DNA of 64,000 nucleotides from Paramacrobiotus metropolitanus. Taxonomy: Eukaryota > Tardigrada > Eutardigrada > Parachela > Macrobiotidae. The notes under the pieces were generated by a model, which had not been told where the DNA came from, did no database searches, and saw nothing but the letters and a program-made list of their open reading frames with translations. Positions 1 through 64,000 of this stretch are shown here, piece after piece. Each line of letters opens with the position of its first letter. The stretch's first letter is position 1. The stretch lies in the NCBI RefSeq assembly GCF_019649055.1, contig NW_026570295.1:372001-436000 (forward strand), given 5' to 3'. The position numbers and the translations under genes were made by a program.

Positions 1-120
1 ATGTTTGGGAAACCGTTTTTCTCTTGGTAAATTTAACGGATTTTTTATTTAAAGGATGTTAATACAATGCGCACCCATATGTTAAAAGTACTGCAGTAAA
101 GTCACTTAGTCACATAAAAC

Positions 121-478
121 TTACTTGGCCGACCACCAGATCCAGCCCGGGCACAGTCCCACGTCGAAGGAGTAGCGGCCGCATAGACGATGGACAGGGG
201 TTGTTGCACGGTGGCGGCAATGGGTGGCGGGAGAATGCTGCCGTTCTCCCCGGCAAGAATGACGCGGTCCACGACAATCCAGGCGCCGCGCTGGATGTAG
301 CGGCATCCAGGACCAGTTGGATGCGGGAGCTGGAGGGGCGGTCAAAATCGATGACGGCGCGGGTCCAGTAGATGGCGCCCGAGCCGGCGGCCCAGTTGGG
401 CGTGCCCTGGAGTTGGTTGGAGGTGGCGACGCAGACCGCGAGACCGGCGACGTTTCGGCAGCTTGTTCGGTAAAAAAA
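121..478 (-). pseudogene. MAM relic: b-c fused exon, 5' part
   Basis: Matches intact positions about 49,360-49,695, including the linker and the start of the c opening. Cys of TCSFDVG is replaced (RYSFDVG) and the frame is interrupted, so it is non-functional. Confidence 0.75.
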
Positions 479-1304
479 CTGAAAGCTAAATAAATCGCAA
501 TCAACAAAATTATCAGAAATATGAGAAATATTAATTTTTACCTACTCTAGAAATGATAGCAAACAACCTACACTGTTCTAGAGTGGAAAGATTAAGAAAT
601 TTCTAGTGCCCTCATGAATGAGATACGAGCGCGCAAAAAGGTAGCGCAAGGTAGCCTCGTAAGTAGCGCAAAAAGGAGTACGATTCGTATTATACAATTC
701 GGCATTTTAGTAGTTTTAGCACACATCCATTCAACTTTTAGCAACGGTATTTTCTTTGTGACTGCCACTGTACTACATTCGAAGCAGTAAAAAGAATGTG
801 CAATGCGTAAACCGAATTGATCACCATTATTAACACTTGCCATTACAGTAAATATTGAAAAAACCTGAAATTTTATTTACTGAATAATTTACTGAATAAT
901 TATATTTACTTCATCCCCAATAAGAAAGATAAATAATAAGATACCGCACGCTCGCATGAATTTTTAAGACAGCGCTTGTCGATAGAGATTCAGCGGGGTA
1001 ACGCGGCGTCAGTGCTTGGCACGATGGAAGGGCTGGATAAATTAAATGAGATTTTCTTGTTGTAGTTTGCATGTTTCTTTCTTTACTTTGCCCCCAAGTA
1101 TGATTTGACCGATAAAAGTACTTCATAAGATACCAGATGTCAAAAACTTACAAAGGTAATATAAGATACAAATCAGTAAGCACATTAGATCATTCACTGG
1201 CTAAAAAACTGAGAAGGTAACTGCTGACTTTTGCAATCGACAGCAATAGTACGGCCAACCGTGGAAGAAGCAACAGCGATAGCTTCCTTCGATATCGAAA
1301 CGGT

Positions 1305-1968
1305 TGGAGTGCGTCGAGCGGACGGTGTCATTGTCCGTGGTCGCATCGACAGAGAAAGGACCCGGTTCCGCCTGGAACACCGTGCTGACGTTGGTTTATC
1401 CGGTGCGAAGTAGTGGTGCCCATTGCGGCTGCAGACTATCGCCGTTCTGCCAGTCGCACTTGTCCAAATTATTGCCTTCGCCAAAATCATAGCTGACCGT
1501 GCCGGGGAAAGGTTCCGCTATAAGCATTCGGCCAGTCAAAAATTACCGTCAAAGCGTTTGCCAAAATCGGATAATATAATAAAAACGTTCCAAAAAATCA
1601 CGTTAAAGGTTCTGGTAATGTTATTTTGTAGTTGCAAAAAAAATACATTACAAAAAGTAACGAATTTCAGCGGTTTTGCAGATTGTAAATGATATGATTC
1701 TACAGCTGATATTGTAGAGCATCGGACACCATTATGCCATCTGCCGGTCACAATACTACGTTCAAATGCATTTACAACGAATGATGGTGGATGCAAATAA
1801 GTGAAACCACTTACCACAGCGACAAATTCACAATTTTTGTAAACTTGACTGCTCAGTAATCCTTTTACTAGTTAGCATTCGTCATGAACATCACAATTGT
1901 GGACTAACGTAGCGCAACGGGCGCCGGTGTGGTCGGTCCCGTGGTCAAGCCGGAATCGGTGCATTTTT
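1305..1968 (-). pseudogene. MAM relics: b opening exon and end of the preceding a linker
   Basis: 1305-1532 matches the exon 50421-50147 (CGSR-rich start through the Glu/Pro linker) with several small indels. 1917-1968 matches the linker end of exon 50994-50802. Their order fits the relic at 121-478. Confidence 0.68.
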
Positions 1969-2279
1969 ATCCACAATAACCACCACAATATCATAGTTAG
2001 AAAACGTTTTTGAAATTTAATGCTTTTAATTTACTTACCTTGCGAGTTTAAAAAATTGTTGAACTTTTCCAATACGAAGTTCGTATTACGAATGTATAAT
2101 TTAATTTATTATCTTGTGCAACGGGACACTGTACCCTCAAGGCATTTGACATTCCAAAAACATGAGAAACAGCAAAGGTCACACAAAAAGAAACACAACA
2201 TGAGATGGTATATTTAGCGAGAGAGAAAAAACCAGTTCAGTATAACCATACCAATTAAGCGATCGCACTGGTGTCTGTC

Positions 2280-2480
2280 TATAACGCGGGGCCGTATGGG
2301 CGCCACGCGTATCCTCGACAACGAACAGCGGTGAACCCGGATGAGGCTTTATTGCCGAATCTAATGCGCACCGTGGCGCAGCAACACTAACAAGGAAGGA
2401 TTCTGCAGCCAGTGCAACTGTGCTGCAGATCCGTCAAAACAGCGCAGCAGAAATCCCCAGAAACAGCGAATAGCTACTCA
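2280..2480. repeat. Unidentified repeat of about 200 bp, copy 1
   Basis: Matches 10,425-10,625 with many substitutions and small indels; shared blocks include GCGCACCGTGGCGCAGCA and AATCCCCAGAAACAGCGAA. It is not present in the intact MAM gene, so it is not simply one of its exons. No coding sense is clear. Confidence 0.6.
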
Positions 2481-2499
2481 GGAGGGCGGAGCGTCCCGC

Positions 2500-3500
2500 C
2501 CTTACATGTCCATGCGTAAAACCAAAACGCACTTACTGTTATTAGTAGTACAAGTTTTAACAATTTCGAAAACTTTAATAATCTTGCGGGAGAAATGGAA
2601 AGCATGGACACTTACGTGCGTAATCGCACTACTGAATTACAAGCCAATATCTGTGTTGCGGTAATTTTCACAAAACTGCTGACCGAACAATCTGACAAAG
2701 TGCCGAGCGCGAATGCGCGAGGCTACCTTGTATCTATGTTAACATCCTAGAAAAGCGGCAAAATATTTCCTTGAAGGACCGGTAAGCCGTGTCAGAATCA
2801 GTATTCCGGGTACCACGATAAACTGTTCGAACAATCAAGCGGTCGAATATTAACATCCTTTAGTTTTGCAGAAAATTTCGTCTTTGTTTTTATTGTTATT
2901 TTTTAGTTTTGCTTAAAACCGTTTAACGAAATTTACTTAATAATTGACGAAATCACACGATAATGGCAGTCGGTGAGTAAAAATCAAAATAACGGATGCT
3001 ATAGTAAACTGTAGTTTACAAGAAACAGCCTCGGCTTCGCCTCTGCGTTTCTTGTGGCCCACGGCCAATTATTTTTTGAAGCGATATTTAATAGAATAAC
3101 ACCAATATTTCGCCGAAACATGATCGTTGTAATATTATCTCAATAGCGCAAAAACACGGATCTTAAATAAAAATCAAATCATGATTTGATAATTTTAATT
3201 ATTTTCAATACAAATGTGCCCGCACACCAATGTAAATGTCATCTAGTGACAAAAGAGCCTGAGATACTACAGTAGTAGGCAATGTTCGGTAATCATGAGA
3301 ATACCTTAATTATATCTCTACTATAAAGCTTAACGTATTTTTTTTATATAGTTACAGATTTTTTTATGTAGTACAGTATTTACATATATGCAATTAAATC
3401 TACTGAGAAAAGCATAATTAAAATTGTTGTTTAGTAGTCTGATCTGGCCATTGTCCGTTATCCATATTTGTTGCTCAAATAAACATCCATAAGTAAGAAC
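2500..3500. other. Gene-free stretch left of the GPCR gene
   Basis: AT-rich with no supportable ORF. It holds a GTAAACTGTAGTTTAC palindrome at about 3004-3019 directly followed by an inverted repeat of CAAGAAAC (3019-3026) and GTTTCTTG (3047-3054). Confidence 0.5.
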
Positions 3501-3512
3501 CGCTTTGAAGTG

Positions 3513-4496
3513 TCATTTACGAAGAATTCTCGGCCGAGCGAATGCAAAAATAATTGGATCAAGGGCCGTCTGTGCCATCTTAAAAATCCGCCCGGTCAAG
3601 TACAAAACACGATTATTGGCCAACACCTTTCCCGACATGAAATAGATGTTGGACACGCTCCAACAGACCGCTACACTAAAGGTCATAAGTGACAGCAAGA
3701 AAAATGAACCAGTTGACCTTTTATCCACGATGTGACCATGTCTGCCGGTCTCTGCGTGAGCAACGGCGCTAGGCAATGGGTCAGTATCAGAGGCATTTGC
3801 CGCTTTTCTTGCCCCAACGGCAATCTTCCGTCGACGGATGACAAAGTACGGATAACTAATAATAATAATAATTTCCGGCAGCGCATAGAACATCCAGTTA
3901 TGAAATGGCAGCCAATAGAATTCCGAAGGTACCTCGCGACTATAACTGCACTGCACATTATCCAGGGCATCGCCGTATGAAACCGTATCGACTGTGGTGA
4001 CCGTTACCGCAAAGACGGTAATCGCTGCCCAGCAGAGAATGCAGATAATAGTTGCTGTCTTTTTTGTGTGTTTGGCTCGGTACGATAACGGCCACTTTAC
4101 CGCCCACAGGAGGTTGAGAGCGATGGTCATATGGTACAGTGGAGTCAGTGGACCAATGGCCACGGCGAAAAAACGCGGGACAGCGCAGAAGTAGGGGGAA
4201 TCCTGCTCGGTTAAGAGGCTGTTGATGGCGGGGATAAAGGGATTGAAATTAAACAGGGCTCCGGCGATATTAGCCAGCAAGAGGCTGATAACATATATGT
4301 TGAAGGGAGTAAGGAACTCGCGGAGTTTATAAAAGGTGGACAGGAGACTGAGGTTGCCCGTTAAAGTGATAACGGACATAGCGACGGTCAACCAGTGCAG
4401 CCAGGTGAATTGGCTGATGGATGCACGCAAGTTCGGTGAAAGAGCGAACGGGTTGATGCGTGTAAGGTTATGGTCATGGGAGACATTGCGTTGCAT
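3513..4496 (-). CDS. Single-exon rhodopsin-like (class A) GPCR with non-canonical motifs
   Basis: 327 residues, ATG at 4496-4494, stop TAA. Seven hydrophobic segments can be seen. TM1 is near 35-57 with TGNLS holding the conserved Asn; TM2 near 66-84 reads LLLAN, with Asn where Asp is usual; Cys104 before TM3 and Cys183 in loop 2 are the expected disulfide pair. At the end of TM3 the DRY motif is replaced (ALNLLWAV, 126-133), while WPLSYR follows as in aminergic- and peptide-like receptors. TM6 has VCWS without the usual Pro, and TM7 has DPIIF (313-317) for NPxxY. N4 and N10 are glycosylation sites. The tail stops just after helix 8. Ligand unknown. The gene stands alone among MAM relics and has no introns. 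Confidence 0.88.
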   Translation of the reverse strand: MQRNVSHDHNLTRINPFALSPNLRASISQFTWLHWLTVAMSVITLTGNLSLLSTFYKLREFLTPFNIYVISLLLANIAGALFNFNPFIPAINSLLTEQDSPYFCAVPRFFAVAIGPLTPLYHMTIALNLLWAVKWPLSYRAKHTKKTATIICILCWAAITVFAVTVTTVDTVSYGDALDNVQCSYSREVPSEFYWLPFHNWMFYALPEIIIIISYPYFVIRRRKIAVGARKAANASDTDPLPSAVAHAETGRHGHIVDKRSTGSFFLLSLMTFSVAVCWSVSNIYFMSGKVLANNRVLYLTGRIFKMAQTALDPIIFAFARPRILRK

Positions 4497-4619
4497 GATC
4501 GGAGTGAATACTACGCGGAGCGCTCGAAAGAAACTGAAGCATGCTAAAGTGGTTATGATGTTCGTTGTGATTTCAGTTATTATAAGACAAATTTATCCGT
4601 AGTTTGAAAATTAAATGGA

Positions 4620-6270
4620 CGACGATCCGTGTAAGAATAAGGCAACGAACTGCGGATGGGGAACGTGCTGGTAACTGGGCCAGGATGACGCAATGCTAGC
4701 GCGCAGCTTCGACGCAGGATTTCTGGCTTAACCTTATTGCCGATCTATTTTGGTTTCCGCAGGTATTTCCGGAAAACGTGCGTCGAAAACGAAAAATTTC
4801 CTGCCACGTGCGTCGTATTGTTTTGATTTTTGAGGACATACCACAACATATAGCATACTTCACAGGATAGCCTACAGTTTTTTACTTCAGAAATTATTCC
4901 TTCGAAAGGGGCTGCTAGACGTTTTGCAATGATTTATACATGCATAGTTCGGCAGGAAGGATAATCACGGTAAAGTCCAGCTTACAATAATCACTGGTAA
5001 ACTGTGAAGTTGTGAACCGCAGTTTACCGTGAATTATTGGAACGTCTCTAACAGCAGTTATCGCATGACATTGTCCCGGTTTGCAACCGTTTGTACTCAC
5101 GCTATTTTAAGTGTAACGTAACCGTAAATGCTGCGATTAGTAATCCAGCAAATGACAATTTTCGTTCGTTATTTGGGCGCCATGAGTTCTGAAACAGCAA
5201 ATGTAGCATATTGGAACAGCAGTCGGTTTGACTGGTCACTGCTGCATGTTCTAGTGGATTGGCTAATCCGTCTTGCCACGATTTGCCGACTGGTAGTGTA
5301 TGGAAGGTAAGACTACTAAGCACGGTCGGCAGCTATGCTAACCGAAGCTGACAAACGTTTGCACGGGTTACAACGGCTAGAATGCACACTGACCCCACTG
5401 CGGTGAAGACACGTAACGCAAGGTCATAGCAAGAGTTATTAGAAACTACGCAAGACAAGGTTTAGCAAGCAAAACAAACTGATGAGCAACAAGCGCAAAA
5501 ACGCGGGGCAGAGGCAATTCGCTAACTGGCAGTTAAAGTTTTAAAATAAAACTACTGAGTAGTTATTATTTTATTTTATCATTTTGACTTAGGGAAACTA
5601 ATGGTCTACATTTTCTAGGCTAACAAAATTTTTAGCGTAAGCAAATGCTCGCAAGATACTCGTATGCTGCTTATTGCGTCAACCTACTTGCACACAAACT
5701 CTTGAGGCTACAGAAAGTCGTAACCGTCACGTGCGTGGTAGGTACCTGGACGCTCTATTTGTCGTAGTGCGGAAATTATCCAGATTCTTGAAGGTGGGAT
5801 GATCAAGCGAAATGGGGATTTTCAGAGGATAAAGGCAAAAAGTGCGGCAGCATGCGGAACACCATAACTGGACTAATTGTAGTTCTTGGAGGCAGGGGAT
5901 CAGGTAACTGCACAATGTAATTACATCCGATGTTATTACTGCATGCCCTTTAATAACGGCTGATCGAAATTTCACAGTCACCTGAACCAGCCTCTGAAGA
6001 CTAACCGGTCAGCTGCTTATTAAAACATCAGATGTTTATTAGAAGTGGGAATGCAACCCGACCCGACATAGAGTTTTGATCGGTCCCCAGTATCACCCCC
6101 TTTCATTCACCAATTGACATTAGAGCAAAATACATGGTGTATTGCCATTAGGTTGGCGTATGAAATAAACCCGAAATCTCACGTTCTGTTAGGTGTAAAA
6201 TTCGAAACAGTGAAAGTGCACTGGATCATTAGTTTGCTGACTCTCCCGCTCACTAGTCATTTCATTGCCA
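4620..6270. other. Gene-free stretch upstream of the GPCR gene
   Basis: Contains the GPCR gene's 5' flank and presumably its promoter. TATAATAA on the minus strand near 4,575-4,583 is the only weak TATA-like candidate. Apart from the inverted repeat at 4987-5037, nothing recognisable. Confidence 0.4.
4987..5037. repeat. Imperfect inverted repeat
   Basis: Arms of about 19 bases built on GGTAAACTG (4995-5003) and CAGTTTACC (5020-5028), extended by AATAAT and ATTATT. It lies in an otherwise empty stretch. Could be a relic of a small mobile element; no target duplication seen. Confidence 0.6.
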
Positions 6271-6462
6271 CTTTTCACTGGAAAGTTTGTCTGCCCGGTG
6301 GTGTATGTCCGGTCAGTTGTGGTAGCTCGATTACTTGCTTATCTAACCGATTCTTTGCACTAGACAGTACTGGTAGTTCAGTGGCCTTCTCACCTAACGA
6401 GCTCTGCGCACTGGACGCAGACACCCTGTGAGTCCTGCGAGTCCTATACGCGGTTGTCGACA

Positions 6463-6772
6463 ACCGCGTAGTGACGCCCTTGGGGATGATAGCGGTCTCG
6501 TGGACGTAGTTCCAGCGGCCGGGAACGACCGCGATGAAAAGCGAGATCTCGATGGCCGCCTCCAGGTTGTGCACGGCGGCGTCCATGACGATCACGCCCA
6601 GGCTGTTGGTGGCGGGGAACTGGCCGTGGCTGTAGTACCAGAAGGAGATGCGGCCCTGGCTGAGCTCAGCCTCAAAGGTCACGTTGGGCGACCGGACGGC
6701 CAAGACGTGGCCCGGTCCGCCCTTGTCCGCCGGCTAGCTGTCGGAGAAGCAGTGGTTCACCAGAAAACTGTC
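6463..6772 (-). pseudogene. MAM relic: second exon of the z domain
   Basis: Matches 43,730-44,040; the stretch with GRISFWYYSHGQFPATN is still open. Its 3' end departs from the intact gene, and the frame breaks after AIIPKGV. Confidence 0.75.
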
Positions 6773-7624
6773 GTCTGTGGAGTAATCGCGCTAGTGCGTA
6801 ATTTACGTTTCGCTTCAACACGCGAAAAATCATACAAGAACGTCAATGTTGTGAAATTATCAAATCCCGCCACTAACCACCTGTTTGTCTAAATACGGCC
6901 ACATTTTCGCATACCTGATTGTCAGTAACCGCAACATACTGAATCATCTCATAAAAACAACAATCATTATTATGCACAATGACGTCGAGAAATGGCACGA
7001 TCAACGATGTATATTGCTATCGACATTGAAAGCCATCAGCAGTACTCTATCCGCACTCAACAAAACGAAATGCGTCTATATACTGTTTATTTCTTTTAAA
7101 AAGAAAACTACGAAGATCCGTTTGTGAAATCGGAAAACTTGTGGCGCCTTTCATTGCTCCCCAACTGTATGTCGACAAAATCGCAAACAAATTCTGACAT
7201 TTTCGGTGTGCAAATACGGGAATTGCGCTTGAATAGGCTACCGTTCAATAGCTACATAGAGTGGTTGGTCAAAAGAATTTTCAATATCTGTATTTATAAA
7301 AATATTTCATCAAGTATTATATTAAGCTTTTTAATTAAGTATTTCATTAAGCACGGTATATTTATATATGATCACTGCGCACTGCACAACGCGGGAAGAC
7401 GGAACATATATAACTGTTTTACCGAATGTTTTGTGCCACTACTCTACGAGATCACCGCACAAAATACGGTATACGATCGCTAGTCAGCAGTTTTAAGAAT
7501 TCCTGTCATGTCGGCAAAACCAAATGACAAACATTTAGACCATATTTCATTCGTGTAGCAAAACTTTCAATATCCACCACTGAAACGAAATTCCCGGCAG
7601 CGAATGCGTAACATTTAAAGTCAA

Positions 7625-8098
7625 CACAACTTCCTGTGCTCCGGTCTCATTGTGCGACGGTGCCGGTACACTGCTGTAATCCGCCGACGTCTCCTATCCG
7701 TTAATCGTTAACGTACATGTCACCAGCTCCCATCGACCAAACAGTCCTTCCTGCAAATCGCACTCCGCAGCCACTTCGTCCAACGCTTGAAAAATTAGAT
7801 CATCTACGCGCAGGAGCTCGCACGCTTAGACCTGACCTTTTTTAAAAATGAAATCTTTTTTGGCAAATGGAAATTCCAGAAATATTCAAAGTCAACGTGC
7901 CGGTATTCGCATGTAACATGATGCTGTCGATGGCGACGAAGCTGTTGGGTGGTATAAAGAGACTGGTCAGCTACAGTCGCCGGCGCGGTGCAGGGGATCG
8001 ATGCGGATTCCACTGTCCGAGCGGTGCCGGACCGAAAAGAGCGTATTCTGGAGGTGCGACCACTGACGCGATAATAAACTGCAGTATAATAAAATTAT
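7625..8098 (-). pseudogene. MAM relics: first z exon and second b exon
   Basis: 7625-7800 matches 44,474-44,660, and 7876-8098 matches 46,095-46,348. The c domain normally between them is gone. Stops and indels interrupt both. Confidence 0.7.
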
Positions 8099-8845
8099 TA
8101 CGGACATTGGGAGTAGCAGTTTATTTCCGCATCATTACCGGCTTAAAATTACACTTTACAGCTTTAGCTGAACTGCATGTCATCCACGATTTAAAAAATA
8201 AGTTAATTATTTGCAATTTGCAATGGCCAACGCGGTAACTGTGACATTTGGCAATATTAATTTATAGGCTGACACTTCCATAATGAAGATGAACCTCCAT
8301 TACAACGATATCATAGGCTTCACAGCAAAACCGTAGAAAATTGGCTGATATGTACCCGAGTAAAACAGCTTGAAAAAAAACGTCAGTTGAATGTGTTATT
8401 GCCTCAAAGGGAACGGATGTGTTCGAATTTTGTCCTTTAACTAACGTTCAGCAGTCAGCTCATGGTTTTTTTATAAACTGTTTTACTGGGGATATCTATA
8501 CAGATGTACGCTAATGATTGCTTCTATATAAATATTAAGGTCAGTTATTTACAACAACTTAGCTTTTTCAACAATACCAAATTCGAAAACAGTGGAGGTT
8601 TGTGTAATAGATACTTACTTAAGTTTTAGCAGTGTAGCAAACTAATAATTAAGATCCTGGAAATATTTTATGTACAGAAAGATCATAGTGCAAATGCTTT
8701 GTCATTTCTAGCCACCCTGTTAAATACACTAATATTTTGCTACACAAGCACGACTAACTAATGTCCTCAGATTAAATTACAGATTAAACCATGTACTATG
8801 TAAAATTAGTCTTTTCCGCAAATTTTTCTGTTGAATACTTATACG

Positions 8846-9238
8846 AAAATCGGTTGCAGGATGAGCAATTCAAGAAGGAAAGTATCGTTCGTCGTAGCGA
8901 AATTTAAAACTGCGTATCCAATTACGCGTTAAACAATCAATAAAAAATACTTTTAAACAATGTAAAATATAAATCACTGCTTTAAAAAGTTAATTACAGT
9001 TCTAATATCCCAAGAAATGATTAAATTATCTATTTCTTAACGCAGTGTCGACAAGAAATCGTCGTATACGCAAGAGAAGCAGCCAGAAGAAAGCCGCTGC
9101 ACTATGGTCCTTCTCCAGCGCTTAATTATCGAGCGCGCTCGAGCCGGCGGCCCAAATGGGCGTGGCCGGGAGTTAGTTGGAGGTGGCCACGTACACTGCG
9201 AGACCGGCTACGTTACGGCCGCTTGTTCGGTAGAAAAA
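8846..9238 (-). pseudogene. MAM relics: intron sequence joined to the start of the fused b-c exon
   Basis: 9137-9238 matches the first 100 bases or so of exon 49695-48939. The stretch 8855-9125 is intron-like and is repeated at 12,080-12,345, so this segment and the next relic series share a common origin. Confidence 0.65.
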
Positions 9239-10139
9239 CTACACAGCGAAATAAATCATAATGAAAAGACTTATCAGATTTTCCAGTACCCTCATGAATG
9301 GGTTAAGTACGCAAAAGAAGAGTAGTTCATACATAATTCAATAATTAAGCAATTTTGGCAAATTGTCAGCACCTCTTGGCAGTGATTAACCTAGTGAATG
9401 CCACAATACTACATCAGGAGCAGTAACAGGAACGAACAATGCGTAAGCGGCCATTAACCACCATTATTAACACACTGCCATTAATGAGTGGACAAATATG
9501 AAATATTATTTATTTGAAATTTTATTTATTACTGAATAAAGTGTTAGGCTTCGTTACCAATAAAAAAAACCAACAATAAAATATCAAACGTCCAAATCTT
9601 AAGAAGATGAAAAGACAGAAAATTGTAAGCACGCGAGTACAATAATTAATGGACAAACTGAGAAGGTAACTGCCGGCATTTTGCAATACAGATAGACAGC
9701 CAACTGTGGATTCCACTGCGATTTCACTGCGACTGCTGACTGCCGGGAAAAGTTCCGCTATAACCATTCGACCAGTCAAAAATAAACTTCAAAACTTCTG
9801 CCAGAAATCGGATATTATTACAAAAATCACGATAAAAACTTATTAATAAATTATTGTTTTTAAAGTTACTTATTCGCGTGATCTTAGCTATTTTTGAAAT
9901 GTTGCAACTGAATTTTTGTTTTCGCTGCAGACTGCCACAATTCTACGTTCGCATGCACTAGAACAGCATGTTTGATAAGTGATAACATACTGCTAATTAC
10001 GCAAATAGTACAATGAGCAATTCACAGTTTTAGTAGCAATGTCAACCACACTCGGTCCAGTTGCATGTCCAGTTGTAACCACTATGATTTAACAATGTTT
10101 TGTACTGACTGTAGAATGCTTGGGTGTTATGTTTACAGA

Positions 10140-11172
10140 TATGTGGAGAACGTTTAGGGCGTACCTGATGGAGCATCCGCGGCACCGGTCACCACGACGT
10201 TTTCCTTCCAGTGTCCTTACTTTCTATACATCGAAAGTGATGGTGAACAGCGAGATGCCAATGGAACCGCGATCACTGACGCGATAACAGAACTACAACA
10301 CCACCAAATAATTGCGGACACTGACAGAATGCAGTTTTTTTCCAAAGCTTAACGATGAAATGAATTTTCAACAACAACAAATTAAGAAATAAATTATTTA
10401 TCTGCAACATGCTGTAACGTGGGGCCTTATGGGCGCCCACGTACCTTCGACGGCGAAGCAGCGGAGAACCCGGATTGAGGCTTCAATGCCGAAATCTAAG
10501 GTGCGCACCGTGGCGCAGCAAACACCGACTAATGAGATCGGATCCTACAGCCAGCGCAGCTGTGCTGTACGTCCGTCAAACACCACAGAAATGTGTGGGA
10601 TGGAAATCCCCAGAAACAGCGAAACACAACGGCGAATGGCCAATCGTGAAGGCGGAGCTATCGGCCTTCACAATGCAGGTAACGCTAGTATAACAGTGAT
10701 CTTTCACAACATCCTATACACCTGCATTTTTACAAAGACGATGGGATTAAACTGACAACATCATAATGACACCAAAAGAAAACCGTAGAAAAATGGCTGT
10801 TGCACGGCCGCAATAGTGGCTCAGTGTCTGTTATGTGCAATAAACCAACTATTCTGCAACACTAAGTAACTCGAACACAAATAATTTTTTGCAGTGAGTT
10901 ATTAATTACTTGCTGCAGATTATCAGATTAGATTACGGTTAAAAGGATTTCTGCCAATTCCTTGCAGTAAGTCATTATACCTGGATTGTCAGCTGGTGTC
11001 CGTGTCCGGCCGGTGTGGCCGCAGGGCGTGGCCATGTAGTTGCCAGCGTGGGCGGAGGCGTTATTGTGCGAGGCGGCCACCGTCCACAGGCTGGCGTCTA
11101 GCTAGGTTGTGCCAGGCTCACAGGTTATTGGCTTCAAACCTGCAGGAAACCTCTCCGCCGAATGCCACAGCT
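10140..11172 (-). pseudogene. MAM relics: pieces of c, b second exon and b first exon
   Basis: 10,165-10,215 matches the end of exon 45776-45615, 10,240-10,302 the start of exon 46348-46105, and 10,990-11,172 the exon 47048-46816 (Cys motif lost). An unrelated segment of about 200 bases (10,425-10,625) lies between the last two. Confidence 0.65.
10425..10625. repeat. Unidentified repeat of about 200 bp, copy 2
   Basis: Partner of the segment at 2280-2480. It interrupts the MAM relic series between two b-domain exons and is GC-richer than its flanks. Confidence 0.6.
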
Positions 11173-11784
11173 GAAACACACGTACCACTTCAGATTGTTT
11201 TTCTTTCCGTCAGCAGTACGCGACATAATTACTAAGTAATAATTGCTTATACTGATGCTTTTCAGGTTGCACGCATAGAAATTGAATTTCCAAAAAACAT
11301 GCAGCACAAGTACGAGTACTACGTACGTAAACAGATCAATCGTAGTGCAGCGGCGATACCTCATGTCGTTCCACGTTCCTGTCATTTGTTAATCGTATAG
11401 TAGGCTTGTGGCATTACTGTGCGCAGACTTACTTAAATTTCGATTCAACTTAAAAGGATCTTCTCCCTTCCATTTTTTTTACTCAATCACAAAAAAATAA
11501 ACCAAATCTATCGGTACTATCTTGATGCTTCAAATACTTATACATCCGTTTAAACAAGGTCACTACCGACGCGTGGGGAGAAGATTCTTTGTCAAGCACT
11601 ATCCTTACTGACCGTGCACAGTTTTAGCTCGTCACAAAACTTCGGATTACATTAATTTTATTTATGCACGTTGAAGCGCTACGAACGGCTAAAGCTCAGA
11701 AGGCAACCAAGCAGAGTACCCAGAGGTTCTGTGGGGGCCAAGCCGGAGGGTATAGGGTTGGTACATAATTAAATCAAGGAACCT

Positions 11785-12088
11785 TGGCGGAATCGTCGAA
11801 AGATAAGGGCGCCACGTCGTTGACCTAGAGCTGTTTGAAATTGTCGGCTTCCCACAGGAGGGAACGCTCATATGCCCGGATGCTGTTGCGGATAAGGATG
11901 GCGGCGGGCTGGTTGAGAGTGGGCAGGGAGCTGCTGCTGACCAGCATATAACTCTCCTTGACATCGCTGATGTCGTAGCCGGGCGGATAGTGAGTCCCCC
12001 CACCGGACGCCAGTCATCTGTGCACTGCCAGCCGCTTGTCTGAAAGTCTTCAAAATCGTAGGTCACGCTGGTGGATTGGGCCTGTGGG
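11785..12088 (-). pseudogene. MAM relic: a-type first exon
   Basis: Matches 47,849-48,255. The opening reads TYDFEDFQTSGW, so both cysteines of the motif are lost, and the core between the opening and CFNDPV is partly deleted. Confidence 0.72.
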
Positions 12089-12349
12089 ATGAGCAGTTCA
12101 AAAAGGAAAGTGTCATTCATCGCAAATAATTTTAAAACTGCGTATCCAGTTGCTCGTTTAGCGATTAATACGAAATACTTTCGAAAAATACGATACACAA
12201 CCAAAACAAACAATACAAAATCCTGCTTTAAAAAATTAATTTAGAATTTTGAAACCGTGAGGAATGATTGCATTTTCATTTCTTAAAGCAGTATCGGCAA
12301 GCTAAGGAGTAGTAGAAAGCCGCCGCACTACGGTTCTTCCACAGCGCTG

Positions 12350-13875
12350 AGTGTTAGTCTCGATTCAACATGGCAACAACACACACAGTGTAGAATTAGC
12401 AAGTTATTATTTATTCGAAGTGTCTCGGGGTCATGCTCCTGGATGGAGGTCATGAAAATATCAAGCTATATGCTGAGTTATCGCTTGTGCTGTACGCGGT
12501 GGTATAATAAATAAGTTCCAGGCTCGGGGCAGCAAAGTATTGCAATTCAGTACATACAAAGTATTCCAGTACAAAATATTGCAATTCCAATAAAAACGGT
12601 TGCGCCGAGACACTTCGGCTAACTACGTAATAGTAATAGTAACAAGATCTTAATGAAGTGCGAAAAAATTTCAAAGTCTGTAATGTCAAGAAAATATGAG
12701 CGGGTAAAGCAGCAACGGTCTAAGCTTTTACCTTTCTAAACGCTAAGGAGTTTCTAAAGCCATTTCCAAAAATACAACCTGTGCACACGGTCAGTGCCCG
12801 TGTTTTACCGTGTATCCAGCATTGACCGAATCGTTATTGTACTGAACCAAGAGTTGAGCCACTTTTCTAAGTTTCCTTTAAATTAGTCCACATGAAAAAT
12901 GCTAGAACCATGGTTCTGGGTAAAAACGATCTTCGTGATTATTTCAGTACGTTTTTATACGACCACCTCGTATATATTACAGTATTTGATGCGGACAGGA
13001 TCGGAATCCTAACGAGACCCCTGGTGCCCGTCTTTGCGTCCGAAATCTTATTTTACTCATGACTCCCCAACTGGATATAGCGCAAATAACGGTTGCGCTT
13101 TATCATTTCACACAATTCAATAAAACAACTCAAAAAATTGTTAACGTTAGCAGTTGTGAAAGCGCAAACTCTTTTAAATGCTCACGAATTTATAAGAGTT
13201 GTACGTTACGGCCCGTTTCCCTTGAAACGATATTTAAAATTTTGTAACGTATGTTAACAATTTAAATAGAACGTATCTTGATATTTAAGGTTAATGCCTG
13301 GGGAAAGCCTGCAGTGCAGAATGACATTTTCGTCATGCTCACTTGTAGGAAACAGTAGCAAAGAGTCTGCATAATCAGAACGACGAGCTCTAAATTCACA
13401 AGCTCAAGGTCAATGCATTAAGTGTCTGCAAAGTGTTGCAAAAGTCGGTAATCCAATTTCATAGCATCAGTAATAAATTAAATTACCGGCTCGAGTTTAC
13501 CGTAACGACGGTAAACATGTTGAAATTCGTGCTTTCACTTAATATTCATGTCGTAAAAATGTCATTATGAATTGTGTAATTACTGTTGATAGGGTCGTTT
13601 AAACGAACTCGTTACACTTACAGCTACAGATATTATAGCAGTTTAAAGAGGTAATACGAAACCGCGTTAGTGATACAACAAGGATTACTGGGTGTGCTAT
13701 ACAAGCCTAATGTTCCAAAATTCGCATTCGTTGTGATTTTGCTCTAATTAACTTGAGGCGCTTTTGTTCTACAGTCAAACCGTTAACCTTCATTCTACAC
13801 TAATCAAGGTTATGCAAAGCTGCGGAAGTTAACGCGCTCGCCAAGTTCGAATCGAGGTAGTACAGGTTGGCTCCA
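12350..13875. other. Intergenic region upstream of the cuticle gene
   Basis: No coding sequence or MAM relic seen after about 12,400. It probably contains the cuticle gene's regulatory region. Confidence 0.5.
13496..13517. repeat. Perfect 9-base inverted repeat upstream of the cuticle gene
   Basis: GTTTACCGT and ACGGTAAAC separated by four bases, about 380 bases before the TATA box. Could be a dimeric regulator site or chance; it shares GTTTACC with the hairpins near 3.0 and 5.0 kb. Confidence 0.5.
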
Positions 13876-13882
13876 TATAAAA
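13876..13882 (+). promoter_or_regulatory. TATA box of the cuticle protein gene
   Basis: TATAAAA lies 100 bases before the ATG. A plausible start site with the CAGTA initiator-like motif follows about 30 bases downstream, near 13,910. It is the only well-formed TATA box I found tied to a gene here. Confidence 0.65.
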
Positions 13883-13981
13883 GAACTGCGGATCCGGTGA
13901 AATAACCAGCAGTAACGTTCAAGCAGCCTAATTACCAGCAACTTTTTTCTGGGCATTAACGTTGATATTTTAACCGTCGCC

Positions 13982-14802
13982 ATGAAATCCGTCCTGGTTC
14001 TTCTTGCCGTGGTCGCAGTGGCATCTGCTGCCAGCCTTAAGGTAAACTGTTACCACAGTTTTTTTAAACACGTTTTCATGAACACCTAACAATGTTTAAT
14101 TCACTTCCCCTTTTTGCATGCAGGCCAAGCGCGCTGTGAAGACCCAGAATCCGTTGGCTTTTGCTGCACTGGACCAACTGCGCGGAAAATCCCGATTGAG
14201 CGTGCCCGACCAGTACAACCTGATCGCCACCGCCCAGGCCGGTCAAGACTACCCCAACAACGCTGTGATCGAGCAGGGATCTTTCGACTGCAGCAGCACC
14301 CATCAGCCCGGTTTCTATGCTGATCCTTCCGCGACTTCCCGATGCCAGAGTAAGTCTACCATGTGATTCTCTACAACAAATGTGCCGTTTAACAACTCTC
14401 TGTATTGCAGTCTTCCACCGCTGCGATGTCAACGGCAATCTGACGTCGTACCTGTGCCCCAACATGACTGTACGCCACCGCGCGCTCTCATTGGCTGACT
14501 GAATTCTGACGATCTGTCTTTGTTTACAGGTATTCAACCAGATCACCCTGGTCTGCAACTGGTGGTTCGACGTGGACTGCAGCAAGGCCGCCTCTTTCTA
14601 CGACTACTCCAACAGCCGTCTTTACCAGGGCGCCAATGTGCCGCTGCTGGATGACGTTGTCCGCAAACTGACCGGGGCTGTTGCTTCCGGAAGTGTGGAG
14701 GTCGCCGCGCCGGCTCCGGAGGAAGCCGCGCCTGCCGAGGCCCCGGCTGCTGAAGCAGCTCCGGAAGCGGCACCCGCTGAAGGCGAGGCTGCTGCTCAGT
14801 AG
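13982..14802 (+). CDS. CPAP1-like cuticle protein with one type-2 chitin-binding domain
   Basis: Four exons: 13982-14041, 14124-14349, 14411-14469, 14530-14802, with introns of 82, 61 and 60 bases, all GT-AG and in phase; 205 residues. Residues 1-17 are a signal peptide (MKSVLVLLAVVAVASAA). Residues 76-132 form a ChtBD2/peritrophin-A domain with six cysteines (76, 94, 100, 111, 124, 132) at family-typical spacing, and aromatic residues around GFYADP and CNWWFDVDC. The preceding QDYPN and following AASFYDYSN are typical of the arthropod CPAP1 cuticle proteins. The tail (about 172-205) is an Ala/Pro/Glu repeat. Likely secreted and chitin-binding in cuticle. It is transcribed towards the decayed MAM copy B. 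The start is fixed by the signal peptide and an upstream TATA box. Confidence 0.93.
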
Positions 14803-14966
14803 ATGAGGCGGACGTGACCTTTGGACTGCTTGCTCGCTGAGTCGCTGTCGACCTCCGATCATGCGTTTCCTACATTGCACAGATTTTGTAAAAACGACCT
14901 GAAACTTTTGAACAATGAATGTGATCGCTGTACGAATGATGCTTTGAGCTTGATGGAAAAACAAGG

Positions 14967-14972
14967 AATAAA
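14967..14972 (+). terminator. Polyadenylation signal of the cuticle protein gene
   Basis: AATAAA stands 165 bases after the stop codon. The same signal and surrounding 3' UTR are kept in the truncated copy near 31.06 kb, which suggests this is the used signal. Confidence 0.7.
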
Positions 14973-15656
14973 TCAACCGACCAATTGCGGGTTCTCAATG
15001 GTTGCAGCTGGCTCGTTTGAGCTCGTTAGTAATTCAAAACAGCGAAGACATAAGCAGAAATCTGAAACCAATGACACCGGCTCATAACTGCCAAGAAATA
15101 CGATTCTGAAATTGGAAATAACACTACTGACCGTGTAAGTTGTGATTAATGTTTTCGAGAAATATTCATACGATATATATACACAAAATACACTGTAGTT
15201 ATCTGATAAGAAATACCGCTGTATTCGGCAGCAGACTTCAACGGGCTGTGCTTGCAGAAATTATTTAAAAATTATTGATAACTTAAACAGTTCTGTATGC
15301 GCTATGCACGATTTGTAGGATATACTGGGCGACTGACTCGTACGATGGAGTAATAATATCTTTAAGCAAGTACATTTTGCTTTTTTACAGCTGTATACGG
15401 AACATACGTATAAATATGCATATGCGTTTATATGTACATATGCATTTTAATTTATATTTTGCATTCAATAAATTTTTCAATTTAAACGCAGTATGAGTAA
15501 TCCATAACCTGAAATTCCCAGGAACCTCCACGGTACCGTCGACCGGCATAGACTCGACATTTGCCACCGGGAAGTAATATTCTGTCATTTGTCTTCCTGC
15601 GAATCCTTGTAAATTCATTAAGACCACAGCAAAAAGTATATACACACGCAGCGTAC

Positions 15657-17262
15657 CGGTCTCGCTTTCGAGACTGATCTCGTCGATGCCGGTCCAGCTG
15701 TCGAGGCGGGTGAAGTGGCTCTCCAGGATCAGCTGACAACGGCTGGCGTCGGCCCCGTCCGCCTGTCGGATGCTGATGACCGCACGCTGCCACACGCCGA
15801 TGTCGCCGTGGCCGGTGTGCCAGACGGAAGTGGTGGGGAAGGCGTCGCTGACAGCCAAATACGAGCTGATACCTGGTACGAATCGTCCGCTAGTTCGGTA
15901 GTAAAACTCGATAAAACTAGAGAAAAATACTTATGACTTTGCACGCAACTGTCATGGCCGACCATTAACAGATGAAGTCCCGACAATAATATGCACGTGT
16001 AAAATCAGTTTAATTAATTAATTAATTAATGCAATTAGTCAGCCATCCGGAAAGCTCATACATAAATTTGCGCTTTCACAGTAAGAATCTGTTAAATGAA
16101 CACGTCTATATCCATTTTCTTGCAAATTTACCATTTCATTCATTTCGGATTTACTTATTTCAAATGTCATGGCTGAAAGCTTGCAAATACTGTAGATATA
16201 TTTACGGTTTTACTGAATATGTAAATTTAAGTTAAGGTCATTCCCAACCACTGCCGGGATGTATGGTGTACCTCAATGTTAAACGGCTGACTGCAGTCGG
16301 AATCCAGATTGGCACTCCTCAGACGCGCCACACGGCTGGCGGGGTAGGGAACCGCTTGCGCAAAGAAGCGCCCACGGTAAGCGGCGACGATACAGCTGCC
16401 GACGCTCTCCGTCACGAACCTCTGGGATATGTGGGGGTTGGGGTCCAGGTTGCGCCACGACTACGAGCACAGTGTTTTGTTCTCGAAGTCACAGCTGATG
16501 GGCCCGTTCCACGCCGGTGCTACATTGAACCGACCAATAAAATAAAGCGGCAAAAAACTGAATTTTCTATTCTTTTAAAATATTTATATCGCACATTGTC
16601 TTCATATCAAGCGATGTACATATTATCGTGTTACACGTAATTATCGGCTTGGGCTAGTACGTCACTTCACTACGATATCGCTGTAGAATTTAAATGTAAA
16701 TGCTCTGTGCAGGCACTTATCGTGTGCGTTTTCGCACTGGCCTTGCTATCATCAGATTTTTTTTATATTTATTTCCGTTCTTAATCAATATTCAAAAAAG
16801 ATACAGTAGAAACAATTTTTAACCCATATAAATTAAATTATGTGATTTTTTATTTAAAAATTAAAACATTTTAATTCATACTAAGTTACATAACAAAGGG
16901 CGGAGTGCGCAGTTCGGCGGTGACGGTGTCGTTGCGCACAGAACGGTCCTTCACTTCATCCAGGTACTGTACATGTAGCCACGACCTGTATTAATGTTAA
17001 ATATTCATACCCCAGTTTTTGCTAACATACTTTTTAACATTAAGGGAGTTTATATCTGTTTCAGATTAGTTTTCTTCGTCGTTATTATGTCATTCTTTTT
17101 ACTGCCGAATTTTTCTGATAGATTTTGCAGTGCTTATAACCGGGTTCAGAGTACTAGTGCTAAAGTAGGTTTGTAATGCGTTGGTTTATCATTATGAAAA
17201 ATGCTGACTGATCAAAAACGCACCTGACTGAGCATCCGTTGGTCCTGAGCATCCGTCGGTTT
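15657..17262 (-). pseudogene. Copy B 3' end: bits of block 3 c domain and the b domain of block 4
   Basis: Only short remnants of the c-domain exons remain (17,222-17,262 and 16,897-16,985). The b-type exons 16519-16272 and 15906-15657 remain largely open, with FNIE and SLESETG ends still readable. After 15,657 the match to the MAM gene stops and the cuticle gene's downstream flank begins, so the last 10 kb or so of the MAM gene (d to i, stalk, membrane, tail) is missing here. Confidence 0.78.
16011..16030. repeat. AATT microsatellite
   Basis: About five TTAA/AATT units in an intron of copy B. Confidence 0.85.
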
Positions 17263-17565
17263 CAATGTGTTATGCTGAATCACTAACTATCGTCCATACA
17301 GTAAATATTACGTACTAAATTTCAATTCTAACATGTTTTTCCGCAGATTTTCTCTTGGCTAAGTAAAGAAGAATGCAATCCATAAATCTGTTGTTGATGT
17401 ATCAGTGAATGCATTTGCTGAAACAAATTAAAAAAAAGGAATAAAATTGTCTGCCAAACATACAGGGCCGTGAATTTCAACTCGTTCCAAAACTTAGAAT
17501 CACATTTTAGTTTAGCAAAATAAAACGTTTCGAAGGGATTATTAGCAGGTTAGAAGGCGACTTAC

Positions 17566-20500
17566 GCAGCGTAACCGGAGGTTCCGTGGTGGTCAAGCCG
17601 GACGGTGTCGGGCTGGTCAGATAGGGAACAGTGTTGTGCGGAATCGCATCCGGACAGGTTTCTGTCGGGATGATCGCGTCGGATCCCTCGCCCAACAGGA
17701 CCACATGGTCCAGACCGATGTAGAAAGCTCGCGAATTGAATCACGCTTCAAACGCCAACTAAAACAGCAACAAAAACATTCCAGAATAAAAATGAAAAAT
17801 AATCACAATAGTAACCAAAATATTCAGTAAAATATTTCAAAAATCACGGAAAGCCGTCGTGACCTTGGCGGGATCGTTGAAACAGAGGGGCGCCACGTCA
17901 TTAACGCAGAGCTGGTTGAGCTTGTCGGTTTCCCATATCAAAAGCGCTCGTCCGCGCGGATGGCGAATAGTTGCAGCGAGTGGATGCCGTGGCCGTAAGC
18001 GCGGTAATAGAAGGTCAAGACGCTGCGGACAGCGCGATACGAGTGATGATGCTGCGAGTGATGAGGGTGGCGGACTGGTTGAGAGAGGGGAGGGAGCTGC
18101 TGCTGACCAGCATGTAGCCTTCGTTGTCGTCGGTGATGCCGTAGCCGGGGGGACCGGGCGCCAGCCATCGGTCGACTGCCAGCCGCACGTCTCAAAGTCC
18201 TCGAAATCGCAGGTGACGTTGGTGGATTGCGGCTCCGGGATAAGCGGTTCACGGGATTCTGAAACAGTATAAATCAGTGTCATCGTAACTATTGAACTAT
18301 AAAAGTATCAATAAATTATCAAATTTATTTTTAAAAATTTTTAATGTCCTGGTCGACAAAAGTGTCATAAACAAACTGCCTAAATTAAATTAGAATATAA
18401 TTTATGCAGTAATAAATGTAATCAAAACAAAAACGGACCGCGCTGTATTAGTGCTTGGCAGTTATAAATTCAAGCAGTAAAAAACTCAACTTATTTCACA
18501 TTCATTTAGGAAATTACAAAAAACACACTGATATTCAAGCATAAACTTTGAACGACAGTGACAGTACATAAAGCCCGGTAGCTTCTTGAAAAAATACGAT
18601 TGCTTATGCTATAATTCGAAGCTTCCCTTTTAATATAGCAGAAACCGACGCCGAGGGAAAGCCTACGCACTACAATCTTTCTCCAACGCCTAAACCTCGA
18701 TTCAACATATTAACGCTTCAAGTGTTTACCATTACGAAAGCCGTTCTTATTTTCTCTGGACTGTTACCACGCATTTTTATTTAGACGATATTTATGACAA
18801 TGTTTATTTGGGTAGTGTCTTCTTTTTCGTAGTTTCAGTCATAACGCATTGAGATGTTGGCTCATACAGCTGCGTACTGAACACAGCCACATAAAACTTA
18901 ACTGGCATGCCCTCAGATTTCGTGGAGGCCATTTCATCAGTAGCGGCAAACGAGCCCTCGATACGGTGATTAACATGGCATGGTCTCGTTGCGGCATGGT
19001 GATTAGCGTAGTCTCGCTGCGGGGTAGACCGACCTTCTGACGGATGAAGTGCCAGGTCAGGGGGTTCACCAAATCTTCGGCGTTGTTCGTTTCGCACGCC
19101 ACCCCGACCAATCCGTTCCCGAGAGCTGGTTCGTGAATCTGCAGTTCCAACTGCGTTCCGGCACCCAACAGGTACCAGAAGGTCACCTCTACAGTTGTTT
19201 CTTCTCGATCCAGCAGTGATAAAGGTCGGGTGAAGAGTTCCGAGAAGCCCTCGAGGTGTTCGGCGGAGACATAGCCGTTGCCGGCCTGGGCGGCCACTCC
19301 GTGGTAGGAGCGGTTGAAGTTCTCGATGAAGTTGACGCCGATCCATCCCGGACACAGGCCCACGTCGAAGGAGCAGGTGGCCGCCTCGACGATGGCCAGG
19401 GGCTGTTGGACAGTGGTGGCGATGGTGGGCGGGAGGACGTTGCCGTTCTCGCCGGCCAGGACGACGCGGTCCACGGCGATCTGCAGGCGCCGCGCTGGAT
19501 GTAGCGGGCTTGGATGATTAACTGGATGCGGGAGCTGGAGGGGCGGTCGAAGTCGATGACGGCGCGGGTCCAGTCGATGGCGCCCGAGCCGGCGGCCCAG
19601 ATGGGCGGGGCCGGGAGTTGGTTGGAGGTGGCCACGTAGACGGCGACGTTACGGCCGCTTGTTCGGTAGAAAAACTACAAAGGAAATCCAGGTACAGTAA
19701 ACGAATAAGAAACAAATGCGTGGAAAAAATTTCAATGATTTCATTTACAAGTGTATTTACGACTTTTCCGAATATTTTAGTATCAATGCGATCCATTAAT
19801 GCGATACTCTCGCCTGCCACAATACTACGTTCGGTGTAGCAGAAGCAGTAATTATTTTGATCTGCGTCACAGACTGCATGCGCTGAATTTATCCATGAAT
19901 ATTCGACATGTTCTAAGTTTAACTTCCATGTCACGACATTTTTTAAGCAAACAAATAAATAAAAGTAGGTTCACTTTTATGCGCCCGGAAATTTTCCGGG
20001 CGCATTCCATTTTCTAATTCAACATTACCTACTCAATAACTCCTATGACGGAAATAGTAGCGATGGCTTACTTCGATGTGGAAGTGGTTGGACGAGGCGT
20101 TCACGATATTGGCCGAGGCCAAGATTCGCGCTGACCGACCGCGCCGAGCGGACGGTTTCGTTGCCCATGGTGGCGCCGACAAAGAAATTGCCCGGTTCCG
20201 CTTCGAACACTATGCTGAAGTTGGTCTGTCCGATGCGAAGGAGCGGTGTGCACGGCGGCTGCACTATCGGCGTTCTGCCAGCCGCACATGTCCGCGTAAG
20301 CGCTTCACCGAAATCACAACTGATCGTGCCGGGGATCGGTTCCGCTGCAGGCATTCGAAGTACAAGCAGTCAATAATTATTAATTGCCACCCAAAAAGTT
20401 CTACCCACAGCTCAGATATTTTGGAAAACATGTGTTCACAAAAACACGATAAAAATGCTGGTAATTATTTTTGCAGCTGTGCAAAAAATTAATCATAACA

Positions 20501-21993
20501 AATTTTACGGTATTCTGTAAATTTTAATCTGATGTAGGTTTATAGCTAATGTAGCTGCGCAAAATCTTTAACAGCCACGGTACTACGTTGGAATGCATTA
20601 ACAGCGCATTTGCTATGTATCTGATAACACATTCCATAACGAGCCGTTCACCATCTTCATAAACTTGATTAATCAGTAATTGCTAATCATTCAGCATTCG
20701 ATATTGCACTTAACAATATGTAGCTTACGTATAATAATGGGTGCCGGTGTGGTCGGTCCCGTGGTCAACCCGGAATCGGTAGTGATGGTTTGGGAGGTGG
20801 AGTACAGATCCAGCGCCGGGCATTGCGAAGTCGGTGCGTTCGTGTCGGGATCCTCGTTCAAGATTACGTGGTCGATGGCCACGTAGATCTACGCCTTAAA
20901 CACCAACTGTAACCGAAACCGCATATGAACGACAAGATTTGTGGACTATTTCAAAGTCAATAACAGGTCAAACCGTCAAACATTACTAAGGCAGTAAGGC
21001 CCAAGGGCCGTCTCAACGCCAAGCTCACCCTTTCTAGTGACAATTAGGCAAACTGTGAAAAAAATATTAAATAACTGACAAATAGACAGACATTTGATAA
21101 ACTACGGATTCATCAACCAGGAATTCACAGTGACTTTAGACTGTCTGCCACAACACTACGTTTGCTGCAACACTACCTCGTTAATCACAACCAGCAAATT
21201 AAGAATTAAAAAACAATAAATTAAAAAAAGCTTAATTTACTTAATTAATCACCGTCATTTTAACATATCGGTCACATGTCAAAAGATCAACTCATACCAC
21301 AACAGGATCGTTGAAGCAGACGGACACCAGCGTGTACAGCCACTCCCGCGACGCATCCCCAGTTTCCCACAGCAGGAACCGCTGGTTGCCGGCCTGTTCG
21401 CCGTACAGTCGCAGATGCTCGATCCCGTATCCGAAGGCGCGGTAGGCGAAGGCCATGCTGCTGTTGACGTGTGGGAATGCTTTGGAGCGCATCTCGAGGG
21501 TGTCGGTGATGGTGGTGACGTCCTGGCTGTCCGCCACGAGGTAGCCTTCGCTGTCGTCGTTATACACGGCGTACGGACCGACACCGTACGATCCGTTGAT
21601 GGCTCACCAGCTGAAGGCCAGCCAACTGGGCGGCTGCCAGCCACAGGTGGCGCCACACTGGAAGCCGCGGTCACACCCGTGTGCCTTCTGCAGGAAATGC
21701 AATTCAAATCAGACGGCTGGTGATGCCGGCGATGGCGCCGTCGAAGGGCGCGTCGCGGGAGCGCGCCGTCATGTAGTTATCGACGTCGTCAGGGGCCGAT
21801 TGGACGTGCCAGTCGATGCCCAGACCGTTGTTGGTCCAGCCCCACAAGTCGCTCTCGAATCGCAGCTGATGGTCGTCGCGGCCTGGCCGGGGCACATGAA
21901 GGTGTCGGGCGGGATGGCACCTTCGTCTTCCAGCTCGAGGGCGTCGAAGGCGACGACGTGGTCTGGCAGGATGAAGCCGGCAGAAAATTCCAG
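17566..21993 (-). pseudogene. Copy B exons equivalent to part of f and the a-b-c-a series
   Basis: The relic of exon 55744 is cut off near 21,712 and abuts the relic of exon 51962 within about 20 bases, so g, h and i are deleted. The a-type opening has a one-base deletion over the first cysteine. The b-type exon 20344-20072 is one base short just after its opening CGW. The fused b-c exon 19674-18911 has a two-base insertion near 19,485 and a GC instead of GT donor. The a-type 18258-17864 is 12 bases short and changes frame internally. The 17758-17566 exon is the same length as its partner (193 nt). Confidence 0.8.
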
Positions 21994-22289
21994 CTGTTGA
22001 GAATAAAACACTCACTGTATTCAAAGTTCATAATAAAAGTAATAAGTGGAAAATTATCTGCAACTGATTTTTAACAATATTCATACACAGCCATTAGCCG
22101 CATAGAAAAATCGTTAGTAAAATAAAAAAATTAACAAAAACTGGTAAAATGAACGAAAAATACATATCAAATACAAGGCATATATTCTACTATTAAATAC
22201 AACTATACAAGTACTTGCAGTAATAATAATAAATCAAAATTTTTTACGAAACCTTTGTAACCCGCTTTCTGAAATAAGTGTCACCGCAC

Positions 22290-25081
22290 ATAGAATTCCG
22301 CTGAGTCGCACCAGACAACTTCCGCTCGCTTCCACTGATCGGTATTTCCTCCAGTCTCTTCCCACAACACATTGAACTCCAGTCCATTCATGCCCAATTT
22401 CGTCTTGGTCAGTCTGACAAAATCCACTCCGTGTCCGCGTGCATGGTACCAGAAGGAGAATTTTCCGTCGCGCTCCAACTTGACCGCGCCGTTGGCCACC
22501 AAGCGGGCCACTTCATCGCTCTTCAGTCGCTGATTGGCCGCGGCATACACGAACCACGTGCCCTGCGCGGCACTGCCGATGACTCCACTGTCAGTAGCTT
22601 TCTCCACGGTCTGTGCGCGGCGGAAGCATAGATTTTTTCCCACCTGTAGGTGATAAGTATCATTCTAGTGATAATTATCATAGGATAATGATAATTATCC
22701 TTATTCTAGTGATAATTATCACCAGAATAATCTGTGGCAGATTAATCTAACGAATTACGGAATTAATTTTTCTGTGCATAATAATCTCCTAATGAATCAA
22801 TTTCAGCAAAGAACCCACCAGATTTAATACAGACTTCCAGAAAATACAGTAACTAAAAAAATAATGGAAATTAGGAAAAAAACATCTATTTTAACCATTC
22901 CATCACCTAGAGGCTAGAATCTATGTAAAAGTTTTCGAAAACCTATTGAAGAAACATGTATCTTCAAATTTTATTTCATTTCTAATCAAATTTCCTTTCA
23001 CGTCGTTTCGAAAACGGCACAAACGAGATCTCATTAACTATATAGCTGCCCATAGACTACGGTTGTGGTAACATACGTAGATGGGGCCATAAAACTGCAC
23101 GTCGATTCGTAGGCTGCGCCACAACTTTTATCTCATTAAATTAAATATTAAATAAAACAATTAAACTTTCGAAATATAATCATGAAAATTTCTAACAGCC
23201 TGATAAGGTCATATTTCGTCCAGCAGAGACTTGAGCAAGGGATCTATTTATTATAAGATGAAGCTGAAAATACTTGACCTCGGTGGTCCAGCCGCACATG
23301 CCATCCTCAAAATCACAGGTCAAAATGGGCGACGGACACTGCGGACTGAAGCCGGGCGGGGCCGGTTCGATCTCCCCGGTCAACTCGAAATCGTCCACCT
23401 GCACACCCGCCACCGTGGACTCGAAGACCAGCTGGTACCCCGGGTCCTGGCAGATGACGACGTCCATCCGCTGCCACGAGGTGGCGTTGCTGCGGGGCGC
23501 GTGCCAGATCTCGTGCTCTTCATTGAAGACCTTCACCTTCAGCTTGGGGGTGCCGTGGCCGGCCTCGTGGTTCCCGTAGTAAAAGGACAGGCGGGTGGGG
23601 TTGGGCACCTGTTGGTAGCCGTAATTTTCAAACAATTTCGAAACGATCTCAAAAACAAATTAATATAAGTAAAATAAATTCAAAGGTCAGTCGCTGTTGT
23701 TCTTCACCAACGATTGCAAGCTTTACGAATCACGAAGCCAAGTTCAATTTTGCCAAGAAAGCAATATGTAACTCTTCGAAGTGTGACTGCAACCCTACCT
23801 GCTGGTGGATGGTGTCGGCGATTAAACGGGCAGTGCCGGACAATTCCCAGACGTTGTCGGATTGGGTGGCCATGAAGTAGCTGCCGGCCACGCGGGTGCG
23901 TCGCCAGTTGAGGCCGATGGATTCTTCGTCGTGCCAGCCCCAGGTCCCGCTCTCGAACTGCAGGCTTTCGCGGGTGTGCGGTCCCACTGTACGCAACGTG
24001 TCAGTATGTTAAAGACCAAATTGCGTACTGCCAGACGATCAGGGCTACATTAAGCATGCACCACTGGGTGCTTAGAACTGTGCATTAATATTACCCAGTC
24101 GTCCCATATCCCTCCCGCTGCAATGGGAGGAGCAGAATATTGGAAAATCGCATACTACAATTAATGTATGCTGCTGACAGACAACAATAATATCGTAGAG
24201 AAGGGGAGTTACATTTAAGGATATCAGCAGTTGACGTGATCGATGATTACAAATTACGAAACTACATAAATATAAATATGTTCTGTATATGGAATAAACT
24301 TTTTCCCTTTCATTATTCTCCAGTTTTACGTTAATAAATTCCCGCCAACCTCTTCGGTAGCCGGAAGGTGGCATAATTTAACTGCGCTTGCACACTCTGT
24401 AATTTTTTACGACGAATATTACTCGGTCGTAACGAGCAAAATTATAATTCGTCTCAATTTGAAGCTAACGCTACAAACATATGGATTAGATAGTAAAAAA
24501 ATCTACTTCCTTTGATCTTACTTCCTTTTGACTCAGATGAAACGAATCACTAAATCAGCAATTACAGTATTGAGTTCTGCATCCTGCAAGGAGGTTTCGT
24601 TGCGTTACGGTGCCACCTTTCTACAAAACCGTCTTAACCACAATATTTACTGCTGCGACTTCTGTTAATATGCTTTATTTTGTAATACTGGCTTATCGTT
24701 ATTGCGCGTGGTGATGACCTCATCCAGTCCGACATGCGCGAAGGTGTTACTGGGGGTGACGCGGAACACCAGGGAGCGGGTGTCTTGGAAGCAGAGGTGC
24801 AGTGACCTGGCGCCAGCGTCGCTGGTAGTTGGCGGAGACGCTGTGCGTCACTTTCCAGACGCTGTTCTCCTCCGGCTGGTCGCTCCACCACTCGTCGGCG
24901 CTCTTGCTGTACACCTGGAAGGTGGCCGTGCCGTAGCCGAAGTAGTACCAGAAGGACAGTGTCGCCGAGCGGGTGTGGTTGTGGCTAGCGTCGCTGGCGG
25001 TGAACGCCGGGGTCTGCAGTTCGGCGAAGCGGCCCTCCGCGCTCAGGATGCCCTCGTTCTCCACGTAGACGAATCCATGAC
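22290..25081 (-). pseudogene. Copy B exons equivalent to the c, d and e domains of block 1
   Basis: The 25081-24699 exon has lost four bases and its donor is ATAAGC instead of GTAAGC. The 23986-23799 exon lacks 21 bases, including the first cysteine of domain d, and reads TWGW for TCGW. In contrast 23608-23279 (330 nt) and 22643-22290 (354 nt) are the same length as their intact partners and fully open. Across the latter I count about ten amino-acid differences in roughly 118. Just upstream of 22643 is a short tandem of palindromic AT-rich units (22,655-22,730). Confidence 0.8.
22662..22721. repeat. Palindromic AT-rich repeat pair
   Basis: ATTCTAGTGATAATTATCA occurs at 22662-22680 and 22703-22721, each holding the palindrome TGATAATTATCA, with a third palindromic variant between them. 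Absent from the equivalent place in the intact gene. Confidence 0.75.
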
Positions 25082-27189
25082 CTGTGATGAGGCGCATTAC
25101 AGGCCAGGGTCAAATAACAAAAGAATAAGAAAAAATCAAAATTCAAAAAATATCTGTAGGCTGTATGACATGAAATGCTGAGCAAAAACAATTTTAAAAA
25201 ATCCAGAATAATCAAAACAACAACAATATAAAAATTAACAATTATTAAACCACCAGTTAACGGGAAAATAATTAAATAATTACTGACATGGAGAGACCAT
25301 AATCTGAATTTATTTCTCCTTAGAACTTTTTCAGTTCACCTGATGGTCTATGTTTTGTTTACAAAGGTTTTATTTGAGAACGCGCAAAAAGTAGTAATAA
25401 AAACATTTGCAACTCCGACTGTACCACTTTAAATTAGAAACCGGCAAATTTTCTTGGTTACTGACATCGTAATCTAGGTAATCGACGATCACATTAGACA
25501 CTGCACTACGACACCAGTACTACAGTCTTTATGGTCCAATGGTAGAAAGTTCCAGGTTTCTGTTTTCGCGACGCTCTACATGCAGCAGTTTTTTGGGGCT
25601 ATTTTCAAACAGAAAGACAATAAGAAATGGCAAGCCGGAATTAAAGAAAGGGAAAGTTTCGGTAACTGCAAAAATATGCTGCGGTATATTGTTTTTCTAA
25701 ATTTCCACCAATCTCAAATTTGTATAATTATCTGAGCTGGCAAGGAACAACGATCATTGTGCAAAAGCCAATGGACCACGATAACCGTATTATGGCTTCG
25801 TAATTACTACTTTCGGTACCTCAACTTTCGTGGCACTCAGCGCATTTGGGACTATATCGAATAAAAGAAACAAAATCGGCAAGTAAAATTAATGATAGAT
25901 CTAAAAACTTTCGTATCTGCAAAATACCACCGAGTTTTTGCTAATTATTTCTCGATTAACTTTTCTCTTACGTTATTATTTCAACTTATTTTTTTCCAAG
26001 TTAAGTGCTTCACAAGAAACCGGCTAATTATTAAAAAACAGAAAAAGGCAAAAACTGACCTTCTTCAACGGAAACGGAGTCAATGGCCACGGGGGTGCCG
26101 CACCGGCTGTGCTCGGCGACGAAGGTCACGTGGAAGCCGATGTCGGCCTCGAAATGCGCTTCGGCGTACCGCCAGCGCCCTGACTGGCCCTGGTCGACGT
26201 TCCAGATGACCACGGTGTTGAGGAGGGTGGTCAGGTACACCTGCAGGTACTTGTTGTCGCCGCGGATTTGTTGAAGTAGTATCAAAAGGTCACGCGGCCG
26301 TGGAAGGTCTTCCCGTCCTCCACCTGCACATTCGGGCCGTCCAGCTCACTGATCAGCTCCTGGGGTTCGTCGGGAACCGTGGGACGGACGGTGCAGTTGG
26401 TCACCGCGTAACCAGAAGCTGGATGACACAAAATACAACGTTACTAATTTTCTCAAATTATTAACTAACTGATTTTTCTACTTTTTAAATATCGCGTCAC
26501 CGGGTTTCCAATTTTTCGCTTTATACATCTCTCATAGCTTTTTTCAAAAATTGTTTAGGCTTTATTCTGCGCTGTCTCAATTTCCACGTATTCTATCTAA
26601 TTCGTCAAATATTTACCTTATTAATTTCTTAAATTATCAAGTGATAAAAAATTTTATGTTTTGTTTCTCCATCTTTGAAAATTTAACGTCACCGCGTTTT
26701 TAATTTTCAGTTAATAAATCTCCCATAGCTTTTTTAAAAAACGTTTTTAGTTCTTATTTTGTAGTTTTTTAATTTTCCTTATTTAATAATTCGTTAAATT
26801 TTGCCTTATTAATTTCATAAATTATTTATATACGTTGTGCATCTCGTTTACTCTGTTTACATTTGATTTTTTATTGTTTTATGATTAATACGGTGTAGTG
26901 TTTACATGGTTGGTCGTCGGGAATCCCGGCGCCGGTCTCCACGGGGCCGTTTCCCAAGACGAAGGGCAGGTAGAAACCCAATGACCCCAACCGTCGCAGA
27001 TGCCCGCGTCGAAGGTGCAAGATGCGCCGGGCAACGGCGACCAGCTGTAGCAGTCACCGTGTGGCTCCGCGGTGACCAGCGGGAAGCGGGTGCTGACCTC
27101 GGTGATCACCGGCTCGGCCGTCGGCATGGGGCACACCGGATTGCCCGATGGTTCTGCAGACTTCGTCTACAGTCGGTTTCCTTTTTTTA

Positions 27190-27330
27190 CCAGTGTTGTC
27201 ATTTCCTGCATAATACCATCCGCAATAAATTCGGCTTTGTTTCAAACGGTAAGCACATATCTAAGATTCTGCATGTGGAACATAAGCCAAACAGCTGATG
27301 GGCTTCAAATGTCAGTAGCACTAGCTTTCT
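27190..27330. repeat. Intron repeat shared with 52.78-52.90 kb
   Basis: About 130 bases match 52,779-52,905 (shared blocks TTCGGCTTTGTTT and CAACTGATGGG-like). The two copies sit in different, non-equivalent introns, so they look like a dispersed element rather than part of the gene duplication. Confidence 0.6.
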
Positions 27331-27399
27331 AAAGCGGACGGTGTTTCTGGTTTTTGGCTTATCTATCATAATAAGCTGTTGCCACTCGCATGTACGAGA

Positions 27400-27445
27400 T
27401 CGTAGTAAGATAATCGTAGCACTCGTAGTAAGATAATCGTAGCAC
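27400..27445. repeat. Perfect tandem duplication of a 23-base unit
   Basis: Two exact copies of a unit beginning TCGTAGTAAGATAATCG. A single related half-unit appears near 63,415 in the equivalent intron of the intact gene. Confidence 0.85.
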
Positions 27446-27954
27446 ATGGATTTTGAATTCTCACACCACGCGCCTAACAAATGCACTGTAAAATTACGGT
27501 AATCGCTTTTGTGTTCAAAACATCTTTTTTATCGACACCAGTTGATTAAAAATTATTTAATTAGTCTCGTTCATTTAATTAATAATTAGTTAGCTCATAT
27601 ATCATCGCACCTTGGTAAAGCTTTCCGACAATATCATCTAACCCCATACTGGTCAGCAAGTCGGAGTGTTCCGCGCGGAACACCAAATGCTCCGGTCCGT
27701 TCAAGCAGAAATACGCCTCCTGCTGAATCCACCGATTGGTATCCGTGGCCGGATCCGCGAAGGCGATCTCATCGTGCTCCAGCACCGAGGAGATGGCGTG
27801 CACCGAGAAGCGGTAGTGACTGATTGCGTTGGCGTGATTGACCCAAAAGGTCACCTTCCCGTAGGTCAATTCATCCGTCAGCGCGTTGATCTCCTCCGAC
27901 GTGCGCAGTTTGGCGGCGTACTCTTGCGCTGCCAGCGCCCTCCGATTCCGGATG

Positions 27955-30670
27955 CGTCCGCCAGCCGCACAAGTCCGTGGCGAAGGAGCAGGTCAAAATG
28001 GCGTCAGGGACGGCCGGCTGCGGGGTGGGTGTGCTACGTTGGATGGTGGTGCGCGCGGTCGTCGTTAAGAAAATGGGGCTGTTGTCGTAGACCACCTCGC
28101 CCTCCGGTGCGAATGTGATTTCGTCCAGTCCGAAACGGCGGATGCTCATCACACCGGCTCCGATCACAATCTCCAAAAGAAACCCAGTGACGGAAGAAGA
28201 AAACAGTAAAAATCCTCAATCACGGAAGACGGATCGAAGGAATTTAGTAATTCGGGAGAACCAAGCCACTCTACACTGAACTATCTATTTAAATTATTTA
28301 CAGCCACCGTTCTACGCTATCCCTGGAATTTCAGACCATTCGCAAACGAGAGTATCTAGCACGAAAACGACCCTCTACCCTCCGACTTCGCTCCGGCCCT
28401 GGATCTATCAAATTTTGTTAAAGATAGACAAATCGAATTGCATTTGTAAAAATTATGAATTCCTCCGTAAAATTATTCCATACTACATTTTCACGTGTGC
28501 ATAAAACCATAATAAAAGTGCAGGTTTTTTTTGCACCAAACTGCAGGCGATAAATCATTCTGGCATACGAGAACCTTTAAGACAACACTACTGACTAAAT
28601 TCAGAATTAGTAATTTAATAAAAAGGCTTGACGAACAAATTTTGCGCATGTGTAAAATGAAATCTATATTACAATAATTTACGGTAGAACTTACTTCCTT
28701 CATTTAACTCATTAGATCATACCCGGTTAAATGGTTAATTAATTATAAATCGTAGCTTTTATCGGATTCAACGTACGCTGAATTTTCGGTTGAATTTTCA
28801 GTTTAGCACGCTGTGCTGAGCCCACTTGTTGAGGGTAGCCGAGTCCAAAACACGTCGAGAAATCGTCACTTGTTCGCCGTCAGCGAAATTCAGGTTAACA
28901 CAGATTCCATCGCCGGCCGCCGGCGTGGCGTACACGTAGAAGCGCAGAACCGTCCGTGCACGGAGTGTGATTGAACTGGATACCAGACGCGCGCGATCGG
29001 CCGTGGTCAAACTCGGTGCCTTGCGCGAACAAGAACCACCCTGCAAAAATTGGTTAGTCCAGCAGTGACATTCAACGATTCTCAGTGATTCTGCGTTTAC
29101 CATCGGTATCGGGCGGTGCGTTGATGTTCTGTGGCGAGGCAGGGACGGTGTTGACACGCTGCCATTGGAAGGTGTCCGTGGTCTCGGTGGTCCATCCGCA
29201 CAGATTCTCCGCGAAGGAGCACGTCAGGGGATTGCGTGGGGCAGACGTGGTGGTGGGCAAGGTGGGTGCTCTGGGTTGTGGTGACAGCGGTGGTCGGTAG
29301 GGTGTTGGGCGCTCCTATACAAGAACGCGCTCAAATGCTGCGAATAACGATAGATGCTATGCTCTGCAATGCCAATCTGCTAACATGGGAATTTAAGTAA
29401 ACTGGCACATCCTCTGATTTAAACTGACCATACGATACACAATGTGCTGGGCTGCTTCCTCGGATCATATACCACCCAGTGTACATTTACGGCAGAAAGG
29501 AGCAAACCAAAAAAAGCGTAACCGATAAATTGTGGAAGAAAACACTAGAAGGTCCTATTAGAATCTCAATGCGAGATGAATACCATGAGTCCATGCCAAA
29601 TGCAGTGTGCACTCACTGCACTGTGATGAGCAGCGACTCAGCGAGAGAATTTTTTGTTAGGATTTTGAAGGTAACTGCCGCATCGCCGTAACCGACACAT
29701 ACACATAAGTACTCGTACGCACGTACAGTATGTTGACTTTTTAATGCGTACTTACTTGCAAACTTTTGTCCTTTTAATTGATTGCTAATCGCAGCGCAGT
29801 TAATTGATCAGCTGCCAGAAATCGTTCAGTTTTATTCTTTTATTCTAAACATTTCCATCTCCTAGAAAGTTTATTAGGAAATTATAAAGTCTGAGTGTTC
29901 AGTGGTTGTCTCGCTTCAGCTCTTACTAGCTGCATATTAAGCAATCGTTTTCCACAGAGATCCAAAGTATTATTATTACTAGTATAACAGCACTATTCTA
30001 CTCGTACAGACTGTACAGAAGGTATACTAACCGTTTTCGTCACCAGTCCAAACGATTTCGTTGACGGCGATTTGATCCTGCGATTCCTTACTGGCGACGT
30101 ATTCAAACCAGATCCAAATACAATCATGTTTCGTTATATAAAAGTAGATAACTTTTATTCGGCCTCGGCCAGCATACATAACAATTCGCCTGCGCAGATT
30201 TACACTAATTAAAAGAATCAAATTTTTAAGCATTGAAAAAACATCCAAAATCGTTACTATCACGCATGATCTTAGGACGTGCGTTAAGTGTACCCAAAAC
30301 AGCCGCTGCATTACCACGGACTACCGCTAAAATTAGATCCCCACCAATTCGTTACATATAAAAGTGGATTCGCCGTAATACATAAATACACGGACGGTGC
30401 ATATGCCACTCGACCATGACTTTACCTCATTGAAACAGCTACTGCGCCTGGTGCCACGTGTCGAATTCGCCGTTAAAAGAGCTCCCAGTGATTGTCAAAA
30501 CCTTGACTTCCCGCCACGAATTGCAACATTCTCCCCACCAAGGAACCAGTTTCCGATTCGAAGTTATACCATAAACTGATCTGCGTGGTAGCGGTGTATT
30601 CGAATGCCAGACGGGAAATGTATCGCAGGGTGGGTGAGTTGCCGACTCGCGTTAGCAGGTGGTTGCTCAT
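27955..30670 (-). pseudogene. Copy B, upstream MAM pieces whose intact partners lie outside the window
   Basis: From 5' to 3': 30,670-30,420 encodes a MAM middle (ISLWYNFESETGS) and is broken by an extra T in a T run just before NGEFDTW; 30,103-30,029 ends a domain (AVNEIVWTGDENG); 29,316-29,092 has a Pro/Thr linker and LTCSFAENLCGW; 29,040-28,800 has a MAM core (TVLRFYVYATPAAG); 28,176-27,955 ends a domain (RFGLDEITF) and opens another (LTCSFATDLCGW). In that last piece about 85 bases are missing before the y exon, with a change of frame. The gaps between them are AT-rich. Confidence 0.75.
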
Positions 30671-30755
30671 CTGTAAACGCACTAATCTTGACCTTTTGTT
30701 ACACTGAATCAGAATGGTGTGCACGCGTACCGGTCGATGCATCGGTAGCGCCGAC

Positions 30756-31930
30756 GTGGATGACGTTGTCCGCAAGGTAACTGTCGCTGTTGCGTCCGGC
30801 CGAGTGGACATCGCCGCTTCCGCTCTAGAGGAAGCCGAGCCGGCCGATGCCCCGGCTGCTGAAGCAGCACCGGAAGCTGCTCCCGCTGAAGCTGCTGCTC
30901 AGCAGATCATGGTGTCGTGACCTTTTCACCGTTTGCTCACCAATGACCTCTGATCTGGTATCCTACACTGCTCAGATTTTGTAAAAATGGACTGAAACTT
31001 TTGAGCACTGAATGTGATCGCTGTACGAAGGATGCTTTGGGCTGGATGGAAAATCAAGGAATAAATTAACCGACCAATTACGGGTTCTAAATGGTTGCAG
31101 CCTTGCAGGCTGCAACCGGCACGTTTGAGTTCGTTGGTAATTCAAAACTGCAAAAGGAGTTGCACCACCTAATAACTGGAAAACAATTTCAAATCTGGAA
31201 GTGGACATAACACGACTGACTGTGTAAAATGTAATTAGTGGCTTCTACTAGTAGATACACACAGTACATACAAATGATACAATGTAATTATTTGATAGAT
31301 GATTAATATCGTTTTTTTCGGCAACAGAGTTCAGCGAGCAGCAACGGGCCGAAATTAATGGCCGGCGCAGGCAGAAATTAATTAAAATTATTCGCAGATT
31401 AAGTAGTTAACACTTAACACATATTGCTTGTTACAATTATAAGGTATACTGGGTGACTGATTCGTGCAATGACTAATAATAACTACATACTAAGCAAGTA
31501 TATGTGGTGAAGGCTCCTCATACCACCTTTCGCCACCTTTGGCTCCTAATACTTTTGCTTTTTACAGCTGTATATCGAATAAAGTTCGTAAGGAGAGCAT
31601 AATTATGCATTTCGATCTATTTAACCTTCGATAAATTTTTCCACTTAAACGCAATAATTCATCGCCTGAAATAAGGCCGCCTCTGTCGATTGATGCCCAA
31701 TGAGTGATACAAAGTTTGTAGTTTCCGAAGCTATTGTTAAAAGTACTGTACGAGTACTCGTTTTGTTAGCAATATTTCGTTGAACTGTAATAATAAGTTT
31801 GTTTTTGAAAAAAATTCTGAAATTCCCAGGAAACTCCATCGTATCGTGTGCCGGCATGGATTCGACATTCACGTACGACCGGAAGTTATATTCTGCCATT
31901 TGTTCTTTTAGGTTACTGTGACTGCCACCG
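30756..31930 (+). pseudogene. Truncated duplicate of the cuticle gene: end of exon 4, 3' UTR and downstream flank
   Basis: Positions 30756-30920 match the last exon of the cuticle gene from codons LDDVVRK through the Ala/Pro/Glu tail. The stop is changed, so the frame runs a few codons further to TGA at 30918-30920. The 3' UTR match continues (30,975 onward against 14,880 onward), including AATAAA. A further match at 31,810-31,930 corresponds to 15,510-15,610. Signal peptide and chitin-binding domain are absent, so no functional product is expected. It sits between the 3' end of the intact MAM gene and the 5' edge of copy B. Confidence 0.85.
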
Positions 31931-32099
31931 CACTCTACCATAATCGACCTTTAATAGTTTTTCACAGATTTTGTAATAAATTACCGACTAGAAAAATCCA
32001 GAAATTCGGGGGACAAATATAAAAAATTAAAAGAAAACTGTCCATTCATCACAGTATACAAATTCCAGAAACACATCCGCTTAAGAGTATCAACAGCCT

Positions 32100-33156
32100 C
32101 TACAGCGTCTCCTCGTCGAAGCCCTTGGTGCGGAAGGCGGCCACCGTCGGCTGCGAGGGCGGCGGCGTGCTCTGGCCGCTGGCGGGCGGCGGTGTTGGGG
32201 GTTTGCTGCTGTAGGCCGGCGGTTTGGACATGGTGGAGGTGCGCGTGGACATCTCGGTGAGCGGCGTCTCGGTGACGACGTGCTCCTCGTAGCTGCGGCC
32301 CTTGCGCTCGCGGCGCTTGCTGCGCAAGTGCAGCAGCGCGATGACCACGCCCAGCAGGACAAGAGCACCGGCCACCGAGCCCACGCTGATCAGCACGATG
32401 TCCTGTGTGCTGTAGGCCTGGGGTGCGCTCGTCGGTCGCACGACGATGGGCGGGGTGGTGGCGTTCGTCGTCGGTACTACACGAAAAAAATCGATTACTG
32501 AATACTGATCGCAAAATAAAATTTATTAAAATTCAAACCGAAAATTAATTTCATTAAAAATCAAAATCAAATTATTATTAAATTTGTTTGGACTGCAAAA
32601 TACACAAAAAAGAGAATAAATAATACAGTTGAAAAAACAAGGAAACAAATCTGGACCGACAACATGGGAACAAAGAGGGTAAGCAAAAATAATAACTGCA
32701 AAACCGAAACTGACCAAAGTTTAAAAATCCGGAAAGGTGTTAGCCAAAAATTCGAGTAAATCAATGCAATAGCAGCCGCAAGAAACAAAACGAAAATAAC
32801 TAATAAAAGCTTTTGAAACAAATAATTAACCGAAAATACGAGTACACCAAGAAAAATAATTACAATCGAAATTCATGGAGAGGGAAAAATTAAGAAAACA
32901 AACAGCGGTTAACTGCGCCAAACGATTTTACCATTACTCGAGCATATTCAGACGAAAAAACAAACTATTTTTTGGTGACAATCAATAAACGATTGCATAC
33001 CGGTTGTGGGAGTCGGCGGCTGTGACGTCACTGATGTTACCGTCGATCCGGAAGTTGCCGTCGGCCCGGATGTTATCGTCGACCCACTGGTGACCGTCGA
33101 GCCGGTGGTGACGGGAGGGACGGTGGTGGTCAAATTTTCCAGTTCCGCCACGAAGC
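32100..33156 (-). CDS. Stalk, transmembrane helix and cytoplasmic tail of the giant MAM protein (last two exons)
   Basis: Exon 33156-33001 encodes a Thr/Ser-rich stalk with near-repeats of TSGST, likely O-glycosylated. Exon 32476-32100 gives a short linker, a hydrophobic helix (DIVLISVGSVAGALVLLGVV plus about six residues), a basic stop-transfer stretch RSKRRERKGR, and about 75 tail residues. The tail has a PPAY motif (PPxY, a WW-domain ligand type), Pro-rich PxxP runs, several Ser/Thr, and ends FDEETL, which fits a class III PDZ ligand pattern. Together these set the orientation: MAM array outside, tail inside. Binding partners are inference from motifs. I see no convincing AATAAA directly downstream on the minus strand before 31.98 kb. 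Confidence 0.9.
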
Positions 33157-36100
33157 CTGCACAGAACCATAACGTTTAGTGCTGTTCCCCGTTTAATCAG
33201 CACGTTGCTTACCTTCTTCAGCCGAGTACCACGTGTCCGTCAGCGCGAACAACGCCGGTACGAGTCCCGGCTCCTGACGGTTCTGCACCTCCAGGACACT
33301 GACGCGGAACGTCTGCAATGCACAGCACAACCGTCAACTGCCGTCTGCCGGCAAAACCCTTAATCTGTTAAAAACATTCACCGCTACCTCTAATCAAAAA
33401 TATGCATTTCGGTAACCAGCTCTATAGCTGGACAAGCAAACGCCAATTAAAACAGATTAAAGTTGTGGTGAAGACACTATTTAACTTTTTAAATATATAA
33501 GGAATGTAGTTACATTAAAAACTTACTTTCGAAGCATCAACAATTAAATCAATCCCCACCAATCGCTTAGTAAATACGTTATTATGGACAGTTATTCTGC
33601 TTATTATTTTCTAATCTTAATAACAATTTTCTTATAATAAGTTTGGTTTTAAACGGTGATAAATTTCGCTGCTCATTTCGCTTTGTAAGCAACCTCACTG
33701 TAACCTTTATTAATCTGTTAAATATTGATAATAATTAAAGTAACTGATGTTGTGTCTCAAACAACCTTAACAAAAAAAATGCGAACGTACAATTCGGCTG
33801 GGCTGGTCGCTGGCGGGCAGCTCCACCACGGCGGAAGTCCAGCGTTCGAGGCTCTCCGTGGGCGCCAAGGGATAAGGCAGACTGTTGTTCCCGCCCACCA
33901 GGAGGTCCACCTGCAGGCGGGCGCGGGTGACCAGCATGTACTTGAAGGCAAAACTGGTCGGTTCCGGATGCGGCGGGATCTCCCCGCTGACGATCTGCAC
34001 GGGGCCGGCGGACAGCGCGTCGCCCAGGACGACCAGCGCGGTCTCGTGCGTGCCGGGCAGAACCTGGGTGGTGACGCCGGGCGGGGCCTGCCAGCCGCAG
34101 AAGGGCGCGCCGGGGGCGATGTCTTCGCAGGTCAGGGAATTAGGTCGATTGATCGGGCCGCAGTCCAGGGTGCTGTTCAGAGGGGTAAGGGAGGTGGCCT
34201 GGGATTCGCGGTTGATGATGATCTCGTCCACAGCGAATTCCGACGCGGAACCGGCTCTGCAGAATATTCATATTAATTTTTCTTGATAATTATACCTTTA
34301 ACAGGCAAAAGCATGAAAATTACAGGAAGTGTAACGCGCACACACTTAAACCCAGTTTAAAATTAAAGTTAAAATTTAAGAAAATAAATACTTAAAAAAA
34401 GCTTTTATATTTTATGGTAACCTTGTCCGAGCGAATGCCGACGCGAAACGGTCTCTGCAGCAATTTCAAGATGAATAAAAAAAGCACAATTTCAAAAAAA
34501 ATTTCCATTTTTTTACGCACATTTCTTATATTTTATTGAATTACATTCTATTTATATTTTCTTGTCAAAGAAATAAACAATTCAAATTTGAAAATCCGTT
34601 AAATTTATATTGTTTTCTTGAAACAACGTTGGCCGAAAATTTCTTTCTAAAATGTTACTACTATATTAAATTCTATTAGCACTCAGACGGACGGACGCGA
34701 ACATACAGTCTGTATGTGGCTGTTGTGTACGATGGTCGTCGTCAAAGCGCAGAATACTGAATATGAATACCGTTTACCGGTATCAAATTATCGTAGTATA
34801 AGGGATTCAGCCATAGTAACCAGGCTGACCAAGTTGCTGACAGCTGACAATTTGCTTAGCACATAAAATCAAACGCACTACACTTTGTTTTTACTTATGC
34901 ATACAGAAGAGGTAGAATGATTAATTATTCAAAGATCAAACACTGCGTGAAGCGTACATACCGAGCGAAATTGATTACTATTATCAATTTTCAAAAATCT
35001 TCATCTGTTTATTATTATGATTTTTTTAAATATTTTCCTTAATATTTTATGCACAAAAGTTCACAATTTTTATTATTTATAATTCTACTTACCCAGCGGT
35101 GACGCTGAACTCCAGCTGTACCAACGGCGAGAATCCCGGTACGCAAAGGGTCACTCGCCCGGGTATCCAGCGTCCGAACGCCATCCCGCCCAGAGCGGCA
35201 CTTCCGTGCAGTTCAAACAACACATCCGTCGAAGTAATCTGTCCATTGACGACATAATGCGCCTTCACCGTGAACACCTCCACATCCGCATGGGCGAAGT
35301 AGAAGAAGAACACCTGCATGCGTTCCCGCACGTAGAACCCACGCGACAACAGACTGGCGTGACGTTGCTGACTGTTCGGTTGGAACAGCGCCATGCCACC
35401 GCCCACGGAGGTCGTTATGTCCTCACTGGCGTCGGCAATTTTAAAGCCTTGATAACCGTAACCGCAGAAATGGGAATTGAAGGAACAGCTCAACGTCCCG
35501 GTGGGCAGGGGCGGCACCGGGGTGGTGACTGTCGGTCGTGTGGGGCGGCTGGTCGGCGGGGTCACCGGCGCCACGCTGGGACAGTTGTCGCCCAGAGTGA
35601 CCACTTCCGCTTCGTTGAACAAACGGATCTGGTCGATGGCGACGGTGGAGTCGGCGTCGGAGAAGGCCGCTTCCAGGATGAAGACGACGTTGGAGGAGGC
35701 GGGGACGGGGAGGGTGGGGTGCAGCCAGGTGTTGGATTGATCGTTGTTGCTGCTCCAGAGGACGGTCTCGTTGTTCGTGGCGTTGGAGAGGGATTTCAGT
35801 TGGACGTACTGGATGGAGGGGCCGTACAGGTGGACGAAGAACTCCAGGGAGGTGTCAGCGGAGACGGCCAGGCAGGGGGTGTACAGACGGGCTATACTCA
35901 AGTCCTGGTTGGGGATGCCGGTGGATTGGGCGTGGAACCGGCCGGATTTGCCGTTGTTCGGGTGGTCATGGTAATCAATACGGCTCGTCGAGCGGACCCA
36001 TCTGCACAAAAATCCAGAAAAATGCGCATTTATTACATTAATCAACACCATTTAGAGTGCACACATAGTATGACGGCCATTTAAAAATTAAATGCCCACA

Positions 36101-39100
36101 GCAGAATTCCATGCATTCGTTCAGGCATTAAATTGATTAATAAATAAATTTAATTAATTTGTAAAAATTTGGGAAATATTTGCACATAAACTGTCCATCT
36201 CCCCACAAAATTCGGAAGCTACAACAAATTTTACCTGTTGTTGTAGGGAGCGGCCCGGATGTCACTGAGCCATCCGCAGAAGCCGTCCTCGAAATGACAG
36301 CTGACCACGGGGCACAACCCGGGCACGGAGGCCGCCAGATTGTTCTCCCCGCGGTACCTGACGTCATCCACGGCAACCACGCTGTCCGGCATGGTGAAGG
36401 CCACCTCCATGATCAACTGCGCACCGACCTTCCCGCACACCGTCAACACGGCCTCCTTCCAGCCGGGAGCACTTCCGCCGCTGCGTTCCCACACAATCTC
36501 GTCCACCTCGTTCTGGCGGACGATCAGCCGGAAGTAGCGCAACTGGTAGGCCGCGATGTTGTACCAAAAGGTCACCTGCGTGTTGTGCGGCATGGCCGAG
36601 GTGATCGGGCGGCTCATGATGCGCGCCACGTTGTTGCTGCCGTTGATAGAGTTGGAGGATTGGGAAGCGAGATAGTTGGAGCCGTATTTGGCGCCGAGGA
36701 TGACGGCCGGTGGGGTGCCGATGGTGTCATTGACGATCTCGAAGTAGTTGCGGTAGTACAGGGCGTTCATCCAGCCGCAGTTGCCCGCTTCGAAATCACA
36801 AGTGATGGTGGTCTGTGGGGCGCCGGGGCAGGTGTAGGTGTCGGGAGGTACTTGGCCGGATAAACTCGCTTCGTTGTCTAACACGAAACCGTCCAGGCCA
36901 ACGGCGCTGTCGGCAGCCGCGAAGTTCGCCAAGAAGAACAGCTGCAAGGCGGAATATTGCTAGTTGCTCTGCCATTATTATTATTAATCGATTTAAGATT
37001 ACTGAAGCTGCACAATAACCGGTATGTGTTACAAGAACCATATTACGGGGTAGTTATTCATCAGTTTTATGGGGCTCATCAGGTTTGTATTACATTCTTA
37101 TATATTGTTCAGTTTAAGCGCTATATAATTGTAGGAATTATGTGCAATTACTATACAATTAGGGATTTTTCACGGATAATTTGATCATTACTGTTATCAT
37201 GAAGATAAACTAGTTCTACTCGTACAGTAATTACGGATTTGCAAAAGACTGTCGTCCACGAATATAACGTAGACAAGTGGCACGATGTTGTAGTTCAAAC
37301 ATGCAGGCAAAATCAATACGATCGAACTGCTTTCACATTGCACCTTAAAATTATGTCTGAAAACTATTTTTGTAAAAATGAAGTCTTAATATTCTGACCG
37401 CCTAACTGATCCGTTGATAACGATAGTTTGTGCAATCACCTCATCTTCAAACGCCGAAGAGCACACGTTGTACTCTGTAGTGCCACTGATTTTATTTGCG
37501 AGGAATTCGGGAAAATTACCGAGGTAGCCTGACTGATTCAGTGAGCGTTTATTGAGCAGCCAAGCCGAGTACAACAATTTTTTTATTGGGCAATGTTGTC
37601 ATTTGTTTTACGTTGCAACCAAACGTGAACGCGGAACCCGTTTCTTGTGATAATATATTACTACTTAGTACTACTCTTAAGGAATAATTATGGATGGAGA
37701 CTTACGGTGAAGGGGTTTTCATCGCACACGGTCACTTCCGCCATGCGCCAGCCAGTCAGACCGGTCTCCTCCGCCGTCCACAACACCTGTTCGTAGGTGC
37801 CATCGTAGCCCTTGTGGCCCTTGATCAGGCTCAATTGACGAACGGGCCCGTGCAAGAAGTAATAGAAAGTAAATTGAGTGGCGGCGCGCAGTTTGATCGT
37901 GTCGTATATACGCAACACCGGCGTGGCCGGCTCACTGTCCGCCGATTCTGCCTTGACATACCTATGCAATACACCGTGTTCAATTATCTTTATAAATTTT
38001 CTTGAAATAATCTACATAAAAAATACTTCATAAAAATCGGCAAAAAAATTATTATATAATAATAATTCTCAACAATAGTAAATAACCAAACGTCTCAAAA
38101 ACTATGCTTATTAATTCATGATATAATTCGTGATAAAATGTTCCACAATGCTTTTTTGATCAGTGTAATACAAATCTAAAATAAAGGGTTAAAATGGATA
38201 GCAACGAATAGAAACACTGGAAAAAAATAAAAAACATTAAAATATTAAAAAATATATAAAAACGTTAAAATATAAAAAAAACACAATTCTTACAAAAATA
38301 AATAAAATATAAAAAAAATTAACAATGAAGTGCCTTACCATGTTCCGAGCGCGGCATTCTGTCCGGCATCTTCGCGATAGCGATGGAAGCTGGTCTCTCT
38401 CCATCCACAGAAGCCGTCCTCGAAGCCGCACGTCACCAACGGCGAGCGACAGTAGCCGTCGATCTCGCCCGGCTGCACCGGCGCGGTCTCGCCGACCAGC
38501 ACGAAATCGTCGACGCTGACGTCCAGCGCCGTGGTCTCCAGCACCAGCTGGTAGCCCGGCTCGAAGCACAGGTACACCGTCGCCGTCTGCCACTGTAAAG
38601 TGGGCGTGGCGCGCCAAATTTCGTACTCTTCCTCGAAAATCTTCACGTTCAGTTTCAGGTAACCGCCGTGCACATCGCGCGGGAAGCGGTAGCGGAAGGT
38701 CAGCTTGGTGGGATTGGGCGGGAATTGGTTGACGTGCATGCTGATTAGGCGCGTCGCCGGGGCGGCTGCTGAGGCGTTGGTGGGGATGGTCGCCAAGAAG
38801 AAGTTGGAGGCATCTACAAAAAAATCCGTAAGTAATTGTTAAATCATATATTTATTCTGTAAATAATTGTATATTTTGTTTGTGAATTTAAGGCGATGGA
38901 CTAGTTTGTAAAATACCAATCTTTATAGCTACTTCGAAAATTGTTTGTGCACCTTGGTTTGAGCTGTTTTCGGAGTGTATGGGTTCATTAGAAAGCTCAT
39001 AAATCGCGCTTTTTAATAGACATAGTTTCAAAATCAACACTAACAGCATAAACGCGATAGAAATTTTTCTGTTGTGTGAGCATTAAAAAAATCTAAGCCA

Positions 39101-42100
39101 AGCACCAGATGGAACATCTTCAGGTCTGATGTTTTCAAATGGAACTTAAAATTATTTCACACACTGGGTTTATTCAGAAAAAATCTTGAATAAAAAGCTA
39201 GGAAGATACAAGTTTTTGAACATGGAACTAATTCTTCTTACGGAGAAAATCACTGAGCGTTGGAGTTCGAATGACTATATCGCAAAACCAAGAAAACCCA
39301 GTGTGTAGAATAATTTTTTCTTTCCAATGGTACCAAGGACGACCAATTCCATTGCGGCAGTGGAATGCAATACGCGTAAACTCTCCGAACTTTACTTCCA
39401 GTAAATCAAGGTTTTCGGGTTTTGCAAATGGTCCGCTGCATCGGTGGACCAGTTTGAGCAGATAACCACGCTACCTGCAGGCTGCGCATGGCGTTCATGA
39501 AATCGCCGCCTGCGCACGGCTGCAGCGGTACGCAGACACGCAGCCCGCGTGCGGTTGGGTATGCTTCGATTGAAACTGTGATGGCAGCTACGTGAATCGA
39601 ACCGTGCTGCTGCACCCCTCCGTCGTTTTGGACCCGCGGTACCTTTTGGTTTTAGACGGATTTGGGTTTCTGTTCTGTTCTTTGCTTCTCAAAAGACTTC
39701 TCATTTTAAAAAGCATTTTTTTCTGTTCTAGAAAATGTAGTTACTGTAACTTCTCTGGGGATGAAGCAAAACCAGTCTATCGCCTTAATTATGTATTTAT
39801 TCATATATACTAATTTATTTTCTTACCGATTTATGCATTTATTTATGTAGTTCTTTTATGTCTCTATTAAGATTTTATTTATGTTTATTCTTATATATTC
39901 CACGTAGATTTGATTCTGTATTTGATTATGAATTAAAGGGAAACTGAATGTTGCGTACTGTTGATCCAATTCCATGTGATGCCGCTGCCGGACTGGATGT
40001 CCCATCCGCAGATGTAGTTGGTCGGCTCGTCGGTCTGGAAGTCACATGTCACCGTGTGGTCGAACTTCTGCGGTGGACACTGCTGCTCGGGGCCTAATAA
40101 ATCTATAAAATAACTGCATTATAATACAAATATATTCAAAGTCAATAAAGGTATTATTTAGCGCACAATAATGAAACTGATTCGAAATCTTCTAGTAATA
40201 TCTAATTCTGCCTCCACAACATTGTGAAACTGCTGTACAACTGGTTAAGTGCTTTGGCACCAATTTACGACAGATTGGTAGAATAGAGGCACAAGTTGGA
40301 TACATCCATTGGCGTCGGCCGCATTGCTAGCATGACAGATTGTTTGAACATTGACAGAAATTGTATAGAAACTTCGCCCATTCCCTGTCTAGCAGAACTC
40401 CCGTTTAATTTTTATTTAAAAATTTGTTTTAATTTAAATTTGTCTCCATCAGTCTCATTTAAGTATACTAAACTATGGCACAAATTAATTAAATTACCGG
40501 GGCGTGCCGTGGTGACCACCTCATCCAGCGCAGCGATCGTGAAGTGTCGCTCGGACGGTGTTAAACGGAAGACCACCGTCATGAGCTGTGCCGTATCGAA
40601 GCAGCCCTGGACGCTGGCGTGGCGCCAGTAGCGGTGCACCGCATCGTTGTCGGTGGTGTGCGTCACCGTCCAGAGGGTGCCCTCCTTCGCCGGGTCCTCG
40701 AAATGTTCGCCCTGCGGTTTACTGATCACCTCCAGGGTGGCGGTGCCCTGGCCGAACAGGTACCAGAAGTCCATGACGAAGGCGTGGCTGCCGTTGCGGT
40801 TGGCGCGGAACACCGGCGTCTCCAGTTCGGCGTAGCGGTCGTGCTGATTGTGGATGGTTTCCTCCACGAAGGCGAATCCCTCTCCTATTCACAGTAACGG
40901 AAATAAATGAAACAGAACATATTATTCACATACACCAGAGCGATAACATATATATCTTTATATTAAATATGTATTAATTATTTAATAATTAATATTTAGC
41001 AATCAGATATGTATTATTATTAGCAATTTATTAAATGTATTAAATAGCGCGTACCACGGAACGGCTGAACACCGGCGTGCGAATGATTGGCGGTCTGCCA
41101 GTGTAATAATCCCAACGAGCTCCATCCCGCGCACAATCCATCATCGAACGAACAGGAATATTCCTGCAACGGGGGCCGTGTCACCGGCGGCCGAGTGGAC
41201 ACCGTCGGGGTGACCGTGGAGGTTGGTGGGCGGGTCGTGGGGAACGTCTGTGTGGGGCGGAATGTGCTTCCTACATAATCCCCATAAATAAATTAAAATA
41301 TACAAAAAAGGAATAATCAGGTGCGACGTACCGGTCTCGCTTTCCAGGCTGATCTCGTCGATGCCGGTCCAGCTGTCGAGGCGGGTGAAGTGGGTCTCCA
41401 GGATCAGCTGACAACGGCTGGCGTCGGCGCCGTCCGCCTGTCGGATGCTGATGACCGCGCGTTGCCATTGGCCGATGTCGCCGTGGCCGGTGTGCCAGAC
41501 GGAGGTGACAGGGAAGGCGTCGCTGACGGCCAAGTAAGCGCTGATACCTTGCACGAATCGTCCGCTGGTTCGATAGTAAAACTAAAGCAGAATGTGACTT
41601 CTCACGTAGCTGTCATGGCTGAACATTTACAGATAGAGCCCGGAAATAAAACACTACGCAAATTCAGTTAAATTAAATTATTTACCTAAATGTGGTGCCC
41701 TGTTATTTTAACCGGCCTTGCGGAAATCTCATACATAAATTTGCGATTTTAGTATATTTTTTAAATGTACAGCCATTTCCGCAAATTTAAACTTTTATTC
41801 AGTTTGTTTTTTATTTATTTCAAATGTCATGGTTGAAAGCTCGTAGACACTGTATACATATTCACGGTTTTATTGAATTTTTAAATTTAGTCTAAAGGTC
41901 ATTCCCAACCACTACCGGGATCTATTGCATACCTCAATGTTAAATGGCTGACTGCAGTCGGAATCCAGATTGGCACTCATCAGGCGCGCCACGCGGCTGG
42001 TGGATGTGGGCTGCGCTGCGGCAAAGTAGCGTCCGCGGTAAGCTTCCGGGATCTCGGCGATACCGCTGCCGACGCTCTCCACCACGCGCCACTTGGAATT

Positions 42101-45100
42101 GTTCGCGCTGTCGTCCAGATTGCGCCAAGAGCACAGCGTGTTGTTCTCGAAATCACAGCTGATCGGTCCATTCCAGGCTGGTGCTAAATTGAACAGACAG
42201 ACAGCGGTTAAAAAAAGCGGTCTCGTCGGTTAATTATCTTCACTTTGTGTTATTTTGTAAGTCATTTTAAGTCTGGCATTATCATAACGCGCGACATACT
42301 GGCACCGCTGAGGCTGTACAGTCGAGCCACTACTCTACGATATAACTATTGATCACTAGTATTAAATTGACAGCAAATTGTAAATACTGTACAAATATTT
42401 CAAAGTGCTCTACAGTAAAACGAACTGCAGAATGTTATCGCGAAAAAAAAGCAGTATGCCGGTAGAAGGATGACGGATGAAACATCAAGGACATCTCGCA
42501 AATAAAGTGAAAAATTCCAAGAACTTACGCAGGACAACCGGGAGCGTCGTGGGCACGGTAGGAAGCGTGACCGGTCCCGCGGTGGTAATCGACACTGGCG
42601 GTCGCGGGGTGGTCAACTCCAGACAATCCACCGCCGGTCCAATCTCCGCCAGGTGGAACGCATCCAAACCAATCACGAAATCGCGTGCGGCAAAGATACC
42701 CTCGAATTCCAGCTACACCAAACACCATTTTCTACACCACCACCCCACAAAAAATCAATTTTGTTCACCCACCTTGAAGGGTTCATTCAGACACAGTCGC
42801 ACGTAAGCCGGTATCCATTGGCGAGCGGCGTTGCTAGTGTGCCACAGCGGATAGCGGATGCCGTCCTCGTGAACGGCGTACAAATAAACGGAGGCGATGC
42901 CGGTGCCGAAAGCGCGGTAGTAGAAGAAGAAATCGGCTGTCTGACTGGGCAGGGTGATGCTGGTGCGGATGCCGGCGGGGTAGTTGAGCGAGGGCAGGTC
43001 GTTGCTGTCTAAATAGAGAAAACCGCTGCCATGCGCGCTGCCGTTGATACCGTAGGCGGGGCTGCCCACGTGACCGCTGCCCAGACGCCAGAAACCGGGA
43101 TCGGTCGTGTTCTCCCACTCGCAGGTGTCTCCGTCGTCGAAGGTGCAGGAAACGTCCAGACATTCGGTGGGGACGTCTGTTCAAACGTGATAGAAATTAT
43201 AAACAGAAATTCTGAGCTAGCACTATGATTATTCTAATTGAACATTTTTTATTAAATTATTCTGAGTTCTGTTTCCGTTTTTTGGTTAGTATCTGCATTA
43301 AATTTAAAATTTCTTATCAAGTTATTTTATCTAATAATTTAAATCAGTTATAATAAACTAACAAATTTTAGTATAAGTAATTATAGCTTTCTGCTCATGT
43401 AAAATGGTAGAAATTAAAATGATAAAGGAACGGTTGCAACTTGTAAATAAACCAAGTAAAATCAAGATAACTAAACATAATTAAAAAGAATAAATACAGC
43501 CCATTTTTCACTAAGCGTTATCTTATCAATTTAGAAAGTAGGAAGCGGAACAAATTTACCAGGATTACACACACTAAATAAATATAATAACTACTCGTGA
43601 ATGCAACTAAATAGGATAAGAAAATTTTAAATAAGTAAAAGTGCAATATTTTTTGTACTTACTTCTTTCGATAACGATTTCGTCGACAATCATGAAGACT
43701 TCGCAGCGTGTCTGCGTGGTGAAGACCACGGCGTAGTGGACGCCCTTGGGGATGATGGCGGTCTGGTGGACGTAATTCCAGCGGCCGGGAATGACCTGGA
43801 TGAAGAGCGGGATCTCGATGGCCGCCTCCACGTTGTGCACGGCGGCGTCCATGACGATCACTCCCAGATTATTCGTTGCCGGGAACTGGCCGTGACTGTA
43901 GTACCAGAAGGAGATGCGGCCCTGAGTACGGTCAGCGTCAAAGGTCACGTTCGGCGAGCGGACGGCCGAGACGTGGCCTGGTCCGCCCATATCAGCCGGG
44001 TCCGTGTCGAAGAAGCAGTGATTGACCAGGAAGCTGTCGCCTGCGGAGCAATCGAGAGATATTTCTTCGTTTACGTATTTCCTTTCGATACGCAAAGATC
44101 ACAGCAGAGCAGAATATGCTTGCCCATAAGCAGTTCTGTGAAATTGTTAAATATTGTCGGTCTTCTAATAACGTTAAGTCGCTAGCCACCACAATAGAAC
44201 AACACTGAAACATCTCCTGAAGAAAGATCACTATAATCTATAATAATATCGTAGAGAAGTGGCACGATGAAACCAGGGAGGTTGACTTGCGCTAAAGCAT
44301 AATATGCTTTCAAACAGGAAATCCTACGGTAAAATTCTTTTTGCCAATTTTTACTTTAGCGCGATATAAAATTGCTTTGGGCTCATCCCTGCATAAAAGC
44401 CTTAACGAAACTTTTAAAAATCTGTAAATAAAATCCGGACTTTAAACACGTAACATCAAAATTCAACATAAATTCCTGTGCTTACCGGTCTCATTATGAG
44501 TCGGCGCCGGTACACTGCTGTAATTGGCTACAACAAAGCCTTCCGCCGACGTCTCCTGTCCGTTGTCCGTCAACGTCAATCCCAGCTCCCATCCTTCACA
44601 CAATCCGTCCTCGAAATCACATTCCGCGGCCACTTCCCATTTGGAGCAGACGTCCGGACAGTGGTCTGCATACACCACAAAGATGTTTATTTATTTCAAA
44701 ACCATTCTGTTTTATATTTTATGTATTTTCTTTTAAAAAAATATTTCATTCTGTTTTCTACTATCTACTCACTATTTTCGTACATATATTCTATTTGATT
44801 TTTTGTATTACATACATGCCAAAAATATTGGTTTTTACTGTCTGTTTTTGGAAAATCTTTTCAGCTATGCAGTGCTTCGTAGTTCGTACTTATTGAAAAC
44901 ATGTTCTGTTGTCTGTATGAATATTAATATTTTTGTAGGAATATTTTCCCACGGTATTCTACATTCCCAGCGATGACTATTTTCCATTCTATAGTGTTTT
45001 TGAGAAGATTCTTACCGACAGTGTCCTTGATCGTCAGGACCTCGTCCAACGCTAGATAGGTGAAATCATCGCCAAGGAAAACCCGGAAGACGACCCCCTG

Positions 45101-48100
45101 TTGACCGGTGCTGCAGAAAGTGACGGTGACCGGAATCCATTCCTCGAGGACGAGGGGGTTGACGGAGAAGACAGAACTCTCGGCGTTGAGGTAGCCGGCG
45201 GCGGTTTCACGCAGCAACACCTCCAGGGTGGCGGCGCCAGGTCCGGCTCGGTACCAGAAGGTCATCTTGCTGCTGGTCTGCGCGGAGAAGTCGCGGTGGA
45301 AGGGCGGAGTGCGCAGTTCGGCGCTGATCGTGTCATTGCGAACCACAAAACGGTCTTTCACTTCATCCACGTACATGTAGCCACGACCTGCATTATGTTA
45401 AATATTCGTAGCACAATTTCTTCTAACATATTTTTTAATATTGAGGGATTCAATATCTGTTTCGGATTAGTTGGTTTCGTCGTTATTATGTCATTCTTTT
45501 AACTGCCGAATTTTTGTGATAGATTTTGCAGTGCTAATAACCGGTCGAAAATTATTTGCGTTTGTCATGCGTTGGTCTATTACTGTGAAAAACGCTGACT
45601 GATCAAAAACGCACCTGACTGGGCATCCGTGGGTCCGGGCACAACGACGCTCTCCTTCCAGTGTTCAGCTTGCCAGCCCTCGCACAGACCCACGTCGAAG
45701 GAGCAGGTGCCGCTCTCGATGACGGTGATCAGCGCCGGTGTCGTGGGGGTAGGGGGGCGTGTCGGTACCGTATCGCCTGCAAAAATAGCGTCCGTCGATT
45801 ATGCATGTACAGACTGTAGAACATGTACTACATTTGCTAACACATAATGACCAAACAAATGCGTCGATCATGATTAGACTATGGGGAAAATCGTAGATAA
45901 GTGGCTAGTTGTGATATACTACGTGACACTAGTCTACCACTCGTTTCCGGAATTTGAACAATACTGTTGCACATAGCACAGCAAGCTAAATTCCCTCTAA
46001 TGGTTGTACATATCGGTTCAATTATTATGTCAATATTGGTTCTATGGAAATTCATATACAATATTTTTGCAAACCGAAATAACGGAATTTTAACGGCAGC
46101 GTACCCGTTTCCGCATGTAGAATGATGTCGTCGATGGCGACGAAGCTGTTGGGTTGAGTGAAGAGACTGGTCAGTTGCAGTTGTCGGCGCGGCGCATTGG
46201 GATCGATGCGGAGGTTGACCAGCGCCAGATTCCACTGTCCGAAGGGTGCCGGACCGAAATGCGCGTATTCGGTGGTCGGCTCCACATCGGAGGTGATCGT
46301 GTACAGCGAGACGCCGGTGGAACCGCGATCATTGACGCGATAATAAAACTACAACACGACACAATAATTACTAACTCTGAAAGACACAATTTTTCCCCCA
46401 TAATTTTCTCGGGCTTAAATTACCCTTAAAGCTGATCTGGATTCAACAACAAGAAAATAGGGAAAAAAATAATTGTTTCCAACATGTAAAGGTCACCGTG
46501 ACACTTGTAATTGTCACGGATCAGATAACGTTTTGTGTATAAATGGGCACTTGCATAATGACGATAAAACCTAACTGAGAACGCCATAACAACATTACGA
46601 GATCATGCCAAAACCGTAGAAAAATGGCTATGGTCGCTGCGTGCAAATCAATAATAATATTAGCATCCACCATGTATTTGCAACAATAATAATGAATTTG
46701 AAAATAAATCATTACTTCTTTTGGCAATAAATTACGTATCAATGCAGAAGGTTATTAATAATAGACTTTTTTCTAATTTTTTTGTATGCCCTAAGGAAAT
46801 CGCAGAAGGTGGTACCTGGAAGCTCAGCTGGTGCCCGTGGAAGAGCGTGGCGTTGATGTTGGGACTGACGAGGCTGGCGCGATGACCGGTGCTGCCGCGG
46901 GGCGTGGCCACGGCCATGTAGTTGCCAGCGTGGGCGGAGACGTTGTTGTGCGAGGCGGCCACCGTCCAAGGGATGGAGTCCAGGTTGCGCCAGGCGCACA
47001 GATTATTAGCTTCGAAACTGCAGGAAATCTCTCCGTCGAATGCCACAGCTAAAACGCACGAATGCATATTGTTTATATTCCTTGAATATTACACGGCATA
47101 ATTACGAGAAAGTGCTGCTGCCGAATTTCACAAACAGACATCCGAATTTGGAAAACATGACATTGCCTGTACTTGTAGTAGTGAGAGTACCACATAAAAA
47201 AATCGTAGTACACCGGCGATAAGAATTCGGTCTTGCACTAGCTCGCTTGAGTATTATTATGATGTATGTAATAATATGTCTGTCTGAATCACTAACTCGT
47301 CTTCATAATAAATATTGATCAAAAATCTTTTTCCAGCAATCTTGGTTATATACTCGTAAATCAGAATGGAATCCACAAACCTGGTGTTGTATAAATTCGT
47401 CGAGACAAGTTAAAAAAAACCAAGAAAATTTTTTGCCAGACGTATCAGCCGTGGACAATTTCAGCTCGTTAAAAAACTTTGAACTATATTTATTAATGCA
47501 CAATGAATATATTTATTTATGCAGTTCAAGCGCTACGAGCGGCTGAACAGCTGAGAAAGCGACTTACGCAGCGTAACCGGAGGTTCCGTGGTGGTAATTC
47601 CGGACGGGGTCGGGCTGGTCAGATAGGGCACAGTGCTGTGCGGAATCACATCCGGACAGGCTTCCGTCGGGATGATCGCGTCGGATCCCTCGCCCAGCAG
47701 GACCACATGGTCCAGACCGATGTAGAAGCCTCGCGAATTGAAGCGCGCTTCGAATGCCAACTAAAACAACAACAGAAAATTCCAAAATAAAAATAATAAT
47801 AAAAATATTCAGGAAAAAATATCAAAAATCAGGGAACACCGTCCTGACCTTGACGGGATCGTTGAAACAGAGAGGCGCCACGTCGTTGACCCAGAGCTGG
47901 TTGAAATTGTCGGTTTCCCATATTAAGAAGCGTTCGTCCGCGCGGATGGCGAATAGCTGCAGCGAGTGGATGCCGTGTCCGTACGCGCGGTAGGAGAAGC
48001 TTAAAACACTACGGACAGCCGGGAAAATGTTGCTGCGGGTTACGAGAGTGGCGGGCTGGTTGAGAGAGGGCAAGGAACTGCTGCTGACCAGCATGTATCC

Positions 48101-51100
48101 TTCGTTGACGTCGGTGATGCCGTAGCCGGGCGGACCGTGGGGCCCGCGCACCGGGCGCCAGCCATCTGTCGACTGCCAGCCGCATGTTTCGAAATCCTCA
48201 AAATCGCAGGTGACGTTGGTGGACTGCGGCTCCGGGATCAGCGGTTCACAGGATTCTGCGAACATTTCAAATCAGTGTTATGATGACATCGTAAGTAATC
48301 AATTTAAAATTATTCGTCAAGCAATTTATTAGAAAAAAATTTACGATCACCCAGTCAACAAAAGTGTCATAAACCCAATAACCATTTAATACATGACAAC
48401 TAGAATCTATTAATCTAATCACCAATAACCACCAGACCAAAATAGCCTGTGCTGTATTAATGCATGGCAGATACAAATTTAAACAGTAAAACATTTAGTT
48501 GGTTAGGAAATTACAATAAAAAACAACAATGATATTCCAAACAAAAACTATGAACTAGAGCGTCGGTGGAACATAAAGTCCGGTTCAAATCCCGGTAGCT
48601 TCTTTAAAAAGGAAGATTACTGATAGGGAGTTAATTTTATCCTTTTATTAAAGCATAAACGGCAGAAATTCGCCGAAGGGGGTATGCCGCTGCACTACCT
48701 TCCTCCTTCAACGCCTGAACCTGGATTCAACATATTAGCGCTTCAAGTGTTGACAATCAGAGGAAACCGTTCAGAAAAAAGTCTTAACTGTTTAGAAGAC
48801 ATTTTTATTTAATCAGTATTTATGACAATGTTTATTTAGACAATGATCTTGATTTCGACGTTTTTGCGATAATGCAATGAGATGCTAGCTGTTCATGAAG
48901 CGTACTGAATAAAGTTACTCAAACATCAATTGACATACCATCAGACTTGGTGGAGATGACTTCATCAATGGCGGCAAACGACCCCTCAATGCGATGGTTG
49001 ACATGGAACACCACCATGGTGGTCTCGTTGCGGGGCACACAGATCTTCTGGCGGACGAAATGCCAGGTCAGGGGGTTCTCCACATCCCCGGCGTTATTCG
49101 TCACCTCCCACACGACCCCGACCAATCCGTTCCCGAGAGCCGGTTCGTGAATCTGCAGTTCCAACTGGGTTCCAGGACCCAACAGGTACCAGAAGGTCAC
49201 CTCTACAGTCGTTTCTTCCTGATCCAGCAGCAATAATGGTCGGGTGAAGAGCTCGGAGAAGCCCTCGGGGTGTTCGGCGGAGACGTAGCCGTTGCCGGCC
49301 TGGGCGGCCACTCCGTGGTAGGAGCGGTTGAAGTTCTCGATGAAGTTGACGCCGATCCATCCCGGACACAGGCCCACGTCGAAGGAGCAGGTGGCCGCCT
49401 CGACGATGGCCAGAGGTTGTTGGACGGTGGTGGCGATGGTGGGCGGGAGGACGTTGCCGTTCTCACCGGCCAGGACGACGCGGTCCACGGCGATCCAGGC
49501 GCCGCGCTGGATGTAGCGGGCCTCCAGGACCAGTTGGATGCGAGAGCTGGAGGGGCGGTCGAAGTCGATGACGGCGCGGGTCCATTCGATGGCGCCGGAG
49601 CCGGCGGCCCAGATGGGCGTGGCCGGGAGCTGGTTGGAGGTGGCCACGAAGACGGCGAGACCGGCTACGTTACGGCCGCTTGTTCGGTAGAAAAACTATG
49701 TAGCAAAACGAATTGCGGGGAATGCTTTAACACATTTGCTAGAATGACAACACTTATCAATTTCCAGCATCTTTCTGATTGACGTTAGTAGTGCGAAAAA
49801 ACTATTACCAAAGAATTAAAGCATAACAGAAGTTTGACAATTTTTAAACAAGATCCCGGATAGTTGTACAAATGTCCGTATACTACATTCTGACAACAAC
49901 TTACAACGGGTGAACGGAAGTCATCAGTCTCATCACCATTACTCAGCACCACTCGTCATTACATAAGCGAATAAATGATAATTCTTATGAAACAAACCAA
50001 TAATAAAGTACTAAACCTCCGAATCAAGAAAAATATTACCAGTAAATTACAATTCATCGACAGAACTGGCAACAAAAATTTAAAGTAATTACTGGCTGTT
50101 AGAAAGCGAGCTGGAAATTGCGGAAGAAACAGTAGTGATGGCTTACCTCGACATGGAAGTGGTTAGACGAGGCGTTCAAGATGTTGGCCGTGGCCAGATT
50201 CGCGCTGACCAACCGCGTCGAGCGGACGGTTTCGTTGCCCATGGTGGCGCCGGCAAAGAAGTTGCCCGGTTCCGCTTCGAACACTGTGCTGACGTTGGTC
50301 TGTCCGATGCGGAGGAGCGGTGTCCATTGTGGCTGCAGACTGTCGGCGTTCTGCCAGCCGCACATGTCCGCATGGCTGCCTTCGCCGAAATCACAACTGA
50401 TCGTGCCGGGGATGGGTTCCGCTGCAGCCAATCAAACAGTCAATAACTACCGTGAAGTTGCACCAAAAATACCGATATCGTAAAAAAATTTTCAAAAAAT
50501 ATGATAAAAGTGATGGTAATTATTTTGCAGCTGTACAAAAAATTAATCTTAAAAAACTAGACATCTTAGAGATTCTAAGAAATTTCAAACTGATAAGAAT
50601 TTAAAGATGGTATAGCCTGACTATAATCTTAGCCCGTAACAGCCACTACACTACGTTCGTATGCATTAACACCTTATGATTACGTATCTGATAACACATT
50701 CCATAACGAGCAGTTCACGTTCACCATTTTAATAAACAGGATTTATCAGTAATCGCTAATTATTCAAAATTCGATATTGCACTTCACAATATGTAGCTTA
50801 CGTATAATAATGGGCGCCGGTGTTGTCGGTCCCGTAGTCTGGCCGGAATCAGTGGTGATGGGTTGGGAGGTGGTGTGCAGCTCCACGGCCGGGCACTGCG
50901 AAGTGGGCGCGTTCGTGTCGGGATCCTCGTTCATGATCACGTGATCGATGGCCACGTAGAAGCCGCGCGCGTTGAACTGCGCCTCGAACACCAACTGCAA
51001 GGGGCGAAAATACATATTAGCGACAAGATAGTGGTCCACGTTGAACAGATTAAACGATACTAAGGGCCGCCTCAATGCCGAGACCACTCTTTCTACCGAT

Positions 51101-54100
51101 GCACTACCGATGCACTTGTGGAAAAAAAATCGACAAATAGTCAAACATCTGATGACATTGCAGACACATAACTAGCAACCTCCAGTCCAGCTTTTAACTA
51201 TCTCCCACAACACTACGTTTTACGGTACTTGTAAATTATGATCAAGCGCAATGGGCAACTTACAACGCTAGTGCATATGACTGATTTAATACCTATGCAC
51301 TATTCAACGAATTACAAAAATCACCACAATTCGAAATCAAAAACAAAAGATTATTCCACAGGCATTTTACAGTGACAAGTTTTGCATATCTTCTTAGAAT
51401 AATCTGGTTCCACTTCACTATCACTTCTGCCACAACACTACGTTAGCTGCAACGATAACACGAGCAGTTTTACTACGGCAGTGAACTAAATTACTTAATT
51501 AATCACTGCCCTTTTAACGTATCGGTTACAAGTCAAAAAATAAAACGCATACCACAACAGGATCGTTGAAGCAGACGGACACTAGCGTGTACAGCCACTC
51601 CCGTGACGCATCCCCGGTTTCCCACAACAGGAACCGCTGGTTGCCGGCTTGTTCACCATACAGCCGCAGATGCTTGATGCCGTGTCCAAAGGCGCGGTAG
51701 GCAAAGGCCATGCTGCTGTTAACATAGGGGAATGCTTTAGAGCGCATCTCGAGCGTGTCGGTGATGACGGTAACGTCCTGGCTGTCGGCCACGAGGTAGC
51801 CCTCGCTATCGTCGTTGTACACGGCGTACGGACCCACCCCGTACGATCCGTTGACAGCTCGCCAGCCGACGGCCGGTCGACTGGGCGGCTGCCAACCACA
51901 GGTGGCGCCACACTGGAAATCGCAGGTCACACCCGTGTGCGACGGTGGCTCGCATCCATCTTCTACGGAATATTAACGGAAACTTGACTAGAATTCAATA
52001 GGCTAAAGTGATTTAAACGTACCAGTAATAATGTCGATTTGTTCGTCGGGAACGAATCCCTCTTCCGTGGAGTACCACACGTCATCCAGTGCAAAAACAT
52101 CTTCCGGAAGGGCACGCTTGCTGCGCTGGGTCAAGGTCTTGTCAAAACCAAACAGAAATCGCATCTACAACAGCCCAAAACACACCCACCATTACATCCT
52201 CTGGTCACCTAAATCCTGCAAGTCTGCAGGTTGATACTACTTCCGTATGGTATATACAAACACACGACTTCTGATAAGACACCGTTGTAAATCTCCAGTC
52301 AACAGGCTTGTAACGTGCATTGTAGAATAATGTAGATTAACCGATAATATGGTTGTATATTTTTCTTTTTATTTTCTGACAATCAGTCAGCAGTGGTCAG
52401 TTGTGTCCGAGATTCAGCGTACAAACCATGTGGTTGCACTTGAAAATACACATTATTTATTTCACAGAGTTTTTATGAAAAAAACTATTAGGGACAATGA
52501 CAGCGTCAATACGCAGTCAAAGTTGATAAAAGTTACGCAACTATGTTTCATGGCGCTATCGTGCCGCATGGGCAGGTTTATACTGTATTTTTACGGTTTA
52601 TACTCACCGCGTGCAGAACGTGATCAGTGTGATATCATTATGGTAGTGTAGTGGCACTGGTTCTGATTTCTTTCTGTCATCAGTCATAAGTACTAAGCAC
52701 CGTGAAGCGCTCTGCTCAAATGTTAAAAACAAATGAATGAACCATTGTATGCTAATATCTGTAGCATTTTTTATCAGTGTTGTCGTTAGCCTACATAATA
52801 CGCCCCGCAATACATTCGGCTTTGTTTTACACGTAAACAGATGTCTGTATCTCAGACACACAACTGATGGGATTCGCTTGTTAGTGTCACTCCAAAGTAG
52901 ATTGGGAAAGGGTAAACTCCATGGGACACCAGCAGAAAAAAAAACCCACCAGTGAGTTATCATTTACGGGACTATCGTCTTTTCCCCTACACCTGTAGGC
53001 AATGTGGAAAAATTCGCGAACTGACTGGAGAAGCGCGTTCAACTGCCTTTATTCAGCAACGTTTTGAAGGAGATTCTACGGCGGTTTTAAATGCGTTACC
53101 TTTTAACTCGGAGGAGGACAGAGATTTTGGCGGTCTTTCAGTGTTTAAAATTACAACTCGTACAGTAGTGTGTCCGCATATTTTTCTGTATTTTGATGGC
53201 TATCGCCTAATAAAGGTTTAGACCTAAAGGTATATCACCGCGTACCTGGACATTCTCTCCAATGGTCACCGCCGGCAGCGCCACGCTGACCGACGTCCAG
53301 TCCTCCGCCGGGCTGAGATCCAGCATCTCCAGGGTCGTCCCGTTGGGAAAGCGTGCTTCCAGGTAACCCAGAGCACTGCCGCGCTGCAGGTAGGAGAAGG
53401 AGAAGACGGTACCGGCCTCCACCACTTTGTCGGGACTGCGCAGGTAGGTGTATCCGAGGTCTTCGGTCGGTGAGGGAAGAGCATACATCACCGGTGTGGC
53501 ATGCTCGTCGTCGCCGGGAATGCGGCCACGCTGCACCACCACGTCGTTGTTGTCGTACACTTCCCAGCCGCACTGGGACGATCCAAAGTCGCAGCTGACG
53601 GTGTTGGAGGGGAGGGTCTGGGCGGTGCAGTTGAAGGCGGACAGACCGGTCGTGATGCTGCTGGTCTCCGCCGTGATGATGATCTCGTCCAGGGCGAATC
53701 CGTAATTACCAAAACTAAACATTAATGGCAATAAAATAATTAAAATAAAGTTCAAATTTTCAAAAAATTGCTTTCTTGTGTCATATAAAACAAACTTACC
53801 CGTTGAGTTGTATATTAAAAACAAGACGGAACCGTCCGTCGAGACACAGCGGCACCCGCACGGGGATCCACCGTCCAAAACCAACGGAGCTCCTAGCCAG
53901 CCTCCACAGATTCTCCACACGTCCATCCTCATAGTACACGTTCAACTCGGCTTCCTCCAGATCGTCGTGCGCCCGGTAGAAGAAAAACATCTGCGTGCGC
54001 TGCTGCAGCATCACCATCGGTCCGACCAGCGTCGCCGACCTCCGGGCCAACGCAAACCCACCAACGGACCCTCCGAACCCGGTAAACGCACTGGCAATGG

Positions 54101-57100
54101 TGAAATTTTCCGCGTGACTCCACGCGCAGAAATTCCGGTCGAAACTGCAGCTCATCGTGTGACTGGCCGGGGTAATGGGCGGTAGGGGGCGGTCGGCGGG
54201 GTACGCTGGACAATCATCCGCTAAGGTCAAGCGTTCGGCTTCGTTTAGCAATTTGATCTTGTCGATCCCGACCACGCCCATGGAGGCGGTGAAGGCCGCT
54301 TCCAGGACGAGGCGGACGCTGCCGGTGACGCCGACGGTGATTTCGGGGCGCAGCCAGACGCCGGGGGCGCCTTCCTGCTGCCAGAGGATAGATTCCTGGC
54401 CGTTGGGATGGAAGGCCTTGAGGGTGAGGTACTCGATGCCCTGGCCGTACTCGTGGTGCCAGAAGTTCATGGGGGTGCTGCCCTGGATCCGGATGCAGGG
54501 ACTGATCAAGCGGGCAAAGGTCAGGTGGCCGTTGCGGGCGCCTTGGGACTCCACGTGCCAGAAGCCGTCGGGGGTGGCTTCGTAGTGGTCGAACTCTTCT
54601 AGGAGGGCATTCGATCGACTCCAGCTACAAATCATGTCAATGTTAGGATATGAAGATACCGGGTAAAAATACAGTAGAGTTACAATACCCAATCAGATAA
54701 ACAATACAATTCCAAAATCAAATCGATTTTTTAGTGCTACAAAATTATTTTTACATTTATCGTAATATTTAAAATTATTTTTTGAAAATATTCCAATTTC
54801 AAAAAATAATTTGAAAATTATTAATTAACGGTAATAGTAATAAGCGCAGCACATAAATACATTTTAGAAACCAATTAACGATAAAATAATTCCGATAGCT
54901 AAATCTGAGAAGACGGATAAAAATGCAAAAAAATACTGATTTTAAAATAAAAACACATTTTCCGATTCGAATTACGATGTAAAACAGGCAGTACGAGTAT
55001 GAAAATTTGAAACAATGTTAAATTCAGCTCAAGTAAATAATCAGTTAAGATTGTTTGTGGAAATTCCAACACCGATACATACCTGGAAGCGGCGGTCTGA
55101 TGATTCTCCCATCCGCACATATCGTGCTCGAAATTGCAGCTGACCAGCGGACATGTTCCCGGCCAGGCGTCCTCCGTATTCTGCTCTCCCACATACCTCA
55201 CCTCGTCGATATCCACCTGATGATCCCCTTCTTCGAACGCCGTCTCAAAGACGAACGAAAAGCCGGACATGCGCGGGCACACGGTGAATTTGGTCCAGAT
55301 CCAGTCGGCGCCCTGAGCGCCGTTGCGCTCCCACAGCACCTGATCGCTGGCCGGTTCGCGCAGGATCACCCGCAGATACTTAATACCGTTGCTGGGCATC
55401 CGGTAGCCGAACATGAAGTGCGTGTTGCGCGGCATGGCCGAGGTCACAGGGCGGCTGGTGATGCGTGCAATGGCGCCGTCGAAGGGCGCGTCGCGGGACT
55501 GCGCCGTCATATAGTGCTCGCCGCCGTCGCCGGGCGGTTGGATGTGCCAGTCGATGCCCAGACCGTTGTTGGTCCAGCCGCACAGGTCGCTCTCGAAGTC
55601 GCAGCTGATGGTCGTCACGGTCTGGCCGGGGCACAGGAAGGTGTCGGGCGGGATGGCGCCCGAGATGGCGCCTTCGTCTTCCAGCTCGAGGGCGTCGAAG
55701 GCGACGACGTAGTCCGGCAGAATGAAGCCGGCGGAAAATTCCAGCTGTTAAGAAAAAACTACATTATGCATCCAAACTTTCTATTCCCAACAGTGAGTTA
55801 CAGATTAAATATTTGATCCAAAGCAGAAGTAATAGATAGGTAAAAGGTCACTTGAATTAAATTAAGCACACTGATTCAGCCATTGAAACTGTACTCCTGT
55901 TCATACGTATAATTACTATAATAATATGAAGTTATGAACTACAGCATAAAATGATTAATCTGAATATTAACAAATTTTTTCCCAATCATGACCATTTTTT
56001 CGCTTTTTCTAGAAAAACTGAAAGCAACCGTTCACTATCGATCGCTCCCGTACAATACAATACTCGAAAATAGGCATCAAAAGCAAGAAATTACTATTCG
56101 AGATTCGGATATATTAGCATTGTCAGTATTTTTTTACGTACATAAAATTCCGCTGAGTCGCACAAGACAACTTCCGCTCGCTTCCACTGATCGGTATTTC
56201 CTCCAGTCTCTTCCCACAACACATCAAACTCTATTCCATTCATGCCCAATTTCGTCTTGGTCAGTCTGACAAAATTCACTCCGTGTCCGCGTGCGTGGTA
56301 CCAGAAGGAGAATTTTCCGTCGCGCGCCAACTTGACCGCGCCGTTGGCCACCAAGCGGGCCACTTCATCGCTATCCTGCCGCTGATTGGCCGCGGCATAC
56401 ACGAACCACGTACCCTGGGCAGCACTTCCAATCACGCCGCTATCAACAGCATTCTCGACGGTCTGTGCGCGGCGGAAGCGCAGATTCTTTCCGATCTGTA
56501 GGACGAAAAATAATTACATTTTGTACGCATTGTGTTAATCTGCGGCTGAAACAAATTAATTTTTCCACATCATTACTTTCTAATAAAACATTGTAAGCTA
56601 AGGATCAATAAAAACTCGACAAAAAGCAGCAGACAGAACAACAGAAAAGAACAAGAAACCATTCATTTTAATCATTCCATTGCCTGAAAACTGTATTGAA
56701 GTTTTCGAAAAAATGCTAAAAACAAATTTTGAGTTTCAAATCCTATTTTATTTCTAATGAAATTTCGGTTCACGTCGTTTGAACAACGCAACAAAAGATG
56801 CTTGAAGTCTGCCCATAGACTACGGTAATGGTGATACGATGGGCCATAAAAGTTTACGTCCAGGATTTAATTCCTAGGAGGGGCCACAGTTTTTATCTCA
56901 TAAACCAAAAAATGCCTAAAATTTTCCAAATTTCACAATGAAAAGTTCTAACTGCCTGATAAGGTCATAATTTCATTTGGTGTAGACTGAGCAAGGATCT
57001 AGCTACTGTAATAAATCTAATAACACTCACCTCGGTGGTCCAGCCGCACATGCCATCCTCGAAATCACACGTCAAAATCGGCGACGGACACTGCGGATTA

Positions 57101-60100
57101 AACCCGGGCGGGGCCGGTTCGATCTCCCCGGTCAACTCGATATCGTCCACCTGCACACCCGCCACCGTGGACTCGAAGACCAGCTGGTAGCCCGGGTCCT
57201 GGCAGATGACGACGTCCATTCGCTGCCACGTGGTGGTGTTGCTGCGGGGCGCGTGCCAGATCTCGTGCTCTTGATCGAAAACCTTCACTTTAAGCTTGGT
57301 GGTTCCGTGGCCGCCTTCGGGGTTCCCGTAGTAGAAGGACAGGCGGGTGGGGTTGGGTACCTGTTGGGAGGCGTAGTTTTGAAGTAATTTCTAAATCATT
57401 TCTCAAATTAAATTCAAAGGTCAGTTGTTCCCAGCTTCACGAACCACAAAGCCACCTCGATTTTAAAGCGGTTCGATTTAGAGAAAGCGATGTGCAACGC
57501 TTAGAGGTCTGATTTCAGCCTTACCTGCTGGTGGATGGTGTCGGAGATCAAGCGGGCGGTGCCGGACACTTGCCAGACGTTGTCGGACTGGGTGGCCATG
57601 AAGTAGCTGCCGGCCACGCGGGTGCGTCGCCAGTTGAGGCCGATGGATTCTTCGTTGTGCCAGCCGCAGGTGCCGCTCTCGAAGCCGCAGGTAACGTCGG
57701 CGTACTGCAGGCTTTCGCAGGTGTGCGGCCCCACTGTAAACAACATTTCAACATGATAAAGTGCGTCCTGTCAGGTGAACGTAAATAAGCATGCCACTGG
57801 GTGTTTATCACCACTCTTAAAGCATGCGTAAATCTTTATTTCCAGTCGTCTCATATCATAACCGCAATGGAAGGGAGCAGAACAGTGCAAAATCACCTAC
57901 CGTACAATATTACAGATACACGCGGCGGTCATCTACAGGAAATATCATAGAGAAAGGGAATTGGATCGACAGCGAACGATACCCCATGAACGAGATTCAT
58001 TTTGCATAAGAAACAAACTTTTTTTGCGTTACTAATTATTCTTCAGTTTCACATTGATAAAATCACGGCCACCTCTTCTACATGTGTACATACTTTGACT
58101 GCGCTTGTACAAGCTAACGGTATAAACATACCAATCAGACGGTAAAAAAAAATTCGTTTCTTTTATTTTTGATTCAAATGAAGGCAATCAGCGTATCAGC
58201 AGTTATTCTTCCTACACCTAGAATACTGTTCTGTTGGAGACAGTGCCACTTTTCTACAAAAGCATCTTAACCACAGTATCACCTGTTGCGTTGTATACTA
58301 ACATGTTATTATTATATTACTGGCTTACCGTTGTTGCGGGTGGTGATGACCTCGTCCAGTCCGACATGCGCAAACGTGTTGCTGGGGGTGACGCGGAAGA
58401 CCAGTGATCGCGTGTCTTCGAAGCAGAGGCGCACGGTGACCTGGCGCCAGCGTCGCTGGTAGTTGGCGGAGACGCTGTGCGTCACTTTCCACACACTGTT
58501 CTCCTCCGGCTGGTCGTTCCACCACTCGTCGGCGCTCTTGCTGTATACTTGGAAGGTGGCCGTGCCGTAGCCGAAGTAGTACCAGAAGGACAGCGTCGCC
58601 GAGCGCGTGTGGTTGTGGCTGGCGTCGTTGGCGGTAAACGCCGGGCTCTGCAGTTCCGCGAAGCGGCCCTCCGCGCTCAGGATGCCCTCGTTCTCCACGT
58701 AGACGAATCCATGACCTGTGATCAGGCGCATTATAGGCCAGGGTCAAAATAACAAAAATATCGAAAACATAAATTCAAAAAATTCCTATCAAACTACTGA
58801 GCAAAAATCGAGAAAATTAATACAGCGACACGAACGTAAACAATTACTGAGCCACCAATTAGAACGAAACTATTCAAATAATCATTAATATGGAGACACC
58901 GTCAATACTGCAAAAGCTGATTACTAATGAATGAAAATTATCTTTCCGATAACAGGTTACAAAAAGAAGTAAAAACCCAGGAATCAATAAAAATAAATGG
59001 ATAGTTTAATAAACCACCGATTAAATGAAAAATAATTTCTTTCTAACGTACCGGCTTGCGGTGAAACACCGATGGGATCAGCGACACTCTCGTGCCACTT
59101 GTAGAAACCCGGTGACATCCATCCGCTGCAGAAGCCGACATCGAAGGAGCACGTGCCTTCCTCGATGACTTCCATGGTCGGATCCATCGTCGTCAAGCTA
59201 ATCGGCGTTGTACCAAGCGTAACTCCTACGACAAACCAATCACTCAAACCCGGCCGCACGGACATTTTAAACGGGTTTACCATTCTCCAGATGCAGTTGG
59301 AAGGAATCCACTGCGCTCCACGTGTTGGGACGGAGGAAGCGCGTCTCCAGCATCAATCGGCAGGGCAGTCGGCCGTTGCACTCGCGGATGGAGAAGACGG
59401 TGCGAGCGCGCGTCCACTGACCCACGACGCCGCTGTCGCTGGTGAAGACGGGGCTGTCGGGGATCTGGCTGCCCTGGACGAGGTACACGGCGATGCCGGT
59501 CGAGCCGCGTCCGCTGGTTTGGTAGAAAAACTAATCGCAAATAGCCCTTTTACAGAACGGTTAATTTTTGTGATGCTGTTTAATGCTGTTTAATTTTTGT
59601 GATTTATTCGTATTTTAATGGCTCCCAAATCATATATGTAAAGTCGGAAAATGCTTTTTGTAATTTTACAGGTTTCTCTTTTAATTTCGATTTACTTGAA
59701 AATGGTTTCCTACACCGCTTTGTGCTTTATTTTCATATTTTTCAGGGAATCGATCTTATTAATTCGACGGTTATGGGATAATTTATTGCTTATATTTTTA
59801 CACAAATTACGGAGTGATTTTCGCTGGTCAGCAGTTACAAACCCTTCTTAATTAAGCTTAATTTATTCTGAAATTAAGAAAATGCTTGCAATTTGATACA
59901 AAAACGTAAGCCCTTCAAAATATTCTTACCGTATTTAAATGTTTTCTTCGCTTACCTCAATTTCCAGTTCTTCCTTGAAATCAAACGCATTAAACGTCGG
60001 ACTGATCATCCTGGCCAACGTCAGTCCCGTAGCGTTGCCCACGCGTGCCACAGCGTATGCACCGTTGTGAGCGGCGTCCACCGCAACTGGATCGTTGTTA

Positions 60101-63100
60101 GCGGTGGTCCAGGGTAGAGCGTTGGGGACGTTGCGCCAGTCACACAAATTGCCGTCGAATTCACAGCTGATGTTTCCTTCGTGGTTCGGTGCTACACAAA
60201 TCAAATCATCAGCATCTGATAGTCCGAAATACAGCGAGAAAGCAGCTTACGCAACGTCAGGACGGTGGTCATCGTGGTGGTGGGTTCGGGAGTGGTCGTC
60301 CGGGTTCCGGCCGTCACGGTGCTGACGCCCGCGGGGGTGGTGTGTTGCGGCAGGATGGCGCAGGATAAATTGGACATTAATTGGTTGTCCGTGCGCATCA
60401 CGACGTCGTCTAACCCGATTAGGAATCCCGGCGCGGAAAACACCGCTTCGAACGACAACTAAAAAAATGAAAAGGTATAACACAGTATAAAACCAAAACA
60501 GTCAAATTAAATATTTATATTTAAAAAAGTTGCTTAAAATTTAAAAGCTTTCGTTATAAAATCTGATGCAACCGAAGCGCAAATTTTTAGGGCTTTTCGG
60601 CACGGTCATTGAAGACATATACCCGGCTTTTGGCCACTAGACTACAGAAACAACGCTACTGTATAACACAGCACGATACAGAACTGAAAACAGTTCAAAA
60701 TTTATAAAGCTACGGCGAAATTTCGGTTTACTCAAAGCCATTAATTTATAAAAATAAACTTAAACATTTATGAAAATTTATTTAAACACTTCAGACCATA
60801 ACGACAGAAAAAACATTAACCAAGCATGTTTTCATGGCACGACATTTTCCCGCACATCCGGAATTCTTTAATTTAATTTACGTAATTTAATTTAATTTTC
60901 CAATTTAATTTACGTACCACGAAAGTCTCATTGAAGCAGATCTCGATGGAGGCCATCTGCCAGCCGCGATGCGAGGGCCCGGTCTCCCACAGTTGGAAGC
61001 GACCGCTGGCGGTCTCCCCAAACAACGACAGCGAGGCCACCCCGTATCCGTAGGCGTGGAAGCGCACCGACATGAAGCCGTGGTAGGGGACGAAGGATTT
61101 GGACTTGAGGACGGCCGGCCGGTTCAGCGCCCACAGATTGCTGTCGACGTAGACGTACGTCTCGTTGTCGGGAGCCACGATGGCGTACCCGTCCAGACCG
61201 GTGGTCCCGGTGCCGATCTGCCAGCCCAGGAACATGTCGTCCGACGTCCAGCCGCACAACGTGTGCTCGAAGTCACACGTCAAGAAGGATTCGCATTCGG
61301 TTTCGGTGCCTGGATAAAATGAACTAATTTATTTCTTTTACTTTTGTAAGTTTTTTAGTTCACTTGATTGTCCATGTTTTTGTCTGAATATTCTATACTT
61401 GGTAGCGGGCAAATTTCGACTTCACCACCAGTTTATACTGCAAAGTTTTCATCATTAACGTGACATGGTGATTGAGCAGGAGACACCCCTATTCCGGCCC
61501 CTGCACTACGGTCTATGTGATACAACAGCAATATGGTCTATGTGATATTACAACGTACCGGTGTTCCATTTTCGTGACGCTCTACATGCAGCAGTTTTTC
61601 GGAACCATTTTAAAATAAAAGCAGACAATAAGAATTGGCAAACAGGAATTAAAGAACGGAAAAGATTTGTTCGGTAACTGCAAAAACAACCTGCGGCTTT
61701 TTTTAAATTTAAATTAATCGCATTTGTATGCTTATCTGAGTTGGCAAAGAACGACCTGCATATAACTTCAGCCACTAAACCACGACAGCAATATTATGGC
61801 CTCGCAACTGTAAGCTTCGGAATTTCAATTTCCGCGGCACTCGACATATTTTTGGTATGATTTCGAAGAAAGACAATAAAAATCAGCAAGTAAAATTGAG
61901 GATAAAATCAACAGGTTTCGTGACTTTAAAGATACCGAAGATTTGCGAATTATTTTCGATTATCTTTTTTACATTATTGTTCGATTTTTTTCGATTTATT
62001 AAAAAATTTTTTATTGCGAATTATTTTTATTTTTTGCTAATTATGTTTAATTATTTTTCTAATTATTTTTTATTAAATTTTTTCTAATTTTACAAATACG
62101 CTGATATTTCGATCAATTTCATTCCAAGTAAATTGCTTCATAAAACAGTTGTTATACTGTAAATAATACAATACGTGAAAAGGGCAAAACTGACCTTCTT
62201 CAACGGAAACGGAGTCAATGGCCACGGGGGTGCCGCACCGGCTGTGTTCGGCGACAAAGGTCACGTGGAAGCCGATGTCGGCCTCGAAATGCGCTTCGGC
62301 GTACCGCCAGCGCCCCGACTGGCCCTGATCGACGTTCCAGATGACCACGGTGTTGAGGATGGTGGTCAGGTACACCTGCAGGTACTTGTTGTCGCCGCGG
62401 ATATTGTTGAAGTAGTACCAAAAGGTCACGCGTCCGTGGAAGGTCTTCCCGTCCTCCACTTGTACATTCGGGCCGTCCAGCTCACTGATCAGCTCCTGCG
62501 GTTGGTCGGGCACCGCGGGACGGATGGTGCAGTTAGTCATCGCGTAACCGGAAGCTGGATGACACAAAATACAACGTTACCAATTTTTCAAGTAACAAAG
62601 TTCTTAATTTCTCTAATTTTCCGTCACCGCGTTTCTCATTTTTCAGTTAACAAATCTGGCACAGTTTTTTTTTTAAAAATCGTTTAGTCTTTATTTATTA
62701 GTCATTTTTCAATTCGCTCATAAATTTGTCGAGTGATCATATGTTTTGCATTTTGTGTTCCCTGTTTCTGTTTTTTTAAATTTTATTGTTATTATTATTT
62801 ATACGGTGTAGTGTTTACATGGTTGGTCGTCAGGAATTCCGGCGCCGGTCTCGACGGGCCCGTTTCCGAAGACGAACGGTAGGTAGAAGCCCAAGGATCC
62901 CCAGCCGTCGCAGATGCCCGTGTCAAAGGAGCAGGAGGCGCCCGGCAGCGGCGACCAGCTGTAGCAGTCACCGTGCGGTTCGGGAGTGACCAGCGGGAAG
63001 CGGGTGCTGGCCTCGGTGGTCACTGGCGCGTCCGTCGGCATGGGACACACCGGATTGCCCACTGGTTCTGTAAAAATTTAACAAATTTCCCCTTTACAAA

Positions 63101-64000
63101 TTATGCAGAAGCGTAAACTGTACTGCGGTGATTTAGATACGAGTATTATTAGCCTCCACGACCAGCTACTTCACTGTATCAATGTACAGAAATGTCAACA
63201 ATGTTACGATGTCTTTCCTTACCATTTAAAAGGGTTTTATGTTACACATATAAACGTATAAAATGGGGACGCGTATTTGTACTGAACCATTTCCGTTTTA
63301 CATATTCATGGAATACAAGGCCATACAGCACCATCTGTTCATACATTGTAATTCGCTTACTTTTATTGTCTCGTTTTATCATAATGCAAAGTCGTCGTCC
63401 GTATGGAACATAGATAATCGTAGCATACAGGCTGTGGACACACACACCCATTACACATCTATCGGACTGACCTTATAAATGTAATATCCGCTTGAATAAA
63501 TGTACAACTTTTTTCATTAGTACCAGTAATTAGCTACAAAAATATTAATTGATTACCATCATTCCTGTGAATAATAACCAATTAGTTAATAATCATTGTA
63601 CCTCGGTAAAGCTCTCCAACAATATCATCCAAGCCGATGCTGGTCAGCACGTCGGAATGTTCGGCGCGGAACACCAAATGTCCGGGCCCGTTCAAGCAGA
63701 AATACGCCTCCTGTTGAATCCAGCGATTGGTATCCGTGGCCGGGTCCGCGAAGGCAATTTCATCGTGCTCCAACACCGAGGAAATAGCGTGCACCGAAAA
63801 GCGGTAGTGACTGACCGCGTTGGCGTGATTGACCCAAAAGGTCACCTTCCCGTAGGTCAGTTCATCAGTCAGCGCGTTGATCTCCTCCGTGCGCAGTTTG
63901 GCGGCGTACTCCCGCCCCCCGAAACTGAGGGTGCTGTAGACGAAGCCGGAGCCCTGGTGGGCGCCGGCGCTGATCAAGGGGGCGGAGTCGTTGGTGTGCT
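32100..64000 (-). CDS. Giant multi-MAM-domain type I transmembrane protein (5' end outside window)
   Basis: Forty-three exons, read 5' to 3' on the minus strand: 64000-63602, 63067-62819, 62554-62195, 61309-60918, 60458-60251, 60191-59956, 59530-59281, 59225-59052, 58715-58329, 57733-57525, 57360-57031, 56495-56142, 55744-55083, 54624-53800, 53714-53246, 52164-52023, 51962-51553, 50994-50802, 50421-50147, 49695-48939, 48255-47849, 47760-47568, 47048-46816, 46348-46105, 45776-45615, 45387-45016, 44665-44486, 44040-43663, 43176-42773, 42712-42529, 42183-41933, 41581-41332, 41270-41055, 40884-40498, 40093-39959, 38813-38339, 37961-37706, 36941-36235, 36001-35093, 34256-33791, 33312-33213, 33156-33001, 32476-32100. 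Every junction uses GT/AG and keeps phase; the stop is TAG at 32102-32100. The protein in the window is about 4,906 residues: 26 complete MAM-like domains plus a partial one, stalk, membrane helix, tail. MAM domains are extracellular beta-sandwich modules of adhesion proteins and receptors. A cell-surface adhesion role is inferred. Signal peptide and start lie beyond the right edge. Confidence 0.9.
33213..36001 (-). CDS. MAM domains types g, h and i, block 4 (three exons)
   Basis: Exons 36001-35093 (909 nt), 34256-33791 and 33312-33213. Domain g ends VAIDQIRLFNEAE; h opens LSCSFNSHFCGY, with Tyr instead of the usual Trp; i opens TCEDIAPGAPFCGW, a strongly altered start. The last, 100-nt exon encodes FALTDTWYSAEEGF and was placed by splice sites and phase; its acceptor TTGCAG and donor GTAAGC are good. 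The 836-base intron 34257-35092 has a partial duplicate of the 34256 exon start near 34.45 kb. The intron 33313-33790 is AT-rich. Confidence 0.86.
36235..40093 (-). CDS. MAM domains types d, e and f, block 4 (four exons)
   Basis: Exons 40093-39959, 38813-38339, 37961-37706 and 36941-36235. Openings: TCDFQTDEPTNYICGW (d, with a five-residue insertion), TCGFEDGFCGW (e, first Cys context altered), TCDFEAGNCGW (f); the last exon starts the next domain with SCHFEDGFCGW. The first three exons cover the same protein as block 1 exons 57733-56142 (866 against 893 nt) but are cut at different places: the introns are phase 1 and phase 2 instead of phase 0. Long introns lie at 38814-39958 (1,145 bases, with a GC-rich open island near 39.5 kb) and 36942-37705 (764 bases, no gene seen). 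Confidence 0.88.
38814..39958. other. Longest intron of the intact MAM gene, with a GC-rich open island
   Basis: Intron between exons 40093-39959 and 38813-38339; its equivalent in block 1 is only 164 bases. At 39,470-39,585 the minus strand has a GC-rich open stretch (IEAYPTARGLRVCVPLQPC) flanked by CAG on its 5' side and CAG/GTAGCG on its 3' side. Including it would not fit the MAM domain, because exon 40093-39959 joins 38813-38339 directly in phase. Origin unknown. Confidence 0.5.
40498..41270 (-). CDS. MAM domain type c, block 4 (exons 41270-41055 and 40884-40498)
   Basis: A long Pro/Thr linker, then SCSFDDGLCAGW; the second exon begins GEGFAFVEET, with core FVMDFWYLFGQGTATLEVI and end IAALDEVVTTARPG. 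The 387-nt second exon equals the block 1 c exon in length. Phase 1-1-1. The following intron (40094-40497) shows no gene. Confidence 0.88.
41332..42183 (-). CDS. MAM domain type b, block 4 (exons 42183-41933 and 41581-41332)
   Basis: The first exon opens SCDFENNTLCSW and ends FNIE; it is fully open although it has few Met codons. The second starts FYYRTSGRFVQGISAYL and ends IDEISLESETG. The second exon is 250 nt, the same as its block 1 counterpart (59530-59281) and its copy B counterpart (15906-15657). Copy B also keeps the first exon (16519-16272). The intron 41582-41932 is AT-rich. Confidence 0.87.
42529..43176 (-). CDS. MAM domain type a, block 4 (exons 43176-42773 and 42712-42529)
   Basis: Opens SCTFDDGDTCEW, with Glu in place of the usual Gly; core FFFYYRAFGTGIASVYLY, then CLNEPFK joined to LEFEGIFAARDFVIGLDAF and a Pro/Thr linker. 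Phase 1-0-1. This begins the second full nine-domain series, which runs to 33.2 kb in 13 exons like the first. Confidence 0.88.
43663..44665 (-). CDS. MAM domain type z, second copy (exons 44665-44486 and 44040-43663)
   Basis: Opens ECDFEDGLCEGW; the second exon begins GDSFLVNHCFF, has core GRISFWYYSHGQFPATNNLG and the stretch GRWNYVHQTAIIPKG, and closes IVDEIVIER. Its closest relative in this gene by eye is the z domain at 63067-62195, which shares FWYY and GRW.Y in matching places. Block 3 therefore runs a-b-c-z rather than a-b-c-d. Eroded copies of both exons lie at 7,625-7,800 and 6,463-6,772. The introns 43177-43662 and 44666-45015 are AT-rich and empty as far as I can see. Confidence 0.87.
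45016..45776 (-). CDS. MAM domain type c, block 3 (exons 45776-45615 and 45387-45016)
   Basis: Linker, then TCSFDVGLCEGW in the first exon; the second starts GRGYMYVDEVKD, with core KMTFWYRAGPGAATLEVLL and end YLALDEVLTI. Both outer junctions and the inner one are phase 1, as in the other split c cassettes. Confidence 0.87.
46105..47048 (-). CDS. MAM domain type b, block 3 (exons 47048-46816 and 46348-46105)
   Basis: Opens SCSFEANNLCAW; the first exon ends HQLSFQ and the second begins FYYRVNDRGSTGVSLY, ending with FVAIDDIILHAETG. Layout is phase 1-0-1. Decayed copies of both exons lie in the left part of the window (10,990-11,172 for the first; 7,876-8,098 and 10,240-10,302 for the second). 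The introns 46349-46815 and 47049-47567 show no gene. Confidence 0.87.
47568..48255 (-). CDS. MAM domain type a, block 3 (exons 48255-47849 and 47760-47568)
   Basis: Opens TCDFEDFETCGW; core SVLSFSYRAYGHGIHSLQLF; then CFNDPVK joined to LAFEARFNSRGFYIGLDHVV and a Pro/Thr linker. The 193-nt second exon has the same length as its block 2 counterpart (50994-50802) and its copy B counterpart (17758-17566). The 683-base intron upstream (48256-48938) is AT-rich and includes a short stretch resembling a tRNA B box, which I do not call a tRNA. Confidence 0.88.
48939..50421 (-). CDS. MAM domains types b and c, short block 2, with a fused exon
   Basis: Exons 50421-50147 and 49695-48939. The first opens domain b (SCDFGEGSHADMCGW). 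The second, 757 nt, starts FFYRTSGRNV like the second exon of every b domain, then runs straight through the linker, the c opening TCSFDVGLCPGW and the whole c domain (VEVTFWYLLGPGTQLELQ, AAIDEVISTKSDG). In the other three b-c pairs this stretch is split by two introns. The same fused form is present in copy B (18911-19674), so the fusion predates that duplication. Confidence 0.88.
50802..51962 (-). CDS. MAM domain type a, short block 2 (exons 51962-51553 and 50994-50802)
   Basis: Opens TCDFQCGATCGW; core SSMAFAYRAFGHGIKHLRLY, then LLWETGD and CFNDPVV. The second exon starts LVFEAQFNARGFYVAIDHV and ends in a Thr/Pro linker. The layout is phase 1-0-1, as in the other a cassettes. The counterpart in copy B (21300 to about 21690, and 20729-20906) has a one-base deletion over the first cysteine. 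The 558-base intron 50995-51552 contains two copies of a recurring short motif (51202-51219 and 51427-51443). Confidence 0.88.
52023..54624 (-). CDS. MAM domains types g, h and i, block 1 (three exons)
   Basis: Exons 54624-53800 (825 nt), 53714-53246 and 52164-52023. Domain g finishes with VGIDKIKLLNEAE, domain h opens MSCSFDRNFCAW, and domain i opens SCDFGSSQCGW. The last exon was found by reading phase and splice sites: acceptor TTGTAG before ATGCGATTT, donor GTACGT after ATTATTACTG. It encodes the end of domain i with FALDDVWYSTEEGF, matching FALTDTWYSAEEGF in the last MAM exon near 33.2 kb. It also carries an RSKR motif (52125-52114). The 1,081-base intron 52165-53245 has a piece shared with 27.2 kb. 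Confidence 0.85.
52779..52905. repeat. Intron repeat shared with 27.19-27.33 kb
   Basis: Lies in the 1,081-base intron between the last two exons of block 1. Same orientation as its partner. No terminal inverted repeats are obvious. Confidence 0.6.
55083..57733 (-). CDS. MAM domains types d, e and f, block 1 (four exons)
   Basis: Exons 57733-57525, 57360-57031, 56495-56142 and 55744-55083. Openings are TCGFESGTCGW (d), TCDFEDGMCGW (e) and SCDFESDLCGW (f); the last exon also starts the next domain with SCNFEHDMCGW. Domain e has a clear MAM core, FSFWYHARGHGVNFVRL. Domain boundaries fall inside exons here, unlike the a-b-c part, and the junctions at 57525/57360 and 57031/56495 are phase 0. The introns before exons 56495 (535 bases) and 55744 (397 bases) hold no gene I can support. 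Confidence 0.88.
58329..59225 (-). CDS. MAM domain type c, block 1 (exons 59225-59052 and 58715-58329)
   Basis: The first exon carries a Thr/Pro linker and the opening TCSFDVGFCSGW. The second begins GHGFVYVENEG, has the core SATLSFWYYFGYGTATFQVY, and ends with VGLDEVITT. This is the closest to a textbook MAM core in the gene. The exon of 387 bases has a same-length counterpart at 40884-40498. Both ends are phase 1. Copy B keeps the second exon at 24699-25081 with a net loss of 4 bases. Confidence 0.88.
59281..60191 (-). CDS. MAM domain type b, block 1 (exons 60191-59956 and 59530-59281)
   Basis: The opening motif is SCEFDGNLCDW. Type b domains have Asp, Ala or Ser in place of the usual Gly before the Trp. 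The first exon ends with EELEIE and the second starts with FFYQTSGRGS, a motif that marks this domain type (also at 49695, 46348 and 41581). The domain closes with VDSFQLHLENG. The intron inside the domain is phase 0 and the exit is phase 1. The 425-base intron 59531-59955 is AT-rich with nothing recognisable. Confidence 0.87.
60251..61309 (-). CDS. MAM domain type a, block 1 (exons 61309-60918 and 60458-60251)
   Basis: The first exon opens with CDFEHTLCGW and carries the MAM core (SVRFHAYGYGVASLSLF, then LWETG). The second begins LSFEAVF and ends the domain with GFLIGLDDVVM, followed by a Thr/Pro-rich linker of about 30 residues. The intron between them is phase 0 and the outer introns are phase 1, so the pair is a symmetric 1-1 cassette. 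Similar a cassettes with the same split occur at 51962-50802, 48255-47568 and 43176-42529. The upstream intron, 61310-62194 (885 bases), contains a copy of a stretch also seen near 25.5 kb, in the related intron of copy B. Confidence 0.88.
62195..64000 (-). CDS. MAM gene exons 1-3 in window: partial MAM (type y) and complete MAM (type z)
   Basis: Exon 1 (64000-63602) enters mid-domain and carries the second half of a MAM domain, with core motifs GKVTFW and GLDDIV. Exon 2 (63067-62819) has a Pro/Thr linker, then the domain-opening motif SCSFDTGICDGW. Exon 3 (62554-62195) completes that domain with GRVTFWYYF and VAIDSVSVEE. Junctions are phase 1, matching the other linker junctions in the gene. 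Copy B keeps counterparts at 27611 onward, 26906-27153 and 26060-26418. The 535-base intron 63068-63601 contains no ORF I would support. The 264-base intron 62555-62818 is AT-rich. Confidence 0.88.

What the first reader, a model, noticed from the sequence alone, without database searches (positions are those of the whole stretch)
32100..64000. An intact, very large receptor-like protein built almost only of MAM domains
All 43 hand-placed exons join in phase, and the coding total closes exactly on the stop codon (14,723 nt = 2 leading bases + 4,907 codons). The result is 26 complete MAM-like domains with no other extracellular domain type seen, plus stalk, one membrane helix and a signalling-type tail. 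Known MAM proteins usually carry one to several MAM domains mixed with other modules; a near-pure array of this length would be unusual. The 5' end is still missing, so the protein is larger.
Basis: partly seen in the sequence, partly recalled or inferred. Interest (0 to 1): 0.8.

Follow-up and report, generated by a model that had tools for sequence, protein, structure and literature searches.

The report
Giant membrane protein of 31 MAM domains
An animal genome carries an apparently intact gene for a roughly 5,700-residue cell-surface protein whose outside part is almost nothing but 31 copies of one adhesion-type domain (MAM), an extreme version of a known kind of protein whose closest published relatives mix this domain with others.

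Summary
The gene runs on beyond the window. In all, 53 exons join in phase, 52 of 52 introns are GT-AG, there is no internal stop, and there are 31 MAM-like domains. A candidate first exon at 69470-69413 would give 5,697 aa; it is unproven. Pfam MAM matches 26 of 31 domains. Foldseek puts a model of domain 12 nearest to solved MAM domains. One membrane helix is followed by a 76-residue tail with PPAY and no Pfam domain. No LDL-receptor A match lies on this contig (not exhaustive). The array grew by block duplication: domains 6-15 match 22-31 in order, with two more copies of triad 7-9 between. Copies on both sides are broken, this gene is open, and dN/dS against them is about 0.2. I read it as a long adhesion or matrix-linking receptor; function is inferred, and there are no transcript data. 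Nearest published giants are coral MAM plus LDL-receptor proteins. New variant of a known kind.

The parts
32100..64000 (-). Part of the giant MAM gene inside the window: 43 exons, 14,723 nt. The model continues to 68826 in window numbering (C75:440826); candidate first exon 69470-69413.
63602..64000 (-). Inside part of exon 11 (64229-63602), most of MAM domain 5 (first cysteine at 64058, outside).
52023..62933 (-). Ten-domain block A: MAM domains 6-15.
   Evidence: same order as domains 22-31; 0 of 20,000 order shuffles reach the observed score
45016..51924 (-). Two extra triads, domains 16-17-18 and 19-20-21, matching 7-8-9 and 23-24-25.
   Evidence: pairwise scores; tree support starred only for 8+17+20+24 (and 8+17)
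33213..44621 (-). Ten-domain block B: MAM domains 22-31.
   Evidence: intron positions agree with block A except in 10/26 and partly 11/27
33001..33156 (-). Exon 52: start of the Ser/Thr/Pro-rich stalk after domain 31.
32331..32399 (-). Single transmembrane helix (23 residues, peak 19-residue hydropathy 2.64).
32103..32330 (-). 76-residue cytoplasmic tail, basic next to the membrane, proline-rich, PPAY at 32222-32211.
32100..32102 (-). Stop codon; an ATTAAA begins at 31955, 145 nt further on.
139..30670 (-). Fragments of a broken second copy of the gene, same strand, partly out of order.
   Evidence: tblastn, 139-30661; 26 of 53 exons matched at >=75% identity, 19 of these 26 with a frameshift gap or stop

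Best explanation
It is one intact gene for a type I membrane glycoprotein of about 5,700 residues. Order: probable signal peptide, 31 tandem MAM domains (several joined by Thr/Pro-rich spacers), a Ser/Thr/Pro-rich stalk, one membrane helix, a 76-residue tail with PPxY. Shown by sequence: open frame, splicing pattern, domain identity, membrane helix, block duplication, broken sister copies. Inferred: the MAM array works as a very long, multivalent adhesive rod that holds the cell surface to matrix, cuticle or other cells through many weak MAM contacts. The non-catalytic tail would link or regulate it through WW-domain proteins rather than by enzyme activity.
For: 53 exons in phase, 52 of 52 GT-AG introns, no internal stop. 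PF00629 in 26 of 31 domains. A profile of the 31 domains matches 20 PDB sequences at E<=0.001: 18 are from MAM proteins (neuropilins, MDGA1, enteropeptidase, SR-C, RPTPs, meprins, and 8a28, titled LAST-MAM), 2 are gingipain-type proteases. A model of domain 12 (pLDDT 71.8, pTM 0.74) matches the neuropilin-1 MAM domain best, Foldseek E 1e-6, TMq 0.67. One strong hydrophobic segment near the C-terminus. No LDLa match on C75 among 149 genome matches (150 of 292 candidates scored). Helix plus tail found at 2 places, here (100%) and in the inverted copy (99%). dN/dS against neighbouring copies 0.20 and 0.19 (simple site-counting method). 43 N-glycosylation sequons. An adhesive function of MAM domains is stated in PMC1325057 (passages) and is otherwise recalled.
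Against: No transcript or protein data. The first exon is a candidate, and no 19-residue window of the candidate signal peptide exceeds hydropathy 1.6; another candidate donor scores higher (6.9 against 5.4). Five of 31 domains miss Pfam at E<=0.01; D31 and D22 are weak in the leave-one-out test. dN/dS was measured against partly broken copies, so it shows past constraint, not present function. Adhesion, WW binding and ligand are not tested.
Confidence: 0.8

Rival explanations
1. Two or more neighbouring genes, or alternative transcripts ending inside the array, read as one. Domain 15, the repeat-partner of the membrane-proximal domain 31, would mark an old gene end.
For: Domains 6-15 repeat 22-31, so an old gene-end boundary could exist after domain 15. 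No transcript evidence is available.
Against: No in-frame stop in 17,036 nt; intron 26 after domain 15 is 60 nt, too short for stalk and membrane exons; one strong membrane helix; the helix-plus-tail exon matches only here and in the inverted copy.
Confidence: 0.1
2. A member of the MAM plus LDL-receptor A (MALRD / endotubin / coral skeletal-matrix) family that has lost its LDLa domains.
For: Tandem MAM, large size and a membrane anchor are shared with the coral proteins.
Against: No LDLa match on C75 (not exhaustive); none of the 31 domains matches a Pfam family other than MAM and, once, CBM_4_9. FN3, EGF and trefoil were not searched separately. A MAM array on C4 lies beside an LDLa match (C4:650599-650700) and is a better candidate for that family.
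Confidence: 0.2
3. A decaying gene: the locus has several broken copies and this one may be a young pseudogene.
For: Neighbouring copies are broken (19 of 26 and 14 of 30 matched exons).
Against: All 53 exons of this model are open with GT-AG introns, and changes between copies are mostly synonymous per site (dN/dS about 0.2).
Confidence: 0.05

Closest known systems
[quoted passage not shown] A. digitifera homologue)
   Same: Very large, long MAM repeat; the A. digitifera protein is classed as transmembrane (PMC4043741 and PMC4890752, passages).
   Different: MAM there is mixed with LDL-receptor repeats, fibronectin, EGF and trefoil domains (PMC4890752); no such family matched in the 31 domains scanned here.
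MAMDC2
   Same: Described as a signal sequence plus four consecutive MAM domains (PMC7507446, passages).
   Different: Four domains, 686 aa, putatively secreted; here 31 domains with a membrane anchor and tail.
Zonadhesin and zonadhesin-like proteins
   Same: MAM domains with mucin-type stretches; zonadhesin has one membrane helix and a short tail (PMC1325057, passages).
   Different: Two or three MAM domains in the fish and chicken cases seen, with VWD domains; no VWD match in the 31 domains scanned here.
RPTP kappa/mu, neuropilin, meprin
   Same: MAM domains that match by profile and, for domain 12, by fold.
   Different: One MAM domain each with other modules, and catalytic tails in RPTPs (recalled).

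Membership tests
MAM domain (PF00629) | Match to the Pfam MAM profile | tested here: met
   26 of 31 domains at E<=0.01, best 7e-19; exons of this gene also pass the curated cut-off in the genome scan
MAM domain (PF00629) | MAM beta-sandwich fold | tested here: met
   one domain only (D12): pLDDT 71.8 with residues 1-17 under 50; 44 Foldseek matches at E<=0.001, the top six from MAM proteins, later ones include carbohydrate-binding modules
MAM domain (PF00629) | Four conserved cysteines (recalled) | tested here: inconclusive
   first two cysteines invariant in 31 of 31; within 150 residues 7 domains have 2 cysteines, 17 have 3, 7 have 4; a further cysteine often lies in the next linker
MAM and LDL-receptor A proteins (MALRD type) | LDLa domains between MAM domains | tested here: not met
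   no LDLa match on C75 among 149 matches (150 of 292 candidates scored, so not exhaustive); none in the 31 domains
Receptor protein tyrosine phosphatases / receptor kinases | Catalytic cytoplasmic domain | tested here: not met
   last exon (124 aa) has no Pfam family at E<=0.01
MAMDC2-type MAM-only secreted proteins | MAM only, no membrane anchor | tested here: not met
   transmembrane helix at 32399-32331

The most novel reading that the evidence does not exclude
A separate class of giant, near-pure MAM adhesion receptor, assembled by whole-block duplication and kept in a fast birth-and-death locus (one open copy with broken copies on both sides in the 131 kb studied). Array length and domain set would vary between individuals or species and set the specificity of cell recognition, as with large hypervariable recognition receptors.
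Probability: 0.12. Interest if true: 0.7.

Novelty: new variant of a known kind. Interest (0 to 1): 0.45.

Why it matters
Giant receptors of one repeated domain type are known mainly for cadherin, Ig, FN3 and similar modules (recalled). A 31-fold near-pure MAM array is an extreme of a domain usually present in one to a few copies. It gives a natural test of whether MAM domains alone can build a long multivalent adhesion rod. The ordered blocks with mostly shared intron positions also make it a clean case of how such arrays grow.

Tried and rejected
Self-training the splice matrices with a light intron penalty collapsed into 245 mostly tiny exons; replaced by a heavier penalty and matrices trained on exons of 90 nt or more. 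Reading the + strand at 84-131 kb as one intact second gene was rejected: the model joins fragments, and 14 of 30 matched exons are broken. The first dN/dS run included weak cross-domain hits; hits under 75% identity were dropped (3 of 29 and 4 of 34), and ratios moved from 0.24 and 0.23 to 0.20 and 0.19. Naming the organism failed: no COX1 match in the assembly, the SSU rRNA search gave no answer, lipocalin matches were not diagnostic. A CBM_14 neighbour hints at an ecdysozoan; a tardigrade was only a recalled guess from genome size. CBM_4_9 in 1 of 31 domains (E 0.0064) was taken as fold similarity to MAM. Eight answered paper searches listed no account of a pure MAM array of this size; I read passages of four papers, not whole texts, and most subscription papers are not in that library.

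Full report
The window is C75:372001-436000 of a 169.8 Mb assembly of 533 contigs. The gene lies on the minus strand. A codon-and-splice Viterbi decoder was trained on long open frames and refined. Four exons were then changed, three 5' exons added and the decoder's weak first exon dropped, by splice scores and by how other copies of the domain are split. These are judgement calls. The result has 53 exons, 17,036 nt, no internal stop and 52 of 52 GT-AG introns of median length 364 nt.

Domains. Cutting at the first cysteine of the C-x-F...C-G-W motif gives 31 units. Of 465 domain pairs, 291 score above the best of 300 shuffled comparisons. Pfam MAM matches 26 of 31 at E<=0.01. Each of the 31 is found by a profile of the other 30; D31 is the weakest. 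The profile of all 31 against the PDB returns 20 sequences at E<=0.001; 18 are from MAM proteins and 2 are gingipain-type proteases. An AlphaFold model of domain 12 has mean pLDDT 71.8 with a poor first 17 residues. Its six best PDB matches are from MAM proteins; carbohydrate-binding modules of similar beta-sandwich fold come next. Besides MAM, one family (CBM_4_9) matched 1 of 31 domains. LDLa matches elsewhere in the genome number 149, none on C75; only 150 of 292 candidates were scored. The whole protein was not scanned as one piece, so parts of linkers and stalk were not tested.

Ends. Exon 68826-68680 begins inside what looks like a signal peptide. A candidate first exon (69470-69413, donor score 5.4) gives basic residues, a hydrophobic stretch and AHA before the first domain, total 5,697 aa. 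It was picked by this look among six candidates from three donors; another donor (69141) scores 6.9, and no 19-residue window of the peptide exceeds hydropathy 1.6. It is not proven. At the other end there is one helix (peak hydropathy 2.64) and a 76-residue tail with PPAY; the last exon has no Pfam family at E<=0.01. Two internal windows reach 1.63-1.64 and lie inside MAM domains 4 and 7.

How the array grew. Mean pairwise score at a spacing of 16 domains is 156.5, against 67.9 for all pairs; the next best of 25 spacings (12) has 84.6. Domains 6-15 match 22-31 in order, and 0 of 20,000 shuffles of the order reach that score. Triads 16-18 and 19-21 match 7-9 and 23-25 by score. The tree stars 7 of 28 inner branches, among them 13+29, 14+30, 10+26, 15+31 (flagged as a long-branch join) and 8+17+20+24. 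It does not resolve 7, 16, 19 and 23 into one group, and 9+18+21+25 and 11+27 are below the star. Intron positions agree between partners 6/22, 7/23, 8/24, 9/25, 13/29, 14/30 and 15/31 within a few to 17 residues, and 12 and 28 have none; 10/26 disagree and 11/27 agree only in part.

Locus. Fragments of a same-strand copy lie at 139-30670 and + strand copies at about C75:460-496 kb. At >=75% identity 26 and 30 of 53 exons are matched; 19 and 14 of these carry frameshift gaps or stops; dN/dS is 0.20 and 0.19. The + strand exons 45-53 (8 pass the cut, 2 broken) have dN/dS 0.13. So the gene stands open among decaying relatives, and the divergence shows past selective constraint.

Meaning. An adhesive function of MAM domains is stated in PMC1325057 (passages) and is otherwise recalled. 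A long array on a membrane stalk with a non-catalytic PPxY tail fits a multivalent adhesion or matrix-linking receptor; this is inference. The nearest published giants are coral proteins with long MAM and LDL-receptor repeats plus other modules (passages). MAMDC2 has four MAM domains and no other named module (passages). Eight searches in the held library listed no near-pure array of this length. The organism is unknown to me, so an existing database entry for this protein cannot be ruled out.

Noticed in passing
window 139-30670, minus strand: Fragments of a broken second copy of the MAM gene in the same orientation, some out of order.
   Followed up: partly
C75:460000-496200, + strand (L003-L007): Inverted copies, more than one for some exons; exons 45-53 with membrane helix and tail are close to the main gene (tail 99% identical), others are fragments.
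   Followed up: partly
G000:C4:628255-650700, + strand (L008-L011): A second MAM array with an LDLa match at 650599-650700, a likely MAM plus LDL-receptor A gene; its exons score poorly under this gene's codon table.
   Followed up: partly
L001 and L002 (C75:445000-453000), minus strand: Upstream neighbours: peptides from the spliced model match 7tm_1 (E 6e-16) and CBM_14 (E 1e-9); three single exons tried alone matched nothing.
   Followed up: partly
window 13097-15421 and 30757-31503: Stretches repeated several times across the 131 kb studied (about 71-82% identity), also near the chitin-binding gene; possibly mobile or duplicated elements.
   Followed up: no
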